Shown here: positions 1 through 64,000 of the stretch, piece by piece
Numbering within the stretch: the stretch's first letter is position 1
Layout: each line of letters begins with the position of its first letter
Assembly: GCF_902168435.1 (NCBI RefSeq)
Contig: NZ_LR656169.1
Coordinates: 186,001 to 250,000, forward strand
Direction of reading: 5' to 3'
DNA: 64,000 bases
Source of the DNA: Bacillus marasmi
GTDB taxonomy: Bacteria > Bacillota > Bacilli > Bacillales > Cytobacillaceae
Position numbers and translations under genes: made by a program
Notes under the pieces: model-generated
Told to the model about the DNA's origin: nothing
Seen by the model: only the letters and a program-made list of their open reading frames with translations
Databases searched by the model: none

Positions 1-560
1 AAATATCGATCGATGATAATAGCGGCAATTGCCGATAATGTAGTAACAATCAACGTAGGTCCGACTATTTCAGTGGGTGAATCAGAATGGTAATTCATTC
101 TAATCGCAATGACCGTCGTCGGAATAATCGTAATGCTGGCTGTATTAATTGCTAAAAAAGTAATCATCGAACGGCTGGCATAATCTTTATCGCCATTAAG
201 TTTCTTCAACTGTTCCATTGCCTTTATACCTAACGGAGTTGCAGCATTTCCCAATCCAAACATATTCGCTATCATATTGGATAAAATATAGCCCATTGCC
301 GGATGGTTTGCCGGCACTTCAGGAAACAGTCTAACGATTAACGGACGAAATAATCCTGTCAATTTTGCGAGAAGCCCTGAATCATCAGCTATTCGCATTA
401 TACCTAACCAAAATACTAGGATGCTGATTAACCCAATACATAACGTTACAGCTTCTTTTGCACCATTAAAAATAGCTTCATTCACTTCTTTTATCGTCCC
501 GTTCACCATTGCAAAAACAAGTCCAATTATGGTCATTCCGACCCAAATATAATTAACCAT
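1..560 (-). CDS. spmA: Spore maturation protein A (3' end outside window)
   Basis: Membrane protein of the nucleoside-recognition (Gate) family, needed with SpmB for full dehydration of the spore core. The ATG is at 560-558 and 186 codons are visible before the left edge, so only a short C-terminus is missing. The protein starts MVNYIWVGMTIIGLVFAMVNG and continues with hydrophobic segments; the stretch around NMFGLGNAATPLGIKAMEQL is typical of the family. Its start overlaps the dacB stop by 8 bp, implying translational coupling in a dacB-spmA(-spmB) operon, the order found in B. subtilis. Confidence 0.93.
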   Translation of the reverse strand, partial: MVNYIWVGMTIIGLVFAMVNGTIKEVNEAIFNGAKEAVTLCIGLISILVFWLGIMRIADDSGLLAKLTGLFRPLIVRLFPEVPANHPAMGYILSNMIANMFGLGNAATPLGIKAMEQLKKLNGDKDYASRSMITFLAINTASITIIPTTVIAIRMNYHSDSPTEIVGPTLIVTTLSAIAAIIIDRY

Positions 561-1701
561 CTGAGTTCACGCCTGTTATAAGCTGTAAAGCATTTTTGAA
601 ATAGTCCCAAACTGATGTTTTTTTCTTTTCAATATGCTTATAATATATCGATACTTGTTCAATTTTCTCATCACCAAAATATACAATGGCTTTCCCAACT
701 ACATTGGGGACTTTTTCTTGATCTTTCCAGTCCCGTTTAGGCTTGACCAGTTTATACTCAACCCTAAATTTGTCTTGCTCCTCACTCGTTACTGGATATA
801 CTACTCCGGATTTAATATAAATCCGCTTACGATAAAAATCATCCTTGACATCCTTAACGGAACCTGGAGTAATGACCTCAGCCAAATCATATTTATTAAA
901 CGCAGATTCATACATAAAAATGTGATCATTCCAATCATCACCGGCATTTAAAGTTACAGCAATTAAATCCAAATCACCTTTTGTAGCCGTCGTCACCAGT
1001 GTTCTTTTTGCTAATTTCGTATACCCCGTTTTCCCACCAGTGGTGTATTTATATTTTTCTGTTAGTAGTCTATTTTTGTTCTTCCAAACTCTGTCCCATT
1101 TTTCAGTCGGATTTGGCGCTCGGTGGACCTTTGTTCCAGCAATTTTTTGATATGTAGAATTCATCATTGCGTATTTTGTTAAAATCGCCATATCATAGGC
1201 TGTTGAATAATGTTCCTTTGAATCATCCAAACCATGCGGATTGGCAAAATGTGATTTTGTCATGCCAATTTCTTCTGCTTTTTGGTTCATTAAATAAACA
1301 AACCCTTCCAAGCTTCCGCCAACATGCTCAGCTATCGCCACTGCAGCGTCATTGCCTGAACGTAGCATTAGGCCGTAAACGAGATCCTCTAATTTTACTT
1401 TTTCTCCTAATTTCAAATAAATAGATGAACCTTCCGCTCGCACTGCTCGGTTACTTACAGTAACTGTTTCATCTAATTTTCCTGATTCAATGGCTAGTAT
1501 CGCAGTCATAATTTTTGTAATGCTGGCAATTCTCCGCACTTCAAAGGCATTTTTTTGAAACAATATTCTACCTGAGTTCTGTTCAATTAAAACTGCATTT
1601 CTCGCGCTTATTGAACCTTTTGCATGTACAATAGGAGCAATATTTATGACAATGAAGGAAATGATGAAAATTAAGAGCAAAAGCTTAGAAATCTTTTTCA
1701 T
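553..1701 (-). CDS. dacB: D-alanyl-D-alanine carboxypeptidase, spore cortex type (PBP5*)
   Basis: Serine DD-carboxypeptidase of the S11 family, which trims peptide side chains in spore cortex peptidoglycan. The 382-residue protein has a signal peptide (about residues 1-27, ending VHA), the SxxK nucleophile motif S60-I-T-K63, the SGN motif at 115-117 and KTG at 224-226, then a C-terminal domain. A GAGG ribosome site lies 8 nt before the ATG. spmA follows with an 8-bp overlap. A sigma-E-like promoter lies just upstream at 1736-1764, as expected for a mother-cell gene. The second S11 enzyme in the window (dacF) differs in context. Placement beside spmA makes dacB rather than dacA or dacF the best name. 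Confidence 0.93.
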   Translation of the reverse strand: MKKISKLLLLIFIISFIVINIAPIVHAKGSISARNAVLIEQNSGRILFQKNAFEVRRIASITKIMTAILAIESGKLDETVTVSNRAVRAEGSSIYLKLGEKVKLEDLVYGLMLRSGNDAAVAIAEHVGGSLEGFVYLMNQKAEEIGMTKSHFANPHGLDDSKEHYSTAYDMAILTKYAMMNSTYQKIAGTKVHRAPNPTEKWDRVWKNKNRLLTEKYKYTTGGKTGYTKLAKRTLVTTATKGDLDLIAVTLNAGDDWNDHIFMYESAFNKYDLAEVITPGSVKDVKDDFYRKRIYIKSGVVYPVTSEEQDKFRVEYKLVKPKRDWKDQEKVPNVVGKAIVYFGDEKIEQVSIYYKHIEKKKTSVWDYFKNALQLITGVNSDG

Positions 1702-1735
1702 TTAATAAACCTCGTCTCCTTTTGGGGTTTGTACA

Positions 1736-1764
1736 AGTTTATGCGAGTAAAAAGCCATTATGAC
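1736..1764 (-). promoter_or_regulatory. Candidate sigma-E promoter of dacB-spmA
   Basis: On the minus strand GTCATAA (1764-1758), a 14-bp spacer and CATAAACT (1743-1736) resemble the sigma-E consensus (-35 KMATATT, -10 CATACAAT). The -10 lies about 35 bp before the dacB ATG. dacB is a sigma-E gene in B. subtilis, which supports the call; the site was read by eye. Confidence 0.6.
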
Positions 1765-1853
1765 AAGAACTGGATGGATGTTACAGGTTGATTTTCGCTT
1801 GGAACGCATTAACAATAATAAAAAGAAAGAGGCTTGGACATAAGTATTCAGTT

Positions 1854-1916
1854 AAAAAAAATCGAACTATGATGCGAAATTCAAACTCTGAATTTCCCAA
1901 TAGTTCGATTTTTTTA
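1854..1916. terminator. Bidirectional terminator-like hairpin
   Basis: Outer arms AAATCGAACTA and TAGTTCGATTT flank an inner stem GAAATTCA/TGAATTTC, with A and T runs on the two sides. It can end transcripts from the superoxide dismutase gene before dacB. Confidence 0.7.
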
Positions 1917-1999
1917 TTTTAATTCCTTTTTACAAAAACTCTACCCTGAAATAACTGTGAATTACATTGATGTGCAAATTTTGGCATGTGGGTCTGTTA

Positions 2000-2270
2000 A
2001 CCCGAATGTTTATTTCCTTGTGTTTGAAAATAAGCGGAAGAATTCCACTTATTTTAGGAGATGCCCATATTTCCTTAATAATAACAGGAGTTTTTCCGCT
2101 TATTTCATAAATATCACTGGATTTTGTCTTTTTGGGAGGTGTTAAGCGGAAATTATACTCTTATTTCACCACAATTAGCCCCCCTTACATACAATAACGG
2201 GATTTTCTCCGCTTATTTATTCATATACCTACATAAAAATCATTCGTTTTTAATAGCGGATAATTTAGTT
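2000..2270. repeat. Degenerate intergenic repeat, core CCGCTTATTT in both orientations
   Basis: The 593-bp gap between sod and dacB contains no convincing gene. CCGCTTATTT-like cores start near 2045, 2096, 2157 and 2209, and the inverse AAGCGGAA occurs at 2032 and 2144 with a weaker copy near 2254. Matching features recur about 112 bp apart (2032/2144, 2045/2157, 2096/2209), which suggests a decayed tandem duplication of about 112 bp. The core resembles the GGCTTATTTGCC unit of the array at 22124-22228. Confidence 0.55.
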
Positions 2271-2294
2271 CTGTCCCAGCTTCCGACCTCATGT

Positions 2295-3185
2295 TTAAAA
2301 CGGTCGCCATTTTAGTTGACTAGCTTCGTCAAATCTTTTTTCGACATCCTTCCAATTCACTACAGACCACCAGTTTTTCACATATTCCGCGCGATCGTTC
2401 TTATACTGTGGATAATAGGCGTGTTCCCAAACATCGAGAACTAGGAGAGGAATCGTATCCCATTGAGTTAAATTATTATGTTTTTCTGTTTGTAGGATTT
2501 CAAGATGACGTGCTCGAGGAGACCAAACAAGAAGCGCCCAGCCACTTCCCTCTACTTCCTTTGCAGCCTCGCTAAAGTGCTTTTTAAACGCTTCAAAACT
2601 GCCAAAATAGGATTGTATCTTTGAGAGTAATCTCCCAGCTGGCTGTCCGCCACCTTTAGGCTTCATATTGTTCCAAAAAATCGTGTGCAAATAGTGACCT
2701 GAACCATGAAAAGAAAGTTCTCTAGACCAATGCTTCACTAAAGAATAATCATGTGATTCACGAGCCTTTTTTAACATTTTTTCAGCTTTGTTTAATCCAT
2801 CTACGTAAGAGCGATGATGCTTATCATGATGAAGCTGCATGATTTCCTTAGAAATAAAAGGCTCCAATGCATCATAGGCATATGGAAGTGGAGGTAAGGT
2901 ATGACCCCCAATAGCTACTTCCGGTTCCTTCATCCATACAGTTCCTATATTTTGCCTTTCCGTAAAATAACGTTCTAATTCATCATTTAATGCTTCAACC
3001 TGTGACTGGATTGTTGCTAATTGAAGCTGCGAAGGATCAGTCGATACTCCTTCTAGTACTTCACTAAAATGGTCTAGCTTTTTCCATATTTCCTCATTTT
3101 TATCAACCTGTTCAGATTCCAAAAATTGTAACAACTCCTGGTTCCATCCCATTACATCCCTCACATAGCCTTCAAAGTTTGCCAT
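2295..3185 (-). CDS. Superoxide dismutase [Fe/Mn] with N-terminal extension
   Basis: Converts superoxide to oxygen and hydrogen peroxide in the cytoplasm. The C-terminal 200 residues are a complete Fe/Mn-SOD: first metal histidine in the LHHDKHHRSYVDGLN helix, a second in SFHGSGHYLHTIFWNN, and the D and H ligands in LVLDVWEHAYYPQY. About 90 acidic, helical residues precede it, as in the long SodF form of bacilli. The start at 3185 is preferred because GGAGGA lies 6 nt upstream; an in-frame ATG at 3200 lacks a good site. A gene of this kind is not between dacB and ypuI in B. subtilis, so this is a local insertion. A hairpin at 1854-1916 can end the transcript. Confidence 0.9.
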   Translation of the reverse strand: MANFEGYVRDVMGWNQELLQFLESEQVDKNEEIWKKLDHFSEVLEGVSTDPSQLQLATIQSQVEALNDELERYFTERQNIGTVWMKEPEVAIGGHTLPPLPYAYDALEPFISKEIMQLHHDKHHRSYVDGLNKAEKMLKKARESHDYSLVKHWSRELSFHGSGHYLHTIFWNNMKPKGGGQPAGRLLSKIQSYFGSFEAFKKHFSEAAKEVEGSGWALLVWSPRARHLEILQTEKHNNLTQWDTIPLLVLDVWEHAYYPQYKNDRAEYVKNWWSVVNWKDVEKRFDEASQLKWRPF

Positions 3186-3280
3186 CCAAGTTCCTCCCAT
3201 TTCCTTCGTATCATTTCTAGCCTATGAAAGACGGATGAAGAAATGACTAAGATTTGGAAGGATTCGCCTACCAAATTCGT

Positions 3281-3318
3281 TTTAAAAAAAATAAAGAGTG
3301 ACCTGTTACGGCCACTCC
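3281..3318 (-). terminator. Rho-independent terminator after ypuI
   Basis: On the minus strand GAGTGGCC, a 6-nt loop and GGTCACTC are followed by a T-rich tract. It lies just beyond the ypuI stop. Confidence 0.8.
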
Positions 3319-3325
3319 CTTTTGT

Positions 3326-3814
3326 TTAATTTGATTGTATCATTTTTGTACGGTAATCTGTTTCATAGTATTGAAGCTCTTCCCTCACTCTTTGAAACTC
3401 ACCCTCAAGGCCTGCAAGAAGCTTGGTGATATTCTCTGGAGCCTCTTGGCGAAGCTTGATCGAATTTTTTCCTGTATATGCAGAACGGCTATCCTCGAAC
3501 CAAGCGTCATTTTTTGGCGAGAAAAATTCCTCGATACATTGGTGGTAGATTCTGTAAAGAGTTTTCTCAGCAGCCGCTTTTGGGAAAGCATCTGTATGTA
3601 AAATCACCTTACAAGAATCAAGACATTCATCACAATAAACAAGCAGCTTTCTAATATTTGCTAATAGAAGCTTATAATATTCTTGATTGCCAGGCTTTTT
3701 TTCCAAAAGATTTGACAATGTATTTTCATTTAAAAATTCCTCAAATTCAGCAATTGATTTAGCTAAAAAGTACCGAACATCTTCGATTTGGGCTTTGACT
3801 ATCGTATTTCCCAT
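3326..3814 (-). CDS. ypuI: YpuI family protein (DUF3907)
   Basis: Cytoplasmic protein of 162 residues, similar to YpuI, which sits between dacB and scpB in B. subtilis; its biochemical role is unknown. It is predicted mostly helical, with a cysteine-containing stretch LLVYCDECLDSCKVILHTDAF and no signal peptide or membrane segment. GGGGG lies 7 nt before the ATG. A terminator at 3281-3318 follows, so it is probably the last gene of a transcript from the scpA direction. The name rests on remembered sequence and on position. Confidence 0.8.
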   Translation of the reverse strand: MGNTIVKAQIEDVRYFLAKSIAEFEEFLNENTLSNLLEKKPGNQEYYKLLLANIRKLLVYCDECLDSCKVILHTDAFPKAAAEKTLYRIYHQCIEEFFSPKNDAWFEDSRSAYTGKNSIKLRQEAPENITKLLAGLEGEFQRVREELQYYETDYRTKMIQSN

Positions 3815-3839
3815 TATTTTTCCCCCATTTGGTTAAGTT

Positions 3840-4259
3840 CTATTGAGGTTGAACAATAAATTCAGATAAAGATTGAAGTTCATACCCCTGATTACTGTTA
3901 AGTTTTTGGAAAATCTCAGGTAGTTTCGAAAAATCGATCCCTTCAAAATAAGAAGCGAACTCAGCTTGTTTATTTATGTAAATACGCTTCCGATCCCGTA
4001 AACCTGGGTTTTTGATTAAGCATACAAGAGCAACAATATCCTTAAACGTTACCTCTCCTGTACCATTCTGAAACACTATCTTATCTGTGTAAGGGGTAAA
4101 TTCATTGATTTGATCATCAAAGTACCGAACATATAATACATGCAGCGTTTTTTCTTCTCCATTTTCCACATATACTACTTCACTACGATTAAAAAAATCC
4201 TCTGAAGTATTGGGCTTTTCTTTTTCTAACTCATAGCCTTTGCATAGTTTTACAAGCAA
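3840..4259 (-). CDS. Hypothetical protein between scpB and ypuI
   Basis: A 139-residue soluble protein I do not recognise. The reading frame opens further upstream (ATG 4310), but a very strong GGAGGAGG lies 8 nt before the TTG at 4259, so that is the likely start. The sequence is polar and evenly composed, with a central stretch DKIVFQNGTGEVTFKDIVAL and a C-terminus rich in E, L and Q. No catalytic motif or membrane helix is evident. It lies on the same strand as scpB (about 120 bp upstream) and ypuI (25 bp downstream). B. subtilis has no gene in this slot as far as I recall. Confidence 0.65.
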   Translation of the reverse strand: MLVKLCKGYELEKEKPNTSEDFFNRSEVVYVENGEEKTLHVLYVRYFDDQINEFTPYTDKIVFQNGTGEVTFKDIVALVCLIKNPGLRDRKRIYINKQAEFASYFEGIDFSKLPEIFQKLNSNQGYELQSLSEFIVQPQ

Positions 4260-4381
4260 AACTATTCCCTCCTCCGGACAAATCCAAAACCGCCAATAAA
4301 AAAAATGCATAAAAAACCTTTGGTAAGTAAGTTAAAGACAATTTCATTTTACCATATCGCCCTGAAAATGTGTCAGAAAAG

Positions 4382-4969
4382 TTACGAATCAATCGCCTCT
4401 TGAAATTTATCAAAAAATAAATCTGCTTCCTCCTGAACAAATTCCTCATCGACTTTATCTGGTAAAGGTGGGAGCTCGTCTATACTTCGTAATCCGAAAT
4501 AATCAAGAAACTCTTTTGTTGTACCGTAAAGGATTGCTCGTCCCGTTCCTTCAGCACGTCCTACCTCCTTAATTAACGCTTTCGCTGCGAGGGTATGTAT
4601 CGGACGTTCTGTCTTCACTCCACGTATTTCCTCAATCTCCACCCGAGTAATAGGTTGCTTATAAGCTATGATTGCTAGTGTTTCAAGCGCTGCTTGCGAA
4701 AGATGAGTTGTTCCAGGTGCTTCGACCAGCTTTTTTAAATAATCGGCATTTGCTTTTTTTGTCGCCAATTGATATGTACCCGCTAACTGAACAACAGAAA
4801 TACCTCTTGACTCATTTTGTGTATATTCTTGTTTCATTTCATTTAACAATTCTTGTGCTCTTTCTCCGGTAATTTCCAGAACCTCTGCCAATTGTTTAAC
4901 AGTAAGTCCTTCATCACCAGCAGCAAACAGCAAGCTTTCTACTATACCTTTAAGTTGATTCTTTTCCAA
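4382..4969 (-). CDS. scpB: Segregation and condensation protein B
   Basis: Dimeric winged-helix subunit of the SMC-ScpA-ScpB condensin, which compacts and segregates the chromosome. The sequence has the family signatures LLFAAGDEGLTVKQLAEVLE near the N-terminus, then LSQAALETLAIIAYKQPITR and EVGRAEGTGRAILYGTT in the second winged helix. Length 195 residues is normal. The start is a TTG at 4969, 10 nt after AAGGAG that forms the last codons of scpA. A better-spaced ATG (4973) is in another frame and stops after a few codons. The gene follows scpA closely, so the two are coupled. Confidence 0.93.
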   Translation of the reverse strand: MEKNQLKGIVESLLFAAGDEGLTVKQLAEVLEITGERAQELLNEMKQEYTQNESRGISVVQLAGTYQLATKKANADYLKKLVEAPGTTHLSQAALETLAIIAYKQPITRVEIEEIRGVKTERPIHTLAAKALIKEVGRAEGTGRAILYGTTKEFLDYFGLRSIDELPPLPDKVDEEFVQEEADLFFDKFQEAIDS

Positions 4970-4976
4970 ACATGGT

Positions 4977-5723
4977 TCACTCCTTCACAGCGGACACAAA
5001 AATATCTGCAAAATTTTGCTCCTGTTCCACGTGAATTTCTTTTCGTTTCATTAATTCTAATATAGCCAAAAATGTTACGACAATATGCCCTCGCTCCGGA
5101 TAAGGAAATAAATCAAAGAAATTTTTCCTACCAGTCACGGTTTTTAGCTCTACGAGAATTTCTTTCATCCGGGTTTGAATCGGTATTTCTTGCTTAGTAA
5201 TTTTTGTTGGCAATGGCTTCTGAAGTTTCTTCCTTCTTAATAGCTTTTGAAACGCACCTAACATATCGTACAAAGTGACATTTAATTCGCTTGTATCTTG
5301 TTTAACACTTCCAGCTAAATCAGATAGATCACTTGGTGCTTTCGTATAAATCATACTCCGCTCTTCCTCTAACGATTTTAAGTCCTGTGCAGCTTCCTTG
5401 TATTTGCGATATTCAATTAGCCTTTCCACCAACTCATCACGTGGGTCCTGTTCTAATTCAATTTCAAAGCCCTCATCATCTAGTTCATCCTCATACTTAG
5501 GCAAAAGCATTTTACTCTTAATAGCTAACAATGTCGCAGCCATGACGAGAAATTCACTCGCTACATCCAATTGAAGTTCATTCATCGTATGAATGTACAA
5601 TAAATATTGTTCCGTTATTTCTGAAACAGGGATATCATAAATATCAATTTCCAATGTATTAATAAGATGAAGGAGCAGATCAAGAGGGCCCTCAAAAGCG
5701 TCAATTTTTACACTATATTGCAT
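4977..5723 (-). CDS. scpA: Segregation and condensation protein A (kleisin)
   Basis: Kleisin subunit that bridges the SMC heads and binds ScpB. The N-terminal SMC-neck-binding domain is clear ([16 protein letters not shown], then [15 protein letters not shown] and [16 protein letters not shown]). It is followed by an acidic linker and a C-terminal winged helix ([20 protein letters not shown]). I chose ATG 5723 ([10 protein letters not shown]) because it aligns with the usual family start and has GGTG 6 nt upstream; TTG 5735 and GTG 5732 are in-frame alternatives. The first gene of the scpA-scpB pair; about 200 bp of non-coding DNA separate it from the divergent yjcZ-like gene. Confidence 0.93.
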
Positions 5724-5928
5724 GTCATTCACCAAAATTCTCTCATATAAGTTTTTCCATATTCATGAAAACACTATTTCTAGTATAGAGGATGCTGGAA
5801 ATGAATCCAATATAATTTTAAACGTGTAGATTTTTGTTAACAAAATGATGACAAACGCCCAAACCTAAAACCAAATTCCACATATGATGCAATGTAATAA
5901 GTTACATCATGAAAGAGGAGGAATGGAT

Positions 5929-6018
5929 ATGTCAGGCGGACATAATTATGGCGGTGGCTTTGCATTAATCGTAGTCCTATTCATCTTATTAATCATTGTA
6001 GGTGCATCCTGGTTTTAA
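5929..6018 (+). CDS. YjcZ family tiny membrane protein
   Basis: A 29-residue protein beginning MSGGHNYGGGF and continuing as a single hydrophobic helix to a C-terminal GASWF. The glycine-rich head and one membrane segment are the hallmark of the YjcZ/YjdZ family (tiny_TM_bacill), which in bacilli is linked to sporulation. AGGAGG at 5916-5921 lies 7 nt before the ATG. It is transcribed away from scpA. Palindromic repeats begin immediately after the stop, and a terminator hairpin (6338-6372) lies about 320 bp downstream. Confidence 0.88.
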   Translation: MSGGHNYGGGFALIVVLFILLIIVGASWF

Positions 6019-6316
6019 GAAAAGCGGAAGCGGCTGCCCAGGGGCGACAGGCATAAGACGAGCCGGCATGAAGGTTGTTCTTTAACCTTCTTGACGGATT
6101 GGCTTATGACCCCGAGCCCCTAGCCGCTGGAGCTGGACAATAAGAAAAGCGGAAGCGACCGGTTAGCGGCGTATGGACTGGAGCACGTCGACTGAGATAA
6201 AGGAAACACGAAGAGCGCAAGCGATTCGATGTTGACTAATCGTAGGGAGATGGGCGAAGTCCACTAGACGCTGGTCGCTGGAGCTGGACAATAAGAAAAG
6301 CGGAAGCGACCGGTTA
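6019..6316. repeat. Palindromic repeat cluster (AAGCGGAAGCG...CGCTGGAGCTGGAC type)
   Basis: Three consecutive copies, the last truncated, of a palindromic element whose ends read GAAAAGCGGAAGCG and CGCTGGAGCTGGAC. The first copy folds on itself through CATAAG/CTTATG and AAGGTT/AACCTT. The junction sequence is a perfect 40-bp direct repeat at 6126-6165 and 6277-6316. A related element lies at 7829-8010, with fragments near 39394 and 48058. GC content is well above the flanks. Such GC-rich palindromes are common in bacillus genomes and behave like small non-autonomous mobile repeats; that classification is inference. No gene is contained. Confidence 0.75.
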
Positions 6317-6337
6317 ATCAAACATCAATACTGACAT

Positions 6338-6372
6338 AGCCTGGCTTGTGATAGCCGGGCTTTATCATTTTT
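6338..6372 (+). terminator. Terminator-like hairpin
   Basis: AGCCTGGC, an 8-nt loop and GCCGGGCT followed by a T-rich tail. It probably ended the yjcZ-like transcript before the repeat cluster came to lie between gene and terminator. Confidence 0.65.
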
Positions 6373-6425
6373 AATCACCTATTGATTTGTGCTAAACTGA
6401 TAGTAAAATTTCAGGGAGAACTACG

Positions 6426-7696
<1,271 letters not shown>

Positions 7697-7735
7697 TAAA
7701 AAGTCCACAGAGGCATAAAGCATACCCCTGTGGAC
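7697..7735 (-). terminator. Terminator of the c-di-AMP riboswitch
   Basis: On the minus strand GTCCACAG...CTGTGGAC forms an 8-bp stem extended by GG/CC, followed directly by TTTTT. It begins about 10 nt after the aptamer, the place of the expression platform in ydaO-type OFF switches. Confidence 0.8.
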
Positions 7736-7744
7736 ATAGTTAAG

Positions 7745-8079
7745 CAATGTCGCACCAGTTGTCACCTTCCTCTCACGTAACGCTGACGAGGTTAGCTGTC
7801 GGATTCGGGCCATTGAGTAGCCCTACCAAGAAAAGCGAAAGCGCCTTGCTCAGGGGTGACAAGCATAAGACGAGCCGGCCTAAAGGTCGTTTTTTGACCT
7901 TTTGGACGGATTGACTTATGACCTCGAGCCCCTAGGCGCTGTGTCTAGACATATAAAAATCGTTAGCGTCTAGACACTGTAGCTAGACATCCAATTGCCT
8001 AGCGCTTTTATTGGATTCACCCCAAGTAAACTGTTAAGTTTACAAATTGGTTCCCCCGCTCCTATAAAGATTAAGCGAT
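7745..8079 (-). promoter_or_regulatory. c-di-AMP riboswitch (ydaO-yuaA type) with repeat-expanded hairpin
   Basis: Read on the minus strand, the 5' half contains GCGGGGGAACCAATTTG and TTGGGGTGAATC (about 8060-8015). The 3' half contains GTAGGGCTAC, CCCGAATCCGACAGCTAACC and GAGAGGAAGGTGA (about 7828-7760). These are the conserved blocks of the c-di-AMP aptamer. In other family members a short hairpin separates GAATC from GTAGGG. Here that place holds a palindrome of about 180 nt whose ends pair as CAAUAAAAGCG with CGCUUUUCUUG, one mismatch, so the helix is kept and lengthened. A promoter (8104-8132) and a terminator (7697-7735) bracket it. Family members usually control potassium transport or wall hydrolases; no such gene follows. 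Confidence 0.85.
7829..8010. repeat. Palindromic repeat inserted in the riboswitch
   Basis: Same family as 6019-6316: one end reads GAAAAGCGAAAGCGCC, then CATAAGACGAGCCGGC, an inner AAGGTCG/TGACCTT stem, CTTATGACC and CCTAGGCGCTG. It continues with a second hairpin (GTGTCTAGAC...GTCTAGACAC) and ends CTAGCGCTTTTATT. It sits exactly at a peripheral hairpin of the c-di-AMP aptamer. Confidence 0.75.
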
Positions 8080-8103
8080 TTAAGAATTTGAAACTGATGA
8101 TTA

Positions 8104-8132
8104 TCATACCCCCGTACATTTGTTTTGTAAAG
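8104..8132 (-). promoter_or_regulatory. Sigma-A promoter of the riboswitch transcript
   Basis: Minus strand TTTACA (8132-8127), a 17-bp spacer and TATGAT (8109-8104). Transcription would start near 8097, about 20 nt before the aptamer and about 35 bp past the lysA stop. Confidence 0.7.
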
Positions 8133-8164
8133 AGGAGTTTTCTTGAAAAAAGTAATAAAAAGGT

Positions 8165-9484
8165 TTATATTTTTACACTTGAGTTTAACGGTAAATCGAG
8201 TCTAACAAGATCTTGATAAGATTCCCGCTTAACAACTAAAGTTGCCTCTCCATTTTCGACAAACACAACCGGTGGACGTGGAATCCGATTATAGTTATTA
8301 GCCATGGAATACCCATATGCTCCTGTACAGAATACAGCCAATAAATCTTGGTTTGTTGTTTTAGGAAGCGGAAGATCCCAAATCAGCATATCCCCTGATT
8401 CACAACATTTACCCGCGATGCTCACAGTCTCTTCTGCTTGCTCCAACGGACGATTCGCCAAAACGGCTTCATATTTAGCCTGGTATAATGAAGGTCGAAT
8501 ATTGTCACTCATTCCGCCGTCAACAGCTAAATAATTTCGCACATTTGGAACTTCTTTTCGTGAACCTATTTTATATAGAGTCGTACCCGCATCACCAACT
8601 AGTGATCGGCCTGGTTCAATCCATATTTCTGGCATAGTCATTTTAAAAATATCCGCTTGAGTCTTTACTTCAGCAATGATTTTTTCCACGTATTGATGTG
8701 GTTCTAATGGTTCATCTTCATTTGTGTAGCGTATTCCGAAACCGCCGCCTAAGTTTAAAACCTGTGGGTTATACTGATGTTCATCGCGCCATTGAGCTAA
8801 TTTTTCAAATATCTTTTGCGCCGCCAAAATAAAACCGGTCGTTTCAAATATTTGCGACCCGATATGACAATGGATACCAAGCACATTTAGCCATTCCGAT
8901 TTCATTCCCTGCTTAAGCGCCGTTTCTGCTTGTCCATTTTGTAAATCAAAACCGAATTTAGAGTCCTCTTGGCCGGTTAAAATATAATCATGTGTGTGTG
9001 CTTCGATACCAGGTGTTACTCGGATTAATATATTTGCCTTCACTTTTTTCGCTGCACAAAGTTCTGCAAGCAAATCCAACTCATAAAAATTATCGACAAC
9101 AAAACAACCAATATTCGCATCGAGCGCCATATTAATCTCCTCAACGCTTTTATTGTTGCCGTGAAAATGGATTTTTTCAGGAGGGAATTCAGCACAGAGC
9201 GCTGTGTATAACTCTCCTCCAGATACTACATCAAGGGATAATCCCTCTTCTTTTGCCAGCTGCACCATTGCAACGGTAGAAAAGGCTTTACTCGCATATG
9301 CTACTTGTGCTGGAACATTGAGTTTGTCGAATGTTTTTTTAAAACCGCGTGCCCGTTTACGGATTAACTCCACATCATAAACATATAATGGTGTCCCGAA
9401 TTGTTGGGCTAAGTCAATCGTATCGATGCCGCCAATTTCCAAATGTCCTTTTTCGTTTATTTTCGTTGTTCCATGAAAGTACAT
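8165..9484 (-). CDS. lysA: Diaminopimelate decarboxylase
   Basis: PLP-dependent enzyme (fold type III) that decarboxylates meso-diaminopimelate to L-lysine, the last step of lysine synthesis. The 439-residue protein has the PLP lysine in VAYASKAFS (K66), glycine-rich GGGFG phosphate-binding loop, the CESGD active-site motif and GAYGYSMANNYN near the C-terminus. ATG 9484 is chosen because GGAGGG lies 6 nt upstream; an upstream in-frame start (9514) has no site. It follows the spoVA operon as in B. subtilis, after a hairpin at 9512-9547. I see no lysine riboswitch in front. Confidence 0.96.
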   Translation of the reverse strand: MYFHGTTKINEKGHLEIGGIDTIDLAQQFGTPLYVYDVELIRKRARGFKKTFDKLNVPAQVAYASKAFSTVAMVQLAKEEGLSLDVVSGGELYTALCAEFPPEKIHFHGNNKSVEEINMALDANIGCFVVDNFYELDLLAELCAAKKVKANILIRVTPGIEAHTHDYILTGQEDSKFGFDLQNGQAETALKQGMKSEWLNVLGIHCHIGSQIFETTGFILAAQKIFEKLAQWRDEHQYNPQVLNLGGGFGIRYTNEDEPLEPHQYVEKIIAEVKTQADIFKMTMPEIWIEPGRSLVGDAGTTLYKIGSRKEVPNVRNYLAVDGGMSDNIRPSLYQAKYEAVLANRPLEQAEETVSIAGKCCESGDMLIWDLPLPKTTNQDLLAVFCTGAYGYSMANNYNRIPRPPVVFVENGEATLVVKRESYQDLVRLDLPLNSSVKI

Positions 9485-9511
9485 CCTTTTCCCTCCAAAA
9501 CAATCTATAAG

Positions 9512-9547
9512 CAAATAGACAGTTCTGCTAGAGATACTGTCTATTTT
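9512..9547 (-). terminator. Hairpin between spoVAF and lysA
   Basis: AAATAGACAGT and ACTGTCTATTT form an 11-bp perfect stem with a 12-nt loop. The T-tract is short, so it may be a weak terminator or a processing site. Confidence 0.5.
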
Positions 9548-9605
9548 CCTCGAATTTAATTATACCAACTTTATCACAATTATCTGGCATCTGTAAATCT
9601 TTTTT

Positions 9606-11087
9606 CTAGGAGTTGGCTGGCTGCTTTTGACGATTTTTCGGATGGACAATGCTCGGTCGAATTTTGTCACCTGGCACGCTAGTTCGAATTAATATCTGCA
9701 AGGCCGCCCTTGGATTAAACGGCAAAAATGGCCATAAATATGGGGTTCTGAGTGAACGAATGCTTGTTAAAAATAGTAGATATACTGTTGTCCCAATAAC
9801 AAAACCCGGTGCATGGAAAATTGCAACAGCAATTAATAAAAGAAGCCGACCTATCTTATTGGCAATACTCAATTCATAACTTGGTGTCGTAAATGTCCCA
9901 ATTGTCGCAAGTGCAGCATACAGAATGACTTCTGGAACAAAAAGGCCAACATCAATTGCTATTTGACCGATTAATACCGCCGCTATTAAGCCCATTGCTG
10001 TTGAAAGTGGGGTCGGTGTATGGATCGCTGCTAGCCTTAAAAATTCTAGCCCGACATCAGCTAAGAAAAGCTGAACGACGATTGGGATATTCGTTTGTTC
10101 ATTTGGACCAATAAAAGCTAGTTTATCTGGTAAAAGATGAGGTTCAAGAACAAATAGAAACCACAAAGGTAATAGAAACAAGGAAATAAATACTCCTAAA
10201 AATCGAACCCACCGAACAAATGTCCCGACAGCTGGAGATTGACGAAACTCTTCCGCATGCTGCATATGGTGAAAATATGTAGTCGGTGTAATCATCACAC
10301 TTGGAGAGGTATCCACATATACAAGCACATGTCCTTCTAGTAAATGTGTAGCAGCTACGTCAGCCCGTTCTGTATATCTCACAAGCGGATAAGGGTTATA
10401 TCCTTGTCTCAGTAAAAACTCCTCCACGGCTTTATCTGCCATCGTGAGTCCATCAATTTTAATGGCTTCGATTTCTTTTTTGATGATCGAGACAAGATCA
10501 TCGTTTGCCACATCTTTAATATATGCGATGGCAATATCCGTTTTTGAGCGTTCGCCAACCTTAATGATTTCAAAGCGAAGTCGCTCGTCGCGGATTCTTC
10601 TTCTCGTTAATGCAGTGTTGACAACAATATTTTCAACGAATCCATCCCGTGACCCGCGGACCACTTTTTCAGTGTCAGGTTCCTGAGGAGTCCGACCTGG
10701 ATAGCTTCGGACATCTACCACGAGCGCCTTTTGTTCACCTTCAACCGTAACGACCATAAGCCCGCTTAACACTTGGTCCACCAATTCATCTAAAGATTCA
10801 ATCGGCTTAACCGATTGGTGCACGAGTTGATTCTCAATTGTTTCAAACAAATTGGACGACATCTTCTCGTGCTCATTAATTCGAATCAGTTGTTCCATCA
10901 ACTCGATAATAAAACCTGTGTCACATAGCCCATTCACGTAGTATAAATGAACTTTCTTTCTGACAAGCTTTAACTTTCGAACACCTAGATCAAAGCTCGT
11001 TCCTAAACCAATTCTTTCTTTAAAAAAGCTTTCAAGTTCATCAAGTGATTCGGGAATTGGAATCTTTTGCTTCGATTCGGTTGCCAT
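9606..11087 (-). CDS. spoVAF: Stage V sporulation protein AF (GerA-type membrane protein)
   Basis: Homologue of germinant-receptor A subunits, found in the spore inner membrane and associated with the SpoVA DPA channel. The 493-residue protein has a soluble N-terminal half ([20 protein letters not shown], then [20 protein letters not shown]) and a C-terminal half with five or so membrane helices, including the GerA-type stretch [24 protein letters not shown] 11087 has AGGAG 8 nt upstream. Its start lies inside the end of spoVAEA (47-bp overlap), so it is the last cistron of the spoVA operon. Confidence 0.92.
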
Positions 11088-11652
11088 AAAACCCACTCCT
11101 TTCCAAAATAATCTCAACCGCTTTCTTTGTAATTGGTGAGCCTCTTTCAAAATGGTCGTGTTGCGCCATTTTCCCTATATCACCTATTCCGACAATCACA
11201 GGAACATCTAACTGATCCAAGCAATAAACGGTGTCACCATTTATTCGTCCCATTTCAAGCTCAGCAATCCCGTATTTATCAACACCATAAGGAGTTAAAA
11301 CTCCTTCACGGTCAATACATACATCAACTTTAGTCCATTCTGTATCCCTCGTTTTAGCAGCAACGGCTACAACGCCTAACACTTGAATATCAGGATGTGT
11401 TGCCACATATTTTAAAGCTTCCTCTCCTGCCCCTTCACCAACGTAACCGCTATCATCGAACATAACAAAAACTGGATCATGAGGGGTTTTCTTAATCATC
11501 TTTATTATTTCTGGTCCTTTTATAGTAGACGGATTTCCATGCGACATTGAAATACATCTGCCTCCAATTTCTGCCGCCACCCCTTCTACCGACTTTCTCG
11601 CATAGTCATCCCCGTCCGTTATGATGATAACTCGTCGCCGCTGATTTTCCAT
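11041..11652 (-). CDS. spoVAEA: Stage V sporulation protein AE, soluble form
   Basis: Soluble SpoVA-operon protein of 203 residues, forespore expressed; exact role unknown. It begins [20 protein letters not shown] and carries family stretches [19 protein letters not shown] and [20 protein letters not shown]. It is preceded by spoVAB with a 24-bp gap and overlaps spoVAF by 47 bp. In B. subtilis spoVAC, spoVAD and spoVAEB lie between spoVAB and spoVAEA; here the gap holds nothing, so these three genes are cleanly absent from the operon. Confidence 0.9.
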
Positions 11653-11676
11653 ATTCTAGCCCTTCCTTTTCTAGCT

Positions 11677-12096
11677 TCAATTAACAAAATATATCCAATG
11701 AAACAATGAACCAAAAATTTTCCCAAGAACAATCGCCATCATCAACAGCTCAATTCGATCTTCGATACCGATTCGCTTTGCTAAAATGGGAAATACGTTT
11801 AATACTTCCGTTAATCCAGCTGCAAGCATTCCTACAAAGATTCCACCGGCCAAACCAAGTGCAATGATAAACACTGGAGACAGAACAAAGACGGGATCTC
11901 TCAGACTGCCAAAAGTTCCAACAACAGCACCGATTACAATGGCCCATTCATAATAACGAATCATTTTCATGGTTTTGGAAAGCTGAGTCAAACGAGGTAA
12001 AATGCCTAGTACGGTTAAAAATGCAACGAAACCAGCTCCAACGGCTAAACCTCCAGCAAGACTTAAAAACACGACAAAGATAATTTTAATAATCAT
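11677..12096 (-). CDS. spoVAB: Stage V sporulation protein AB
   Basis: Small integral membrane protein of 139 residues with about four hydrophobic helices, part of the spore SpoVA machinery. Family features are the N-terminal LAGGLAVGAGFVAFLTVLGILPRLTQL and the C-terminal LMMAIVLGKIFGSLFHWIYF segment. The ATG overlaps the end of spoVAA by 11 bp, indicating coupling. It is followed directly by spoVAEA rather than spoVAC. Confidence 0.9.
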   Translation of the reverse strand: MIIKIIFVVFLSLAGGLAVGAGFVAFLTVLGILPRLTQLSKTMKMIRYYEWAIVIGAVVGTFGSLRDPVFVLSPVFIIALGLAGGIFVGMLAAGLTEVLNVFPILAKRIGIEDRIELLMMAIVLGKIFGSLFHWIYFVN

Positions 12097-12706
12097 CGAT
12101 ATGTTTCATACTTTCCTTGTTTTCATGCATAATGACATATTGGTCTATATCCTGCTGATAATTAAACATTTCCACTTCTAGTGGACTTGGCTCCTCGTTG
12201 ATTCGTTTTCTAAAGAAATGATTAAAGAATAGGATCATACCAAGCCCTAACCCAATTGAATATGGGATTTGAAACAGGAGCGGCTTGATTTCCTTTTTTC
12301 CCGTGACCATTGTGTAAAGCTTTTGTTGTACGATTTGCATGCTGACATCCTCATGGAAATTCATAATTGTTAGCGCTGCTCCAAAGAATAATAAAAACCA
12401 AATCAATAAAAAGGCTGGCAATGAAAATTTTTTCTTTTTAAAAATAACCTCAACAATGGTTTGTGATGGTCCAATCATTTGCACCTCACAGCCTGGGTAA
12501 ACGTTTGTAATCCTTTTAATCACTTTCATACCATCAATAATGACAATGTTACGATCTTCATTTTTCACTTGATATATTTCAAGTGTTTTCAGCTTTTCCA
12601 ATACTTCATCATCAGCGATAATTAGCGCTATATCCTTTAAATAGACTTTATCTTCCTTTCGAACCTGACTGCGGTTCCGCATGCGAATGTAGATTGTTTG
12701 GTCCAT
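12086..12706 (-). CDS. spoVAA: Stage V sporulation protein AA
   Basis: First gene of the spoVA operon, 206 residues. The N-terminal half is a soluble domain (YIRMRNRSQVRKEDKVYLKD, then NVYPGCEVQMIGPSQTIVEV). Two membrane helices follow (about residues 95-117 and 145-165). ATG 12706 has GGGAAG 8 nt upstream; GTG 12715 is an in-frame alternative with poor spacing. It lies about 135 bp downstream of sigF. A sigma-G-like promoter is visible at 12744-12774. It overlaps spoVAB by 11 bp. Confidence 0.9.
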   Translation of the reverse strand: MDQTIYIRMRNRSQVRKEDKVYLKDIALIIADDEVLEKLKTLEIYQVKNEDRNIVIIDGMKVIKRITNVYPGCEVQMIGPSQTIVEVIFKKKKFSLPAFLLIWFLLFFGAALTIMNFHEDVSMQIVQQKLYTMVTGKKEIKPLLFQIPYSIGLGLGMILFFNHFFRKRINEEPSPLEVEMFNYQQDIDQYVIMHENKESMKHIDDY

Positions 12707-12743
12707 CCCATTCACTTCCCAAATTCAATGTTTTCTTAATAAG

Positions 12744-12774
12744 TAGTATTAGTTTGATAATTTTCTTTCATGAA
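12744..12774 (-). promoter_or_regulatory. Candidate sigma-G promoter of spoVA
   Basis: Minus strand AATACTA (12750-12744) matches a CATACTA-type -10 box in 6 of 7 positions. TTCATG about 18 bp upstream is a poor -35. Forespore expression is expected for spoVA. Weak by sequence alone. Confidence 0.4.
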
Positions 12775-12825
12775 GCCCAAATAATGGTGCATTTGTAAAA
12801 GCTGTGATTTCCGCTTTTTAGCACA

Positions 12826-12862
12826 AAAAAGACCGTACGGATTATTGATCCATACGGTCCTT
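12826..12862 (-). terminator. Terminator overlapping the sigF stop
   Basis: ACCGTATGGAT/AATCCGTACGGT stem followed by TTTTTTG on the minus strand. The left arm lies in the last codons of sigF. Confidence 0.75.
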
Positions 12863-13600
12863 CATTTGCTGCAGTATTTTTTTCTCAAGTCGCGAAACTT
12901 GGACCTGCGATATTCCAAGACGCACCGCAACTTCTGATTGCGTTTGATCCTTGTAATATCTTAGATACACAATTAATCTTTCCCGCTCATCTAAATCAAG
13001 GATGGCCTCTTTTAAGGCAATTTTATCGAACCATTTTTCCTCATTTCCATCATCGATTTGATCTAAAAGCGTAATCGGATCTCCATCATTCTCAAATACC
13101 GTTTCATGGATGGAAGTGGGTGTCCGACTAGCTTCTTGAGCCATGATGATATCCTCTGAAGATATCTCTAAAAATTCTGCCAGTTCACTTACTGTTGGAA
13201 TTCTTCCTAAAATCTTCGATAATTCATCCTTGGCCTTACGAATTTTATTGCCTAACTCCTTCAATGATCTGCTGACCTTTACCGTGCCATCATCACGAAT
13301 AAACCTTTGGATTTCTCCGATAATCATGGGGACAGCATATGTGGAGAATTTTACGTCATATGATAAATCAAATTTATCAACTGATTTCAATAATCCAATA
13401 CACCCGATTTGAAACAGATCATCCGGTTCATAGCCGCGATTAAGGAAACGCTGGACGACAGACCATACGAGCCGCAGGTTCTTTTCAACTATTAAATCAC
13501 GTGCTGCTTGATCTCCCGTTTGGCTTCGTTTTATTAATTCCTTTACTTCATGGTCCTTTAGGTAAATCTGCTTACTATTATTTTTTACCTCCACATCCAT
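12842..13600 (-). CDS. sigF: RNA polymerase sigma factor SigF (forespore)
   Basis: Sigma-70 family factor that starts the forespore programme; held inactive by SpoIIAB. The 252-residue protein has region 2 (LVWSVVQRFLNRGYEPDDLFQIGCIGL, then KFSTYAVPMIIGEIQRFIRD), a region 3 with RSLKELGNKIRKAK, and a region 4 helix-turn-helix (QSEVAVRLGISQVQVSRLEKKIL). ATG 13600 has AAGGAG 8 nt upstream; the upstream TTG 13606 is too close to that site. Third gene of spoIIAA-spoIIAB-sigF, 12 bp after spoIIAB. Confidence 0.97.
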   Translation of the reverse strand: MDVEVKNNSKQIYLKDHEVKELIKRSQTGDQAARDLIVEKNLRLVWSVVQRFLNRGYEPDDLFQIGCIGLLKSVDKFDLSYDVKFSTYAVPMIIGEIQRFIRDDGTVKVSRSLKELGNKIRKAKDELSKILGRIPTVSELAEFLEISSEDIIMAQEASRTPTSIHETVFENDGDPITLLDQIDDGNEEKWFDKIALKEAILDLDERERLIVYLRYYKDQTQSEVAVRLGISQVQVSRLEKKILQQMKDRMDQ

Positions 13601-13612
13601 AGGCAAGACTCC

Positions 13613-14053
13613 TTAATTGCATAGCATTTTATTTTGGGATAAATGCTTCTTTAACTTAACAATCGTTCCATTGCCTCTGTGCGAAGAAACCTCTACTTCA
13701 TCCATGAAGTTTTCCATAATGGTAAAACCCATACCGGACCTTTCAAATTCAGGTTTTGTTGTAAATAGAGGTTGCCTCGCTTCCTCCACATCAGCAATGC
13801 CGATTCCCTCATCTTTAATTTTCAATTCAACAAAACCATCGTCTAGTGTGACAGAAATATAAACAATTCCACTTGGATCATTGTTATAGCCATGAATAAT
13901 CGCATTCGTTACTGCTTCAGAAACGACTGTTTTAATTTCAGTCAATTCATCCATCGTAGGGTCAAGCTGAGCTATGAAAGCTGCCACAGTGACGCGTGCG
14001 AATGATTCATTTTGACTTAACGCACTAAATTGAAGCTCCATTTTATTTTTCAT
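13613..14053 (-). CDS. spoIIAB: Anti-sigma F factor SpoIIAB (serine kinase)
   Basis: GHKL-fold protein that binds sigma-F and phosphorylates SpoIIAA. The 146-residue sequence shows the N-box [16 protein letters not shown] (E46 catalytic base, N50 magnesium ligand), the G1 box [13 protein letters not shown], and the G2 region [15 protein letters not shown]. The start lies 3 bp after spoIIAA, and sigF follows 12 bp later, which preserves tight stoichiometry. Length and all boxes are normal. Confidence 0.97.
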
Positions 14054-14056
14054 ATG

Positions 14057-14407
14057 TCAGGCTACCCCCAATCTTTGTAAAGCAAATTCTTCAGACTGCT
14101 CTAGCTTGATGATTTTAAATAAACCTGACATATCAAATAGTCTTTTTATCGCAGGAGAAATTGCGCATACTACCATTTCCCCATGGAGCTGCTTGATTTG
14201 TTTATATCTCCCTAAAATAACCCCTAGTCCTGAACTATCCATGAATGTCAGCTGTTCAAGGTTTAACACAATATGACGTATGTTCGATTCTTCAATTGCT
14301 TTGGATGCAAGTTGGCGAAGCTCTTCTGCGGTGTGGTGGTCTAACTCCCCATCTAACCGAATGCATAGTACATCATGCTTAATAACCATATCAATGTTTA
14401 GACTCAC
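14057..14407 (-). CDS. spoIIAA: Anti-anti-sigma factor SpoIIAA
   Basis: STAS-domain protein that releases sigma-F from SpoIIAB when dephosphorylated by SpoIIE. The 116 residues include the phosphorylation motif [14 protein letters not shown] with the target serine S58. Translation starts at GTG 14407, 9 nt after AAGGAGG. First gene of the operon; a very good sigma-H promoter lies at 14440-14469, the expected control. Confidence 0.97.
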
Positions 14408-14439
14408 GATCCAATGCCTCCTTAATTGGTATAGTGAGT

Positions 14440-14469
14440 CAATTCGCTGCGGATAGAACGCTTTCCTTC
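14440..14469 (-). promoter_or_regulatory. Sigma-H promoter of spoIIAA-spoIIAB-sigF
   Basis: Minus strand GAAGGAAAG (14469-14461), a 12-bp spacer and AGCGAATTG (14448-14440) match RNAGGAWWW and RNNGAATWW with one deviation in each half. It lies about 33 bp before the spoIIAA start. B. subtilis spoIIA is transcribed by sigma-H and activated by Spo0A. Confidence 0.75.
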
Positions 14470-14529
14470 TTTACGGACAAAACTAGTGAGAATTCGCTAA
14501 AACTAGAAGTCATCTATGAGGTTTCGACG

Positions 14530-15708
14530 TCATTCACTCATTTTTGAAAACATTCCAAAGGAACGTTTATACAATTCCCACCAGGTTGCAGTTTTAATTG
14601 TTTCATTGGCAACCAAAGGACTTTCAGTTAACACCTTTCCTTTTGAGACTAGTTGTAAAGTTCCAATTTGATCACCTTTTGCAACTGGGGCTTTGATGTC
14701 TTTATTAATAACGATTTGTTTCTTGACATCTTTGATATCTTCGCCTTTTTTAGTTAACACGGAGATTGGCTCGCTTGTCACAACCCCTAATGTCTTTTTA
14801 TTCCCTTTACTTACCTTTGCCAAGGCAACAGCCATATTACGTTTGTAGATAGGATGTGTCTTATATTGGGCAAAGGCAAAATCTAGCATTTTGGAAACTT
14901 GGGCGTTACGGTCTTTTGAGGTCGGTGCTCCAAACACAACGGCTATGACGCGCATACCGTCCTTTTGTGCAGTCGCAGTGAGACAGTATTTTGCCTCCCC
15001 TGTGAATCCTGTTTTCAAGCCATCAACGCCCGGATAAAAACGAACGAGCTTATTGGTATTAACTAACCAGAATTTTTTATCGCTATCCTCACGTAAATAA
15101 GCTTCGTAAGTACCGGTGAATTTTGTGATGTCCTGATATTTCAGCAGTTCTTTTGCCATCATCGACATATCATGAGCTGTACTATAATGGTCCTCAGCTG
15201 GCAATCCAGTAGTATTTTTGAAGTGAGTATTTTTCAAGCCAAGTTCTTTCGCCTTTTCATTCATCATGTCAACAAAGCCTGATTCTGAACCAGCAATTCG
15301 TTCAGCCATCGCAACGCTAGCATCATTACCGGAACCAATTGCGATTCCTTTAAGCATTTGTTCTGTTGTCATTTCTTCGCCAGGCTCTAAGAAAATTTGC
15401 GAGCCTCCCATTGAAGCTGCATATTCACTAGTACGAATTTTCTCCTTCCAATCAAGCTTACCTTGGTCAATCGCTTCCATGATTAGCAGCATCGTCATGA
15501 TTTTTGTCATGCTGGCTGGAGGCAATTTTTCGTTACCATTCTTTTCGTATAAAATTGTTCCTGTATCTCTTTCAATTAAAATGGCAGATCTTGCATTATC
15601 CACAAGTTCTGAGCTTTTCTGCTGTTGTTCTTGTGCAGAAACTGAAGGTATTACTACTGTTAAACTAAGTAATATCGCTATTACTATTGATAAGTTGCGT
15701 TTCATCAT
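14530..15708 (-). CDS. dacF: D-alanyl-D-alanine carboxypeptidase DacF
   Basis: Forespore serine DD-carboxypeptidase (S11) acting on germ-cell wall and cortex. The roughly 392-residue protein has a signal peptide ending SVSAQ, the SxxK motif in PPASMTKIM, SGN in AIGSGNDASVAM and KTG in DGLKTGFTGEA, plus a C-terminal beta domain and amphipathic tail. GGGAGG precedes a run of three ATGs (15711, 15708, 15705); 15708 has 6-nt spacing and is used here. It sits between pdp and spoIIAA as in B. subtilis. No strong terminator separates it from spoIIAA, so readthrough into spoIIA is possible. Confidence 0.94.
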   Translation of the reverse strand: MMKRNLSIVIAILLSLTVVIPSVSAQEQQQKSSELVDNARSAILIERDTGTILYEKNGNEKLPPASMTKIMTMLLIMEAIDQGKLDWKEKIRTSEYAASMGGSQIFLEPGEEMTTEQMLKGIAIGSGNDASVAMAERIAGSESGFVDMMNEKAKELGLKNTHFKNTTGLPAEDHYSTAHDMSMMAKELLKYQDITKFTGTYEAYLREDSDKKFWLVNTNKLVRFYPGVDGLKTGFTGEAKYCLTATAQKDGMRVIAVVFGAPTSKDRNAQVSKMLDFAFAQYKTHPIYKRNMAVALAKVSKGNKKTLGVVTSEPISVLTKKGEDIKDVKKQIVINKDIKAPVAKGDQIGTLQLVSKGKVLTESPLVANETIKTATWWELYKRSFGMFSKMSE

Positions 15709-15832
15709 CATAAACCTCCCATTCTTGATAGATTTCATTTTTTACCAATATAGGAGTTTTTATACTAAAATTTACATTGTGTGGAAATATTTTCTTGCGG
15801 AATTTATTTGGAGATGGCTGAGTAGTATTTTT

Positions 15833-15880
15833 ATAAAAAAAAAAAAACGCCAAGCATCTCGTTATGAAATACTTGGCGCA
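15833..15880 (-). terminator. Strong terminator after pdp
   Basis: Minus strand CGCCAAG...CTTGGCG, extended by ATTTC/GAGAT pairs, followed by a run of 13 T. Confidence 0.85.
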
Positions 15881-15894
15881 TCTATGTATATCCA

Positions 15895-17199
15895 TTAATC
15901 TTTTATTTGCTCATATATAAGTGCCGGGGCTTTGACTCCGTGTTCGGAAAGCTTAATGTTTTCGTAAAGCATTTCCTTTACCTTATCTACATTTTCGCTA
16001 TTGCTGTATATCGTCACTAATGATTCGCCCTGCTCAACTTTGTCACCGATTTTCTTCCTCAGTACAAGTCCAACTGCTAAATCAATTACTGACTCCTTTG
16101 TTGCCCGACCAGCACCAAGAAGCATTGCTGCCGTACCAACTGCATCAGCCACGATTTCCTCTACATATCCTGATTCTTTAGCAGGCAATTCTATTTGATA
16201 AGCCGCCTGTGGGAGCTTAGTCGGATCGTCCACAACCGAACCGTCTCCACCTTGTGAATCAAGGAACTGCTTAAATTTAGCCAACGCCGAGCCATTCTGA
16301 ATGACTTCGGTTAATTTTTCACGGGCCTCTTCAAGTGATCCTGCCTTTTCTGCAAGATAGACCATATAGCTACCCAGCGTTAAACAAAGCTCCGTTAAAT
16401 CTTCAGGTCCCTCACCGCGAAGAGTATCAATTGCTTCCTTCACCTCAAGCGCATTGCCAATCGCAAAGCCTAATGGTTGACTCATGTCAGAAATAATTGC
16501 CATCGTTTTGCGACCAACATCATTTCCGATACCAACCATCGCATGTGCGAGCTTACGAGCATCATCAAGTGTCTTCATAAATGCCCCCGCTCCCGTTTTC
16601 ACATCGAGAACAATTGCATCAGCACCTGCGGCAATTTTTTTACTCATGATTGAACTGGCGATAAGCGGGATGCTATTGACAGTTGCCGTCACATCACGAA
16701 GCGCATATAGCTTTTTATCAGCGGGGGTTAAGTTTCCGCTTTGGCCGATAACTGCCAATTGGTTTTTATTAACCAACTCAATAAATTTTTCATTGTCAAT
16801 TTCGACATGGAAACCGCTAACCGCCTCCAGCTTATCAATCGTGCCACCCGTATGCCCTAAGCCTCTCCCGCTCATCTTCGCAACTGGAACTCCAACTGCC
16901 GCAACTAGCGGCCCAAGCACTAAAGTAGTCGTATCGCCCACACCGCCGGTTGAATGCTTATCAACCTTAATACCTTGTATAGCAGAAAGGTCAATTTGGT
17001 CACCGGATTGGACCATTGCCAACGTTAAATTAGCTCGCTCGGTATCTGACATGCCTTGAAAAAAAATCGCCATTGTCAATGCGCTCATTTGATAATCTGG
17101 AATCGCCCCATTCGTATATCCATCAATAATAAACTGAATTTCCTCATTTGTAAGTTCAAAGCCATCTCGTTTTTTTTCAATTAAGTCAACCATTCTCAT
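15895..17199 (-). CDS. pdp: Pyrimidine-nucleoside phosphorylase
   Basis: Splits uridine, deoxyuridine and thymidine to base and (deoxy)ribose-1-phosphate. The 434-residue protein carries the thymidine/pyrimidine phosphorylase signature [16 protein letters not shown] (about residues 111-126), [13 protein letters not shown] in the phosphate site, and the C-terminal alpha/beta domain ([19 protein letters not shown]). The ribosome site before ATG 17199 is weak. Last gene of a deoB-pupG-pdp salvage operon that ends in the terminator at 15833-15880. Confidence 0.96.
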
Positions 17200-17243
17200 T
17201 TATCGAACACCACGTTTCTCAATATTAACCTAGAGCTTCTCAA

Positions 17244-18059
17244 TTAATAAGAAGCGATGATTGCTTTGATAAATTTGATAAAATTAGCCTTTACTTTTTC
17301 GGTTGTTTCGATGACTTCATCATGGGTAAGTGGCTGGTCTAAAATTCCGGCAGCCATATTAGATATGCAAGAAATGCCTAACACATTTAATCCAGCATGC
17401 CTGGCCACGATGACTTCTGGTACTGTGGACATGCCAACCGCATCTCCTCCTAAAATTCGAAGCATCCTAACTTCCGCAGGCGTTTCGTAGGAAGGGCCCG
17501 TATTGCCAACGTACACTCCTTCTTTGATTGATATATTCAACTGTTGAGCAATTTCCTTCGCTTTATCGCGCAATTGTCGACTGTACGATTCGGATAAATC
17601 AGGAAATCGCGGTCCAAGCTGTGCATCATTTTGGCCGATCAGTGGGTTAGAGCCCATATTATTTATATGATCGGAAATTAGCATTAAATCTCCAGGTTCA
17701 AAATTCTCATTAATACCACCAGCTGCATTGGTTACAATTAAACTTTCCACACCTAGGTGTTTCATCACTCGAACAGGAAAGGTAACCTTATCAAAGCTAT
17801 AGCCTTCGTAATAATGAAAACGCCCCTGCATTGCCACAACCTCAACACCATTTAACTTTCCGAAGACAAGTTGGCCTGCATGCCCTTCAACTGTAGAAAC
17901 TGGAAAATCAGGAATGGAATGGTATGGAATTTTAACAGCTGCTTCGATTTCATCCGCAAGTACACCTAATCCGGATCCCAATATTAAGCCAATTTTCGGC
18001 GCGTGTTGATATTTCTCTTGTAAAAATTGTGCCGCATTTTTGATTTGATCAAAATTCAT
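17244..18059 (-). CDS. pupG: Purine-nucleoside phosphorylase (trimeric, guanosine/inosine type)
   Basis: Phosphorolysis of guanosine, inosine and deoxy forms. The 271-residue protein has the family blocks [28 protein letters not shown] and [20 protein letters not shown], and the substrate-site stretch [23 protein letters not shown] 18059 with AGGGTGG upstream is preferred over GTG 18068. It lies 15 bp after deoB and about 45 bp before pdp. The resulting sugar phosphates feed DeoB, so the three genes form one salvage pathway. Confidence 0.96.
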
Positions 18060-18074
18060 CGTCGCCACCCTATC

Positions 18075-19253
18075 TTAAGTTAATTCATGCAAAAAGCTTT
18101 TTCCAAATTCAGGAGCTTTCACTTTAAAATTCTCCGCAACCGTTGCCCCAATATCAGCGAAAGTTTGACGAACTGGCAGCTCCTTGCCTTGTACCATTTG
18201 CTTTGAATAAACAATTAGCGGAACATATTCTCGCGTATGGTCTGTACCATGATGTACGGGATCATTTCCATGATCTGCGGTAATGATCAATAAATCGTCA
18301 TCCTGCATTTTTGCAAATACCTCAGGAAGTCGAGCATCATACTCCTCTAACGCCTTCCCATAGCCAATTGGATCACGGCGATGACCGTACAATGCGTCAA
18401 AGTCCACTAAATTTACAAAACTCAAGCCAGTGAATTCCATATCAAAGGAGTGTAATAATTTATCCATTCCATCCATATTAGAGATGGTTCTTAATGAAGC
18501 CGTTACACCCTCGCCATCATAAATATCAGCGATTTTTCCGATGGCTATCACATCGAATCCGGAATCGGCTAACTCATTCATAACCGTTCGCCCGAAAGGC
18601 TTTAAGGCGTAATCATGACGATTTGTTGTTCTTTTAAAGCTGCCTGGTTGGCCAACGAAAGGACGCGCGATTACTCGCCCGACCATATATTTTTCATCTA
18701 ATGTTAATTCACGAGCAATTTTACAAATACGATATTGCTCGTCGATTGGAATAATCTCCTCATGTGCTGCAATTTGTAAAACAGAATCTGCAGATGTATA
18801 TACGATTAAAGCACCTGTTTTCATATGCTCTTCACCGAGCTCATCAAGAATTTCCGTTCCGCTTGCAGGCTTATTTCCAATAATCTTTCTTCCAGTTTTC
18901 GCTGTAAGTTCCTGCAGTAATTCATCTGGAAATCCATCAGGGAAAACCTTAAATGGCGTCTCGATATGAAGGCCCATAATTTCCCAATGACCTGTCATTG
19001 TATCTTTACCATTGGAAGCTTCCTGCATTTTTGTGAAATAACCAAGCGGTTTACTTGCTTTTTCAATTCCGTTAATTTCATCAATATTGCTTAGTCCAAG
19101 CTGACCCATATTAGGCATATGTAATCCATTCATTTTTTCTGCAATATGCCTTAATGTATGAGCTCCTTTATCGCCAAACTTTTCCGCATCAGGTGCTTCA
19201 CCGATTCCGACTGAATCCATGACAATCAAAAAAATTCGCTTGTATGTGTTCAT
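18075..19253 (-). CDS. deoB: Phosphopentomutase
   Basis: Interconverts (deoxy)ribose-1-phosphate and -5-phosphate; a dimanganese member of the alkaline phosphatase superfamily. The 392-residue sequence has metal sites in [19 protein letters not shown] and [20 protein letters not shown], and the GHWEIMG cap region. An open frame extends upstream, but ATG 19253 with AAGGAGG 11 nt ahead gives the normal length. xerD ends upstream with a terminator at 19385-19417, so deoB probably starts the deoB-pupG-pdp transcript. Called drm in B. subtilis. Confidence 0.96.
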
Positions 19254-19384
19254 CTCAGCTTCATCCTCCTTCGGTTGAATCTGTACCAATTTAACAATAG
19301 ATTTCCCTTTCTTTTTTCCGTAATACTTGCAATGATTCGTCAGATGTCTGACATCAATATTGTACTCTTTATATCGAAATAGAA

Positions 19385-19417
19385 ACAAGAAAAAGCTGCG
19401 ATTTTTCGACAGCTTTT
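19385..19417 (-). terminator. Terminator after xerD
   Basis: Minus strand AAAAGCTG, 11-nt loop, CAGCTTTT followed by TCTTGTTTC. Confidence 0.6.
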
Positions 19418-19475
19418 ACATTCCGTTCACAATATTGGCTTTGTACACAGATTGCTTAATTTTCCTATTAATCTC

Positions 19476-20366
19476 TTAAGCTCTCGGGTGGAATTGGCTG
19501 TAAACATCCTTTAATCTTGTTTTCGTTACATGGGTATAGATTTGCGTTGTTGAAATATCAGCATGTCCCAGCATTTCTTGAACCGCCCGCAAATCCGCAC
19601 CATTTTCCAATAAATGAGTAGCAAATGAATGTCTTAATGTGTGTGGTGTTAGTTCTTTTGTAATTCCAGCTTCTTTAGTTAACTTTTTTAAAATCTTCCA
19701 AAAACCTTGACGTGTTAATCGTTTGCCAAGATGATTTAAAAACAGTGCATCATCTTTTTGTTTTTTTATAAAGTGAATTCGGCCATTGTCTAAATAATCT
19801 TGAAGTGCCAACGATGCTGTTTTTCCAATCGGGATAATTCGCTCCTTGCTACCCTTTCCGAAACAGCGCACAAAGCCCATCGTTAAATGAACATCTCCTA
19901 AGTTCAAACCGATTAACTCACTGACACGGATTCCTGTGGCATAAAGAAGCTCAATCATTGCCTTGTCACGTTTGCCAAAATGGTCGTTTGCTTTAGGCGA
20001 TTCCAACAGTTTCTCGACCTCTTGGATGCTGAGTACCTTCGGCAAGGAGCGTTCCTTTTGCGGTGATTCAATATGTACTGTCGGGTCACGTTCAACTACC
20101 TTTTCTCTTAACAAGAACTGATGAAACGCCCGAATTGAGGCGATATGACGCGCAAGTGTTTTGGACGATTTTCCTTGGTCTTTTAATTGTGCTAGAAAAC
20201 GTATGATTTGGAGACGTTGCACTTCGTTTAAATCTGTAAGTAATTCTACTGTCTTCAAATACTTAAGATAACTGCGAAGGTCCCGTTCATACGATACTAG
20301 TGTATTTTTGGCCAATCCCTTTTCAACCATTAAGAAATGTATAAAATCTCGAAGCTGATCTTCCAT
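19476..20366 (-). CDS. xerD: Tyrosine recombinase XerD (RipX)
   Basis: Site-specific recombinase that, with XerC/CodV, resolves chromosome dimers at dif. The 296-residue protein has an N-terminal SAM-like core-binding domain (residues about 1-85) and a catalytic domain with R147, K171, H242-x-x-R245, H268 and the tyrosine nucleophile Y277 ([15 protein letters not shown]). All catalytic residues are present. GGGGAG lies 9 nt before the ATG. It is 6 bp after yqzK and in the same position as ripX of B. subtilis, so it is a housekeeping enzyme rather than an element integrase. Confidence 0.95.
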
Positions 20367-20372
20367 TTATCA

Positions 20373-20600
20373 TTACTCCCCATTTAAATAAAACAAGAAT
20401 AAGCGATCAAGCCATGGCAGACTTTCGCCTTCCACAGGTCCAGATACCTTTAGTGCCGATCCTTGTGGTTCATCATAGCGATGGTAATTTTGATATTCTT
20501 CATTTACCCACATGATGCCAAAATAAAAAAGGACGGTACATCCAGTAAATAACAAAAATACCTGAATTGATTTTATGAAAAGCTTAAACCATTCTTTCAT
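20373..20600 (-). CDS. yqzK: YqzK family small membrane protein (DUF4227)
   Basis: A 75-residue protein with one N-terminal membrane helix (about residues 8-30, FIKSIQVFLLFTGCTVLFYF) and a short extracytoplasmic tail ending LPWLDRLFLFYLNGE. ATG 20600 has GGAGG 7 nt upstream; a longer frame to 20642 lacks support. It sits between fur and xerD, the yqzK position in B. subtilis. No function is known. Confidence 0.82.
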   Translation of the reverse strand: MKEWFKLFIKSIQVFLLFTGCTVLFYFGIMWVNEEYQNYHRYDEPQGSALKVSGPVEGESLPWLDRLFLFYLNGE

Positions 20601-20774
20601 TCTTTTTCCTCCAGCTCCTTCTACTAGTACAAGGTATGCCAAACATAGGCTGAAATATACCTAAAGCACCCATTTAAAGGAAGCTGGCCTACTAAAATAA
20701 AAAAGGATGACTCATTTTTCATCGTGCCTTTCGCTACGCAAGCTAGGGAACAAAAAAGAAGTCAACCTCTTTTC

Positions 20775-21236
20775 TTATTCAACACTTTGGTCTGTTTCTT
20801 TTTCCTGACAGCGATGACAAATTCCATGGAAGGTTAAACGATGGTCTTTAATTTTAAAATTCCACTTTTGTTCCACTTTGACCTCGACATCATCAAGGAG
20901 ATCCTCTTGAATTTCATCAACTGCACCACATTCTATACATACTAAATGATGATGGAAATGTGCCGCGCCTTCTTGACGCAGATCATAGCGTGATACTCCA
21001 TCACCGAAATTTATTTTATCAACAATTTTTAATTCAGTTAATAGCTCTAATGTTCGATATACAGTAGCTAGTCCGATTTCCGGAGATTTTTCTTTAACGA
21101 GGAGGTATACATCTTCTGCACTTAAATGATCCTCTTCATGTTCTAGCAGCACCCGAACCGTAGCCTCGCGCTGGGGTGTTAATTTGTAGCTCGATGAATG
21201 TAGCTGTTTTTTTATTCGTTCTATTCTTGTTTCCAT
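20775..21236 (-). CDS. fur: Ferric uptake regulator family protein Fur
   Basis: Metal-dependent repressor of iron uptake. The 153-residue protein has an N-terminal winged helix (LTPQREATVRVLLEHEEDHLS, then GLATVYRTLELL) and a dimerisation domain with the HFHHH metal site (93-97). Two CxxC zinc pairs are present, C100/C103 and C140/C143. Position before xerD and after spoIIM identifies it as Fur rather than PerR or Zur. A weak PerR-like palindrome lies upstream at 21298-21312. Confidence 0.92.
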   Translation of the reverse strand: METRIERIKKQLHSSSYKLTPQREATVRVLLEHEEDHLSAEDVYLLVKEKSPEIGLATVYRTLELLTELKIVDKINFGDGVSRYDLRQEGAAHFHHHLVCIECGAVDEIQEDLLDDVEVKVEQKWNFKIKDHRLTFHGICHRCQEKETDQSVE

Positions 21237-21297
21237 TGTGACAGTCCCTCCCTCGCACTTTCCATTCTCATTATAACAGAAGGACGGGCAGTTTCAA

Positions 21298-21312
21298 AAA
21301 CAATTATTCTAA
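21298..21312 (-). promoter_or_regulatory. Possible PerR box upstream of fur
   Basis: Minus strand TTAGAATAATTGTTT matches TTATAATnATTATAA in about 10 of 14 positions. B. subtilis fur is PerR-controlled, which is the only other support. Confidence 0.3.
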
Positions 21313-21352
21313 ACTAGAAAAAATATTTATTTTCAAATAATAATAATTTTAA

Positions 21353-21994
21353 TCAGTTTATTCCCCCAATTACAGCTTTCATTAAAGCAGGCGATATATA
21401 TGCTTCAATTGCCGCTGCACATGTTAAGACAATAACCGCTCCGACTAAGACAAGAAAATATCGTGAAAGCATCGGCATAAACGGACTGCTGATTTTTTTC
21501 ATAAACTGTCTCTTTATCATTTGCAGAGAAAAGGTTATGGTCATCACAGACATGATAATAAATATCGGAATGATGATAAAATTTTGCGGAAGAACCGATA
21601 CAAAGGAAAGTAAAAAGCCATCCCAGCCCATTTGGTTAACGAGGAAACCAACAGTAAAGCCGACGACCATTCCTTTAATAAATAACAGAATGAGAATCAC
21701 TGGCAAACCAATAATTGATACTCCGAGTAGCCACATAAGACCGATGTATTTACTATTATGCAACAGACTCTGCATAAACAAATCCTTTGCAGAAGCTTCT
21801 TTTCCACCAGTAAGCTGTCCAAAAAACTGAGATAAATAATAGAACAAATCCTCTTTTTGTGAAAAGCTCAAACTATTTACGACAACGGCCCCAAAAATCA
21901 CACCCATCAAAAATAGCACAATCACGAAAATGTAAACTGAGGAATATTCACGAAAATGTTCGACTGCGAAGTTCTGGTATAATCTCTTCTTCAT
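21353..21994 (-). CDS. spoIIM: Stage II sporulation protein M
   Basis: Mother-cell membrane protein that, with SpoIID and SpoIIP, drives septal peptidoglycan remodelling in engulfment. The 213-residue protein has about five membrane helices with the family motif GVSIIGLPVILILLFIKGMV and GFLVNQMGWDGFLLSFVSVL. AGGAGG lies 7 nt before the ATG. A sigma-E-like promoter is at 22022-22050. It stands alone, with a terminator of the upstream gene at 22078-22113. Confidence 0.93.
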   Translation of the reverse strand: MKKRLYQNFAVEHFREYSSVYIFVIVLFLMGVIFGAVVVNSLSFSQKEDLFYYLSQFFGQLTGGKEASAKDLFMQSLLHNSKYIGLMWLLGVSIIGLPVILILLFIKGMVVGFTVGFLVNQMGWDGFLLSFVSVLPQNFIIIPIFIIMSVMTITFSLQMIKRQFMKKISSPFMPMLSRYFLVLVGAVIVLTCAAAIEAYISPALMKAVIGGIN

Positions 21995-22021
21995 TGGTCT
22001 TCCTCCTAAAATTGATTACTA

Positions 22022-22050
22022 CATTCTATGCCGTTCTATTAATTCTATGA
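22022..22050 (-). promoter_or_regulatory. Candidate sigma-E promoter of spoIIM
   Basis: Minus strand TCATAGA (22050-22044), 13-bp spacer, CATAGAATG (22030-22022), close to sigma-E KMATATT and CATACAAT. spoIIM is sigma-E dependent in B. subtilis. Confidence 0.55.
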
Positions 22051-22077
22051 CAGTGAATCTAGTAATTTTTAGGAGAT

Positions 22078-22113
22078 ACAAAATAAGGGCTACACGCTCT
22101 GTGCAACCCTTAT
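22078..22113 (-). terminator. Terminator downstream of the EndoQ-like gene
   Basis: ATAAGGG...CCCTTAT with inner GCAC/GTGT pairing, then TTTTG on the minus strand. It lies beyond the repeat array at 22124-22228. Confidence 0.65.
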
Positions 22114-22123
22114 GATGGAGGAT

Positions 22124-22228
22124 TTTATTTGCCAAATTTGATGGTTTATTTGCCGATTCGAACGGCGTATTTGCCGAATTTCGATTTTATTTTCCAATTC
22201 GAACGGCTTATTTGCCGATGCCACAATT
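22124..22228. repeat. 20-21-bp tandem array, core TTTATTTGCC
   Basis: Five units with the TATTTGCC octamer at 22126, 22147, 22168, 22188 and 22209, that is intervals of 21, 21, 20 and 21 bp. The rest of each unit varies but often contains GATTCGAACGG or AATTTCGATT. The array lies between the stop of the EndoQ-like gene and its terminator, so it is probably transcribed as 3' UTR. The core resembles that of the array in the bkd operon. Confidence 0.8.
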
Positions 22229-22237
22229 CCGTCACAA

Positions 22238-23401
22238 CTAATCAGCTATCTTCCCGTATTTTCCTCCACCACCGGCAAAGAGATTTAATTCTCCATTACG
22301 CGCTTTGTATATTAATGTTGCGATTTTCTTCGGTACTACTTCCTCCAATGCTTGAAGCGGCACCTCGTGAAGAATTGCCATTTCAGTACCGAAATGGTCT
22401 AATAGTTTTCTTAACAGTTTTGGTCCCAATCCGGGAATAAAATCAAGCGGAACCTGATGTATATAAGGCGGTCGATCGTCAGGAGAACTCTCTGCAGTCT
22501 TTAATTCAAGAATTCGTTCAGCTACACCTTTTACCGTTTTTGTCGATAGACAATTTGGACAATTTGTCGCTTCCGAAGAATACGATGTTTGACAATTCGC
22601 ACATACCGACTGATGATACTTTCCAAGCAAAGGGTCCAAACCATAGTTCGCGACAATCCCGCGACCGCCAACTTGATGGAGCGCTTTTTTAAATTCAGCA
22701 AATGATGGTTCCCGCATCGCGATCACTTGATATTCACGGGCAATTTTTGGCAAGGAATGGGCATCTGAATTAGTTACAAATGTATATCGATGCAATTCTC
22801 CCAAGCTATCTGCCATCGAAGTATCAGAGCTCAAGCCAAGTTCAATTCCGTCAATTTGCTCCGGGTCCAATACTTCGACTAGTGAGCGCTTTACCCCTTT
22901 ACCATAAAGACTTTTAAATGGCGTAAATACATGCGCCGGAATAAACAGCCCACCATGCATCTTTACCTTACTTTGCAGTTCACGCCCGCTTGCATAAATT
23001 CGCTGCGAGCTAAGGTTTATATTTTTCAAATGACCTTTCAGCCATCCTGAAAATTCCTTCATCGCTTGAAGTGTAGGAAAATAACAAAGCAGATGGATTG
23101 GCCCTTGGCAATTCTCATCATATACCTCAAGCTCTGAGCCAGGAATGACTGTCATTCCGCGATAATTCAACCCACCATCACGATGTTCTGTTAATTCGCC
23201 TCGCTCCATTAAACCTTCAATCTCTAGAATGACTTCCGGTGAATGACAATCAATAATACCAATCATATTTAGCCCTTTTTCATGGCGGGCATGATCAATG
23301 ATGTTAGAGAAGGATAATGTCTTCGCTCCAGTAATTTTGACGGCCTTACCAGTAAAGGTTCTGCCAATATGTATGTGCAAATCTACATAGTAGTGGTTCA
23401 T
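22238..23401 (-). CDS. Endonuclease Q family protein (PHP, zinc finger, helix-hairpin-helix)
   Basis: Likely lesion-specific endonuclease that cuts 5' of deaminated bases. The 387-residue protein has a PHP domain (DLHIH at 7-11, IIDCHSPEVILEIEGL, and VTNSDAHSLPKIA). A four-cysteine zinc module follows (CANCQTSYSSEATNCPNC), then a C-terminal helix-hairpin-helix (LDFIPGLGPKLLRKLLDHFG). This matches EndoQ, studied in Thermococcales and Bacillus pumilus, and B. subtilis YqxK at this locus. It directly follows nudF with no intervening base. I infer activity from family only. Confidence 0.85.
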   Translation of the reverse strand: MNHYYVDLHIHIGRTFTGKAVKITGAKTLSFSNIIDHARHEKGLNMIGIIDCHSPEVILEIEGLMERGELTEHRDGGLNYRGMTVIPGSELEVYDENCQGPIHLLCYFPTLQAMKEFSGWLKGHLKNINLSSQRIYASGRELQSKVKMHGGLFIPAHVFTPFKSLYGKGVKRSLVEVLDPEQIDGIELGLSSDTSMADSLGELHRYTFVTNSDAHSLPKIAREYQVIAMREPSFAEFKKALHQVGGRGIVANYGLDPLLGKYHQSVCANCQTSYSSEATNCPNCLSTKTVKGVAERILELKTAESSPDDRPPYIHQVPLDFIPGLGPKLLRKLLDHFGTEMAILHEVPLQALEEVVPKKIATLIYKARNGELNLFAGGGGKYGKIAD

Positions 23402-23953
23402 TTACGATTTTAACGCCTCTTTCAGCTTTAAGTATTGAACAGCAAAGATTGTTTTCGCGTCATAGATTTTTTGCTGTTTAATATATTCTTCCGCTTCTTC
23501 TAGCGTTAATTCGAGTAAATTAATAAATTCATCTTCGTCTTGGGCAGCAGGATGTTCCACTTTTGCTAATCCGCGTGCTTCAAAGACATGGACAATTTCA
23601 TCAGCAAAGCCTGGGGATGTATAGAAAGAATTGACCAATTCTATCATCTCGCATGAATAGCCAGTTTCCTCTTCTAACTCCCTCATGGCACACGTTTGTG
23701 GTTCTTCCCCTTGCTCTAGCTTTCCAGCCGGGATTTCTACTATTTTCCGTTCAAGCGCTTTCCGGAATTGCTCAACCATGATGATTTTATTTTCTGGAGT
23801 TACAGCAATCACCGCAACTGCACCTGGATGCTTGATAATCTCACGTTTTGCTATATTTCCATCCGGCAATTCAACATCTTCAACCTGCAGGCTGATGACT
23901 CTTCCTGTAAAAATATGTTCTGTTTTAATTGTTTTTTCTTCAAGGCGACGCAT
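23402..23953 (-). CDS. nudF: ADP-ribose pyrophosphatase (Nudix)
   Basis: Hydrolyses ADP-ribose to AMP and ribose-5-phosphate. The Nudix box GKLEQGEEPQTCAMRELEEETG-type motif occupies residues 77-98 (G, E, R-E-x-x-E-E all present). The protein is 183 residues, normal for the family. Its stop directly abuts the start of the EndoQ-like gene. The divergent mciZ starts 80 bp away, the same arrangement as in B. subtilis. Confidence 0.92.
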   Translation of the reverse strand: MRRLEEKTIKTEHIFTGRVISLQVEDVELPDGNIAKREIIKHPGAVAVIAVTPENKIIMVEQFRKALERKIVEIPAGKLEQGEEPQTCAMRELEEETGYSCEMIELVNSFYTSPGFADEIVHVFEARGLAKVEHPAAQDEDEFINLLELTLEEAEEYIKQQKIYDAKTIFAVQYLKLKEALKS

Positions 23954-24033
23954 AATTTTTCTGTCACTCCTGTTCTATTCCGATATGGTAGACTCATACA
24001 TTTTACCATACTTTACTTTTGGGGGAATTACGA

Positions 24034-24162
24034 ATGAAAATCTATGTGCATGATAAAGGGTTCGTCCTTGTTGGAAAAGCATGGGAAATTAAGCGAAAAA
24101 TCAAGGAATATCGTCGTAAATATGAATTGCTCCATGATTGGGTTGAAGATACATCCAGATAA
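24034..24162 (+). CDS. mciZ: Mother-cell FtsZ inhibitor MciZ
   Basis: A 42-residue peptide that blocks FtsZ polymerisation during sporulation. It begins MKIYVHDKGFVLVGKAWEI and ends with DWVEDTSR. The GxVLVGKAWEI core and basic helix (KRKIKEYRRKYELL) match B. subtilis MciZ (40 residues) closely. GGGGGAA lies 6-7 nt before the ATG. Its place between nudF and yqkF is conserved. It is shorter than most gene-finder limits and easily missed. Confidence 0.92.
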   Translation: MKIYVHDKGFVLVGKAWEIKRKIKEYRRKYELLHDWVEDTSR

Positions 24163-24274
24163 ATTGCTAGTATATAATTGTGCCCTTCTATTACTGCAAA
24201 AATCGTCCAATTTGGCTATCTCTACTTTCATTCGCTAAAATAATAGAGAAGCTAGTAGGATTGGAGTGAAGCAA

Positions 24275-25198
24275 ATGGAAACACGGCAATTAGGCAAGTC
24301 TGACCTTCATGTCAGTACACTTGGTTTAGGGTGCATGTCGCTTGGAACAAACGAAAAGGCAGCTCAAGAAATCATTGAAGCCGCTTTAGATGAAGGTATT
24401 AATTATTTTGACACTGCTGATTTATACGATTTTGGAACCAATGAAAAAATAGTTGGACAAGTTCTAAAGTCTGTTCGGAGCCAGGTTGTAATAGCAACTA
24501 AGGTTGGAAACCGCTGGCGCGACAAGAAAGACGGCTGGAGCTGGGATCCCTCAAAAGCCTATATAAAAGAAGAAATAAAACAAAGCTTAAAGCGACTTGG
24601 TACGGATTACATCGATTTGTACCAGCTCCATGGCGGTACGCTTGATGACCCCATCGAGGAAACGATCGAAGCATTTGAGGAGCTTAAAGCTGATGGCTAT
24701 ATTAGATATTATGGAATTTCATCGATTCGGCCGAATGTTATCCGTGAATATATCGCCAAATCTAGTATTGTTTCGGTCATGATGCAATATAGCATGCTTG
24801 ACCGCCGACCTGAGGAAGATGCAATGCCGCAATTATTGGAGAACAAAATAGGTGTCGTGACGCGCGGTCCCCTCGCCTCTGGTTTGTTGAGTAATCAATT
24901 GCTTGAGAAAGCGTCAAATCGGGTGCACGAAAGCGGCTATCTAGATTATTCATATGAGGAATTGTCAAAGCTACTACCTCTATTAAAAGAAAATTTAGCT
25001 ACTGCTCGCTCGTTTACGGAAGTTGCCCTACAGTTTAATCTCGCTAACCCTAGTGTGACCTCGATTGTGGCTGGTGCGAGTTCCGTTAAACAGCTTCGCG
25101 AAAATGCCGCAGCAGTCCGGAGTCACCCCCTTACTTTAGATGAACTTCATCTGATTCAAAACCTAACTAAAGCCAATCGATACGAACAGCACAGATAG
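24275..25198 (+). CDS. yqkF: Aldo/keto reductase YqkF
   Basis: NADPH-dependent oxidoreductase with a TIM-barrel fold; physiological substrate unknown. The 307-residue protein has the catalytic tetrad in context: D and Y in NYFDTADLYDFGTNE, K in IATKVGNRW and H in LYQLHGGT. C-terminal cofactor residues follow in SIVAGASSVKQLREN. ATG 24275 has GGAG 8 nt upstream; GTG 24266 is an alternative. It follows mciZ on the same strand and ends at a shared terminator (25202-25258). Confidence 0.9.
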   Translation: METRQLGKSDLHVSTLGLGCMSLGTNEKAAQEIIEAALDEGINYFDTADLYDFGTNEKIVGQVLKSVRSQVVIATKVGNRWRDKKDGWSWDPSKAYIKEEIKQSLKRLGTDYIDLYQLHGGTLDDPIEETIEAFEELKADGYIRYYGISSIRPNVIREYIAKSSIVSVMMQYSMLDRRPEEDAMPQLLENKIGVVTRGPLASGLLSNQLLEKASNRVHESGYLDYSYEELSKLLPLLKENLATARSFTEVALQFNLANPSVTSIVAGASSVKQLRENAAAVRSHPLTLDELHLIQNLTKANRYEQHR

Positions 25199-25201
25199 GT
25201 T

Positions 25202-25258
25202 AAAAAAAGATAACCAATTGCTAGATTTTAACAGCTAGCCTGGTTATCTTTTTGTTTT
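25202..25258. terminator. Bidirectional terminator between yqkF and yqkK
   Basis: AGATAACCA...TGGTTATCT stem extended by GCTAG/CTAGC, flanked by A-run and T-run on the two sides. Confidence 0.85.
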
Positions 25259-25517
25259 ATTTAAAATCTTTCCAGCTTATCGAACTTTCATTTAGCAGCT
25301 CTTCAAAGGATTTATTTTTCTCGCGGCGTTTTCTTTCCTCTCTCAGTCGCTGTTCCTCAGCTTCTTGCTTACGCACTTCCTCAGCCTTTAACTCCTGCTG
25401 TTTATTTTTCAACTGATTGACTAAATCGCTGTTTAGCATATCTCCTAATGTAACAGGTGCGTCATCTTTTTTTGATTTTTGATTTTGATTCACTTTTGAA
25501 CGTTGTTTTTTCTTCAC
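25257..25517 (-). CDS. yqkK: YqkK family protein (DUF3886)
   Basis: An 86-residue, highly charged protein with a long coiled-coil-like stretch (QLKNKQQELKAEEVRKQEAE, then EEQRLREERKRREK) and a conserved end SFEELLNESSISWKDFK. It starts at GTG 25517, 8 nt after GGAGG; the longer frame to 25589 is unsupported. Function unknown. It converges on yqkF. Confidence 0.82.
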   Translation of the reverse strand: MKKKQRSKVNQNQKSKKDDAPVTLGDMLNSDLVNQLKNKQQELKAEEVRKQEAEEQRLREERKRREKNKSFEELLNESSISWKDFK

Positions 25518-25620
25518 GCCAATGACCTCCACAGCATATTTCCCCATTATTATATCATTTGTCAGCCCTTCCGGCATGCATAAGGTCACGCCCTTTCATC
25601 CATCTTATTAAGGAAAGGGG

Positions 25621-25761
25621 ATGTTGATGATGAGTCAAAAGCGCCAAAAGGGATTTAGTCAAAAAGGAAAGCCCTCTAGCGATACGACAAGACCGATAAT
25701 GGCCGCTGAGGACATGGAAAAGGCCATTCATCCAACGAAACGGCAAAACGCAAAACAGTGA
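25621..25761 (+). CDS. Small hypothetical protein
   Basis: A 46-residue basic protein (MLMMSQKRQKGFSQKGKPSS, later AAEDMEKAIHPTKRQN). AAGGAAAGGGG immediately precedes the first ATG; in-frame ATGs at 25627 and 25630 are alternatives. A clear terminator follows 16 bp after the stop, which supports a real transcription unit. I do not recognise a family. It is divergent from yqkK and ahead of yqkD. Confidence 0.7.
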   Translation: MLMMSQKRQKGFSQKGKPSSDTTRPIMAAEDMEKAIHPTKRQNAKQ

Positions 25762-25776
25762 ATAGTTTGGATTCAG

Positions 25777-25811
25777 GGTGACTCCACCAGTTGGAGTCAC
25801 CTCTTTTGTTT
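25777..25811 (+). terminator. Terminator of the small gene at 25621
   Basis: GGTGACTCCA, 5-nt loop, TGGAGTCACC, then TCTTTTGTTTG. Confidence 0.85.
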
Positions 25812-25865
25812 GTTTTATCATACTAATGATATGATAAAGTTATCATTTGTTCGGAGGGATTTCGC

Positions 25866-26786
25866 TTGAAAAAGAGGAAAGTAGCGGCTTCAATATTCGG
25901 TTCTGCCCTTTTGGCCGTAACGTCTTTTGGTGTTTATTTTTCAAATCTTCTTATGTTTAAGAAAAAGAAGGATGAAAACTTAGTGTTAACCCGAGAAACG
26001 ACAGCTGGACGGTTTGACCCGGTTAAATACGAGGGCCTGCCGAAGCGGGAAATTTTGATTGATTCTCCACTTGGTTATCAGCTTAAGACAATCTTAGTAG
26101 AACCACATCAGACGAATCGTTATGTGATAATTTGTCATGGCGTAACAGAAAACAAGGTCAATTCTGTAAAATACATGAATATTTTTTTGGAACGGGGCTT
26201 TAACGGTGTGATTTATGACCACCGTCGTCATGGTGAATCTGGCGGCAAAACAACCAGCTATGGTCATTATGAGAAATTAGATTTAAAGGCTGTTATCGAT
26301 TGGCTTAAACTTGATAAGGGACCGGACTTGGTGCTTGGTATTCATGGTGAATCAATGGGCGCAGCGACGATGCTGCTTTATGCCGGAATGGTTGAGGATG
26401 GTGCTGACTTTTATATTGCCGATTGTCCATTTTCCGATTTTGCGGAGCTATTAGAATATCAAATCAAAAAGGATATTAAGCTACCACCGCGGCTAGTGCT
26501 ACATGTTGGCGATTTCTTTTTACGACTCCGCGATAAATACTCAGTAAAAGAAGTGTCACCAATTTCCGTCGTTGAAAACATTCACAAGCCAATCCTGTTC
26601 ATCCATAGCAAGGATGATAAGTATATTTTGCCGTCGATGACTGAGGCTTTGTATGAACGGAAACAGGGGCATAAAAAGCTTTTTCTAGCGCTGAATGGCG
26701 CCCATGCGCAATCCTATAATGAGAATCGCGAGGAATATGAAACGGCTGTTGATGAATTTTTGGAAGAATGTGGTTTTTCAGAGTGA
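25866..26786 (+). CDS. yqkD: Alpha/beta hydrolase YqkD
   Basis: Serine hydrolase of 306 residues with an N-terminal membrane anchor (about 8-30, SIFGSALLAVTSFGVYFSNLL). It has the nucleophile elbow GIHGESMGAA, an oxyanion stretch VIICHGVTENK, the acid in IHSKDDKYI and the histidine in NGAHAQSYNEN. Translation starts at TTG 25866, 7 nt after GGAGGG. Similar to B. subtilis YqkD; substrate unknown. A bidirectional terminator follows at 26807-26852. Confidence 0.88.
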   Translation: MKKRKVAASIFGSALLAVTSFGVYFSNLLMFKKKKDENLVLTRETTAGRFDPVKYEGLPKREILIDSPLGYQLKTILVEPHQTNRYVIICHGVTENKVNSVKYMNIFLERGFNGVIYDHRRHGESGGKTTSYGHYEKLDLKAVIDWLKLDKGPDLVLGIHGESMGAATMLLYAGMVEDGADFYIADCPFSDFAELLEYQIKKDIKLPPRLVLHVGDFFLRLRDKYSVKEVSPISVVENIHKPILFIHSKDDKYILPSMTEALYERKQGHKKLFLALNGAHAQSYNENREEYETAVDEFLEECGFSE

Positions 26787-26806
26787 GGTTGAGGCATTTT
26801 TAATCA

Positions 26807-26852
26807 AAAAAAGGGCTACCTTTTCGCTAATTTTGCGGTTTGGTAGCTCTTT
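26807..26852. terminator. Bidirectional terminator between yqkD and yqkB
   Basis: AAAAAGGGCTACC...GGTAGCTCTTTT with G-T pairs, serving the convergent genes. Confidence 0.7.
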
Positions 26853-26859
26853 TCTAGTG

Positions 26860-27189
26860 TTATTTTGTTTTATCGACTAAGCTTAGGCGTGGATTTAAAT
26901 ATTCATTTGGGCTTTTCAGCTGAAAACAGTTCGCCTTTACCGAAAAATCTAGCGTCATTTTCTCTGCAAAAAACACTTGCTGGTCTTTTTCTATATAAAT
27001 TGAGCGCTGATTCGCTGTTTCAACTTCCGCCTCATCCCCGACTAGTTCCTTTACTAACCACAATGCTGGTACACCATTTACTGCGCACCCGCAGCCTTCT
27101 ATATCATAAACTAGCTTTAAATATCCGTCTTTTCCTGTTGTTCTTTCTGCCAGCTTTTGCTCTGCCCCTTCACTGATGTCAATCTGCAT
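26860..27189 (-). CDS. yqkB: HesB-like (Fe-S biosynthesis) domain protein YqkB
   Basis: A 109-residue protein of the HesB/IscA-like fold, resembling B. subtilis YqkB. The central KLVYDIEGCGCAVNGVPALW has the CGC pair, but the C-terminal CxC of true A-type carriers is absent, so it may not carry clusters in the usual way. AGGGG lies about 10 nt before the ATG. It stands alone between yqkD (convergent) and the yolD-like gene. Confidence 0.82.
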   Translation of the reverse strand: MQIDISEGAEQKLAERTTGKDGYLKLVYDIEGCGCAVNGVPALWLVKELVGDEAEVETANQRSIYIEKDQQVFFAEKMTLDFSVKANCFQLKSPNEYLNPRLSLVDKTK

Positions 27190-27319
27190 TTCTATATTCC
27201 CCTTTCTCGCTTTACGCCCTCCATTTTAGCATATTTCTATTGTTATTACCTCGGAAATAATATTCTAATAATTCAATTTATCAGACAAAAAATTCACGGT
27301 TAGCGTTCAACCGTGAATC

Positions 27320-27652
27320 CTAATCCGCTACACGAACATCGTAAATATCATTCAGTTTGATTTGATGAATCTCTTCGAACCGATCAACGATGTGTAGCCG
27401 CTGCCCTAGTCCATCCCAATAATGAATTTTGCCAATCACCAATTCGTACTGGTGACTATGATAATGAGTAATCGTTACCAATTGGTCAAATTCCATTGCG
27501 CTCGAGATGGTATCATTCATTTGCTCAAGCTGCTGCTCATCCAATTGCTTTCTGTATTCAAATGAATCCTCTTTAACCCAGTCTCGTAGCATTTTTACAT
27601 GCTCGGGCAGCATCATCGACGTCCATTTAATTCGACCGCGATCACGAATCAT
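27320..27652 (-). CDS. yqjX: YolD-like protein (YqjX)
   Basis: A 110-residue YolD-family protein, typically encoded after UvrX-type Y-family polymerases and thought to be their accessory. Family features are the start MIRDRGRIKWTSMMLPEHVK and the beta-rich C-terminus YELVIGKIHYWDGLGQRLHI. The start lies 17 bp after the uvrX stop with AGGAGG in between, so both share the SOS-controlled promoter upstream of uvrX. Confidence 0.88.
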   Translation of the reverse strand: MIRDRGRIKWTSMMLPEHVKMLRDWVKEDSFEYRKQLDEQQLEQMNDTISSAMEFDQLVTITHYHSHQYELVIGKIHYWDGLGQRLHIVDRFEEIHQIKLNDIYDVRVAD

Positions 27653-27669
27653 CCCTAAATTAATACCTC

Positions 27670-28929
27670 CTAACGTTTATGGCCACCGACAAGCTTAACG
27701 CGATGTCTGGAGGTTCCCGCTTCTGTATAAGAAACCGCTCGCAATAAAGCACCTGAGCCAAACCGCTTGCGAATCCGGTCAACCGTGTAACCAAGCTCGT
27801 GCTTTTTCCAGCGATTTAATTCAAACAAGTTTAATTGCATTTGTTGATCATCCACCACATTACCTAATGAAATTGCAATTTGCCTGACTGTTTTCCCTTG
27901 ATAGTTTTCATCGAAAAGCGCGAGGCAGACACGATAAAGCTCCATCGTAATATTCGTTGGTTCTGCAATTGTCCGCGAGCGGTGAAAACCTCCACCAAAT
28001 TCGTCTTTGCTATAAGTAATGGTCAAGCTGACCGTCCGACCGGCTTTGCGACGATTCCGCGCTCTGCGGGCCACTTCCTCACACATTTCAAGAATGACAC
28101 CCTTAATTTCGTGCTCCACTTTATAGTCGCGCATTAGGATTTGGCTTTTGCCGAAGCTAATTTGCCCCTCGATAATCGGTGCCCCCATTTCGGAAAGGTC
28201 CACGCCCCAAGCATGGTGATAAAGCTGATTACCCATAATACCAAACTTTTTCTCAAGCTTCTCCAAATCATAGCGTGCCAACTGACCAACCGTGAAAATC
28301 CCCATGCTGTTTAGCGTTTTTTCAACCTGTCGACCAATCCCCCACATTTCCCGAAGTGGCGAAACCTTCCACAGCTTCTTTTGCACATCATCGTATGTCC
28401 ACTCAGCAATCCCTTTACTTTTTGCTTCCAAATCAAGACAGAGCTTTGACATGAGCATGTTCGGTCCGATTCCAATCGTACACGTCAGCTGAAATTCTCT
28501 CGCCATATCACTTCTAATTTTTTCTGCAATCGTCCAAACATCACCCCAAATATTTGTGGCCCCATCAACTTTAATAAAGCTTTCGTCAACGCTATAGACA
28601 TGAATCGCTTCTTTTGGTACATAGCGATGAAACAGGCGCGTAATTTCAGTGGAAATCCGTAAATAAGTCCCCATCTTCGGTTCAACGAGATGAATTCGTG
28701 GGTCTTTTGGAATCTCGAACATACGCGATCCCGTTTTGATTCCGAATTCTTTTTTTAATCGCGGCGAAGCAGCTAGTACGACACTCCCTTGGCGATCCTG
28801 ATTTCCGACTACCGCCAAATAGCATTCAAGCGGATCAAGTCCCATCATGACGGCAGAACAGCTTGCATAGAAACTCTTCATGTCGACACATAGTACGTGC
28901 TGATTAGGCATCAAGCTATAATCCACCAC
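27670..28929 (-). CDS. yqjW: Y-family DNA polymerase UvrX/YqjW (PolY2)
   Basis: Translesion polymerase of the Pol V-like UvrX group. The palm has VLCVDMKSFYASCSAV with the first catalytic aspartate and VYSVDESFIKV with the D-E pair. An HhH and little-finger domain follow, then a beta-clamp-binding motif QMQLNLF near the C-terminus. An open frame reaches 29016, but the sigma-A -35 box and SOS operator occupy that region, so the start must be downstream. GTG 28929 has GAAGGG 6 nt upstream; ATG 28911 is an alternative. It forms an SOS unit with the YolD-like gene. Confidence 0.9.
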   Translation of the reverse strand: MVDYSLMPNQHVLCVDMKSFYASCSAVMMGLDPLECYLAVVGNQDRQGSVVLAASPRLKKEFGIKTGSRMFEIPKDPRIHLVEPKMGTYLRISTEITRLFHRYVPKEAIHVYSVDESFIKVDGATNIWGDVWTIAEKIRSDMAREFQLTCTIGIGPNMLMSKLCLDLEAKSKGIAEWTYDDVQKKLWKVSPLREMWGIGRQVEKTLNSMGIFTVGQLARYDLEKLEKKFGIMGNQLYHHAWGVDLSEMGAPIIEGQISFGKSQILMRDYKVEHEIKGVILEMCEEVARRARNRRKAGRTVSLTITYSKDEFGGGFHRSRTIAEPTNITMELYRVCLALFDENYQGKTVRQIAISLGNVVDDQQMQLNLFELNRWKKHELGYTVDRIRKRFGSGALLRAVSYTEAGTSRHRVKLVGGHKR

Positions 28930-28987
28930 TGAAATCCCTTCTTCTTCTAAAAAAGTGCGAACATAGGTTCTTTTTATTATATTCTCA

Positions 28988-29016
28988 ATCATAAGCGAAT
29001 ATACGTTCTGTTTCAA
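28988..29016 (-). promoter_or_regulatory. Sigma-A promoter with SOS (LexA) box for uvrX-yolD
   Basis: Minus strand TTGAAA (29016-29011), 17-bp spacer, TATGAT (28993-28988). The spacer holds GAACGTATATTC (29008-28997), which matches the Bacillus SOS box GAACATATGTTC in 10 of 12 positions. LexA bound here would cover both promoter elements. Confidence 0.75.
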
Positions 29017-29090
29017 TGGAAATTTTATGGAATGATTTTAGAAGCGGCGTGGTGGTCGATAGTGGGGACGGGCTTACTTCAGGAAGGAAG

Positions 29091-29290
29091 CTGAGCAAAA
29101 ATGAGAAAAGCATAGCATATGTTATGGAAGTCGGGCATATCGGGGCGAGATAGCACATATCTGTTAAAAGTCGAGCATTGTTTTTTTGAGGTCGAGCATA
29201 AAATCGTGAAAGTCGAGCATATTTTTCGAAAAGCCGAGCATAAATTTGCGAAAGTCGAGCATATCTTTCCGAAAGCCATGCAAACAACAA
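29091..29290. repeat. 20-21-bp tandem array, core TCGAGCAT
   Basis: Ten units whose cores start at 29091, 29111, 29131, 29151, 29171, 29192, 29213, 29234, 29255 and 29276. The intervals are 20 bp four times, then 21 bp five times. The inner units share AAAGTCGAGCATA followed by about 10 variable bases often ending in CGAAAG; the left units are more decayed. It lies about 75 bp upstream of the uvrX promoter. On the minus strand the core is ATGCTCGACTTT, close to the ATGCACGACTTT of the array at 39668. Confidence 0.85.
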
Positions 29291-29497
29291 AATAGGTAAA
29301 TAAAAGAATCATTCAAAACTACATTGAAAGTGAAAAATTGAAGAAATTACAGCAAAACAGAGTCAAAATGAAGCCAAATCAGATTTAGAAAAACGCAAAT
29401 CTGTAGAAATAGCTGTATTCCTAAAAAAGTTCACCACTTTGACACACATCTGTCCGAACCCACAATTCCTCTATTCCATCACATCACTCGCAAGTAC
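29291..29497. other. Non-coding spacer, nothing recognised
   Basis: AT-rich DNA between the repeat array and the terminator of the lipoprotein gene. I see no open frame with a ribosome site, no hairpin of note and no repeat. Confidence 0.5.
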
Positions 29498-29541
29498 AAA
29501 AAAACTACCAGCAGTTTCACACTTGAAACCACTGGCAGCAC
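29498..29541 (-). terminator. Terminator after the lipoprotein gene
   Basis: Minus strand CTGCCAGTGGTTTC...GAAACTGCTGGTAG followed by TTTTTTT. Confidence 0.85.
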
Positions 29542-29547
29542 CATAAA

Positions 29548-30072
29548 CTAATCAACTTGTTCCTCAATTTGTTTTGTTGCAAAATCATAGCGAATTGTCA
29601 CCGGATTGGGATGTTCAATCGTCACTCCTGCTATCTTGGCTTGAAAATACGTATCCTTCACGATCGTTTCTTGGAAAACAACCGTGTTACTACTAAAATT
29701 GGTAGCAGCATATTCAACAACTGCTTTCACCGCTTCCTGAACTTGATCATGTTCCTTATCGGTCAATACGACAAGCTTTTTCATATCTGCTTGTGCCGGA
29801 AAGGATTCGCGAATAGGACCACTAAACCATGGTTCGACCTTCATACCAATCTCAAGGTCGGCAAAGTTCATTTTCTTGCCATTATCTGAAACGACTTCAA
29901 CTTCATTGTCGGCAGAAAAAACAATATCATTTACGAGCACTGAATTCTCACTAATATGGGTGATGTAGCCAGTTTCAGCTTTTACTAAATTAGACAATCC
30001 AGCATCATTACACCCCGTTATAGCTACTAAAAAAAGAGAAACAAATATAACTCCAGTCATCAATTTAACCAT
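29548..30072 (-). CDS. Putative lipoprotein, DUF3221-like
   Basis: A 174-residue exported protein. The signal peptide ends in a lipobox VAITGC with the cysteine near residue 21, so it should be anchored to the outer face of the membrane. A small beta-barrel-like domain follows (GYITHISENSVLVNDIVFS, then FADLEIGMKVEPWFSGPIRE), which resembles DUF3221 proteins such as YobA. GAGGAGGG lies 5-6 nt before ATG 30072; GTG 30078 is possible. Not in this place in B. subtilis to my knowledge. Function unknown. Confidence 0.75.
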   Translation of the reverse strand: MVKLMTGVIFVSLFLVAITGCNDAGLSNLVKAETGYITHISENSVLVNDIVFSADNEVEVVSDNGKKMNFADLEIGMKVEPWFSGPIRESFPAQADMKKLVVLTDKEHDQVQEAVKAVVEYAATNFSSNTVVFQETIVKDTYFQAKIAGVTIEHPNPVTIRYDFATKQIEEQVD

Positions 30073-30134
30073 TCGCACCCTCCTCGCCTCCTATTAAACA
30101 AGACGAAAAAAAGCAGACAAGGTTACAACTGTGG

Positions 30135-30932
30135 TTATTTCTGATTAAACGCACGCTTTCCAACGCGCTCAACAACCCTTGGAAACAAAGTATAAAGGAT
30201 GCTTGCCGCATTCATCCAGCGAGGTAAATTGATTTCGCGTGTTTTGGTGAGCATCCGTTCAACGACCTGCCCGGCAACATATTCCGGCTTTAGCACCCAA
30301 CGCTTGATATTTTGCAAATAAGTACCCTTTTCATCGGCAATATTAAAAAAGTTTGTGGCAATTGGTCCAGGGTTAACAGTTGTCACATACACACCAAGGT
30401 CAGCGAGTTCCATCCGTAAACTATTGGAATAACCCAGCACAGCATGCTTTGTTGCTGAATAGACGCTAGATTTAGGTGTCGCCATTTTCCCGGCTTGCGA
30501 AGCAATGTTAATAATGTGTCCAAAGCGACGCTCACGCATTTTGGGAAGAACCATGCTTGTTGCTGTTATTAAGCCGACAACGTTCACCTCAAACATGCCC
30601 TTGATTTCATCAATCGTCGATTCGTGAGCTGGACGGAATATGCCAAAGCCAGCATTATTAACAAGCACATCAACATGCCCTAACGCTTGCAAAACCTCTG
30701 AAAACACCGTTTCAATTGCATTCGTATCAGAAACATCTAGCTGATATATGAGGACTTCAACACCGTAGCGTGCTTCTATATTTTGCTTCAATTGTTCTAA
30801 CTTATCTAAACTTCGGGCCATCAAAATTAATCGAGCACCGGACTCAGCGCATAAATAAGCCATTTCAGCGCCAATTCCACCCGAGGCTCCGGTAATTAAT
30901 ACATTTTTTCCAACAAGACGGTCATTTGCCAT
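30135..30932 (-). CDS. yqjQ: Short-chain dehydrogenase YqjQ
   Basis: Classical SDR of 265 residues. It has the cofactor motif TGASGGIG (about residues 14-21), the NNAGFGIF structural motif, catalytic S in NIASQAGKM and the YSATKHA active-site YxxxK. The C-terminus has a basic stretch typical of membrane-associated SDRs. ATG 30932 has GAGGTG 6 nt upstream. It follows yqjP after a 139-bp leader containing a structured GC-rich palindrome (30965-31092). Substrate unknown. Confidence 0.88.
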   Translation of the reverse strand: MANDRLVGKNVLITGASGGIGAEMAYLCAESGARLILMARSLDKLEQLKQNIEARYGVEVLIYQLDVSDTNAIETVFSEVLQALGHVDVLVNNAGFGIFRPAHESTIDEIKGMFEVNVVGLITATSMVLPKMRERRFGHIINIASQAGKMATPKSSVYSATKHAVLGYSNSLRMELADLGVYVTTVNPGPIATNFFNIADEKGTYLQNIKRWVLKPEYVAGQVVERMLTKTREINLPRWMNAASILYTLFPRVVERVGKRAFNQK

Positions 30933-30964
30933 TTCTGACACCTCAATTTGCTTTATCCCGCCTT

Positions 30965-31092
30965 AACGGGCAGTAAGACCCCAACCTCAATATTCTGAGT
31001 TTACAATAAGAAAAGGTGGGGGGCAACTGCCCGTAAAGGTCCGATTGGTTCAACTGACCATCAGTGGGGAATTAAGCTCCCCCCACTGATGG
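30965..31092. repeat. GC-rich double palindrome between yqjP and yqjQ
   Basis: Two inverted repeats. ACGGGCAGT (30966-30974) pairs with ACTGCCCGT (31026-31034), enclosing CCCCAACCT/AGGTGGGG. CCATCAGTGGGG (31058-31069) pairs perfectly with CCCCACTGATGG (31081-31092). The second palindrome supplies the last codons and the stop of yqjP. There is no T-tract for a normal terminator. It looks like a mobile or structured repeat unit of bacilli; that is inference. Confidence 0.6.
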
Positions 31093-32061
31093 AAATTTCA
31101 CTTTATATCGATATCGATAAGGAAACTCCTTATTTATCATAGTAATTTCCTGTAACGATAGCAAATAGTCGATTTGGGCAGCAGTTTCTGACAAGGTTAA
31201 AATCAGCTCACGTTCATAAACATGTGGAAACAGACGCTGGCATACCTCGAATACAGTCATCTCCTCATTCTGGAGCCATTTTTTCACGAGCATAGCCCGC
31301 TCATGCTGACGATTTAGTCGCTTCTCAATTAACGGTTCTACCTCAGTAATCTCATCACCGTGCCCTGGAAAAACGGTTTGGATGTTGTAATGTGTCAATT
31401 TTTCCAAAGATGCATTTAACTCTAGCTGTGGCCTCGGACGACTAAACTCACGGGATAATGGCGGCTCTAAAATAGGATTGGGAGAAATATGCGGCAGCAA
31501 CAAATCACCGCCTATAAAAGCCCCATCGCTTTCACGTAACAGACCAATATGACTAGAAGCATGTCCCGGGGTTTCAAGAACCTTCCAGCCTGACAATCCA
31601 GGTGCAGTATCACCCTCAACAAGATGACCTGTCAATACTCGATTGCAGAAATATTCTGTCGTCCGGCGAAATTCATGCTTCAACGTAAGAAATTCATGAG
31701 GGACACCAAATTCCTCAATAGTCCGTTCGAAAAACACTTCATTATCCTCAATGAAGGATTCAGTTGCCGTTAACCACGGTTGATTTAGTTGATGTCCGAA
31801 CACATCAACACTTTCAGGAAAATAAGCTAGTAAACCAACGTGATCCGGATGATGGTGAGTGATGATTACTTGCTCAATATCATTTGGGGTTAAATGCAAA
31901 TCATTGAGCTGCTTAACGAAAGCATTCCATGATTCATCATTATTTGTACCTGCATCAACTAGCGTCAGTCGTTCTCCTTTAACTAGAAAAACATTCACAT
32001 CTCCGACAGGAAAAGGGGTCGGCAGAGTGATTTTCGCAATACCGTTCTTCCATTTTGTCAT
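31072..32061 (-). CDS. yqjP: Metallo-beta-lactamase fold hydrolase YqjP
   Basis: Zinc-dependent hydrolase of 329 residues. It shows the metal motif THHHPDH (69-74 region), a further histidine in TPGHASSHIG, the bridging aspartate in AFIGGDLLLP and a C-terminal HGDEI histidine. A winged-helix-like tail follows. AGGAG lies 8 nt before the ATG. It is upstream of yqjQ as in B. subtilis. The last six codons (P-S-V-G-G-A) and the stop are encoded inside a perfect 12-bp inverted repeat, so the C-terminus appears to have been rewritten by a repeat. Confidence 0.88.
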   Translation of the reverse strand: MTKWKNGIAKITLPTPFPVGDVNVFLVKGERLTLVDAGTNNDESWNAFVKQLNDLHLTPNDIEQVIITHHHPDHVGLLAYFPESVDVFGHQLNQPWLTATESFIEDNEVFFERTIEEFGVPHEFLTLKHEFRRTTEYFCNRVLTGHLVEGDTAPGLSGWKVLETPGHASSHIGLLRESDGAFIGGDLLLPHISPNPILEPPLSREFSRPRPQLELNASLEKLTHYNIQTVFPGHGDEITEVEPLIEKRLNRQHERAMLVKKWLQNEEMTVFEVCQRLFPHVYERELILTLSETAAQIDYLLSLQEITMINKEFPYRYRYKVKFPSVGGA

Positions 32062-32334
32062 GCTACCAACTCCTTAATTATTATTTTGATAAAAGGATTT
32101 CAGTATAAATAGTCTAAACTCAAGCTGCTTTTTTATTGAAATTAACCATATTATACCGTAAAATTATCTAAATTGTTGTTATTTTCAAACAATTATTAAA
32201 AAAATTAAGTTTTTAGACTCATAGCTCTTGACAGATAAGCCATTTTTCTTGCATTGTTATTTCATTGAACAATTTACGGTATACATGACGCATTATCGGA
32301 AAAATCTTTGAACACGAAGGGGTACAAGGAAGTT
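32062..32334. promoter_or_regulatory. Intergenic region between divergent yqjP and proI
   Basis: About 270 bp, AT-rich. TACCGTAAAATT near 32156 and its inverse AATTTACGGTA near 32271 face each other about 115 bp apart, which could mark a paired operator for the two divergent genes. I found no convincing promoter pair. Confidence 0.3.
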
Positions 32335-33171
32335 ATGAAAAAAATTGCATTTATCGGGGCCGGTTCGATGGCAGAAGCGATGATTTCAGGAATCGTCGAA
32401 AGCAAGCTACTCAAGGGGGAGCAAATTTGGGTAACGAATCGGAGCAATCAAGAAAAGTTGGACAATTTACACGAAAAATACGGAGTAAATGGCAGCTATA
32501 ATCTTGAAGAACTATTAGATGGTGCTGATGCAGTCATTTTAGCAATGAAGCCAAAGGAAGCGGCTACTGGCATCGGCCAAATCAAAAGCTATTTAACTGA
32601 AAAAACGATGCTAGTCAGCGTTCTTGCAGGGGTATCGACTGAAAATATTGAACTGTTAGCCGAAAAAAAGCTACCAGTTGTTAGAGCGATGCCGAACACA
32701 TCAGCAACAGTTGGCAAATCAGCAACAGGGCTTGCCATCAATGCACATGTGACGGACGTTCAAAAGAAAATCGTCCAAACAATATTTGAAACTGTCGGAA
32801 TGACCGCTTTCGTTGATGAAAGCAAAATCGATGCGATTACCGGCCTATCAGGAAGTGGCCCTGCCTATATTTATTACTTAATTGAAGCAATGGAAAAAGG
32901 CGCTGCTGAAATTGGACTTGATCAACAAATGGCAAAGGAACTAATTGTTCAAACCTTGCTTGGCGCTGCCGACATGGTCGCAAAATCAGCTAAGCCAGCA
33001 AAGCAATTACGTGCTGAGGTGACAAGCCCAGGTGGAACGACAGAAGCCGGCTTGCGTGTATTGGCCTCCTACGATGTGCAAAACGCCTTTATTAACTGCA
33101 TCAAAGAAGCAACAGCCCAATCAAAACGACTTGGAATTGCTTTAAGTGATGAGTTGTATCCTGTAAAATAA
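32335..33171 (+). CDS. proI: Pyrroline-5-carboxylate reductase
   Basis: Reduces pyrroline-5-carboxylate to proline with NAD(P)H. The 278-residue protein begins MKKIAFIGAGSMAEAMISGI (Rossmann GxGxM). It carries the family signature near the C-terminus (AEVTSPGGTTEAGLRVL) and TGLSGSGPAYIYYLIEAM in the helical dimer domain. ATG 32335 with AGGAA just upstream gives the normal length; TTG 32308 would add nine residues. The neighbours yqjP/yqjQ and namA are as in B. subtilis, where this gene is proI (yqjO). Confidence 0.94.
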   Translation: MKKIAFIGAGSMAEAMISGIVESKLLKGEQIWVTNRSNQEKLDNLHEKYGVNGSYNLEELLDGADAVILAMKPKEAATGIGQIKSYLTEKTMLVSVLAGVSTENIELLAEKKLPVVRAMPNTSATVGKSATGLAINAHVTDVQKKIVQTIFETVGMTAFVDESKIDAITGLSGSGPAYIYYLIEAMEKGAAEIGLDQQMAKELIVQTLLGAADMVAKSAKPAKQLRAEVTSPGGTTEAGLRVLASYDVQNAFINCIKEATAQSKRLGIALSDELYPVK

Positions 33172-33298
33172 ACTAGGTTTACGTCTCTTTCAATAACTTT
33201 GATAAATATATTAATTGGTGAAATTTTCAAATAAGAAAAGCCTCTGCTATACTAGTGAATGTGCTTAGATTCACGAAATATAAGGAGGCTTTTTTATT

Positions 33299-34318
33299 TT
33301 GACTTCGAAATTATTATCCTCTTATACGATTAAAGGACTCACGTTAAAAAATCGGATTGTAATGGCACCAATGTGCATGTATAGCTCAGAGCATGATGAT
33401 GGCTTGCTTAACGATTTTCATATGATTCATTATGCTTCAAGGGCAATTGGTCAGGTAGGCTTAATTATAGTCGAAGCAACTGCCATCTCACCAGAAGGAA
33501 GGATTTCTCATCGGGATTTAGGAATATGGGATGATGCTCATGTGGAGGGATTTACAAAGTTAACTAATCTCGTCAAGGAGCACGGCTGCAAAATCGGTAT
33601 TCAACTGGCACACGCAGGTAGAAAAGCAACCGTAACCGGGGATATACTAGCCCCATCGCCACTAGCGTTTGATGAAAACTCCAAAACCCCAAAGGAAATG
33701 ACCAAAGATGATATCCTAGCGACGGTTGAGGCGTTTAAGCGAGGTGCAGAACGTGCAAGCCGTGCTGGCTTTGATGTCATCGAAATTCACGCTGCCCACG
33801 GATATTTAATCCATGAATTTTTATCACCAATTACCAATCAGCGCAGCGATGAATATGGTGGTTCTATCGAAAATCGTTATCGTTTGCTCCGCGACGTTAT
33901 TGAAGCAATTAAAGAAGTTTGGGATGGACCGTTACTGGTAAGAGTTTCTGCGAGTGATTATCATGAGGAAGGCTTAACTCCTGATGATTTTGTGACAATG
34001 GGGAGATGGATGAAGGATAAAGGAGTTGACCTCATCGACGTAAGCTCCGGCGGCTTGATTCCGAAGGGAGTACGTAGTTATCCTGGCTACCAGGTTCCCT
34101 TTTCTGAAAAAATAAAGCATGGTGTTGACATCGCAACGGGTGCTGTTGGATTAATTACAACACCATTGCATGCTGAGGAGATTCTCCAAAATGAGCGGGC
34201 TGACCTGATTTTCCTCGGCCGCGAATTGCTACGCGACCCATATTGGCCAAGAACAGCCGCGAAAGAGCTCAGGGAGAAAATCGATGCACCAAAGCAATAT
34301 GAGCGAGGTTGGTTGTAA
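33299..34318 (+). CDS. namA: NADPH dehydrogenase, old yellow enzyme family
   Basis: FMN enzyme (YqjM/NamA) that reduces activated double bonds and xenobiotics. The 339-residue protein has C26 and Y28 in MAPMCMYSS, characteristic of the YqjM class. Histidine ligands follow in [17 protein letters not shown], and [13 protein letters not shown] carries the shared active-site arginine region. It starts at TTG 33299, 9 nt after AAGGAGG. A shared terminator separates it from the convergent LysR gene. Confidence 0.94.
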
Positions 34319-34322
34319 GTTG

Positions 34323-34370
34323 CAAGGGCACAATCAAGATAAAAGCTTGATTTGTGCCCTTTTTTTATTT
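34323..34370. terminator. Bidirectional terminator between namA and the LysR gene
   Basis: AAGGGCACAA and TTGTGCCCTT arms extended by ATCAAG/CTTGAT, followed by a T-run. Confidence 0.9.
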
Positions 34371-35231
34371 CGAAGACATTGCTATATGTATAAACTGCAA
34401 AAACGACTGCGTCTCCTCAGTTTTTACTTTGGTCACAACATAGGTGGCAGACTTCGGTGTTTTGATATTCAAACTTGGAATTTCAACAAGCTTGCCAAGC
34501 CGAATCTCCTCCTCTACCATCGTCATCGGCAAAAACGAAACCCCTAGTCCTGCCTCGATAAATTTTTTCGAGATTTCCACGCTCTTAACTGCCATCATCC
34601 GAACTGTCGGATAAGCATGTTGAATATCGATTAACAAATCATCCCAATAATCGGGATGATTGTGAGTAATAAGACGATAACGCTCAAGTGCTGTTTTCTC
34701 TGTAAGAAACTGTCCATCATACGGTCCCACAAAAATGACCGGCTCCTCGTGAATCCTTTCACTATAAATATTTTTCTGCGATGGCGCAAGCCGTGACAAA
34801 CCAATATCCGCCCTTCCAGTGCTAATCTCACCACCAATATCGTAAGATTGCTGAATATTAATCATTACCTCAATATCTCTATTTTCTGCAATAAACGTTT
34901 GCAGTAGTGACGGCAATATCGACGAGGCAATCTGTGGAGCTGAAGCAATCGTTAGCTTGCGATTATAGCCCTGCTTCCAAGCTTCGAAATCCTCAAAGCT
35001 CTCGTCATATTTTGAGATAATCCCTTGTGCATATGGAAGAAACCTATGCCCTGCAGGAGTTAACACTACTGACTTTCCTTGCCGATGAAATAAATCTGTA
35101 TTGAGTTCCTCCTCTAAACGCCGAATATGTTTAGTGATGGCAGGTTGTGTCAAAAACAGCTCTTCTGCTGTTTGGCGGAAATTTTCATATCGCGCCGCGA
35201 CCACAAAGGTTTTCAACCAATTTATCTCCAT
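34365..35231 (-). CDS. LysR family transcriptional regulator
   Basis: A 288-residue LTTR with an N-terminal winged helix (NFRQTAEELFLTQPAITKHI, RRLEEELNTDLFHRQGKSV) and a periplasmic-binding-like effector domain. ATG 35231 has AAGGG 8 nt upstream. It is divergent from the methyltransferase gene, a usual target arrangement, and convergent with namA. The effector is unknown. Confidence 0.88.
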   Translation of the reverse strand: MEINWLKTFVVAARYENFRQTAEELFLTQPAITKHIRRLEEELNTDLFHRQGKSVVLTPAGHRFLPYAQGIISKYDESFEDFEAWKQGYNRKLTIASAPQIASSILPSLLQTFIAENRDIEVMINIQQSYDIGGEISTGRADIGLSRLAPSQKNIYSERIHEEPVIFVGPYDGQFLTEKTALERYRLITHNHPDYWDDLLIDIQHAYPTVRMMAVKSVEISKKFIEAGLGVSFLPMTMVEEEIRLGKLVEIPSLNIKTPKSATYVVTKVKTEETQSFLQFIHIAMSSK

Positions 35232-35352
35232 GTCACACACCCTTATAACGATTAGTTATTAAAAAGTAGAAATTTAGTTATTTTTCATTATAAGACTTAT
35301 ACCATATAATTCAAATAACAAAAACAATTGTTAAAAATAGGGAGTGGGGAAA

Positions 35353-36129
35353 ATGGCAATCATTCAAAATAAACAGGATCATTGGAATGCAAATTTATAC
35401 GATGAGAAACACGCGTTTGTGTCTCAGTTCGGGCAAAGCGTCATCGAATTATTAACGCCAAAACAGGGAGAAAAGATTCTAGACCTTGGTTGTGGCACTG
35501 GTGATTTAGCCCAAATCATCAACGGTCTTGGAGCAACAGTTGTTGGCGTAGATAAATCGGAAAACATGGTTAAACAAGCCCAAGATAAGTATCCAGACAT
35601 CAGATTCTTTGTTAAAGATGCTACTCAATTAGAATATCACGAAGAGTTTGATGCTGTTTTCTCCAACGCAACGCTTCATTGGGTTAAAGCTCCAAAACAA
35701 GCACTACAAAGCATATATAGCTCGTTAAAGCCAGGCGGAAGATTCGTTGCTGAATTAGGTGGAAAAGGAAATGTACAAAAAATAACTGATGAAGTAATCA
35801 GCCAATACGAAAAACATGGGCAAAAATTTGATATTGAGAAATTCCCTTGGTATTTTCCGAGTATCGGTGAATATACCGCACTAATGGAGGAGGTTGGTTT
35901 CACCGTTGCCTTTTGTGTATATTTTGATCGACCGACACCGTTAGAAGGTGAAAATGGCATCACTAATTGGATTGAGATGTTCGGTTCTAGCCTATTTGCT
36001 GGAATGGACGCAAAAATAAAACAGGAAATTATTACTAATTCTGAAAGCAACTTAAGAAATATTTTATATAAAAATGGTAAATGGGTTGCTGATTATAAAA
36101 GACTTAGAGTGATTGGCATAAAACATTGA
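35353..36129 (+). CDS. Class I SAM-dependent methyltransferase
   Basis: A 258-residue methyltransferase of the UbiE/trans-aconitate type. Motif I is ILDLGCGTGDLAQI, followed by VVGVDKSENMV (acidic end of strand 2), an FVKDATQLEY motif and the post-IV region FDAVFSNATLHWV. The SNATLHWV segment is typical of trans-aconitate methyltransferase-like proteins, but the substrate is unproven. ATG 35353 is 8 nt after AGGGAG. It is divergent from the LysR gene. Confidence 0.85.
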   Translation: MAIIQNKQDHWNANLYDEKHAFVSQFGQSVIELLTPKQGEKILDLGCGTGDLAQIINGLGATVVGVDKSENMVKQAQDKYPDIRFFVKDATQLEYHEEFDAVFSNATLHWVKAPKQALQSIYSSLKPGGRFVAELGGKGNVQKITDEVISQYEKHGQKFDIEKFPWYFPSIGEYTALMEEVGFTVAFCVYFDRPTPLEGENGITNWIEMFGSSLFAGMDAKIKQEIITNSESNLRNILYKNGKWVADYKRLRVIGIKH

Positions 36130-36242
36130 ACGCCAAATAAGTAAAAAAACTCTCCCTGTGTAATAATATCATTTCTTGCACACAATCAATAAATGAGTTA
36201 TGCTCAAACCTATATATAGAAAAGAATGTGTAGGTGAGAAAC

Positions 36243-36641
36243 ATGATTGAAGTCAAGACATCAACACTCAGCGATGGGGAATTAAATCGTGGAGTATTTG
36301 CAACGAAAGACATAACTAAAGGTGAGCTCATTCACCAAGCGCCGGTGATTCCTTATCCAAATGAGGAACACGTTCATATCGAAAAAACATTGCTTGCTGA
36401 TTACGCATTCGAGTATGGAAAAAATCATACAGCCTTACTTCTAGGCTATGGGATGCTGTTTAACCATTCCTATCAACCAAATGCGACTTATGAGATTAAT
36501 TTTCCGAACCATACATTTGATTTCTTTGCCTATAAGGATATCAAGGCTGGCGAAGAAATTTTAATCAATTACAATGGCGACGTAGATGATAATGACCCAC
36601 TTTGGTTTAATAAGGATAATGATCCAGAAAATCAAAAATAA
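36243..36641 (+). CDS. SET domain protein
   Basis: A 132-residue stand-alone SET-domain protein. The fold elements are GELNRGVFATKDITKGELI at the N-terminus, the pseudoknot motif MLFNHSYQPNATYEINF and EEILINYNGD at the C-terminus. There is no pre- or post-SET cysteine cluster. ATG 36243 has AGGTG 6 nt upstream. Bacterial SET proteins of this size are sporadic and their targets are mostly unknown. A shared terminator (36654-36682) follows. Confidence 0.85.
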   Translation: MIEVKTSTLSDGELNRGVFATKDITKGELIHQAPVIPYPNEEHVHIEKTLLADYAFEYGKNHTALLLGYGMLFNHSYQPNATYEINFPNHTFDFFAYKDIKAGEEILINYNGDVDDNDPLWFNKDNDPENQK

Positions 36642-36653
36642 AGAATTTAAAAG

Positions 36654-36682
36654 GATGACACCTCGGTGCCATCCTTTTTTAC
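36654..36682. terminator. Bidirectional terminator between the SET gene and rnz
   Basis: AAAAGGATGACACC and GGTGCCATCCTTTT with a 2-nt apical gap, then T-run; serves both convergent genes. Confidence 0.85.
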
Positions 36683-37614
36683 ATATCTTGTTTTTGCATC
36701 GGTATTTCAAATTCTTTAAAATCCTCAGCAATATCCGTTTTTGGAAACAGCTCCTGCGCTTCAAGGAGTAGTTGTTTTGACGCTTCGCGATCGTAACGAG
36801 AACTTATATGTGTTAAACACAATTTCTTCACGCCCGCTTCGATCGCAATTTGGGCAGCTTGATGGGTAGTTGAATGGAAATAATCATGCGCTAAGGATTC
36901 TTCTTCTTTTGAAAAAGTAGCCTCGTGAACGAGTAAATCAGCTTGATGGGCTAATTTAGCAGCATTTTCACATTTTCTCGTATCACCGAGGATTGTGACA
37001 ATTCTTCCTTTTTGCACAGGTCCTAAGTAATCCTTTGCGACAATGACCGTACCATCCTCAAGCACGGTATTCTCACCATTTTTTATTTTTTTATAAATGG
37101 GGCCTGGTTTAATTCCTGCTTGGGCAAGCTTATCTGCCTGCAAACTTCCTGGACGGTCCTTTTCGGTAATGCGGTAACCGAACGAAGGCACTCCATGCTC
37201 TAACGGGAGTGTTTCTACAACAAATTGTTCATCTTCAAAAATCGCTCCTGGTTCAATCTCCACGACTGATAAAGGATATTTTAAATAGGTTTGACTAACT
37301 GATAGGCTTATTTCAATAAAATCTCGTAAACCTTTAGGTCCATAAACCGTCACTTCGGTTTCCCCTCCCTGAAACGAGCGGCTCGAAAGCAGACCGGGTA
37401 AACCATAAATATGATCACCGTGAAGATGAGTAATAAAGATTTTTTCAATTCGACGTGGCTTAATTGAAGTATGTAAAATTTGATGCTGCGTTGCCTCTCC
37501 GCAATCAAACAGCCAAATACTGCCCCGCTCTTCTAACAGTTTTAACACAATCGATGTAACATTGCGAAGCTTTGCGGGAACCCCTGCTCCGGTTCCTAAA
37601 AAGAAAATCTCCAC
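36679..37614 (-). CDS. rnz: Ribonuclease Z
   Basis: tRNA 3'-processing endonuclease (metallo-beta-lactamase fold). The 311-residue protein begins [18 protein letters not shown] and has the zinc motif THLHGDH (63-68 region). An exosite region lies in the middle, VLVHEATF-type residues appear in [14 protein letters not shown], and a final histidine in CLTHISSRY. It starts at GTG 37614, 8 nt after AAGGAG; the frame extends to 37638 without support. It is divergent from zwf, the same neighbourhood as in B. subtilis. Confidence 0.94.
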
Positions 37615-37770
37615 AAAAACAACTCCTTCCCGTTCCATTCCAACCTAAAATTAGCTTTCTATACACCATTATCATAAAGAAAACTATATCATAACTCATA
37701 AACAGTAGCCTAAATCATTTCATTCTCCCCTAAAAGTTTTAGGATATAGAATCATATTTAGAAGAAAACT

Positions 37771-37785
37771 AAACAATAATTATCA
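37771..37785 (-). promoter_or_regulatory. Weak Fur-box-like sequence upstream of zwf
   Basis: Minus strand TGATAATTATTGTTT matches the Fur 7-1-7 box (TGATAATNATTATCA) perfectly in the first half and poorly in the second. It lies in the 280-bp gap between rnz and zwf. Confidence 0.25.
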
Positions 37786-37894
37786 CTAATATTTGCTAAA
37801 TACAGGACTTAACGATACAATTTTATATTTGTAAAGAACATAAATGAATGGACTACATATTCTTTAGAATTTTAATAAAGAGAGGTACAGCATT

Positions 37895-39397
37895 GTGAAC
37901 CAAAGTGAAAAACCAACCGCATTAATTATGATTTTTGGAGCAACTGGTGATTTGGCAAATCGAAAGCTCTTTCCCTCCCTCTATCGACTTTATCAAAAAG
38001 GGAAATTAGATCGTTTTGCAGTTGTCGGTGTAGCACGTCGTTCCATTACTAACGAACAATTTCAGCAAAACGTAAGGGATTCGATTCTTTCCGCAGATTC
38101 GAACGACACAAATATTGATGACTTCATCTCACGCTTTGTTTATCACTCTCATGATGTGACAGATTCAAATTCATACGCTACGCTTAATCAAATTTCAGAC
38201 GAGCTGGACCAACGTTACCAGCTTGATGGGAATCGAATCTTCTATTTAGCGATGGCACCCGAATTTTTTGGCACGATTGCCGAGCATCTAAAAATGGACG
38301 GCTTAACGAATGTTGCCGGTTTTAAACGCTTGGTGATTGAAAAACCATTCGGACGCAGTTTAGAGTCAGCTCAAAAATTAAACGAACAAATTCGCACTGC
38401 TTTTGCCGAAAACGAGATTTATCGGATCGACCACTACTTAGGCAAAGAAATGGTCCAAAATATTGAAGTGATTCGTTTTGCGAACGCGATGTTCGAGCCG
38501 CTATGGAATAATCGCTATATTTCAAATATACAAATCACTTCAAGTGAAACGCTTGGTGTTGAAGAACGGGGTCGCTACTATGAGACAAGTGGAGCTCTCA
38601 GGGATATGGTGCAAAATCACATGCTTCAAATGGTTGCTCTACTGGCAATGGAGCCACCTATTCGCCTAACTACTGAGGAAATCCGTTCGGAAAAAGTGCG
38701 CGCTCTTCGTTCGTTGCGACAGATTAGCGGTGAAGAAATCAATCAATACTTTGTACGTGGTCAATACGGTGAAGGCAACCTTAATGGAGAGGAACTTGTG
38801 GCATACCGAAATGAAGATATGGTTGACCCGAAATCCAATACCGAAACTTTCGTCGCTGGAAAATTAATGATTGATAACTTCCGTTGGGCCGGAGTTCCAT
38901 TTTACATTCGAACTGGAAAAAGAATGCTAACTAAGCAAACAAAGATTGTTGTCCAATTCAAGGACATTCCGATGAACCTGTATTATCAAACTGAACAGGA
39001 GCTGCAACCGAATTTGCTTGTTATTCATATTCAGCCTGAAGAAGGTATTACGCTTCACTTAAACGCTAAAAAGAGCGGACAGAGCCTTGCTGCAAAACCT
39101 GTGAAGCTAAGTTATGCTAATCGCGGTATCGACGGAATAAACACGCCGGAAGCCTATGAGAAGCTATTATATGACTGTATGCGTGGTGATGCTACCAACT
39201 TTACGCATTGGGATGAAGTAGCTTTATCTTGGAGTTTTGTCGATAATATTTCAAGGGTTTGGGAAAATACACCTGAAGTGAGCTTTCCAAATTATGAATC
39301 CAACACGATGGGTCCAAAAGCTGCCCACGATCTCCTAGAACGAGATGGTTTCCACTGGTGGCCAGTTACAATGCTTGATGTTGAGACTTGCAAATAA
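37895..39397 (+). CDS. zwf: Glucose-6-phosphate 1-dehydrogenase
   Basis: First enzyme of the oxidative pentose phosphate pathway. The 500-residue protein has the coenzyme motif GATGDLA (15-21), the active-site DHYLGKE (179-185) with its catalytic histidine following in ETSGALRDMVQNHMLQM, and IRTGKRM in the substrate site. It starts at GTG 37895, 9 nt after AGAGAGG. It converges on gndA, the third enzyme of the pathway, across a 556-bp repeat-bearing gap. Confidence 0.96.
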   Translation: MNQSEKPTALIMIFGATGDLANRKLFPSLYRLYQKGKLDRFAVVGVARRSITNEQFQQNVRDSILSADSNDTNIDDFISRFVYHSHDVTDSNSYATLNQISDELDQRYQLDGNRIFYLAMAPEFFGTIAEHLKMDGLTNVAGFKRLVIEKPFGRSLESAQKLNEQIRTAFAENEIYRIDHYLGKEMVQNIEVIRFANAMFEPLWNNRYISNIQITSSETLGVEERGRYYETSGALRDMVQNHMLQMVALLAMEPPIRLTTEEIRSEKVRALRSLRQISGEEINQYFVRGQYGEGNLNGEELVAYRNEDMVDPKSNTETFVAGKLMIDNFRWAGVPFYIRTGKRMLTKQTKIVVQFKDIPMNLYYQTEQELQPNLLVIHIQPEEGITLHLNAKKSGQSLAAKPVKLSYANRGIDGINTPEAYEKLLYDCMRGDATNFTHWDEVALSWSFVDNISRVWENTPEVSFPNYESNTMGPKAAHDLLERDGFHWWPVTMLDVETCK

Positions 39398-39430
39398 GAA
39401 AAGCTCCAACGCCTAGGCGCTGGAGCTGAC
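39394..39430. repeat. Remnant of the GC-rich palindromic repeat
   Basis: Immediately after the zwf stop, AATAAGAAAAGCTCC and GGCGCTGGAGCTGAC are the two ends of the 6019-6316 repeat family fused with the middle missing. The result is a compact hairpin GCTCCAACGCC/GGCGCTGGAGC. Confidence 0.6.
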
Positions 39431-39449
39431 CACTGCTCATGGTAAAAAT

Positions 39450-39497
39450 TATAAAACCCGCATCTAAGTTCAATTCGAAGATGCGGGTTTTTTTAAA
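39450..39497 (+). terminator. Terminator of zwf
   Basis: AAAACCCGCATCT...AGATGCGGGTTTT followed by TTT. Confidence 0.9.
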
Positions 39498-39667
39498 AAA
39501 ATACGGCATGTAAGGTCTTTTCGTTGTGGGTTTTATTGAATTTTAGGAAAAAAGCGAGGTATTTTTGCTACAAATTAATGATTTCGGTAGGAAAATCCTC
39601 TATTTTTAAAAAAATTATAGGATTCTATTTAAAATAGCTAATTTTTTATATCATGCTAAAAATTATT

Positions 39668-39870
39668 TGCACGACTTTTCCGTGATATGCACACGAAATG
39701 GTGGATATACGATATTTGAAAAAATATATGATACAACTTTTCGGATATATGCACGACTTTTCAAATATATGCACAACTTTTAAGGATCACCGAGAAAATA
39801 TGCACACAAAACTTCTATATGAACAGAATCCTCCATATATGCACATCCTTCTTCTGGTACTGTATCCTAT
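39668..39870. repeat. 20-21-bp tandem array, core TGCACGACTTTT
   Basis: Cores start at 39668, 39688, 39708, 39729, 39750, 39770, 39801, 39820, 39840 and 39861. Intervals are 20, 20, 21, 21, 20, then one of 31, then 19, 20, 21 bp. Units have TGCAC(G/A)ACTTTT followed by about five variable bases and ATA. The array lies between the terminators of the convergent zwf and gndA genes, so it may be largely untranscribed. The core ATGCACGACTTTT is nearly identical to the minus-strand core of the 29091 array. Confidence 0.8.
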
Positions 39871-39903
39871 CAAAAACTCCTTAAACCCCAACCATCCAAA
39901 AAA

Positions 39904-39940
39904 ACAAAAAAAGACGACTCCACCAAAGGAAGTCGCCCTC
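39904..39940 (-). terminator. Terminator of gndA
   Basis: Minus strand GGCGACTTCC, 4-nt loop, GGAGTCGTC-type arm followed by TTTTTTTG. Confidence 0.85.
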
Positions 39941-39953
39941 TAAAACACAAATC

Positions 39954-41366
39954 TTATTTCTCCATCCACTCAGTATGGAAGGTACCTTCTTTGTCAATGC
40001 GTTGGTACGTATGCGCACCGAAGTAATCGCGTTGTGCTTGAAGGAGATTAGCAGGTAATGTCTCTAAGCGGTAGCTATCATAATAAGACAGTGCCGCTGA
40101 AAAACATGGTACTGGAATTCCATTTTGTACAGACGCACCGATTATTTCGCGAAGAGAATCTTGATAGCTTTCAACAATCTCTTTGAAATATGGGTCGAGC
40201 AATAAATTTTTCAAGCCTGGCTCACGGTCGTAAGCATCCTTGATTTTTTGTAAAAATTGAGCACGGATAATGCAACCACCGCGGAATATCATCGCAATAT
40301 CACCGTATTGCAAATCCCAATTATACTCTTCAGACGCTGCACGCATTTGTGCAAATCCTTGTGCATAAGAACAAATTTTGCTCATGTATAAAGCTTTGCG
40401 AACCGCTTCGATAAATGCTTGTTTATCACCTGTAAACGGCTTAACAGAAGGACCCTTTAGCAGCTTGCTTGCGGCAACTCGCTCATCCTTCATCGCCGAA
40501 ATAAACCGAGCGAAAACAGATTCAGTGATAATTGGCAGTGGCACACCTAAATCAAGCGCACTTTGACTCGTCCATTTTCCGGTTCCTTTTTGACCAGCTG
40601 TATCCATAATTAAATCAACTAAAGGTTTACCTGTTTCCTCATCAACCTTAGTGAAAATATCAGCTGTAATTTCAATTAAGTAGCTATCAAGTTCGCCCTT
40701 ATTCCATTCGGAAAATACCTCATGAAATTCGGCTGCACTTAGGCCTAATGTATGCTTCAATAAAAAATAAGCCTCACAAATTAATTGCATATCACCATAT
40801 TCAATCCCGTTGTGCACCATTTTCACGTAATGTCCGGCACCATCCGGACCAATGTATGTTGTGCAAGCCTCACCATTTACTTTTGCTGAAATGGCTTCAA
40901 AAATCGGCGCCACTAGTTCATGTGCTTCCTTTTGTCCCCCAGGCATTATCGATGGACCTCGCAGAGCACCTTCCTCGCCCCCGGAAACGCCTGTGCCAAT
41001 AAAATGAATACCAAGCTCACTTAATTCCTTATTACGGCGCTGTGTATCAACAAAGAAGGTGTTACCACCATCGATGACGATGTCGCCTTTATCAAGTAAT
41101 GGCTTTAACTGCTCAATTGTGGCATCCGTTGCTCCACCCGCTTTTACCATTAGGAGGATTTTGCGAGGTTTTTCTAATGAAGAAACAAATTCCTCAAGTG
41201 TATATGTACCGACAATATTTTTTCCTGTCGTTTCTTTTACCATTTCATCCGTTTTCTCACGTGAGCGGTTGTAAACAGAAACCGTATACCCCCGGCTTTC
41301 AATGTTCATTGCGAGATTTTTTCCCATGACGGCTAAACCAATTACGCCAATTTGTTGTAAACTCAT
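39954..41366 (-). CDS. gndA: 6-phosphogluconate dehydrogenase, decarboxylating
   Basis: Third step of the oxidative pentose phosphate pathway (6-phosphogluconate to ribulose-5-phosphate). The 470-residue protein has the coenzyme motif [20 protein letters not shown], the family signature [21 protein letters not shown], and the catalytic lysine and histidine region [20 protein letters not shown]. Length and motifs fit the NADP-dependent GndA (YqjI) found next to zwf in B. subtilis. Confidence 0.95.
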
Positions 41367-41498
41367 GCTTTAACTTCCCTTCTTGCACTATATTCCTTCT
41401 ACAAAATCACTCTTACTACTTTAGCAAGATTCACCACCAGATTCAACTTTTTACCTATACCCTATTATTTTGACAAAAGCACGAATAGAATAAACAAG

Positions 41499-42776
41499 TT
41501 ATTCAAACTCTTTTTTAGGAAAATCCCGCAAGAAATCCTTATTAAAACTCGTATCAGTACCTATTGTTGATGTGGGTGGTTTGACAGGAGCGATATCTGC
41601 CGCTTTTTCAATAATATGTTTACCAAATTTCTGTCTCAGTGATTCCATTGTTTCGTATAAAGGCTCTTTTCGCGCATCTTTTTCAAAAGAAAAAATATCA
41701 AGCTGTTTAACAGCTTCATCTTGTTCAACAAGATCGGTTCCGGTTACTCCTAACAGTCTGACTGCCTCGCCATCCCAATTCTTTAAAAATAGCCCCTTAG
41801 CGGCGAGATTTATCTCTTCAGGGGTTTGGATAGGGTTAGTTAGCTTTCGACTGCGTGTAATCGTTTTACGGTCTTTATAACGGATTGTGACCCCAATCGT
41901 TTGCGCCATAACTTTTTTGTTTTTTAGTCGTCCGGAAACTTTAGCAACCAGTCCTTCTATGACAAGTAGAAGCTGATGCTGATTAGTTATATCCCTCGAC
42001 AACGTGGTTGAATTACCAATGCTTTTAATATCATAAATAGATTCTGGATTAACCGCGCGATTATCTATGCCGTTTGCTCGATTTTTCAAACGGGGTCCGT
42101 TAATACCTAACAAGGCCTTTAATTGAATTTCATTGGCGTTTGCTAAATCTCCAATGGTTTTTATACCTAATGGTGCTAATTTTTCAGCGGTCTTTTTCCC
42201 CACGCCATGCATTTCACTTACTTCCATTGGCCAAAGTACAGTTTCAACATCCCGCTTCCGCAACACCGTTATTCCTAATGGTTTCTTCATATCAGAAGCC
42301 ATTTTAGCTAGAAATTTATTCGGTGCTATGCCAATACTACATGGCAAATCGTGGATATGAAGTAGCTCAGTTTGAATTTGCTCGGCAATCTGGAGTGGCG
42401 AACCCATGAGAAAGCAATCGGTAATATCGACATACCCTTCATCAATTGAGACTGGCTCAACTAGTTCTGTGAAGCTTCGTAATAATTCGAACATTTTCAT
42501 TGAAGCTGCTCGATATCGGTCAAAATTAGGCTTTCTTACAATCAATTGAGGACACAATTTCTTTGCTTCCCATAAAGGCATCGTTGTTTTAACTCCCATT
42601 TTACGAGCTTCGTAACTACAGGTGACAATAATTCCGCGCCTTTCCTCAGGATTTCCAGCAATGGCAAGTGGTTTCCCCTTCAATGATGGATCATGTGCCA
42701 TTTCAACGGACGCATAGAAGCTATTCATGTCAACATGAAGTATTACTCTGCCGTTTTTCGGGTACATCTCCTTCAT
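41499..42776 (-). CDS. dinB: DNA polymerase IV (Y family, PolY1)
   Basis: Error-prone translesion polymerase. The 425-residue protein has VILHVDMNSFYASVEMAHDP (first catalytic aspartate and steric-gate region), EPVSIDEGYVDIT (catalytic D-E), the HhH region MHGVGKKTAEKLAPLGI and a C-terminal clamp-binding stretch KQLDIFSF. ATG 42776 has GGGAGG 8 nt upstream; the frame extends to 42803. Corresponds to yqjH of B. subtilis. No SOS box is evident in front, unlike uvrX. Confidence 0.93.
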   Translation of the reverse strand: MKEMYPKNGRVILHVDMNSFYASVEMAHDPSLKGKPLAIAGNPEERRGIIVTCSYEARKMGVKTTMPLWEAKKLCPQLIVRKPNFDRYRAASMKMFELLRSFTELVEPVSIDEGYVDITDCFLMGSPLQIAEQIQTELLHIHDLPCSIGIAPNKFLAKMASDMKKPLGITVLRKRDVETVLWPMEVSEMHGVGKKTAEKLAPLGIKTIGDLANANEIQLKALLGINGPRLKNRANGIDNRAVNPESIYDIKSIGNSTTLSRDITNQHQLLLVIEGLVAKVSGRLKNKKVMAQTIGVTIRYKDRKTITRSRKLTNPIQTPEEINLAAKGLFLKNWDGEAVRLLGVTGTDLVEQDEAVKQLDIFSFEKDARKEPLYETMESLRQKFGKHIIEKAADIAPVKPPTSTIGTDTSFNKDFLRDFPKKEFE

Positions 42777-42822
42777 CAAAGTCACCTCCCATGTCCAGTT
42801 CATTACTCATAGTATAGCAAAC

Positions 42823-42855
42823 AAAAGAGGACGAAATCTCGCCCCCTTCACAAGT
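42823..42855 (-). terminator. Terminator after the YqjE peptidase gene
   Basis: Minus strand GGGGGCGA, 4-nt loop, TCGTCCTC (two G-T pairs), then TTTTGTTTG. Confidence 0.65.
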
Positions 42856-42861
42856 GAAAAA

Positions 42862-43986
42862 TTAATTTCCAGCTACCTCTTCGATAATCGCAACCGTCAT
42901 TTCTGCTAATTTATAAAGCTCTTCAATTGGCATCCGTTCATTTGTAGTGTGGATATCCTCATAGCCTACAGCAAGATTCACAGTTGGAATCCCAAATCCA
43001 GCAATGACATTGGCATCACTTCCACCACCACTATGCTGTAATTCGCAGCTTCTGCCGATTTGTCCAGCAGCTTTCCGTGCCACCTCAACTACATGGTCTC
43101 CTGCACCAAATTTAAAGCCAGGATACATAACTTCAATTGTAACCTCTGCCGTTCCACCCATTTCCTTTGCAGCACTTTCAAAGGCTACTTTCATGCTATT
43201 GGCTTGCTTTTCCATTTTTTCAGGAATCAACGAACGTGCTTCTGCTAAAATATCGCAGCGATCAGCGACAATATTCGTTTGTTTTCCACCTTCAAAGCGA
43301 CCGATGTTGGCTGTAGTTTCTTCGTCAATTCTTCCTAAGGACATTTTGGCAACAGCCTTGGCAGCAATCGTGATTGCTGAAATCCCTTTTTCAGGGGCTA
43401 CACCAGCATGTGCGGTTTTCCCGTGAATTATGGCAGTAATTTTCGCTTGTGTTGGCGCAGCTACCACGATATTACCAACCTTACCATCACTATCTAAAGC
43501 GTAGCCATATTTCGCGGTGATGAGCTTTGGATCTAATGCTTTAGATCCGTGTAGTCCAGATTCTTCACCAACGGTAATCACAAATTGAATAGTGCCATGA
43601 GGAATATTTTGTTCTTTTAATACGCGAATCGTTTCTAGCATCACAGCTAGTCCCGCTTTATCATCTGCACCTAGAATCGTCGTTCCATCCGTTACGACAT
43701 ATCCATCTTTAATGCTCGGCTTTACACCTTTACCAGGTACCACTGTATCCATATGTGAAGTAAAGTAGATGGTGTCTACTCCTTCTTTCGTACCGTTTAG
43801 TGTACAAATTAGATTTCCAGCACCATGCCCGGTGATGGAGGTGGTATCGTCTTCAAATACGTCTAACCCCAATTGCGTAAACTTTTCTTTTAGCACTTTA
43901 GCAATTTCTGTTTCAAATTTTGTTTCCGAATCAATTTGGACGAGTTCTAAAAACTCATTTAATAAACGTTCTTGATTAATAACCAT
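42862..43986 (-). CDS. yqjE: Tripeptidase T-like M20 metallopeptidase YqjE
   Basis: Zinc aminopeptidase of 374 residues. Metal and catalytic residues are visible as H78 and D80 (FTSHMDTVVPG), D108 in LGADDKAGLAVM, E141-E142 in VGEESGLHGS and a final histidine in EDIHTTNERM. A dimerisation domain with HGKTAHAG lies in the middle. GGAGG lies 8 nt before the ATG. It is probably a separate unit between the carboxyltransferase gene and dinB. Likely recycles peptides; the true substrate is unknown. Confidence 0.9.
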   Translation of the reverse strand: MVINQERLLNEFLELVQIDSETKFETEIAKVLKEKFTQLGLDVFEDDTTSITGHGAGNLICTLNGTKEGVDTIYFTSHMDTVVPGKGVKPSIKDGYVVTDGTTILGADDKAGLAVMLETIRVLKEQNIPHGTIQFVITVGEESGLHGSKALDPKLITAKYGYALDSDGKVGNIVVAAPTQAKITAIIHGKTAHAGVAPEKGISAITIAAKAVAKMSLGRIDEETTANIGRFEGGKQTNIVADRCDILAEARSLIPEKMEKQANSMKVAFESAAKEMGGTAEVTIEVMYPGFKFGAGDHVVEVARKAAGQIGRSCELQHSGGGSDANVIAGFGIPTVNLAVGYEDIHTTNERMPIEELYKLAEMTVAIIEEVAGN

Positions 43987-44090
43987 CTAGCTAACCTCCA
44001 TACTGTAATAATCACTTATTAAGTATACAGTTTCATGATTAATTCTAGCAAATCAGAACAAATCTGGATGGATATCCCTACTTTTTTAAA

Positions 44091-44137
44091 AAATAAAAAA
44101 ACGCACAACAGAGGCTGACTCTGCTGTACGTTTTTAT
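44091..44137 (-). terminator. Terminator after the acyl-CoA carboxyltransferase gene
   Basis: Minus strand ACAGCAGAG...CTCTGTTGTGCGT followed by TTTTTTTATTTTTT. Confidence 0.88.
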
Positions 44138-44153
44138 CAATTGTTTAATAGAA

Positions 44154-45734
44154 TTATAGAGGAATGTTACCGTGTTTTTTCTTCGGTCTTTTCTCTTCTT
44201 TATTGCGAAGCATTTCAAGCGCTTGGATAAGCTTGATTCTTGTTTCGCGTGGGTCGATAACATCATCAACCATACCGCGAGCAGCTGCAACGTAAGGGTT
44301 TGCAAATTTCACACGATATTCTTCGATTTTCGCTGCGCGAGTTGCTTCAGGATCTGGACTGTTAGCAATTTCTTTAGCAAAAATAATGTTTGCAGCACCT
44401 TGAGATCCCATTACGGCGATTTCTGCGTTCGGCCATGCAAATACTAAGTCAGCACCGATTGATTTACTGTTTAATGCAACATAAGCGCCGCCGTAAGCTT
44501 TTCTTGTAATAACTGTAAGCTTAGGAACAGTTGCTTCAGAGTATGCATAAAGGATTTTCGCACCGTGACGGATGATACCACCATGCTCCTGCTTAATGCC
44601 TGGGAAGAAGCCTGTAACGTCCTCAAATGTGATGATTGGAACGTTGAAAGAGTCACACAAGCGAATGAAACGTGCTGCTTTATCAGATGAGTCGATATCA
44701 AGACCACCAGCCATGAATTTTGGTTGGTTACATACTAAACCAACTGGCTCACCTTTAATTCTTGCAAAACCAACAACTACGTTTTTCGCGAAGTCTTTGT
44801 GTATTTCCATAAAAGAACCGGAATCCACAACCTGTTCTATAACAACATGTACGTCATAAGACTTCGTAGCTGTGATAGGAACAATCTCCGCTAATTCTGG
44901 GCGATAATCGTCTTCCTCAGTTGTTTCTAGACGAGGAGGCATTTCATTGCAGTTGTTCGGAAGGTAGCTTAATACATCACGAACAGCTTGAATGATTTCT
45001 TCCTCAGTTTCAGCACGATAATGACAGTTACCGCTAATCGTACTGTGAACTTTAGCTCCACCAAGGTTTTCAGAAGTGATTTTCTCTCCGGTAACGGTTT
45101 CAATAACCTTTGGACCAGTGATAAACATTTGGCTAGTTTTTTCAACCATGAAGACAAAGTCAGTGATAGCTGGTGAGTAAACTGCACCACCTGCACAAGG
45201 TCCAAGGATAACAGAAATTTGAGGAATTACCCCAGAATAAATAGAGTTACGGTAGAAGATTTGACCATAACCATCTAGAGAAACTACCCCCTCTTGAATA
45301 CGTGCACCACCAGAGTCGTTTAATCCAATGAAAGGAGCACCATTTTTCGCAGCAAGGTCCATTACGTTAGCAATTTTCATTGCATGCATTTCACCAAGAG
45401 CTCCACCAAATACTGTAAAGTCTTGAGAGAATAAGTAGATTGGACGACCGTTTACTTTACCGTATCCAGTAACAACACCATCACCAGGTCCTTTTACATT
45501 CTCAAGACCGAAGTCACTGCTACGGTGCTCAATAAATGCGTTTAATTCAACAAATGTACCTGGGTCAACTAATAGCTCGATTCTTTCACGAGCTGTTAAT
45601 TTACCTTTTTCATGTTGCTTCGCGATACGATCGTCACCGCCACCTAATTCAATTTCACGTTTTAAATCATAAAGCTCATAGATTTTTTCATACATATCAG
45701 GTTGTACAACTTCTTTATTTTTCACAGAACTCAT
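44154..45734 (-). CDS. yqjD: Acyl-CoA carboxylase carboxyltransferase (YqjD, PccB/MmdA type)
   Basis: Carboxyltransferase of about 526 residues from the PccB/MmdA family. It has paired crotonase-like domains with the acyl-CoA oxyanion stretches GGARIQEGVVSLDGYGQIF and GGAYVALNSKSIGADLVFAW, plus ITGPKVIETVTGE. With a biotin carboxylase partner it would make methylmalonyl-CoA from propionyl-CoA; alone with a membrane partner the family can decarboxylate. No biotin subunit is in the window. ATG 45734 has GGAGGGG 6 nt upstream. The start overlaps the epimerase gene by 20 bp, so the pair is coupled. Confidence 0.9.
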   Translation of the reverse strand: MSSVKNKEVVQPDMYEKIYELYDLKREIELGGGDDRIAKQHEKGKLTARERIELLVDPGTFVELNAFIEHRSSDFGLENVKGPGDGVVTGYGKVNGRPIYLFSQDFTVFGGALGEMHAMKIANVMDLAAKNGAPFIGLNDSGGARIQEGVVSLDGYGQIFYRNSIYSGVIPQISVILGPCAGGAVYSPAITDFVFMVEKTSQMFITGPKVIETVTGEKITSENLGGAKVHSTISGNCHYRAETEEEIIQAVRDVLSYLPNNCNEMPPRLETTEEDDYRPELAEIVPITATKSYDVHVVIEQVVDSGSFMEIHKDFAKNVVVGFARIKGEPVGLVCNQPKFMAGGLDIDSSDKAARFIRLCDSFNVPIITFEDVTGFFPGIKQEHGGIIRHGAKILYAYSEATVPKLTVITRKAYGGAYVALNSKSIGADLVFAWPNAEIAVMGSQGAANIIFAKEIANSPDPEATRAAKIEEYRVKFANPYVAAARGMVDDVIDPRETRIKLIQALEMLRNKEEKRPKKKHGNIPL

Positions 45735-46113
45735 ATAATACCCCTCCAGTTGATTTTGGATGCAAGAATGCAACTTTAGTACCGTGTGCGCCTGGTCTTG
45801 GCTCGTCATCGATCATACGAATGCCTTTTTCTTTCATTTCCTCAATTCGCTCTTTTATTGAAGTTACCCCTAGAGCGACGTGATGGATTCCTTCCCCCCG
45901 CTTTTCAATAAATTTTGCAATAGGACTGTCATCAGATGTCGGTTCAAGTAGCTCTAATTTTGTTTCCCCTACATGTATAAACGCTACTTTAACTCTTTGG
46001 GTTGGTACTTCTTCAATACTTTCTAAATGCAAACCAAGAGTTTCTGTATAAAATGACAAGTGATCCTGTAAGGATTTGACAGCAATCCCAATGTGGTCGA
46101 CTTTTTTCACCAT
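45715..46113 (-). CDS. mce: Methylmalonyl-CoA epimerase
   Basis: VOC-fold metalloenzyme of 132 residues that interconverts (R)- and (S)-methylmalonyl-CoA. It has the two paired motifs VDHIGIAVKSLQDHLSFYTE and GIHHVALGVTSIKERIEEMK, each with a metal histidine, and glutamates in KLELLEP and GVLYEFCEK. GGGGG lies just before the ATG. It overlaps yqjD by 20 bp. With mutA/mutB nearby the role in propionyl-CoA conversion is secure. Called yqjC in B. subtilis. Confidence 0.92.
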   Translation of the reverse strand: MVKKVDHIGIAVKSLQDHLSFYTETLGLHLESIEEVPTQRVKVAFIHVGETKLELLEPTSDDSPIAKFIEKRGEGIHHVALGVTSIKERIEEMKEKGIRMIDDEPRPGAHGTKVAFLHPKSTGGVLYEFCEK

Positions 46114-46266
46114 TTTCCCCCACCATACCTTCTTCAGAATAATATAATAATATAAAATATTCTACTAATTTATCAAAAATCCTTCATAAAAAATTCAGTT
46201 GTTGAAATTTGTTTTTTTTTATACAATAGAGGTTGCTAACTTAGTCATTGTTTGAGGAGGATTTAA

Positions 46267-46362
46267 ATGCGAAAAAGAAAAACAAGAAAAGTGATTGTAA
46301 TGCTGATGCTAGTCTCCATGCTTGTTTCAACCCTCCTATTCGGGATTTCGACATTTATGTAA
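46267..46362 (+). CDS. Prli42-like stressosome-associated mini-membrane protein
   Basis: A 31-residue protein: a basic head MRKRKTRK followed by one hydrophobic helix (VIVMLMLVSMLVSTLLFGIS) and a short tail. Length, basic N-terminus and the STLLxGxSxF-like end match Prli42, which anchors the stressosome in Listeria and is widespread in Firmicutes. GAGGAGG lies 6 nt before the ATG, and a strong terminator (46382-46420) follows. The family call is from memory of its pattern. Confidence 0.8.
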   Translation: MRKRKTRKVIVMLMLVSMLVSTLLFGISTFM

Positions 46363-46381
46363 ACCTAGCTCCGACCATAAC

Positions 46382-46420
46382 GAAGCGGCTGACTTTTCAT
46401 GAAGTCAGCCGCTTTTTATT
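46382..46420 (+). terminator. Terminator after prli42
   Basis: AAGCGGCTGACTT, 6-nt loop, AAGTCAGCCGCTT, then TTTATTTC. Confidence 0.92.
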
Positions 46421-46481
46421 TCTTTTTTTGGAAATTTTTACGCCCAATTCCAAAAAAAATTTTTTTTATTTCCTTAAACTA

Positions 46482-47486
46482 CTAACTAATTTCGACTTCG
46501 GGAGCATGTTTTTTACGGCTGTTTTTGTTGTTTAATCCTTTAAAGCTGCTTTTAATAATTAAATATCGTTCCATTTCATTCACAAAATGCAGTAATGCTG
46601 ATCGCGCCTCAAACTCTTCTCTCGTTTTCGGCATTTCCATATTTTGAAAATCTTGTTTCATTGCCATCAATTTTTCTAAGTATACATACGCGCTATTACC
46701 AGGGTTAATTCCACTAGCCAATTCATCTATAAAATCAGCAATGATATCCCTTTGCATTACCATATGCTGAATTTCAGTAATCGTCGGTAACACGCGTTCA
46801 ATGATTTCAAATTGTTTCTCTCTAATTCTAAAATATTGATAGTAAATTTCCTCCATTTTTACAATTTGATTTTCGACTTGTTGAAATGCCAAAATCTTTG
46901 CTTCTTCGATTAATTTCGCCGCTTCTGTAATTTCCTTCCCATCCCAATCAAGCTCATTTGTCCGTAAATATCTAGCTATTTCTAAAAAGATGACTTTAAA
47001 TTTCTCCTCGATTTGTTCCTGATATACATCCAATTTTGGTTTTATACTTGGCATGTAGAGATTCATTACCAAAGCTACACCAATTCCGATCGTAATGATG
47101 CCTAATTCATTTAAGATGACTTCAGTTGTGAATTTCCCGGCGGAAAAAATATGTAACAAAATAACCGAACTCGAAACAATTCCATCTTGTGCTTTAAAGA
47201 GAACTGCTGTGGGGATAAAAAAGAGTAAAAGAAACCCGATTACTAGAGGCTGGTAAGCAATATGCTCAAAAAAGACAAACGCAAATAGCATCGCTAAAAT
47301 ACAAGCTAAAAAACGATCCCAGGATGCTCGCAATGATTTTTTCCTCGTCACTTGAATGCACAAAATCGTCAGGATACCTGCCGATACATAGCTTTCAAGT
47401 CCGAGGGCTTGTGCCAGACTGATTGATAGAGCAGTGCCAACTGCCGTCTTAATTGTTCGATATCCAATTCTAAATTTTAACTTCAT
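46482..47486 (-). CDS. yqjA: Aromatic acid exporter family protein YqjA
   Basis: Membrane protein of 334 residues. The N-terminal third contains four to five membrane helices (TAVGTALSISLAQALGL, SAGILTILCIQVTRKKSL, FLACILAMLFAFVFFEHIAY, LVIGFLLLFFIPTAVLF). A long cytoplasmic helical domain follows, as in the ArAE/DUF939 family. Export of aromatic acids is inferred for the family and unproven here. It is upstream of the mce-yqjD pair but on its own, with prli42 divergent between. Confidence 0.87.
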   Translation of the reverse strand: MKLKFRIGYRTIKTAVGTALSISLAQALGLESYVSAGILTILCIQVTRKKSLRASWDRFLACILAMLFAFVFFEHIAYQPLVIGFLLLFFIPTAVLFKAQDGIVSSSVILLHIFSAGKFTTEVILNELGIITIGIGVALVMNLYMPSIKPKLDVYQEQIEEKFKVIFLEIARYLRTNELDWDGKEITEAAKLIEEAKILAFQQVENQIVKMEEIYYQYFRIREKQFEIIERVLPTITEIQHMVMQRDIIADFIDELASGINPGNSAYVYLEKLMAMKQDFQNMEMPKTREEFEARSALLHFVNEMERYLIIKSSFKGLNNKNSRKKHAPEVEIS

Positions 47487-47572
47487 AAAAAACTCCTAAT
47501 GCACCTATTTGGTAAAAACACACAATTCTTTTTTTAATTTTAACAAAATTCTGTTAGAAATTCATTGAAAAA

Positions 47573-47598
47573 GAAAAAAGATGGGAGTCCCATCTTTT
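47573..47598 (-). terminator. Terminator after brxB
   Basis: Minus strand AAAGATGGGA/TCCCATCTTT with almost no loop, then TTT and TC-rich sequence. Confidence 0.7.
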
Positions 47599-48034
47599 AA
47601 ACTTCTTCACAATGTTTTTCAAATGCATTCTGGAGCTTTTTAACAACATCCATCGGTCCAAATCCTTCAATATCATGACGCTCAATCATTTCGCAAATTT
47701 TTCCATCTTTTAAAAGCGCAAATGAAGGTGAGGATGGAGGAAAACCTGTAAAATAACCCCGCGCTTTCTCTGTTGCCTCTTTGTCCTGGCCAGCGAATAC
47801 GGTTACTAAATGGTCTGGTCGCTTATCATAATGAAGTGCATGACCTGCAGCAGGCCGTGCGATACCACCAGCACACCCACAAACTGAATTAATCATCACT
47901 AAAGTGGTTCCTTTTTGTGAAAGGGCTTCATCAACCTCTTCAGCTGTCTTAAGCTCCTGGTATCCTGCACTAACAATCTCCTGTCGTGCTTGACGAACAA
48001 CATCATTCATAAAAAGATTAAAATCGATACTCAT
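47597..48034 (-). CDS. brxB: Bacilliredoxin BrxB (YqiW)
   Basis: Thioredoxin-fold de-bacillithiolase of the UPF0403 family, 145 residues, with the CGC active site at C52-G53-C54 ([15 protein letters not shown]). It removes bacillithiol from oxidised proteins, which implies that this organism makes bacillithiol. The start [20 protein letters not shown] and the [21 protein letters not shown] tail are typical. It is its own unit between meaB and yqjA. Confidence 0.92.
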
Positions 48035-48057
48035 ATAATCGCTCCTTGAATTTTAAT

Positions 48058-48075
48058 TAGAAAAGCGCAAGCGCC
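48058..48075. repeat. Fragment of the GC-rich palindromic repeat end
   Basis: GAAAAGCGCAAGCGCC matches the left end of the repeat family at 6019 and 7829. Only this end remains, in the brxB-meaB gap. Confidence 0.5.
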
Positions 48076-48138
48076 ATATCACTATGATAACAATACCAAC
48101 AAGTTGTTTTCAACATTTAAGGATTTATTGATTCATTG

Positions 48139-48170
48139 TAAAATGGGGTGATTCCTACGGAACCACCCCT
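48139..48170 (-). terminator. Terminator after meaB
   Basis: Minus strand GGGGTGGTTCC, 3-nt loop, GGAATCACCCC, then ATTTTA. Confidence 0.75.
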
Positions 48171-48175
48171 CATTG

Positions 48176-49258
48176 CTAACCTAGATATGCTTTAAACAGA
48201 CTTTCAACTGCAGATGTAACGGTACGATCTCCTGTTATTACCTCATTTTCAAGCTTTGGCAATAAAAATTTTACATCAGGATGATGGAAAAAGCTAGCTT
48301 GGAGTTGGTCGACAATCATTGAATACATCCATTCTTTCGTTTGGACTCGACGTCTTGCCTCGAAAACACCAGACTCTTTCGTTTTGGTTTCGAATTCATT
48401 AACGATTTTCCATACTCCGTCAATTCCTTCATAATACAAAGCTGAGCAGGTTGTAACTTGAGTTGGCCAGCCTTTTGTATAAGGCTGAAGGAAATGAACA
48501 ATCCGTCGATACTCTTCTCGTGTTTTTTCAGCTAAAGGTTTATTTTCCCCATCCGCTTTATTCACGACAATAGCATCGGCAAGTTCCATTATTCCTTTTT
48601 TCATACCTTGCAGCTCATCACCAGCACCTGTTAATACTACAAGCATGAAAAAGTCAACCATGTTGCGGACTACTACTTCACTTTGTCCAACCCCTACCGT
48701 TTCGATAAGGATTACATCAAAGCCAGCTGCCTCACAAATAAGCATCGTCTCACGGGTTTTGCGATGGACGCCTCCTAGCTTTCCTTCAGATGGAGACGGA
48801 CGGATGAACGCACGTGGATTATTAGCTAATTCCCCCATGCGCGTTTTATCGCCCAAAATACTTCCACCGCTTATACTAGAGCTTGGGTCAACAGCTAAAA
48901 CGGCAACGCGATAACCTTGTTCGCACAAGTACGTCCCAAATGCCTCAATGAATGTACTTTTCCCAGCTCCAGGAACACCGGTAATACCGATGCGGATAGA
49001 CTTCCCAGAATCGGGAAGGAGCTTTTGCAAAAGTTCCTGTCCCTTTTGAAAATGGTGCTCAGCATTGCTTTCAATCAGAGTAATCGCCCGCGCGAGTAAT
49101 CCTCGGTCTCCGCTTTTAACACCTTTTGCCAGATCATCAACACTTAAGTCTTGGCCTTCTGACTTTTTTTTGAACCGTTTTTTCGGGACAAAAGCACTTG
49201 ATTGTGCTCCGTCCAGAAGTTGCGGATCAAGCCTATCCGAACTTTTATTTTCGTCCAT
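48176..49258 (-). CDS. meaB: Methylmalonyl-CoA mutase-associated GTPase MeaB
   Basis: G3E-family GTPase that loads and protects the adenosylcobalamin cofactor of methylmalonyl-CoA mutase. The 360-residue protein has the P-loop GVPGAGKST (94-102), switch-region ETVGVGQSEVVV and the NKADG base-specificity motif. Its ATG overlaps the mutB stop by one base (TAATG), so it is coupled as last gene of mutA-mutB-meaB and ends at the terminator at 48139-48170. The short lysine-rich N-terminal extension is not unusual. Confidence 0.94.
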   Translation of the reverse strand: MDENKSSDRLDPQLLDGAQSSAFVPKKRFKKKSEGQDLSVDDLAKGVKSGDRGLLARAITLIESNAEHHFQKGQELLQKLLPDSGKSIRIGITGVPGAGKSTFIEAFGTYLCEQGYRVAVLAVDPSSSISGGSILGDKTRMGELANNPRAFIRPSPSEGKLGGVHRKTRETMLICEAAGFDVILIETVGVGQSEVVVRNMVDFFMLVVLTGAGDELQGMKKGIMELADAIVVNKADGENKPLAEKTREEYRRIVHFLQPYTKGWPTQVTTCSALYYEGIDGVWKIVNEFETKTKESGVFEARRRVQTKEWMYSMIVDQLQASFFHHPDVKFLLPKLENEVITGDRTVTSAVESLFKAYLG

Positions 49259-51447
49259 TATTTTACCACTTCCTCGTAGCCCAAACGTTGGTAAATCTTT
49301 TCGATTACCTTTTGAGCTGCAACTGGAATGACGGTTCCAGGACCGAAGATAGCAGCGGCACCATGCTCATATAAATACTCGTAATCCTGAGCTGGAATTA
49401 CCCCACCAATAACAACTAGAATATCTTCCCGGCCAAGCTTTTTCAATTCCTCAACAAGCGCTGGAAGAAGTGTTTTATGACCAGCTGCTAAAGAACTAAA
49501 TCCAACTACGTGTACGTCGTTTTCTACAGCTTGACGAGCTGTTTCTTCAGGTGTTTGGAATAAAGGACCGATATCAACATCGTAGCCTAAATCCGCGAAG
49601 GCAGTTGAAATAACCTTAGCCCCACGGTCATGGCCATCTTGTCCAAGTTTGGCAACTAGGATACGTGGTCTTCTTCCTTCATTTTCAAGGAATTCTTCAC
49701 ACATTTGTTTTACTGTTGCGATTTCTTCCTCGTTAGAGAAGGCAGTGCTATATACACCACTAATTGAACGGATTACTGCTTTATGACGACCTGATGCTAC
49801 TTCAATTGCATCAGAGATTTCGCCAAGTGATGCACGCGCACGAGCTGCTTTAACTGCAAGGTCAAGTAGGTTACCTTCGCCAGTTTCAGCTGCAGCTGTG
49901 ATGGCTGCTAGAGCTTCTTTGACTGCATTTTCATCACGAGTCGCTCTTAACTGAGCCAAACGTTCAATTTGCGATTTTCTAACTGCAGTATTGTCTACTT
50001 CTAAAATATCGATTTCTTCTTCTTGCTCTAAGCGATATTTGTTTACACCCACGATTGTTTCTTCGCCAGAATCGATTTTTGCTTGTCTGCGAGCAGCTGC
50101 TTCTTCGATTCTCATTTTTGGAAGACCAGTTTCGATTGCTTTTGCCATACCGCCAAGATTTTCAATTTCTTCAATATGTGCCCAAGCACGTTCAACTAAC
50201 TGATTAGTTAGAGTTTCTACATAGTAGGAACCACCCCAAGGATCAATTACATTCGTTACACCCGCTTCTTCTTGAAGGAATAGCTGAGTATTACGTGCAA
50301 TACGAGCCGAGAAATCAGTTGGAAGCGCAATTGCTTCATCCAATGCATTTGTATGAAGGGATTGCGTATGACCCATTGTTGCTGCATGAGCTTCAATAAG
50401 CGTACGAGTAACGTTATTGAATGGATCTTGCTCAGTTAAACTCCAACCAGAAGTTTGAGAGTGCGTACGTAGAGCTAAAGATTTTTCGCTTTGTGGCAAG
50501 AAGGTTTTAATCATTTTTGCCCAAATAATCCGTGCTGCGCGCATTTTAGCAACTTCCATGAAATAGTTCATACCAATTGCCCAGAAGAACGAAAGTCTCG
50601 GTGCAAACTTATCGATTGGAATACCTGCTTTTAAGCCCGTTCTAACATATTCAAGTCCATCAGCCAAAGTATAAGCTAATTCAATATCTGCTGGTGCACC
50701 TGCTTCTTGCATGTGGTAACCAGAGATACTGATGCTATTGAATTTTGGCATGTACTTGGATGTATATTCAAAAATGTCAGCAATAATTTTCATTGACATT
50801 TCTGGTGGATAAATATACGTATTACGCACCATGTATTCCTTTAAAATATCATTTTGAATTGTACCAGAAAGCTTTTCTTGGCTTACACCTTGTTCTTCAG
50901 CAGTAACGATGTAAAAAGCCATAACTGGTAAAACGGCACCATTCATTGTCATTGATACTGACATTTGATCAAGTGGAATACCATTAAACAATGTTTTCAT
51001 ATCTAAAATAGAATCAATTGCCACACCAGCTTTACCAACATCCCCAACTACACGAGGGTGGTCTGAATCATAACCGCGGTGGGTTGCAAGGTCAAATGCA
51101 ACAGATAGCCCTTTTTGACCCATTGCAAGGTTACGACGGTAGAACGCATTACTTTCTTCCGCAGTTGAGAAACCAGCGTATTGACGAACAGTCCAAGGAC
51201 GATTTACATACATTGTAGGATATGGTCCACGTGTGTATGGTGCTACCCCTGGTTTATCGTCAAGATGAGTCATGCCTTCTAAATCATCTTTCGAATAAAG
51301 CGGTTTAACTTTAATATATTCGTTTGTTTCAAACAAAAGATCATCGATTGATTTTGCAACCTCTGCTTCTGCTTTTTTTTGCCACTCTTGTTTTGTTGCT
51401 TCTTGATCTTTTAAAATATCAACATTTTTAAAATCTGGTTTTGTCAT
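49258..51447 (-). CDS. mutB: Methylmalonyl-CoA mutase, catalytic large subunit
   Basis: Adenosylcobalamin-dependent isomerase of succinyl-CoA and methylmalonyl-CoA. The 729-residue protein has an N-terminal barrel with the substrate-site stretch [20 protein letters not shown]. The C-terminal B12-binding domain carries DGHDRG (604-609, cobalt-ligating histidine) and the [12 protein letters not shown] and GGVIPAQDY loops. It is 5 bp after mutA and overlaps meaB by one base. All cofactor residues are intact, so the enzyme should be active. Confidence 0.96.
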
Positions 51448-51452
51448 TGTTA

Positions 51453-53285
51453 TTACACCTCCATTTCATCAAGCAGCTGTGCTAATGTTTGGTAGCAGTT
51501 GCTCTTCACAGTGATAAAATCTCTAATACCGGCAGTTTTCCACTCAGTTTCATTTTCAAGAGCACCGGCAATGTAGAATGTCGCAGCAGGATTTTGCTCC
51601 TTAAGCTTAGCAACTAGCTCTGCACCAAATTCATTGTATTGGTCATTGCTTCCGCAAATGCAATAATGACTAACTGGTGTACCACTTACAAAAGCAACAG
51701 CTGATTCGATGGAATCGACTGCATCACTTTTTACTGTCTTAATTCCTCCAGGAGCAACAAAGCCAGTAATAAAATCAGCGCGTGCTTTATGATTTTTTAA
51801 TTCGCCTAAGCAAATTAAGCCAATAGTAGGTTCTGCTACTAATTTTTCAGCACGGCTACGTAATACTTCATAAGGCTGTGCTAAACGCTCTTGAGCAATG
51901 GTTTGGAAAGAACCATCTTGTTTAGCAGCGTTAGCTTCTTGTACTTGAAGTGGCTCTTCTGCAAGGTTAGCGTAAATATTTGTTCCGATAATACTTTGTT
52001 TGCGAGTGAAAATATCCTTTTGACGTTTTTCTTTAACTGCTTGAATTTGCTCTTGCAGCCAATTTGAACGTAACGCAGACACAAGTCCACCTTTTTCATC
52101 AATTTCAAGGAATAAGGCCCATGCTTTTTCTGCAAGCTCATTTGTTAATGATTCAATGTACCATGAGCCACCTGCTGGATCGACAACATTTTTCAAATGT
52201 GCTTCTTCCTTAAGAACCAATTGAATGTTACGAGCAATCCGGTCAGAGAATCCATTCACTTTTCCTTCTGGCTCATTGAATGGACTTACATGCAAGTACT
52301 GGATGCCACCAAGGATTGCTGCAAATGCCTCATTACCTGCTCTTAGTAGGTTTACATATGGGTCATATTTTGTTTTTGTATATGGAGATGTTTCTGCTGA
52401 AATCACCAATTTACGCAACTCTGGAGCCACTGCATATGCCTCCGTTAATTTGCTCCATAGGAGTCTTGCAGCACGTAGCTTAGCCATTTCCATGAAGAAA
52501 TTTGAACCAATCGCAAACTTAAACACCATTTTTTCAAGAATGTGTTCGATGCTTAATCCTCGTTCAGATAGTTTCTCAATATGCTCAACACCTGTTGCTA
52601 AGCTGATAGCCAGTTCCTGAACTGCGTTTGCTCCACCATTATGATATGGAGTTGTGTCAACTAGAATTGTCTTTAGATTTGGTAATTTTTCAGCATTGTA
52701 GCTGATTGTTTTCGCCCATTGATCATAAGCTGTATCGATATCAGCACCAGTTTCTACTGCAACTGCAATCGGGTCTAAACCAATAAAACCGCAAACATCT
52801 TCAATTTTCCCTTTTTCCTCAGCTAATTGTTGAACTAGAGTTAATAGGTCAGCCTGATAATGCTTTGCATTTACGCTGAATGGATATGACGCAAAAACAT
52901 CAGTTAGGATATTTGGGATTTCCAATAATACTTTTTCTGACAACTCAAATGAAATGGCAGTTTGCCCTTTCTGAAATGATGTAATTAACATCTCTTTCAT
53001 TTCATCAACGTTTCCTGCTGGAATTGTCTGTGCTACCTTCCATTCATTTGTTGCATATCCAAGCGGATTAATACCGCGACGATAATCTTCAAAACCTGGA
53101 ATTTCTGAAACGACTTTGTTTTCTAAGTCTTCTTTTGTATAAAGTGGTTTTAAGCGAATGTCTTCATATGTACTTCTGGATAGTGAATCGACAGACTTGC
53201 CTTTTAAGCTTTCTTCGGCTTTTTGTTTCCACTCATCTGTTGATACCGGTGGAAATACGACGCTTTTCATTTCATTCATACTCAT
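51453..53285 (-). CDS. mutA: Methylmalonyl-CoA mutase, small (non-catalytic) subunit
   Basis: Small subunit of the heterodimeric mutase, 610 residues from ATG 53285. It keeps the barrel ([40 protein letters not shown]) but has lost the DxHxxG cobalamin motif in the degenerate C-terminal domain, as expected. The frame stays open to TTG 53324, and the only strong ribosome site (GGAGGGAGGGG, 53322-53312) serves an overlapping 9-codon frame that ends ATGA on the mutA start. Translation of mutA may therefore depend on coupling to that leader. First gene of mutA-mutB-meaB. Confidence 0.93.
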
Positions 53286-53311
53286 AAGCCGGCTGTCTCT
53301 GGGACAACCAT
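53282..53311 (-). CDS. Possible 9-residue leader peptide upstream of mutA
   Basis: ATG 53311 directly follows GGAGGGAGGGG and encodes MVVPETAGL before a TGA at 53284-53282. The stop overlaps the mutA start as ATGA. It may be a translational-coupling device or attenuating uORF; existence rests only on the ribosome site and overlap. Confidence 0.4.
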   Translation of the reverse strand: MVVPETAGL

Positions 53312-53611
53312 CCCCTCCCTCCAATATTTGCTGAAACTAAATTTTAATAAAATTCTAATTATTCGGGCATCCCTTATTATTTTAGTATATCCTGTCGAAA
53401 CTGGCAATGTGAGAAACTCAGAAAGCAGAATTTTATTTTATTGTTTGTCAAATATTGGATAATAATGTAGACATATATTATATAGAAGAACTTCAATGAC
53501 CGCTTTAATTATTGCAAAATTTTACCAGTAATACATTTGTGATTTTTACAAATTCTAAAACTGATATTCAAATTTTGAATATCTCATCCATCCTAACCAC
53601 GAGGTGATAGT

Positions 53612-53764
53612 ATGAGTTATAAAGATCATTTAGATCCACACTCTAAGCTTTTTCACCACACTTGGACACGGCCAAAACATTTAAATTCGCAGGTAAATGG
53701 TCAAACAAAGCGAACGCTAAATACGATTATTGCGAGAAGTAATGCGAAAGCCCACCATTGGTAG
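53612..53764 (+). CDS. Small hypothetical protein upstream of bkdB region
   Basis: A 50-residue polar protein rich in H, K and N (MSYKDHLDPHSKLFHHTWTR, ending ARSNAKAHHW). GAGGTG lies 5 nt before the ATG, and a clear terminator (53793-53829) follows, so it is a complete transcription unit. No family recognised, no membrane segment. It is divergent from mutA across a 326-bp AT-rich gap and convergent with bkdB. Confidence 0.7.
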   Translation: MSYKDHLDPHSKLFHHTWTRPKHLNSQVNGQTKRTLNTIIARSNAKAHHW

Positions 53765-53792
53765 GATGCCCATGAATTGAATCAATTGGGGG

Positions 53793-53829
53793 AAAGCTGG
53801 CTTTTCCATAGGAAAAGTCAGCTTTTTTT
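53793..53829 (+). terminator. Terminator of the 53612 small gene
   Basis: AAAGCTGGCTTTTCC, 3-nt loop, GGAAAAGTCAGCTTT then TTTT. Confidence 0.88.
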
Positions 53830-53841
53830 AGTTAACGACAA

Positions 53842-53878
53842 AGAAAAGCTGTTGCGGACCAAATTCCGCAACAGCTTT
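53842..53878 (-). terminator. Terminator of the bkd operon
   Basis: Minus strand AAAGCTGTTGCGG, 8-nt loop, CCGCAACAGCTTT then TCTTTG. Confidence 0.88.
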
Positions 53879-53882
53879 AGTA

Positions 53883-55205
53883 TTAATAAATGGATGTATT
53901 TTCCTTTGACATATTTTCAAGTATCCCTTTTAAATGTGCGAGGAATTTTCCACAAATCAGTCCATCAAGAACGCGATGGTCAAGCGATAAACAAAGATTC
54001 ACCATGTCGCGAATGGCAATCATATGATCGTGAAAGACCACCGGACGTTTGATAATGGATTCGACTTGTAAAATCGCTGCCTGTGGGTAGTTAATGATTC
54101 CCATTGACTGTACCGATCCAAATGAACCTGTATTATTAACAGTGAAGGTTCCGCCGCTCATATCATCAGTCGTTAATTTTCCAGAGCGAGTTTTGTTGGC
54201 AAACTCCGAAATTTCTCGAGCGATTCCCTTGATTGATTTTTCATCAGCATGTTTAATCACTGGGACGAACAATGCATTATCGGTCGCTACTGCAATTGAA
54301 ACATTGATTTCTTTTCTCTGGATAATTTTATCCCCTGCCCAGGTTGAATTTAGCTCAGGAAAAGCTTTGAGGGCTTGGGCAATAGCTTTAACAAAAAACG
54401 CAAAAAATGTGAGATTAAAACCTTCCTTTTGTTTGAATTCGTCCTTAAGTGAGTTACGATATGCCACTACATTCGAAACATCAGCTTCAATCATCATCCA
54501 TGCATGCGGGATTTCCTGCTTGCTGCGGACCATATTAGACGCTATCGCTTTTCGGATACTAGAAACGGGTAATTCAATGTCTCCTGTTGAAAATGTAGTA
54601 GGTTTTATTTTTTGCAGACCTTGTTGCTCGCTATCATTAGGCTGAACTGCGATTACATTTTCTCGAGTTTTAGTAGCGATGTGTGCTTCGTTTGGGGTTG
54701 TTCCCGCTTCAATGAGTTTTAAAATATCTTTTCTGGTAATTCGACCTTCGGCACCTGTGCCTTTAACTTGGTTCAAATCGATTCCGTGCTCCTGGGATAG
54801 CTTTAAGACAGCCGGTGAGTAGCGGACTTTTAAATTTTGTGTAGCTGCAGAAGCATTTGCTGGAGCAACTGCTAGTCGGGCGGCGATTGTTTTTGCGGTT
54901 GTAGTGATTGAATCAGCCTTGGTATCATCGTTGCGCCTGTTGGAGGAAGAAGTTTCTGAAACTCCATCGACTTCAATCGTACAAATGATTTCCCCGACAG
55001 AAAAGGTATCACCTTCAGCAGCGATTAACTCTTTAATGACACCTGCAAAGGAGGATGGGATTTCCGCATTTACTTTATCTGTCATGACCTCTGCTAAAGG
55101 ATCATACTTTTTGACATTGTCCCCCTCCTTGACCAGCCACCGACTAATCGTGCCTTCGGTGACACTTTCACCAAGCTTAGGCATTTTGATGTTTTCAATA
55201 CTCAA
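53883..55205 (-). CDS. bkdB: Branched-chain 2-oxo acid dehydrogenase E2 (lipoamide acyltransferase)
   Basis: Core acyltransferase of the BKD complex. The 440-residue protein has an N-terminal lipoyl domain (lipoyl lysine K44 in VMTDKVNAEIP) and a linker. A peripheral subunit-binding domain follows (SPAVLKLSQEHGIDLNQVKG, GAEGRITRKDILKLI), then the catalytic domain ending in SLDHRVLDGLICGKFL with the active-site histidine. Last gene of the bkd operon. It is separated from bkdAB by a 165-bp gap filled by a repeat array (55223-55367), whereas the other gaps in the operon are 12-33 bp. Confidence 0.94.
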   Translation of the reverse strand: MSIENIKMPKLGESVTEGTISRWLVKEGDNVKKYDPLAEVMTDKVNAEIPSSFAGVIKELIAAEGDTFSVGEIICTIEVDGVSETSSSNRRNDDTKADSITTTAKTIAARLAVAPANASAATQNLKVRYSPAVLKLSQEHGIDLNQVKGTGAEGRITRKDILKLIEAGTTPNEAHIATKTRENVIAVQPNDSEQQGLQKIKPTTFSTGDIELPVSSIRKAIASNMVRSKQEIPHAWMMIEADVSNVVAYRNSLKDEFKQKEGFNLTFFAFFVKAIAQALKAFPELNSTWAGDKIIQRKEINVSIAVATDNALFVPVIKHADEKSIKGIAREISEFANKTRSGKLTTDDMSGGTFTVNNTGSFGSVQSMGIINYPQAAILQVESIIKRPVVFHDHMIAIRDMVNLCLSLDHRVLDGLICGKFLAHLKGILENMSKENTSIY

Positions 55206-55222
55206 GGATTGACTCCTCCTTT

Positions 55223-55367
55223 TACTAGCTCAAAATTGAGGTTTACTTGCCATTTTTTCGGATTACTTGCCAAAATGAAAGATTTACTTGCCATTTTCCT
55301 GAACTACTTGCCAAAATGAAAGATTTACTTGCCAAAATGAAAGATTTACTTGCCAAATGAGTGAATT
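55223..55367. repeat. 20-21-bp tandem array, core TTTACTTGCC, inside the bkd operon
   Basis: TACTTGCC cores start at 55244, 55264, 55285, 55305, 55326 and 55347, with a weaker TACTAGCT at 55223. Intervals are 21, 20, 21, 20, 21, 21. After the core, units carry AAAATGAAAGAT (three nearly identical) or ATTTT variants. The array occupies the bkdAB-bkdB gap and must be transcribed with the operon. The core is related to TTTATTTGCC at 22124. Confidence 0.85.
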
Positions 55368-55370
55368 CCA

Positions 55371-56354
55371 TCAAAATTCCGCAAGCTCTCGCATCGCTTT
55401 TTCCACTTTTTCAGGGTTCACCATAAAGAATTTTTCCATTGTTGGAGCATATGGCATCGCGGGCACATCAGGTCCAGCAAGACGTTTGATTGGCGCATCC
55501 AAATCAAATAGGCAATGCTCGGCAATAATTGCCGCCACCTCACTCAACACACTACCTTCCTTGTTATCCTCGGTAATAAGAAGCACCTTCCCTGTTTTAG
55601 ACGCCGCATCAATAATCGCTTCTTGGTCAAGCGGGTATACAGTGCGTAAATCTAAAATATGTGCTGATATTCCTTCACTGGCTAGACGTTCAGCTGCTTG
55701 GAGAGCAAAATGAACACATAGTCCATAAGTGATGACGGTAATGTCTTCACCCTCACGCTTCACATCTGCTTTACCAATTGGCAATGTATAATCATGAGTT
55801 GGGACTTCTCCCTTAATCATTCGATAGGCTCGTTTATGCTCGAAAAATAAAACCGGGTCATTGTCACGAATGGCTGCTTTTAGCAACCCTTTAACATCAT
55901 ATGGTGTAGACGGCATAACAATTTTTAAACCAGGTTGATTCGCAAAAACGGCTTCAACTGACTGTGAGTGGTAAAGGGCACCGTGAATCCCACCACCATA
56001 AGGTGCCCGGATTACAATCGGACAGTTCCAATCATTATTTGAGCGATAACGAATTCTTGCCGCTTCGGAGATAATTTGATTGACAGCCGGCATAATAAAA
56101 TCGGCAAACTGCATTTCGGCTATTGGCCGCATCCCGTACATCGCAGCGCCGATCCCCACCCCTGCTATCGCTGATTCAGCTAAAGGGGTATCAATGACTC
56201 GAGCCTCACCAAACTGTTCATATAATCCTTGAGTGGCTTTGAATACACCACCTTTTAGACCAACATCCTCCCCAAGAACAAACACTTTAGAATCCCGCTC
56301 CATTTCCTCACGGATCGCCATTGTGACTGCATCTATATATGAAATAATCGCCAT
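55371..56354 (-). CDS. bkdAB: Branched-chain 2-oxo acid dehydrogenase E1 beta
   Basis: Beta subunit of the thiamine-diphosphate-dependent decarboxylase. The 327-residue protein contains FVLGEDVGLKGGVFKATQGL with the conserved glutamate, the phenylalanine-rich EMQFADFIMPAVNQII region, RAPYGGGIHGALYHSQS and a transketolase C-terminal domain (VLLITEDNKEGSVLSEVAA). It starts 12 bp after bkdAA. A repeat array follows its stop directly. Confidence 0.95.
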   Translation of the reverse strand: MAIISYIDAVTMAIREEMERDSKVFVLGEDVGLKGGVFKATQGLYEQFGEARVIDTPLAESAIAGVGIGAAMYGMRPIAEMQFADFIMPAVNQIISEAARIRYRSNNDWNCPIVIRAPYGGGIHGALYHSQSVEAVFANQPGLKIVMPSTPYDVKGLLKAAIRDNDPVLFFEHKRAYRMIKGEVPTHDYTLPIGKADVKREGEDITVITYGLCVHFALQAAERLASEGISAHILDLRTVYPLDQEAIIDAASKTGKVLLITEDNKEGSVLSEVAAIIAEHCLFDLDAPIKRLAGPDVPAMPYAPTMEKFFMVNPEKVEKAMRELAEF

Positions 56355-56366
56355 CTTCCTTCCCCC

Positions 56367-57362
56367 TTACTCCTTCTCATATACGTATTTCAAAGCATGC
56401 TCAGGTTCTGCATAAGGTGCGAGTTCTGCGTAATCCGTAGCCTTATCGACAACACTTATGATTTGGTCGTTGATCTCTCTTTCGAGAACATCATTGAGAA
56501 CACCAACTGCTTTTAAATATGAACAGAAAGTTAAAAGTGGATCCTTTGTTTTCGCTTCGGCGACTTCGTCCTGAGCACGGTAAGCTCGGTCATCATCATC
56601 AGAGGAATGGGGAGTTAAGCGATAGGATACGGTTTCGATTAAGGTTGGTCCCTCGCCACGCCGTGCTCGATCTGCAGCGGCTTTTACGACACGATAAACT
56701 TCAAGTGGATCATTGCCATCAACAGTATAACCTGGCATCCCATAGCCAATCGCACGGTCCGACACCCTTTCACAAGCTAATTGCTTTGAGAGCGGGACAG
56801 AAATAGCGTATTTATTGTTTTCGCACATAAAAATAACCGGAAGCTTATGCACACCCGCAAAGTTTGCACCTTCGTGAAAGTCACCTTGATTAGAGGAGCC
56901 TTCACCGAAGGTCACAAAGGTAACAAGGTCTCGCTGCTCCATTTTTCCTGCGAGAGCCACCCCAACTGCATGAGGTACTTGAGTTGTAACAGGAGATGAA
57001 CCCGTTATAATTCTGTTTTTCTTTTGCCCGAAATGTCCCGGCATTTGGCGACCACCTGAGTTAGGGTCCTCAAGTTTCGCAAATCCAGACAGCATGATTT
57101 CAGTTGCAGTCATACCAAAGGTTAAAACAACACCAAGATCGCGATAATATGGAAGGATATAATCTTTATTTTTATCAAGTGCAAAGGCCGCACCTACTTG
57201 CGCCGCTTCTTGACCTTGGCAGGAAATAACAAATGGGATTTTCCCTGCACGGTTTAATAGCCACATCCGTTCATCTATTCGTCGTGCCAACAGCATCGTT
57301 TTATACATCTCCAAAACTTGCGCATCAGTTAAACCAAGTTCTTGATGACGTTTTCCGACCAT
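56367..57362 (-). CDS. bkdAA: Branched-chain 2-oxo acid dehydrogenase E1 alpha
   Basis: Alpha subunit that binds thiamine diphosphate. The 331-residue protein has the GDG-type cofactor motif as FGEGSSNQGDFHEGANFAGV and NNKYAISVPLSKQ. The phosphorylation-loop-like stretch SYRLTPHSSDDDDRAYR near residue 270 is characteristic of branched-chain E1 alpha. ATG 57362 is 33 bp after lpdV. It forms the heterotetramer with bkdAB. Confidence 0.95.
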   Translation of the reverse strand: MVGKRHQELGLTDAQVLEMYKTMLLARRIDERMWLLNRAGKIPFVISCQGQEAAQVGAAFALDKNKDYILPYYRDLGVVLTFGMTATEIMLSGFAKLEDPNSGGRQMPGHFGQKKNRIITGSSPVTTQVPHAVGVALAGKMEQRDLVTFVTFGEGSSNQGDFHEGANFAGVHKLPVIFMCENNKYAISVPLSKQLACERVSDRAIGYGMPGYTVDGNDPLEVYRVVKAAADRARRGEGPTLIETVSYRLTPHSSDDDDRAYRAQDEVAEAKTKDPLLTFCSYLKAVGVLNDVLEREINDQIISVVDKATDYAELAPYAEPEHALKYVYEKE

Positions 57363-57395
57363 AATTTTACCTCCTAAAACTCATTTTTCAATTGC

Positions 57396-58817
57396 TTAAG
57401 AATGCAGTGATTTCCCATCAACAGCAAGGGCTGCCTCAAACAGAGCTTCCGATAATGTGGGATGAGGATGGATGGTTTTGGCTACTTCCCAAGGCGTTGC
57501 ATCCAAAACAAGCGCAAGCCCTGCCTCACTAATTAAATCCGTTACATGTGGACCAATCATATGGACACCTAAAATATCATTGGTCGTTTGATCGGCAATA
57601 ATTTTAACAAAGCCATCGTATTCTCCGAAGACGAGCGCTTTGCCGATTGCTCGAAACGAAAACTTGCCAGTCTTCACCTCATGGCCATTTTCTACACATT
57701 GAGCCTCGGTTAAGCCAACGCTCGCGACTTCGGGTTTGCTGTAAATACAGCGGGGTACAATTCTGTAATCCAGCGCCTCAGGTGTTAGACCTGCCATATG
57801 CTCCACGGCTATAATCCCTTCATTCGAGGCGACGTGGGCAAGTTGCAAACCTCCTATCACATCACCAATTGCATAAATATGTGATTCTTTCGTTTGAAAA
57901 TGTGAATTTGTGGAGATGCAACCTTTTTCAATTTGGATTTCTGTATTTTCTAAACCAATCCCCTCGATATTCGCTTGCCTACCAACAGATACAAGTAGCT
58001 TTTCCGCCTGAAAGGACTTTGTTTCTTGATTTATTTCAGCTGATATTTCGACCCCTTCCTCTTTCTCCAATGTTTCTGGAAGAACTCTAGCGTTCGTGAC
58101 TATTTTTACCCCTTTTTTCTTCATGAACCGCTGCATTTCCCTTGAGATTTCTATATCCTCCGTCGGAAGAATTCGATCGGCGTATTCAATTACAGTTACT
58201 CCAACACCAAAATCAGATAACATTGATGCCCATTCAATCCCTATTACTCCACCTCCGACAATAATCATTGATTGGGGTAAAGCCTCCAACATTAGCGCTT
58301 CATCGGAAGACAGAACATAATGGCCATCAATGATAAGCCCTGGTAAAGAGCGAGGTCGTGATCCAGTTGCAATTAATACATGCTTTGGAAGGAGCATTTC
58401 GTTTTCTCTTCCATTTTTCATTTCAACAGAAATTGTACCAGGCATCGGCGAAAAAATAGATGGACCTAAAATACGCCCGAATCCTTCATAAACATCAATT
58501 TTTCCTTTTTTCATTAAATGCTGGATTCCTTTATATAATTGCTGAATGACGGCATTTTTTCGGGATTGGACCTTAGAAAAATCCAAGCTAACGCTGCTAG
58601 TAACGACACCATATTCCTCACTACGTTTCATTGTGGAATAGACCTCCGCGCTTCGTAAAAGCGCTTTACTAGGGATGCACCCAGAATGGAGACAGGTCCC
58701 TCCAAGCTTCGCTTTTTCAACGATGGCAGTTTTTAAGCCAAGCTGCACGGCACGAATCGCGGCAACATAGCCGCCTGTACCTCCACCTAAAACAACTAAA
58801 TCATATTCTTCTGCCAA
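57396..58817 (-). CDS. lpdV: Dihydrolipoyl dehydrogenase of the BKD complex (E3)
   Basis: Flavoprotein disulfide reductase that reoxidises the E2 lipoyl group. The 473-residue protein has the FAD motif LVVLGGGTGGYVAAIRA, the redox disulfide C42/C47 in GGTCLHSGCIPSKAL, the NAD motif IVGGGVIGIEWASML, and the C-terminal HPHPTLSEALFEA with the catalytic histidine-glutamate pair. It lies 12 bp after buk and 33 bp before bkdAA, so it is dedicated to this operon. Called lpdV or bfmBC in B. subtilis. Confidence 0.95.
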   Translation of the reverse strand: MAEEYDLVVLGGGTGGYVAAIRAVQLGLKTAIVEKAKLGGTCLHSGCIPSKALLRSAEVYSTMKRSEEYGVVTSSVSLDFSKVQSRKNAVIQQLYKGIQHLMKKGKIDVYEGFGRILGPSIFSPMPGTISVEMKNGRENEMLLPKHVLIATGSRPRSLPGLIIDGHYVLSSDEALMLEALPQSMIIVGGGVIGIEWASMLSDFGVGVTVIEYADRILPTEDIEISREMQRFMKKKGVKIVTNARVLPETLEKEEGVEISAEINQETKSFQAEKLLVSVGRQANIEGIGLENTEIQIEKGCISTNSHFQTKESHIYAIGDVIGGLQLAHVASNEGIIAVEHMAGLTPEALDYRIVPRCIYSKPEVASVGLTEAQCVENGHEVKTGKFSFRAIGKALVFGEYDGFVKIIADQTTNDILGVHMIGPHVTDLISEAGLALVLDATPWEVAKTIHPHPTLSEALFEAALAVDGKSLHS

Positions 58818-58829
58818 AACGGTTCCTCC

Positions 58830-59942
58830 TTATCGCTCATGTACTGCTTTAAACGTTTCATCAGGATACTCTTTTGCTTCCTCTTCACCGCGCAATACTC
58901 GTAATGCACCTTGTGCAAGGGACTGTAGCTCATTTTCACCAGGTACAACGAATACATCTGCAATCCATTTAATTCTATTGATAATCTCAGAAACTAAGCT
59001 TTCACAGACCGTTAAACCTCCAGTCAAAATAATCCCATCTATTTTACCTGCTAAAACCGTGCTTGCAGCTCCGATTTCTTTCGCAATTTGGTAGGCCATT
59101 GCCGAAAAAATCAAGTTAGCTTGTTCATTACCATTTTTAATCAATTTTTCAACTTTTAATGCATCATTTGTCCCTAAATATCCTACCAATCCACTCTGGC
59201 TAACCATTTTTTGATAAACCTCGTCTATGGAAACCTTATCCTTCGCGCATATTGCAATGAAATCACCAACCGGAATGGTACCTGCCCGTTCTAAACTAAA
59301 TGGTCCTTCACCATTGAGAGCATTATTTACATCAATCACACGTCCCTGCCTATGAACCCCTACGGAAATACCAACACCTAAATGGGCCACGATTAGATTT
59401 ACATCCTTGTATTCTTTGTCCATTTGCTTAGCAACCTTTCGTGCTGAAGCTTTTTGGTTTAGGGCATGAAAAATACTTTTGCGTTCGATTAATGGGAAAC
59501 CGGAAATGCGAGCGATTGGTTCAAGCTCATCAACAACAACTGGATCAACGATAAAAGCAGGAATATTTAATCTCGAAGCTATCTCATAGGCTAGAATTCC
59601 TCCCATATTAGAAGAATGCTGACCATTAAAGCCGTTGGATAAATCTTCGAGCATTCTCTTGTTCACGTTATAAGTGCCACCGTTAATCGGTTTTAACAGC
59701 CCACCCCGTCCGCAAACAGCATCGAGCTTTGATAAATTTATTTCTCCATTGTCTAGTACTTCTAAAATACAATTAGTTCTTAATGAGATTTGTTCGATGA
59801 AAGAGTGAATTGGTTCAAAATCATATGATTCGTGGATAATTTTTTGTTCAAATAAGGGAACTTCATTTTCATAAATGCCAATGTTCGAGAATGTTGGCCC
59901 CGGATTAATGACAAGAATCCGATAACAATATTCATGTTTCAT
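58830..59942 (-). CDS. buk: Butyrate kinase
   Basis: ASKHA-fold acyl kinase that converts acyl phosphates (butyryl, branched) and ADP to free acid and ATP. About 370 residues; family features include [39 protein letters not shown] and [14 protein letters not shown]. The N-terminal phosphate motif reads [12 protein letters not shown] instead of the usual NPGSTSTKI, so the conserved serine and lysine positions are changed. ATG 59942 is 5 nt after AGGAGG. It is now the first gene of the bkd operon, driven by the sigma-L promoter at 59986-60003. ptb, whose product supplies its substrate, is missing. Confidence 0.88.
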
Positions 59943-59985
59943 CATATCCTCCTATAAAAGAGCCGCTGCTAAGTTTAACAAATAT

Positions 59986-60003
59986 ATTGCAATTTTTATG
60001 CCA
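59986..60003 (-). promoter_or_regulatory. Sigma-L (sigma-54) -24/-12 promoter of the bkd operon
   Basis: Minus strand TGGCAT (60003-59998), AAAAA, TTGCAAT (59992-59986), matching TGGCAC-N5-TTGCA. It is about 40 bp before buk and downstream of bkdR, whose product is a sigma-54 activator. Confidence 0.85.
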
Positions 60004-60035
60004 TCGTTAAAATTGAGCTTTTGAGGTATAAAAGG

Positions 60036-60087
60036 AAAAATTGCCTGCAATATTTTGCAAAGCATGAAAAATATTGCAGGCAATTTT
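60036..60087 (-). terminator. Large palindrome after bkdR (terminator, possibly activator site)
   Basis: AAAATTGCCTGCAATATTTT and its inverse form a 20-bp perfect inverted repeat with a 10-nt loop, followed by T-rich sequence. It begins at the bkdR stop and lies about 35-85 bp before the sigma-L promoter, so it may also be the BkdR binding site. Confidence 0.7.
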
Positions 60088-61453
60088 ATTCAAGGTTGTA
60101 TTTTTTCAGCTTATAATATAGATTTCTTACGGAAACTTGTAAATGACTAGCAGCTAAAGTTTTGTTTCCATTACACTTTTCAATTGCATTCATAATAATG
60201 TACTTTTCATAGGCATCCAACATTTGAGTCAACGGCATTATCTCTTCTGTAGTTCTAGCTTGTCCGTTTTGAGTTTGGATTTGATTTCTATTATTCAGTT
60301 CTGGCAGGTGAAAAACATCAATGATCGTCTCATTTTTTTTCATAAAAATAATCGCACGACCGAGGATGTTTTCGAGCTCACGGACATTTCCAGGCCAATC
60401 GTATTGAAGGAGGCGCTCGATTGCTAGGTCAGATACCCCCTCAATGTTACGACCATAATCTTGATTCATTTTTTGAATAAGGAAATTACACAGTGACGGA
60501 ATATCTTCTTTTCTTTTTCGTAATGGGGGAATCTGAATCGGCATTCGGTTTAAGCGATAATATAAATCCTCACGAAATCTTCCTTGAGAAATACTTTTTT
60601 CCAAATTCACATTCGTAGCGGTAATAATTCTAACATTGATTGAAATTGGCTTTGTACCACCGACTCGGACAATTTCCCGCTCTTGCAAGACACGTAAAAG
60701 CTTTGCTTGTATATTTAAAGTCAACTCTCCGATTTCATCTAAAAAAATGCTGCCATTGTTGGCCTCTTCAAAAAGTCCCTTTTTTCCCCCACGCTTTGCT
60801 CCTGAAAATGCCCCTTCCTCATATCCGAACAACTCACTTTCGAGCAATGACTCAGCAATGGCAGCACAGTTGACCCGAAGAAATTTGTTGAATTTTCGAT
60901 CACTCGCGTTATGTATGGCATGTGCAAATAACTCCTTCCCTGTGCCAGATTCACCTCTTAGCAATACGGTAGCAGGGGTTTTCGCTCCTAATTTTGCCTG
61001 TTCGATCGCAATATTCATTTCATCAGATTGGGCGATAATATCCTCAAACGAATATTTTGCTTCAAGCGTACGGATTATTTGACGGGCTCTGTTGAGTTCA
61101 TCGGTTAATTTGCGAATTTCCGAAACATCGTGAATGACGCCAACACTCCCTTTTAAGATGCCATTAACAATGATAGGGGCCACATTGACGATAACCTCTC
61201 GTTTATTTGGTCCGACACGCATGGAAACTCCACGAACTGGTCGACGTGTTTTGAGCACCTTTAAATGCATGCTTTCTCCTTCTGAGATATCAGCTGTAGC
61301 TGGCTTGCCAATCACCTTATCCTCCATGAGACCCGTGATTCTTGTATAGGCTGGATTGATTAGTAAACCAACTCCATGCTCATCAACAACAGAAATAGCT
61401 TCTTCACTGCATTGAATAATTGCTTCGAGCATTGTTTGAATTTCTGATTGCAT
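60086..61453 (-). CDS. bkdR: Sigma-54-dependent activator BkdR
   Basis: Enhancer-binding activator of the bkd operon, 455 residues. Order: one PAS domain (about 8-115), a linker coiled coil, an AAA+ domain with Walker A GESGTGKE (167-174), a sigma-54-contact loop GAFSGA (214-219, usually GAFTGA), Walker [11 protein letters not shown], and a Fis-type helix-turn-helix (about 431-453, [20 protein letters not shown]). It is shorter than my recollection of B. subtilis BkdR (about 690 residues), lacking an extra N-terminal sensory region. GAGGGG lies 12 nt before the ATG. Confidence 0.9.
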
Positions 61454-61614
61454 GTCAGTACCATTCCCCTCTTGAAAAGTATTTCATGATTTTTTTAAAA
61501 ATCGTGCAGAACGTTTCAAAATTTAGTTTTCATTATATAGAATGCGGAAGCCTTGACAAATATTCAAATTGAATTATGATTTTTGTTAAAGGCAAACTGT
61601 GAAGGGAACCGATT

Positions 61615-61860
61615 ATGGATCGATTATTTGCACTTATTATCATGTTAATTCCCGGTTTTATCGCAGCATTAGGCATTAAATTAATGCGTGATATGGTATT
61701 TGGAATATTACAGCCACCTATTCCTTGGTTATGGCTGCAATTTATTCTAGGCGTACTGTTCTTTTTAGTAGGCTTAGGCTTTATAGCAGGTTTTATATTG
61801 CATAGGGACCGTAAGCGAAACAAGGTTCAAGGGAAATTTCAAAAAAAAGAAAGACCATAG
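61615..61860 (+). CDS. yqzF: DUF2627 membrane protein YqzF
   Basis: An 81-residue protein with two membrane helices (ALIIMLIPGFIAALGIKLMR, WLQFILGVLFFLVGLGFIAG) and a basic C-terminal tail. AAGGGAA lies 7 nt before the ATG. Position beside bkdR and yqiK is as in B. subtilis yqzF. Function unknown. It shares a terminator with the convergent yqiK. Confidence 0.85.
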   Translation: MDRLFALIIMLIPGFIAALGIKLMRDMVFGILQPPIPWLWLQFILGVLFFLVGLGFIAGFILHRDRKRNKVQGKFQKKERP

Positions 61861-61876
61861 GGGTCTTTCTTTTTTA
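61842..61876. terminator. Bidirectional terminator between yqzF and yqiK
   Basis: AAAGAAAGACC, 4-nt loop, GGTCTTTCTTT with flanking A and T runs; overlaps both stop regions. Confidence 0.85.
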
Positions 61877-62602
61877 TTGGGCCATTTGCTTTATTTTCAC
61901 CGCAGCCTTAGGATCATCTGTGATAATCGCGGTACAGTTCATTGCAAAAAGACGCTTTATCGCAGCCTCTTTATTCACAGTATAAGGTCGTACAGCAAAC
62001 CCGTTTGCCAAGCTTTGTGCATAGATATCCTCCATACCACGATAATATTTCGGATGAATCCCCTTTGCACCGATTGCTTTTGCATAAATCCACGGCATAT
62101 AAATGGACTCAGACAATAGTGGGGCTGTTTCGATATGTGGAGCTAACCGATAGAAATGGACAAGGCTGTAATGATTAAAAGAAGACACAATAATCCGTTT
62201 GGCCAATTGATATTTTTCAATTAACGCAATGACTTTTTCCTCCATCCCTTCGTATCGATAAACCCCGTTCTTTAATTCAATATTACATACGATTTGGTTT
62301 GTTTGCATCCATTTGAATACTTCTTCGAGAGTTGGTATGGGCGTCTTTTCAGGAAGATTTTTAAACTTGTAACCCGCATTGTATTGACGTAATTCTTTTA
62401 AGCTCAGGTTTTTAATTAAGCCAGTACCGTTTGTCGTTCTGTCGATTTTTTCATCATGGATAACAACTATTTCTCCGTCTATAGTCATTTGAACATCTAG
62501 TTCTAGACCATCAGCGCCAGCTTTCTCTGCTTCTTTAAATGCGAGCATAGTATTTTCAGGGTATAACGCTGAATAGCCGCGATGGGCAAATATTTGAGTC
62601 AT
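61874..62602 (-). CDS. yqiK: Glycerophosphodiester phosphodiesterase YqiK
   Basis: GDPD-family enzyme of 242 residues that splits glycerophosphodiesters to glycerol-3-phosphate. The active-site motifs are FAHRGYSALYPENTMLAF (HRG and PEN), GLELDVQMTIDGEIVVIHDE and TNGTGLI. No signal peptide, so it is cytoplasmic. ATG 62602 is 11 nt after GGGAG; GTG 62614 is an alternative. It stands alone downstream of spo0A. Confidence 0.92.
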   Translation of the reverse strand: MTQIFAHRGYSALYPENTMLAFKEAEKAGADGLELDVQMTIDGEIVVIHDEKIDRTTNGTGLIKNLSLKELRQYNAGYKFKNLPEKTPIPTLEEVFKWMQTNQIVCNIELKNGVYRYEGMEEKVIALIEKYQLAKRIIVSSFNHYSLVHFYRLAPHIETAPLLSESIYMPWIYAKAIGAKGIHPKYYRGMEDIYAQSLANGFAVRPYTVNKEAAIKRLFAMNCTAIITDDPKAAVKIKQMAQ

Positions 62603-62660
62603 GGAAGAAATCACTCCCTATCCCTGTTATATGAAACAAAGCTTAATCCACGGGCGACGA

Positions 62661-62757
62661 TAAATTAAAAAATGAGCCGCTCCCGATAATCAGTCGAAAG
62701 GCACATTTACTATGTGTCTTCTAACTGATTATCGGGTATATGGCCCATTTATTTTCT
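62661..62757 (-). terminator. Long hairpin terminator after spo0A
   Basis: CCCGATAATCAGT/ACTGATTATCGGG arms, outer ATGGGCC/GGCTCAT and inner ACACA/TGTGC pairing, then TTTTTTAATTT on the minus strand. Confidence 0.8.
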
Positions 62758-62761
62758 TACA

Positions 62762-63559
62762 TTATGATGCTTTATGCTCTAATCTTAGTTTATCAGCAAC
62801 CATCGCAATAAATTCCGAATTTGTTGGTTTTGCTTTTGTCATGCTGACAGTGTAGCCGAATAATGATGAAATCGAGTCAATATTTCCACGGCTCCAAGCA
62901 ACTTCAATCGCATGGCGGATAGCCCTCTCAACACGTGAAGCCGTTGTGTTATATTTCTTCGCAATATCTGGATATAATACCTTCGTAATTGAACCAAGTA
63001 ATTCAATATCATTATAAACCATAGAAATCGCTTCTCTTAAGTACATATATCCTTTGATATGTGCTGGAACGCCAATCTCATGAATAATACTTGTAATGCT
63101 AGCGTCCAAATTCTTTGGCTTCTGTTCTTGTTGAACTGGACGATACGATGTTTGTGAACTTGACTTACGCAAAACAGAACTTCCATTTCCACTCACTTGG
63201 CGAATATGATTAGCTAAATTTTCCATATCAAATGGTTTTAGAATGAAATATGAAGCACCAAGTTCAACAGCTTTCTTAGTTACATCTTCCTGTCCAAAAG
63301 CAGTTAACATGATAACATTTGGGAAGCTTGTTCGGTTGGATTCACGAAGCTTTTCTAATACGGCAAGTCCGTCTAAATGAGGCATAATAATATCTAAAAC
63401 AAGAACATCTGGTGTAGTATCCGCTAAAATATCCAGGCAATCCTGACCATTATGAGCGACCCCGACTACTTCCATATCCTCTTGCGAAGAAATATATTCC
63501 TCTAAAAGTCCAACTAATTCTCTATTGTCATCTACAACACACACTTTAATTTTTTTCAC
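62762..63559 (-). CDS. spo0A: Sporulation master response regulator Spo0A
   Basis: Response regulator that commits cells to sporulation. The 265-residue protein has a receiver domain with acidic pocket D10-D11, phosphorylation site D56 ([13 protein letters not shown]), T86 and K108. A variable hinge rich in S and Q follows, then the Spo0A DNA-binding domain ([38 protein letters not shown]). GTG 63559, 9 nt after GAGGAGG, is the start; the open frame reaches 63637, through promoter sequence. A sigma-H promoter and Spo0A boxes lie upstream, and spoIVB precedes it. Confidence 0.97.
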
Positions 63560-63618
63560 TAATTGTTTCCTCCTCAGCCCTTTGTAAGTCGATCCATCTA
63601 ATTTATATTCTAATGGAG

Positions 63619-63647
63619 AAATTCGACAATGCAACAAAAATTCCTTT
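63619..63647 (-). promoter_or_regulatory. Sigma-H promoter of spo0A (Ps type) with overlapping 0A box
   Basis: Minus strand AAAGGAATT (63647-63639), 11-bp spacer, GTCGAATTT (63627-63619) match RNAGGAWWW and RNNGAATWW at every position. TTGTCGAAT (63629-63621) overlapping the -10 is also a Spo0A box. Confidence 0.85.
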
Positions 63648-63728
63648 CGATTTTTTTGAAATTTTCTAAAAAATCTGCAATATCTAATTTTTTCTCGTTT
63701 TTTCTAATGGATTCGACTTGTTTCGGCA

Positions 63729-63761
63729 GTTGACAAATAGCAAAATCTTCGATTTGTCGAA
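63729..63761. promoter_or_regulatory. Two further Spo0A boxes upstream of spo0A
   Basis: TTTGTCGAA on the plus strand at 63753-63761 is a consensus-like 0A box (TTTGTCRAA). ATTTGTCAAC on the minus strand at 63738-63729 is a near match. Together with the box at the sigma-H -10 they fit autoregulation by Spo0A-phosphate. Confidence 0.6.
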
Positions 63762-63805
63762 AAATATTTAAGCGTCATTAAAAATATTCTACCATATTTA
63801 TTCGA

Positions 63806-63835
63806 TAAAAAATAGGCGAGTGATCGCCTATTTTG
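63806..63835 (-). terminator. Terminator after spoIVB
   Basis: Minus strand AAAATAGGCGA, TCAC loop, TCGCCTATTTT, then TTTAT. Confidence 0.85.
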
Positions 63836-63879
63836 AAAATTACTATTCGGTGGATAATATTCAATCAACATTGACGATG

Positions 63880-64000
63880 TTATGATGCTTTACTTTTTCC
63901 TTTTTCATAAATATCAATGCCAGCCTCATTTAACATCCATTCGATATGAACACCATAGCCACTCGTCGGATCGTTTACAAAAACATGAGTTACAGCCCCG
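63880..64000 (-). CDS. spoIVB: SpoIVB serine peptidase, C-terminal end only
   Basis: Thirty-nine codons and the stop of a gene that starts beyond the right edge. The sequence [20 protein letters not shown] and the end [11 protein letters not shown] match the C-terminus of SpoIVB, the forespore peptidase that signals sigma-K activation. Its place immediately upstream of spo0A is conserved in bacilli. Confidence 0.92.

What the first reader, a model, noticed from the sequence alone, without database searches (positions are those of the whole stretch)
2000..55367. A possible undescribed class: intergenic 20-21-bp arrays with locus-specific consensus
Four clear arrays plus one decayed relative occur in 64 kb, all between genes, all near two helical turns in period, each with its own consensus. 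The consensuses cluster in pairs (29 and 39 kb; 22 and 55 kb; the 2-kb locus shares CTTATTT with 22 kb). Units are homogeneous within a locus and differ between loci, which implies local amplification from a short seed. Possible roles are docking sites for a nucleoid or segregation protein, a bend-generating sequence, or parasitic slippage. All roles are inference.
Basis: partly seen in the sequence, partly recalled or inferred. Interest (0 to 1): 0.85.

Follow-up and report, generated by a model that had tools for sequence, protein, structure and literature searches.

The report
Helix-phased 20-bp repeat arrays after genes
These short repeat arrays behind genes belong to a class of bacterial repeats that is already in print but unexplained; both known sizes of that class turn out to carry the same helix-phased pattern of GC and AT, which points to DNA built to bend or wrap around a protein.

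Summary
Four intergenic arrays (22, 29, 39, 55 kb) are real, unit 20-21 bp. The fifth, at 2 kb, is not one of them: it is a copy of a ~250-bp dispersed repeat listed 40 times in the genome.

The class is not undescribed. Subirana and Messeguer (PMC8161180) catalogued constant-size, variable-sequence tandem repeats of 20-21 and 52 nt in Bacillus, function unknown.

New here: (1) In both sizes GC content oscillates at the helical repeat: harmonic 2 of 20 bp (z 9.6), harmonic 5 of 52 bp (z 12.8), harmonic 5 of 27 published consensus repeats (z 10.5). (2) Arrays lie behind genes; convergent gaps are over-used (11 of 23 collapsed loci, 3.0 expected), and 35 of 48 follow a terminator, against 94 of 197 control gene ends. 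(3) In this genus a 21-bp leader heads many arrays; behind enolase, leader and cores are conserved in four species while linkers are not. (4) RNA folding shows no general excess.

Best reading: double-stranded DNA that bends or wraps around a protein at gene 3' ends. DNA gyrase is the leading, untested candidate.

The parts
22113..22219 (-). Array, core GGCAAATAA (reads TTATTTGCC on +), units 20-21 bp, in the gap between a TIGR00375-family gene and spoIIM
   Evidence: TRF, core chain, neighbours
22217..22237 (-). 21-bp leader TTGTGACGGAATTGTGGCATC directly before unit 1
   Evidence: (G000:C25:208217-208237, 1 mismatch to the pattern)
22080..22111 (-). Intrinsic-terminator-like hairpin with T-run, here on the far side of the array
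   Evidence: read; terminator caller finds one between array and spoIIM
29168..29277 (+). Array, core GTCGAGCATA, 21-bp units, against the strand of both neighbouring genes
39660..39850 (-). Looser array, core GTCGTGCATATA / GTTGTGCATATA, between convergent zwf and gnd; best TRF stretch 39722-39781
   Evidence: ends of the stretch set by eye
55222..55357 (-). Array, core GGCAAGTAAA, units 20-21 bp, between the pyruvate dehydrogenase E1-beta and E2 genes
   Evidence: present in 3 of 5 congeners, absent from 25 other gaps read
1985..2235 (+). NOT part of the class: one copy of a ~250-bp dispersed repeat

Best explanation
The arrays are double-stranded DNA elements placed at the 3' ends of genes. 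Each unit spans two helical turns, so GC-rich and AT-rich blocks alternate about every 10 bp and keep the same face of the helix; 52-bp arrays do the same over five turns. Such DNA should bend easily in one direction and wrap around a protein. Within this genus a conserved core in each unit and a 21-bp leader add sequence-specific recognition. The most likely job is a wrapping or anchoring site behind transcription units, where positive supercoils build up; DNA gyrase is the leading candidate because its known E. coli motif has the same phased 10-bp G/C variation. Shown here: unit sizes, genomic place, helical G/C phasing, leader, core conservation at one locus, no general RNA-fold signal. Inferred: bending, wrapping, the identity of the protein.
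For: GC signal concentrated at the helical harmonic: 20 arrays of 20-21 bp, k=2, z 9.6 (13 non-redundant, 6.7); 21 arrays of 52 bp, k=5, z 12.8 (17, 10.4); of all 26 harmonics of the 52-bp arrays the next highest is z 2.0. Replicated on 27 published 52-nt consensus repeats, z 10.5. Baseline intergenic 20-mers and 52-mers have 0.122 and 0.050 of their power there, arrays 0.310 and 0.143. AA/TT/AT steps phase with the same harmonic, z 4.6 and 12.0. Sizes quantized at 2 and 5 turns. Convergent gaps 11 of 23 collapsed loci, 3.0 expected. Terminator before 35 of 48 arrays with a co-oriented upstream gene, 94 of 197 control gene ends. Leader and core footprint. E. coli gyrase motif: phased 10-bp G/C variation, sites enriched downstream of transcribed operons, BIME-2 as strong sites (PMC6379681, passages).
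Against: Gyrase is universal but the arrays are not: none in 15 stretches of other families of the order, and PMC8161180 lists one tandem repeat in B. subtilis. Shared cores and the leader are more than bending needs. Some arrays have weak phasing: L056 0.05, window 29 kb 0.10, two 52-bp arrays of L295 0.03-0.04; 9 of 27 published consensus repeats do not have k=5 in their top three. S/W-preserving substitutions exceed flanks (0.48 against 0.26) but hardly the column-shuffled control (0.40). Divergent avoidance is not significant after collapsing orthologues (2 of 23, 4.8 expected, p 0.115). In E. coli the downstream gyrase sites do not have better motif scores than the rest of the genome (PMC6379681). 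No binding, bending or transcription data were available.
Confidence: 0.45

Rival explanations
1. Cooperative operator arrays for a dedicated sequence-specific DNA-binding protein (a nucleoid or insulator protein). Sites two turns apart lie on one face; the GC/AT alternation is the usual pattern of recognition bases in major grooves with AT-rich minor grooves between them. Different cores reflect paralogous or diverged proteins.
For: Same core at many loci of a genome; one leader heads arrays with different cores, 16 of 16 congeneric leader sites with at most 2 mismatches being followed by at least two units; enolase footprint with cores 38 of 55 and leader 16 of 21 invariant against linkers 4 of 25. 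Subirana and Messeguer also suggest a protein that polymerises on the repeats (PMC8161180).
Against: Does not by itself explain why unrelated species with unrelated cores keep the same two unit lengths, or why 52-bp units show the signal at five turns. No protein was identified.
Confidence: 0.35
2. Neutral or selfish minisatellites: local slippage and unequal exchange amplify a seed in places where it does least harm, behind genes.
For: Copy number of exact cores differs between orthologous loci (10, 4 and 6; 9 and 5), linkers are replaced locus-wide, and presence is patchy (pdh gap: 3 of 5 congeners, 0 of 25 others read).
Against: Slippage gives no reason for two quantized sizes or for GC phasing at the helical harmonic alone. 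The enolase array is conserved unit by unit.
Confidence: 0.1
3. Transcribed small RNAs or structured 3' RNA, as discussed by Subirana and Messeguer.
For: They report RNA-seq reads over 52-nt repeats of B. coagulans (PMC8161180). GGCAA arrays are mostly in sense orientation (25 sense, 5 antisense in tandem gaps, all cores pooled), and a few lie where they must be transcribed, such as the pdh operon.
Against: Folding of 18 arrays on both strands is not generally more stable than column-permuted units (most z between -1.3 and +2.1; L196b -2.6 and w22 -1.5 on one strand). No Rfam match at the window arrays. GTCGAGC arrays occur against both neighbours.
Confidence: 0.1

Closest known systems
Constant-size 20-21-nt and 52-nt bacterial tandem repeats (Subirana and Messeguer, IJMS 2021, PMC8161180; their J Bacteriol 2020 paper is not held)
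   Same: Unit size 20-21 nt (with some 40-41) or 52 nt, noncoding, several families per genome, species-specific sequence with short shared signals, changing between strains.
   Different: No difference in kind. They do not mention terminators, intergenic context, periodicity, curvature or gyrase (word search); leader, context and helical GC phasing are added here.
E. coli BIME-2 / REP arrays and strong gyrase sites
   Same: Intergenic, often behind genes; extended DNA with phased G/C variation is the gyrase motif (PMC6379681, passages).
   Different: REPs are palindromic and of one sequence family; 20-bp units here are direct repeats with many unrelated cores. Gyrase binding is shown there, not here.
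Intergenic helical periodicity and curvature downstream of genes in E. coli (Hosid, Trifonov, Bolshoy 2004, PMC516772, passages)
   Same: Periodicity near the helical repeat concentrated in intergenic DNA; curvature peaks reported downstream of coding sequences.
   Different: There mainly dispersed AA/TT signal near 11 bp; here a strong GC/AT signal at 10.0-10.4 bp inside tandem arrays.

Membership tests
Constant-size tandem repeats (20-21 / 52 nt) | Unit length 20-21 nt (or double), or 52 nt, to the near exclusion of other noncoding sizes | tested here: met
   one 39-bp array seen by TRF in an ORF-classed stretch
Constant-size tandem repeats (20-21 / 52 nt) | At least four repeats per array, noncoding | tested here: met
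   Three of four window arrays have 5-7 chained units; the 39-kb array has 3 TRF copies plus looser ones; all between genes
Constant-size tandem repeats (20-21 / 52 nt) | Several families per genome, sequence specific to species or close relatives | tested here: met
Constant-size tandem repeats (20-21 / 52 nt) | Short sequence signal shared by the repeats of a species | tested here: met
   GGCAARTAAA and GTCGAGCATA in the genus
Strong gyrase site | Phased ~10-bp G/C variation | tested here: met
Strong gyrase site | Binding and cleavage by gyrase | not testable with these tools
   needs EMSA or Topo-Seq
REP / BIME | Palindromic unit forming a stable hairpin | tested here: not met
   20-bp arrays only: folding near permuted units. 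The 52-bp arrays have palindromic parts by eye and were not tested.
REP / BIME | GTAG or GGAG tag and a RAYT transposase | not tested
   recalled feature; no search made
CRISPR array | Unique spacers of about 30 nt between identical repeats, cas genes near | tested here: not met
   Linkers are about 10 nt and often repeated; cas genes were not searched for
Structured RNA family | Match to Rfam or excess folding stability | tested here: not met
   window only; 18 arrays

The most novel reading that the evidence does not exclude
The 20-21-nt and 52-nt satellites of Bacillus-like bacteria are one functional class. What is selected is not a sequence but a helical GC/AT code of two or five turns that makes DNA behind genes wrap around gyrase or a gyrase-like protein, giving species-specific, rapidly rewritten counterparts of BIME-2 and strong gyrase sites.
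Probability: 0.25. Interest if true: 0.85.

Novelty: new member of a known kind. Interest (0 to 1): 0.55.

Why it matters
The papers on this class left open why only two unit sizes exist and why the sequence does not matter. The same helical GC/AT phasing in both sizes, seen also in the published consensus repeats, offers one physical answer to both and a cheap experiment: does native, but not phase-scrambled, array DNA bend, and what wraps it. If gyrase, these would be natural gyrase-loading sites behind transcription units in Gram-positive bacteria.

Tried and rejected
RNA hairpins between the alternating A-rich and T-rich linkers: attractive by eye, not supported by folding against column-permuted units.

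Strand set by replication: GGCAA arrays all lie on one strand of their contigs in this genome, but L213 and L218 go against the local GC skew and GTCGAGC arrays are mixed; 'behind a gene' fits better. The number of exceptions is small, so this is not decided firmly.

Mobile origin of the leader: no exact match of one leader pattern in viral contigs; transposases were not sought. Five leader hits with 2 mismatches outside the genus were not read.

Tn7/Mu-like end repeats, iterons, DnaA boxes, TIGR arrays: considered from memory only; set aside because the arrays are dispersed and many per genome; none was formally tested.

S/W-preserving substitutions between orthologous arrays: weak against the shuffled control, not used as main evidence. 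Core conservation computed from GGCAA-defined units is biased by the search pattern; the leader-defined enolase locus was used instead.

First-draft context p-values (37 arrays: convergent 13 against 4.8, p 0.0005; divergent 2 against 7.7, p 0.01) counted orthologous gaps apart. Collapsing by both flanking proteins leaves 23 loci: convergent 11 against 3.0, divergent 2 against 4.8 (p 0.115). One collapsed cluster mixes convergent and tandem arrays and is probably partly false; L067 and L068 may belong to the same gap as L071, L080 and L101 and were not merged.
Full report
WHERE. The window is bases 186001-250000 of contig 25 of a 4.64-Mb, 46-contig genome. In the one genome-contig scan the nearest named relative by SpoIIM is Bacillus sp. 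DNRA2 (92%); next come Mesobacillus, Cytobacillus and other Bacillaceae. Congener G004 is very probably DNRA2: its contig 7 and NZ_JABAIT010000007.1 have the same length, 178,715.

THE OBSERVATION. TRF finds the arrays at 22, 29, 39 and 55 kb, and lag counts peak only at 20-21 and 41-42. In a 664-kb sample of the genome a detector of chained 8-mers finds 13 intergenic chains of at least 4 units at 20-21 bp, 4 at 40-41 and 0 in the other 18 bins from 10 to 49 bp; L010, L012, L188-L191 and L258 in that sample were chosen because they held hits. In the stretches not so chosen (without L010 and L012; L267-L277; about 520 kb, several from contig 27) there are four such arrays: L011, L024, L267 and L268, roughly 36 per genome. 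L267 has 32 chained units of 20 bp. TRF also shows one 39-bp array, L024:123-430, which my ORF filter did not count as intergenic. In 79 loci of the family (1.51 Mb, 25 bins from 10 to 59 bp) intergenic chains occur at 20-21 (6), 42-43 (2), 50-51 (1) and 52-53 (11) and in no other bin. With a laxer setting (3 units) a few appear elsewhere, for example 5 at 36-37 bp. In 15 stretches of other families of the order (300 kb, 13 bins) none was found; five stretches of G023, same family as the window, gave 3 at 20-21, 1 at 40-41 and 2 at 52-53.

THE 2-KB LOCUS is something else. Its 251 bases have 40 listed long matches in this genome (itself, and 39 others at 83-91%), with diverged matches in G004 (26) and G002 (6) and none in the other six genomes searched. 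A second copy was visible in L022.

CORES, LEADER, ORTHOLOGUES. Pairs of GGCAARTA at unit spacing in 41 genomes: G000 35, G001 11, G002 11, G003 7, G004 37; of the other 36 genomes 5 had one each; the reversed-pattern control gave 0-1 in the congeners and up to 7 in one other genome. Pairs of GTCGWGCATA: G000 2, G001 17, G004 3, none in 38 others. Many GGCAA arrays begin with a 21-bp leader, TTGTGACnnAAATRTGGCATC. A search of 25 genomes with up to 3 mismatches gave 16 congeneric hits with at most 2 mismatches; all 16 are followed by at least two units, with core GGCAAATAAA or GGCTAATAGA. Five hits at 2 mismatches outside the genus were not read. One congeneric 3-mismatch site (L262) is a leader with a single unit. 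Orthologous arrays keep the core and change linkers and copy number, but the core there was the search pattern. In the pdhB-pdhC gap 3 of 5 congeners have an array and 0 of 25 other genomes whose gap was read; 11 further genomes of that search were not read.

A CLEANER FOOTPRINT. Behind enolase (L011; Pfam Enolase_N and Enolase_C) the array was found in L264, L265 and L259 by leader, not by core. The alignment runs unit by unit; L259 lacks one unit, and its gap counts as variable. Invariant columns over five units: leader 16 of 21, cores 38 of 55, tails 14 of 25, linkers 4 of 25; the 50 bases before the leader 4 of 50. This is conservation of sites and spacing with little or no amplification.

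CONTEXT. Of 54 arrays found by core, leader or sample (orthologues counted apart), 25 lie in tandem gaps on the strand of the genes, 5 in tandem gaps against it, 23 in convergent gaps and 1 in a divergent gap; 35 of the 48 with a co-oriented upstream gene have an intrinsic terminator between stop codon and array, at a median of about 43 nt but up to 358. The same caller finds a terminator at 94 of 197 gene ends facing array-free gaps (up to 400 nt) and at 69 of 197 within 100 nt, so the enrichment is real but moderate. With a gap-length background, 37 arrays of both sizes from the samples are 22 tandem, 13 convergent and 2 divergent; collapsed by both flanking proteins, 23 loci are 10 tandem, 11 convergent (3.0 expected, p 0.00005) and 2 divergent (4.8 expected, p 0.115). 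The same orthologous gap can hold different arrays: TIGR00375-spoIIM holds GGCAAATAA here and an unrelated 20-bp unit in Neobacillus niacini L100, and one convergent gap holds 52-bp arrays in L071 and L101 and a 20-bp array in L080. Of 20 upstream genes scanned, several end major pathways (Suf, enolase, CTP synthase, asparagine synthase, thiolase, a proton-translocating antiporter subunit), others are ordinary transporters, methyltransferases or regulators; no regulon is evident.

WHAT IS SELECTED. Folding of 18 arrays on both strands lies around the energies of column-permuted units (most z between -1.3 and +2.1; L196b -2.6 and w22 -1.5 on one strand). The GC signal of the unit, in contrast, is concentrated at the helical repeat. 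For 20 arrays of 20-21 bp harmonic 2 has z 9.6 (13 arrays after removing most GGCAA and related loci: 6.7), next highest of 10 harmonics 1.1. For 21 arrays of 52 bp harmonic 5 has z 12.8 (17 after removing four orthologues: 10.4); over all 26 harmonics the next is 2.0. Purine/pyrimidine and amino/keto signals do not peak there but are not flat: R/Y of 52-bp units z 4.4 at harmonic 4, M/K of 20-bp units z 3.2 at harmonic 3. These harmonics were the ones I set out to test, though no note records it. The 27 published 52-nt consensus repeats give z 10.5 at harmonic 5 (24 of 51-53 nt: 9.0); it is the top harmonic in 9 and in the top three in 18 of 27; other values reach 2.6 (S/W), 4.6 (R/Y, harmonic 1) and 3.9 (M/K, harmonic 3), and some of the 27 are near duplicates. 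Non-array intergenic DNA has a faint 10.25-bp peak (mean power 1.4, white noise 1; 647 and 1535 segments); the repeats' own periodicity inflates raw power, which is why the permuted null is the fair test. AA/TT/AT steps follow the same harmonic, z 4.6 and 12.0. Exceptions with weak phasing include L056, the 29-kb array and two 52-bp arrays of L295.

KNOWN OR NEW. Subirana and Messeguer (PMC8161180; parts 1-4 of 5 and the tables read) describe 4029 tandem repeats in 176 Bacillus genomes, 781 of 20-21 nt and 1886 of 51-53 nt, constant in size and variable in sequence, with short species signals. They note that 20-21 nt is two turns and suggest a nucleoid protein or small RNAs. The arrays here meet each feature I could test. 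Their 2020 paper is not held. The words terminator, intergenic, periodic, gyrase and curvature do not occur in PMC8161180, nor terminator, intergenic, periodic, helix and nucleoid in PMC8625621 (passages only). None of my ten searches listed a paper on helical GC phasing in these repeats; only listings, and passages of six papers, were seen, and most subscription papers are not in the library.

MECHANISM. GC content that oscillates with the helix makes DNA bend in one direction; this is established for nucleosomal DNA (recalled) and proposed for the E. coli gyrase motif, where 47-bp arms with phased G/C are read as the wrap around the GyrA C-terminal domains (35-52 bp needed), gyrase sites accumulate downstream of transcribed units, and BIME-2 act as transcription-independent strong sites (PMC6379681, passages; PMC12393610, passages). 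The same paper finds that downstream regions do not have better motif scores, so E. coli does not hard-wire this. The arrays combine the signal with a place behind genes, so I favour a wrapping site behind transcription units. That a protein wraps them, and that it is gyrase, is inference. The main difficulty is that gyrase is universal and the arrays are not; a dedicated, fast-evolving DNA-binding protein explains shared cores and leader better. Both can hold: cores recruit, phasing wraps.

Noticed in passing
window 1985-2235: Copy of a ~250-bp dispersed repeat with internal inverted parts; 40 long matches listed in this genome at 83-100%, diverged copies in two congeners.
   Followed up: partly
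window 7765-8087: c-di-AMP riboswitch (ydaO/yuaA leader), the only Rfam match in the window.
   Followed up: no
L267:4775-5402 (G000 contig 27): 32-unit array of exact 20-bp spacing behind a thiolase gene, linkers alternating; no leader seen.
   Followed up: partly
L010:127-344 and 8328-8654, L022:15154-15532, L268:2655-3235, L269:6248-6724, L272:8884-9671 and 12415-12943: 52-bp arrays in the same genome with palindromic-looking parts, sometimes next to a 20-bp array.
   Followed up: partly
L067:6430-6727 (Bacillus methanolicus PB1): Two 20-bp arrays with related cores in opposite orientation on the two sides of a terminator-like hairpin between convergent genes.
   Followed up: no
L100:9775-9862 (Neobacillus niacini) and window 22113-22219: The same TIGR00375-spoIIM gap holds 20-bp arrays with unrelated cores in two genera.
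   Followed up: partly
L262 (G004 contig 31, about 27606-27640): Leader followed by a single unit and no array: a possible seed or remnant.
   Followed up: no
L010:3174-3419 and L018:14556-14825: Near-identical double copies of a 124-126-bp GC-rich element beginning AGAAAAGCG.
   Followed up: no
L024:123-430: 39-bp tandem array of about 8 copies, the one clear exception to the 20-21/52 rule in the TRF list apart from coding repeats.
   Followed up: no
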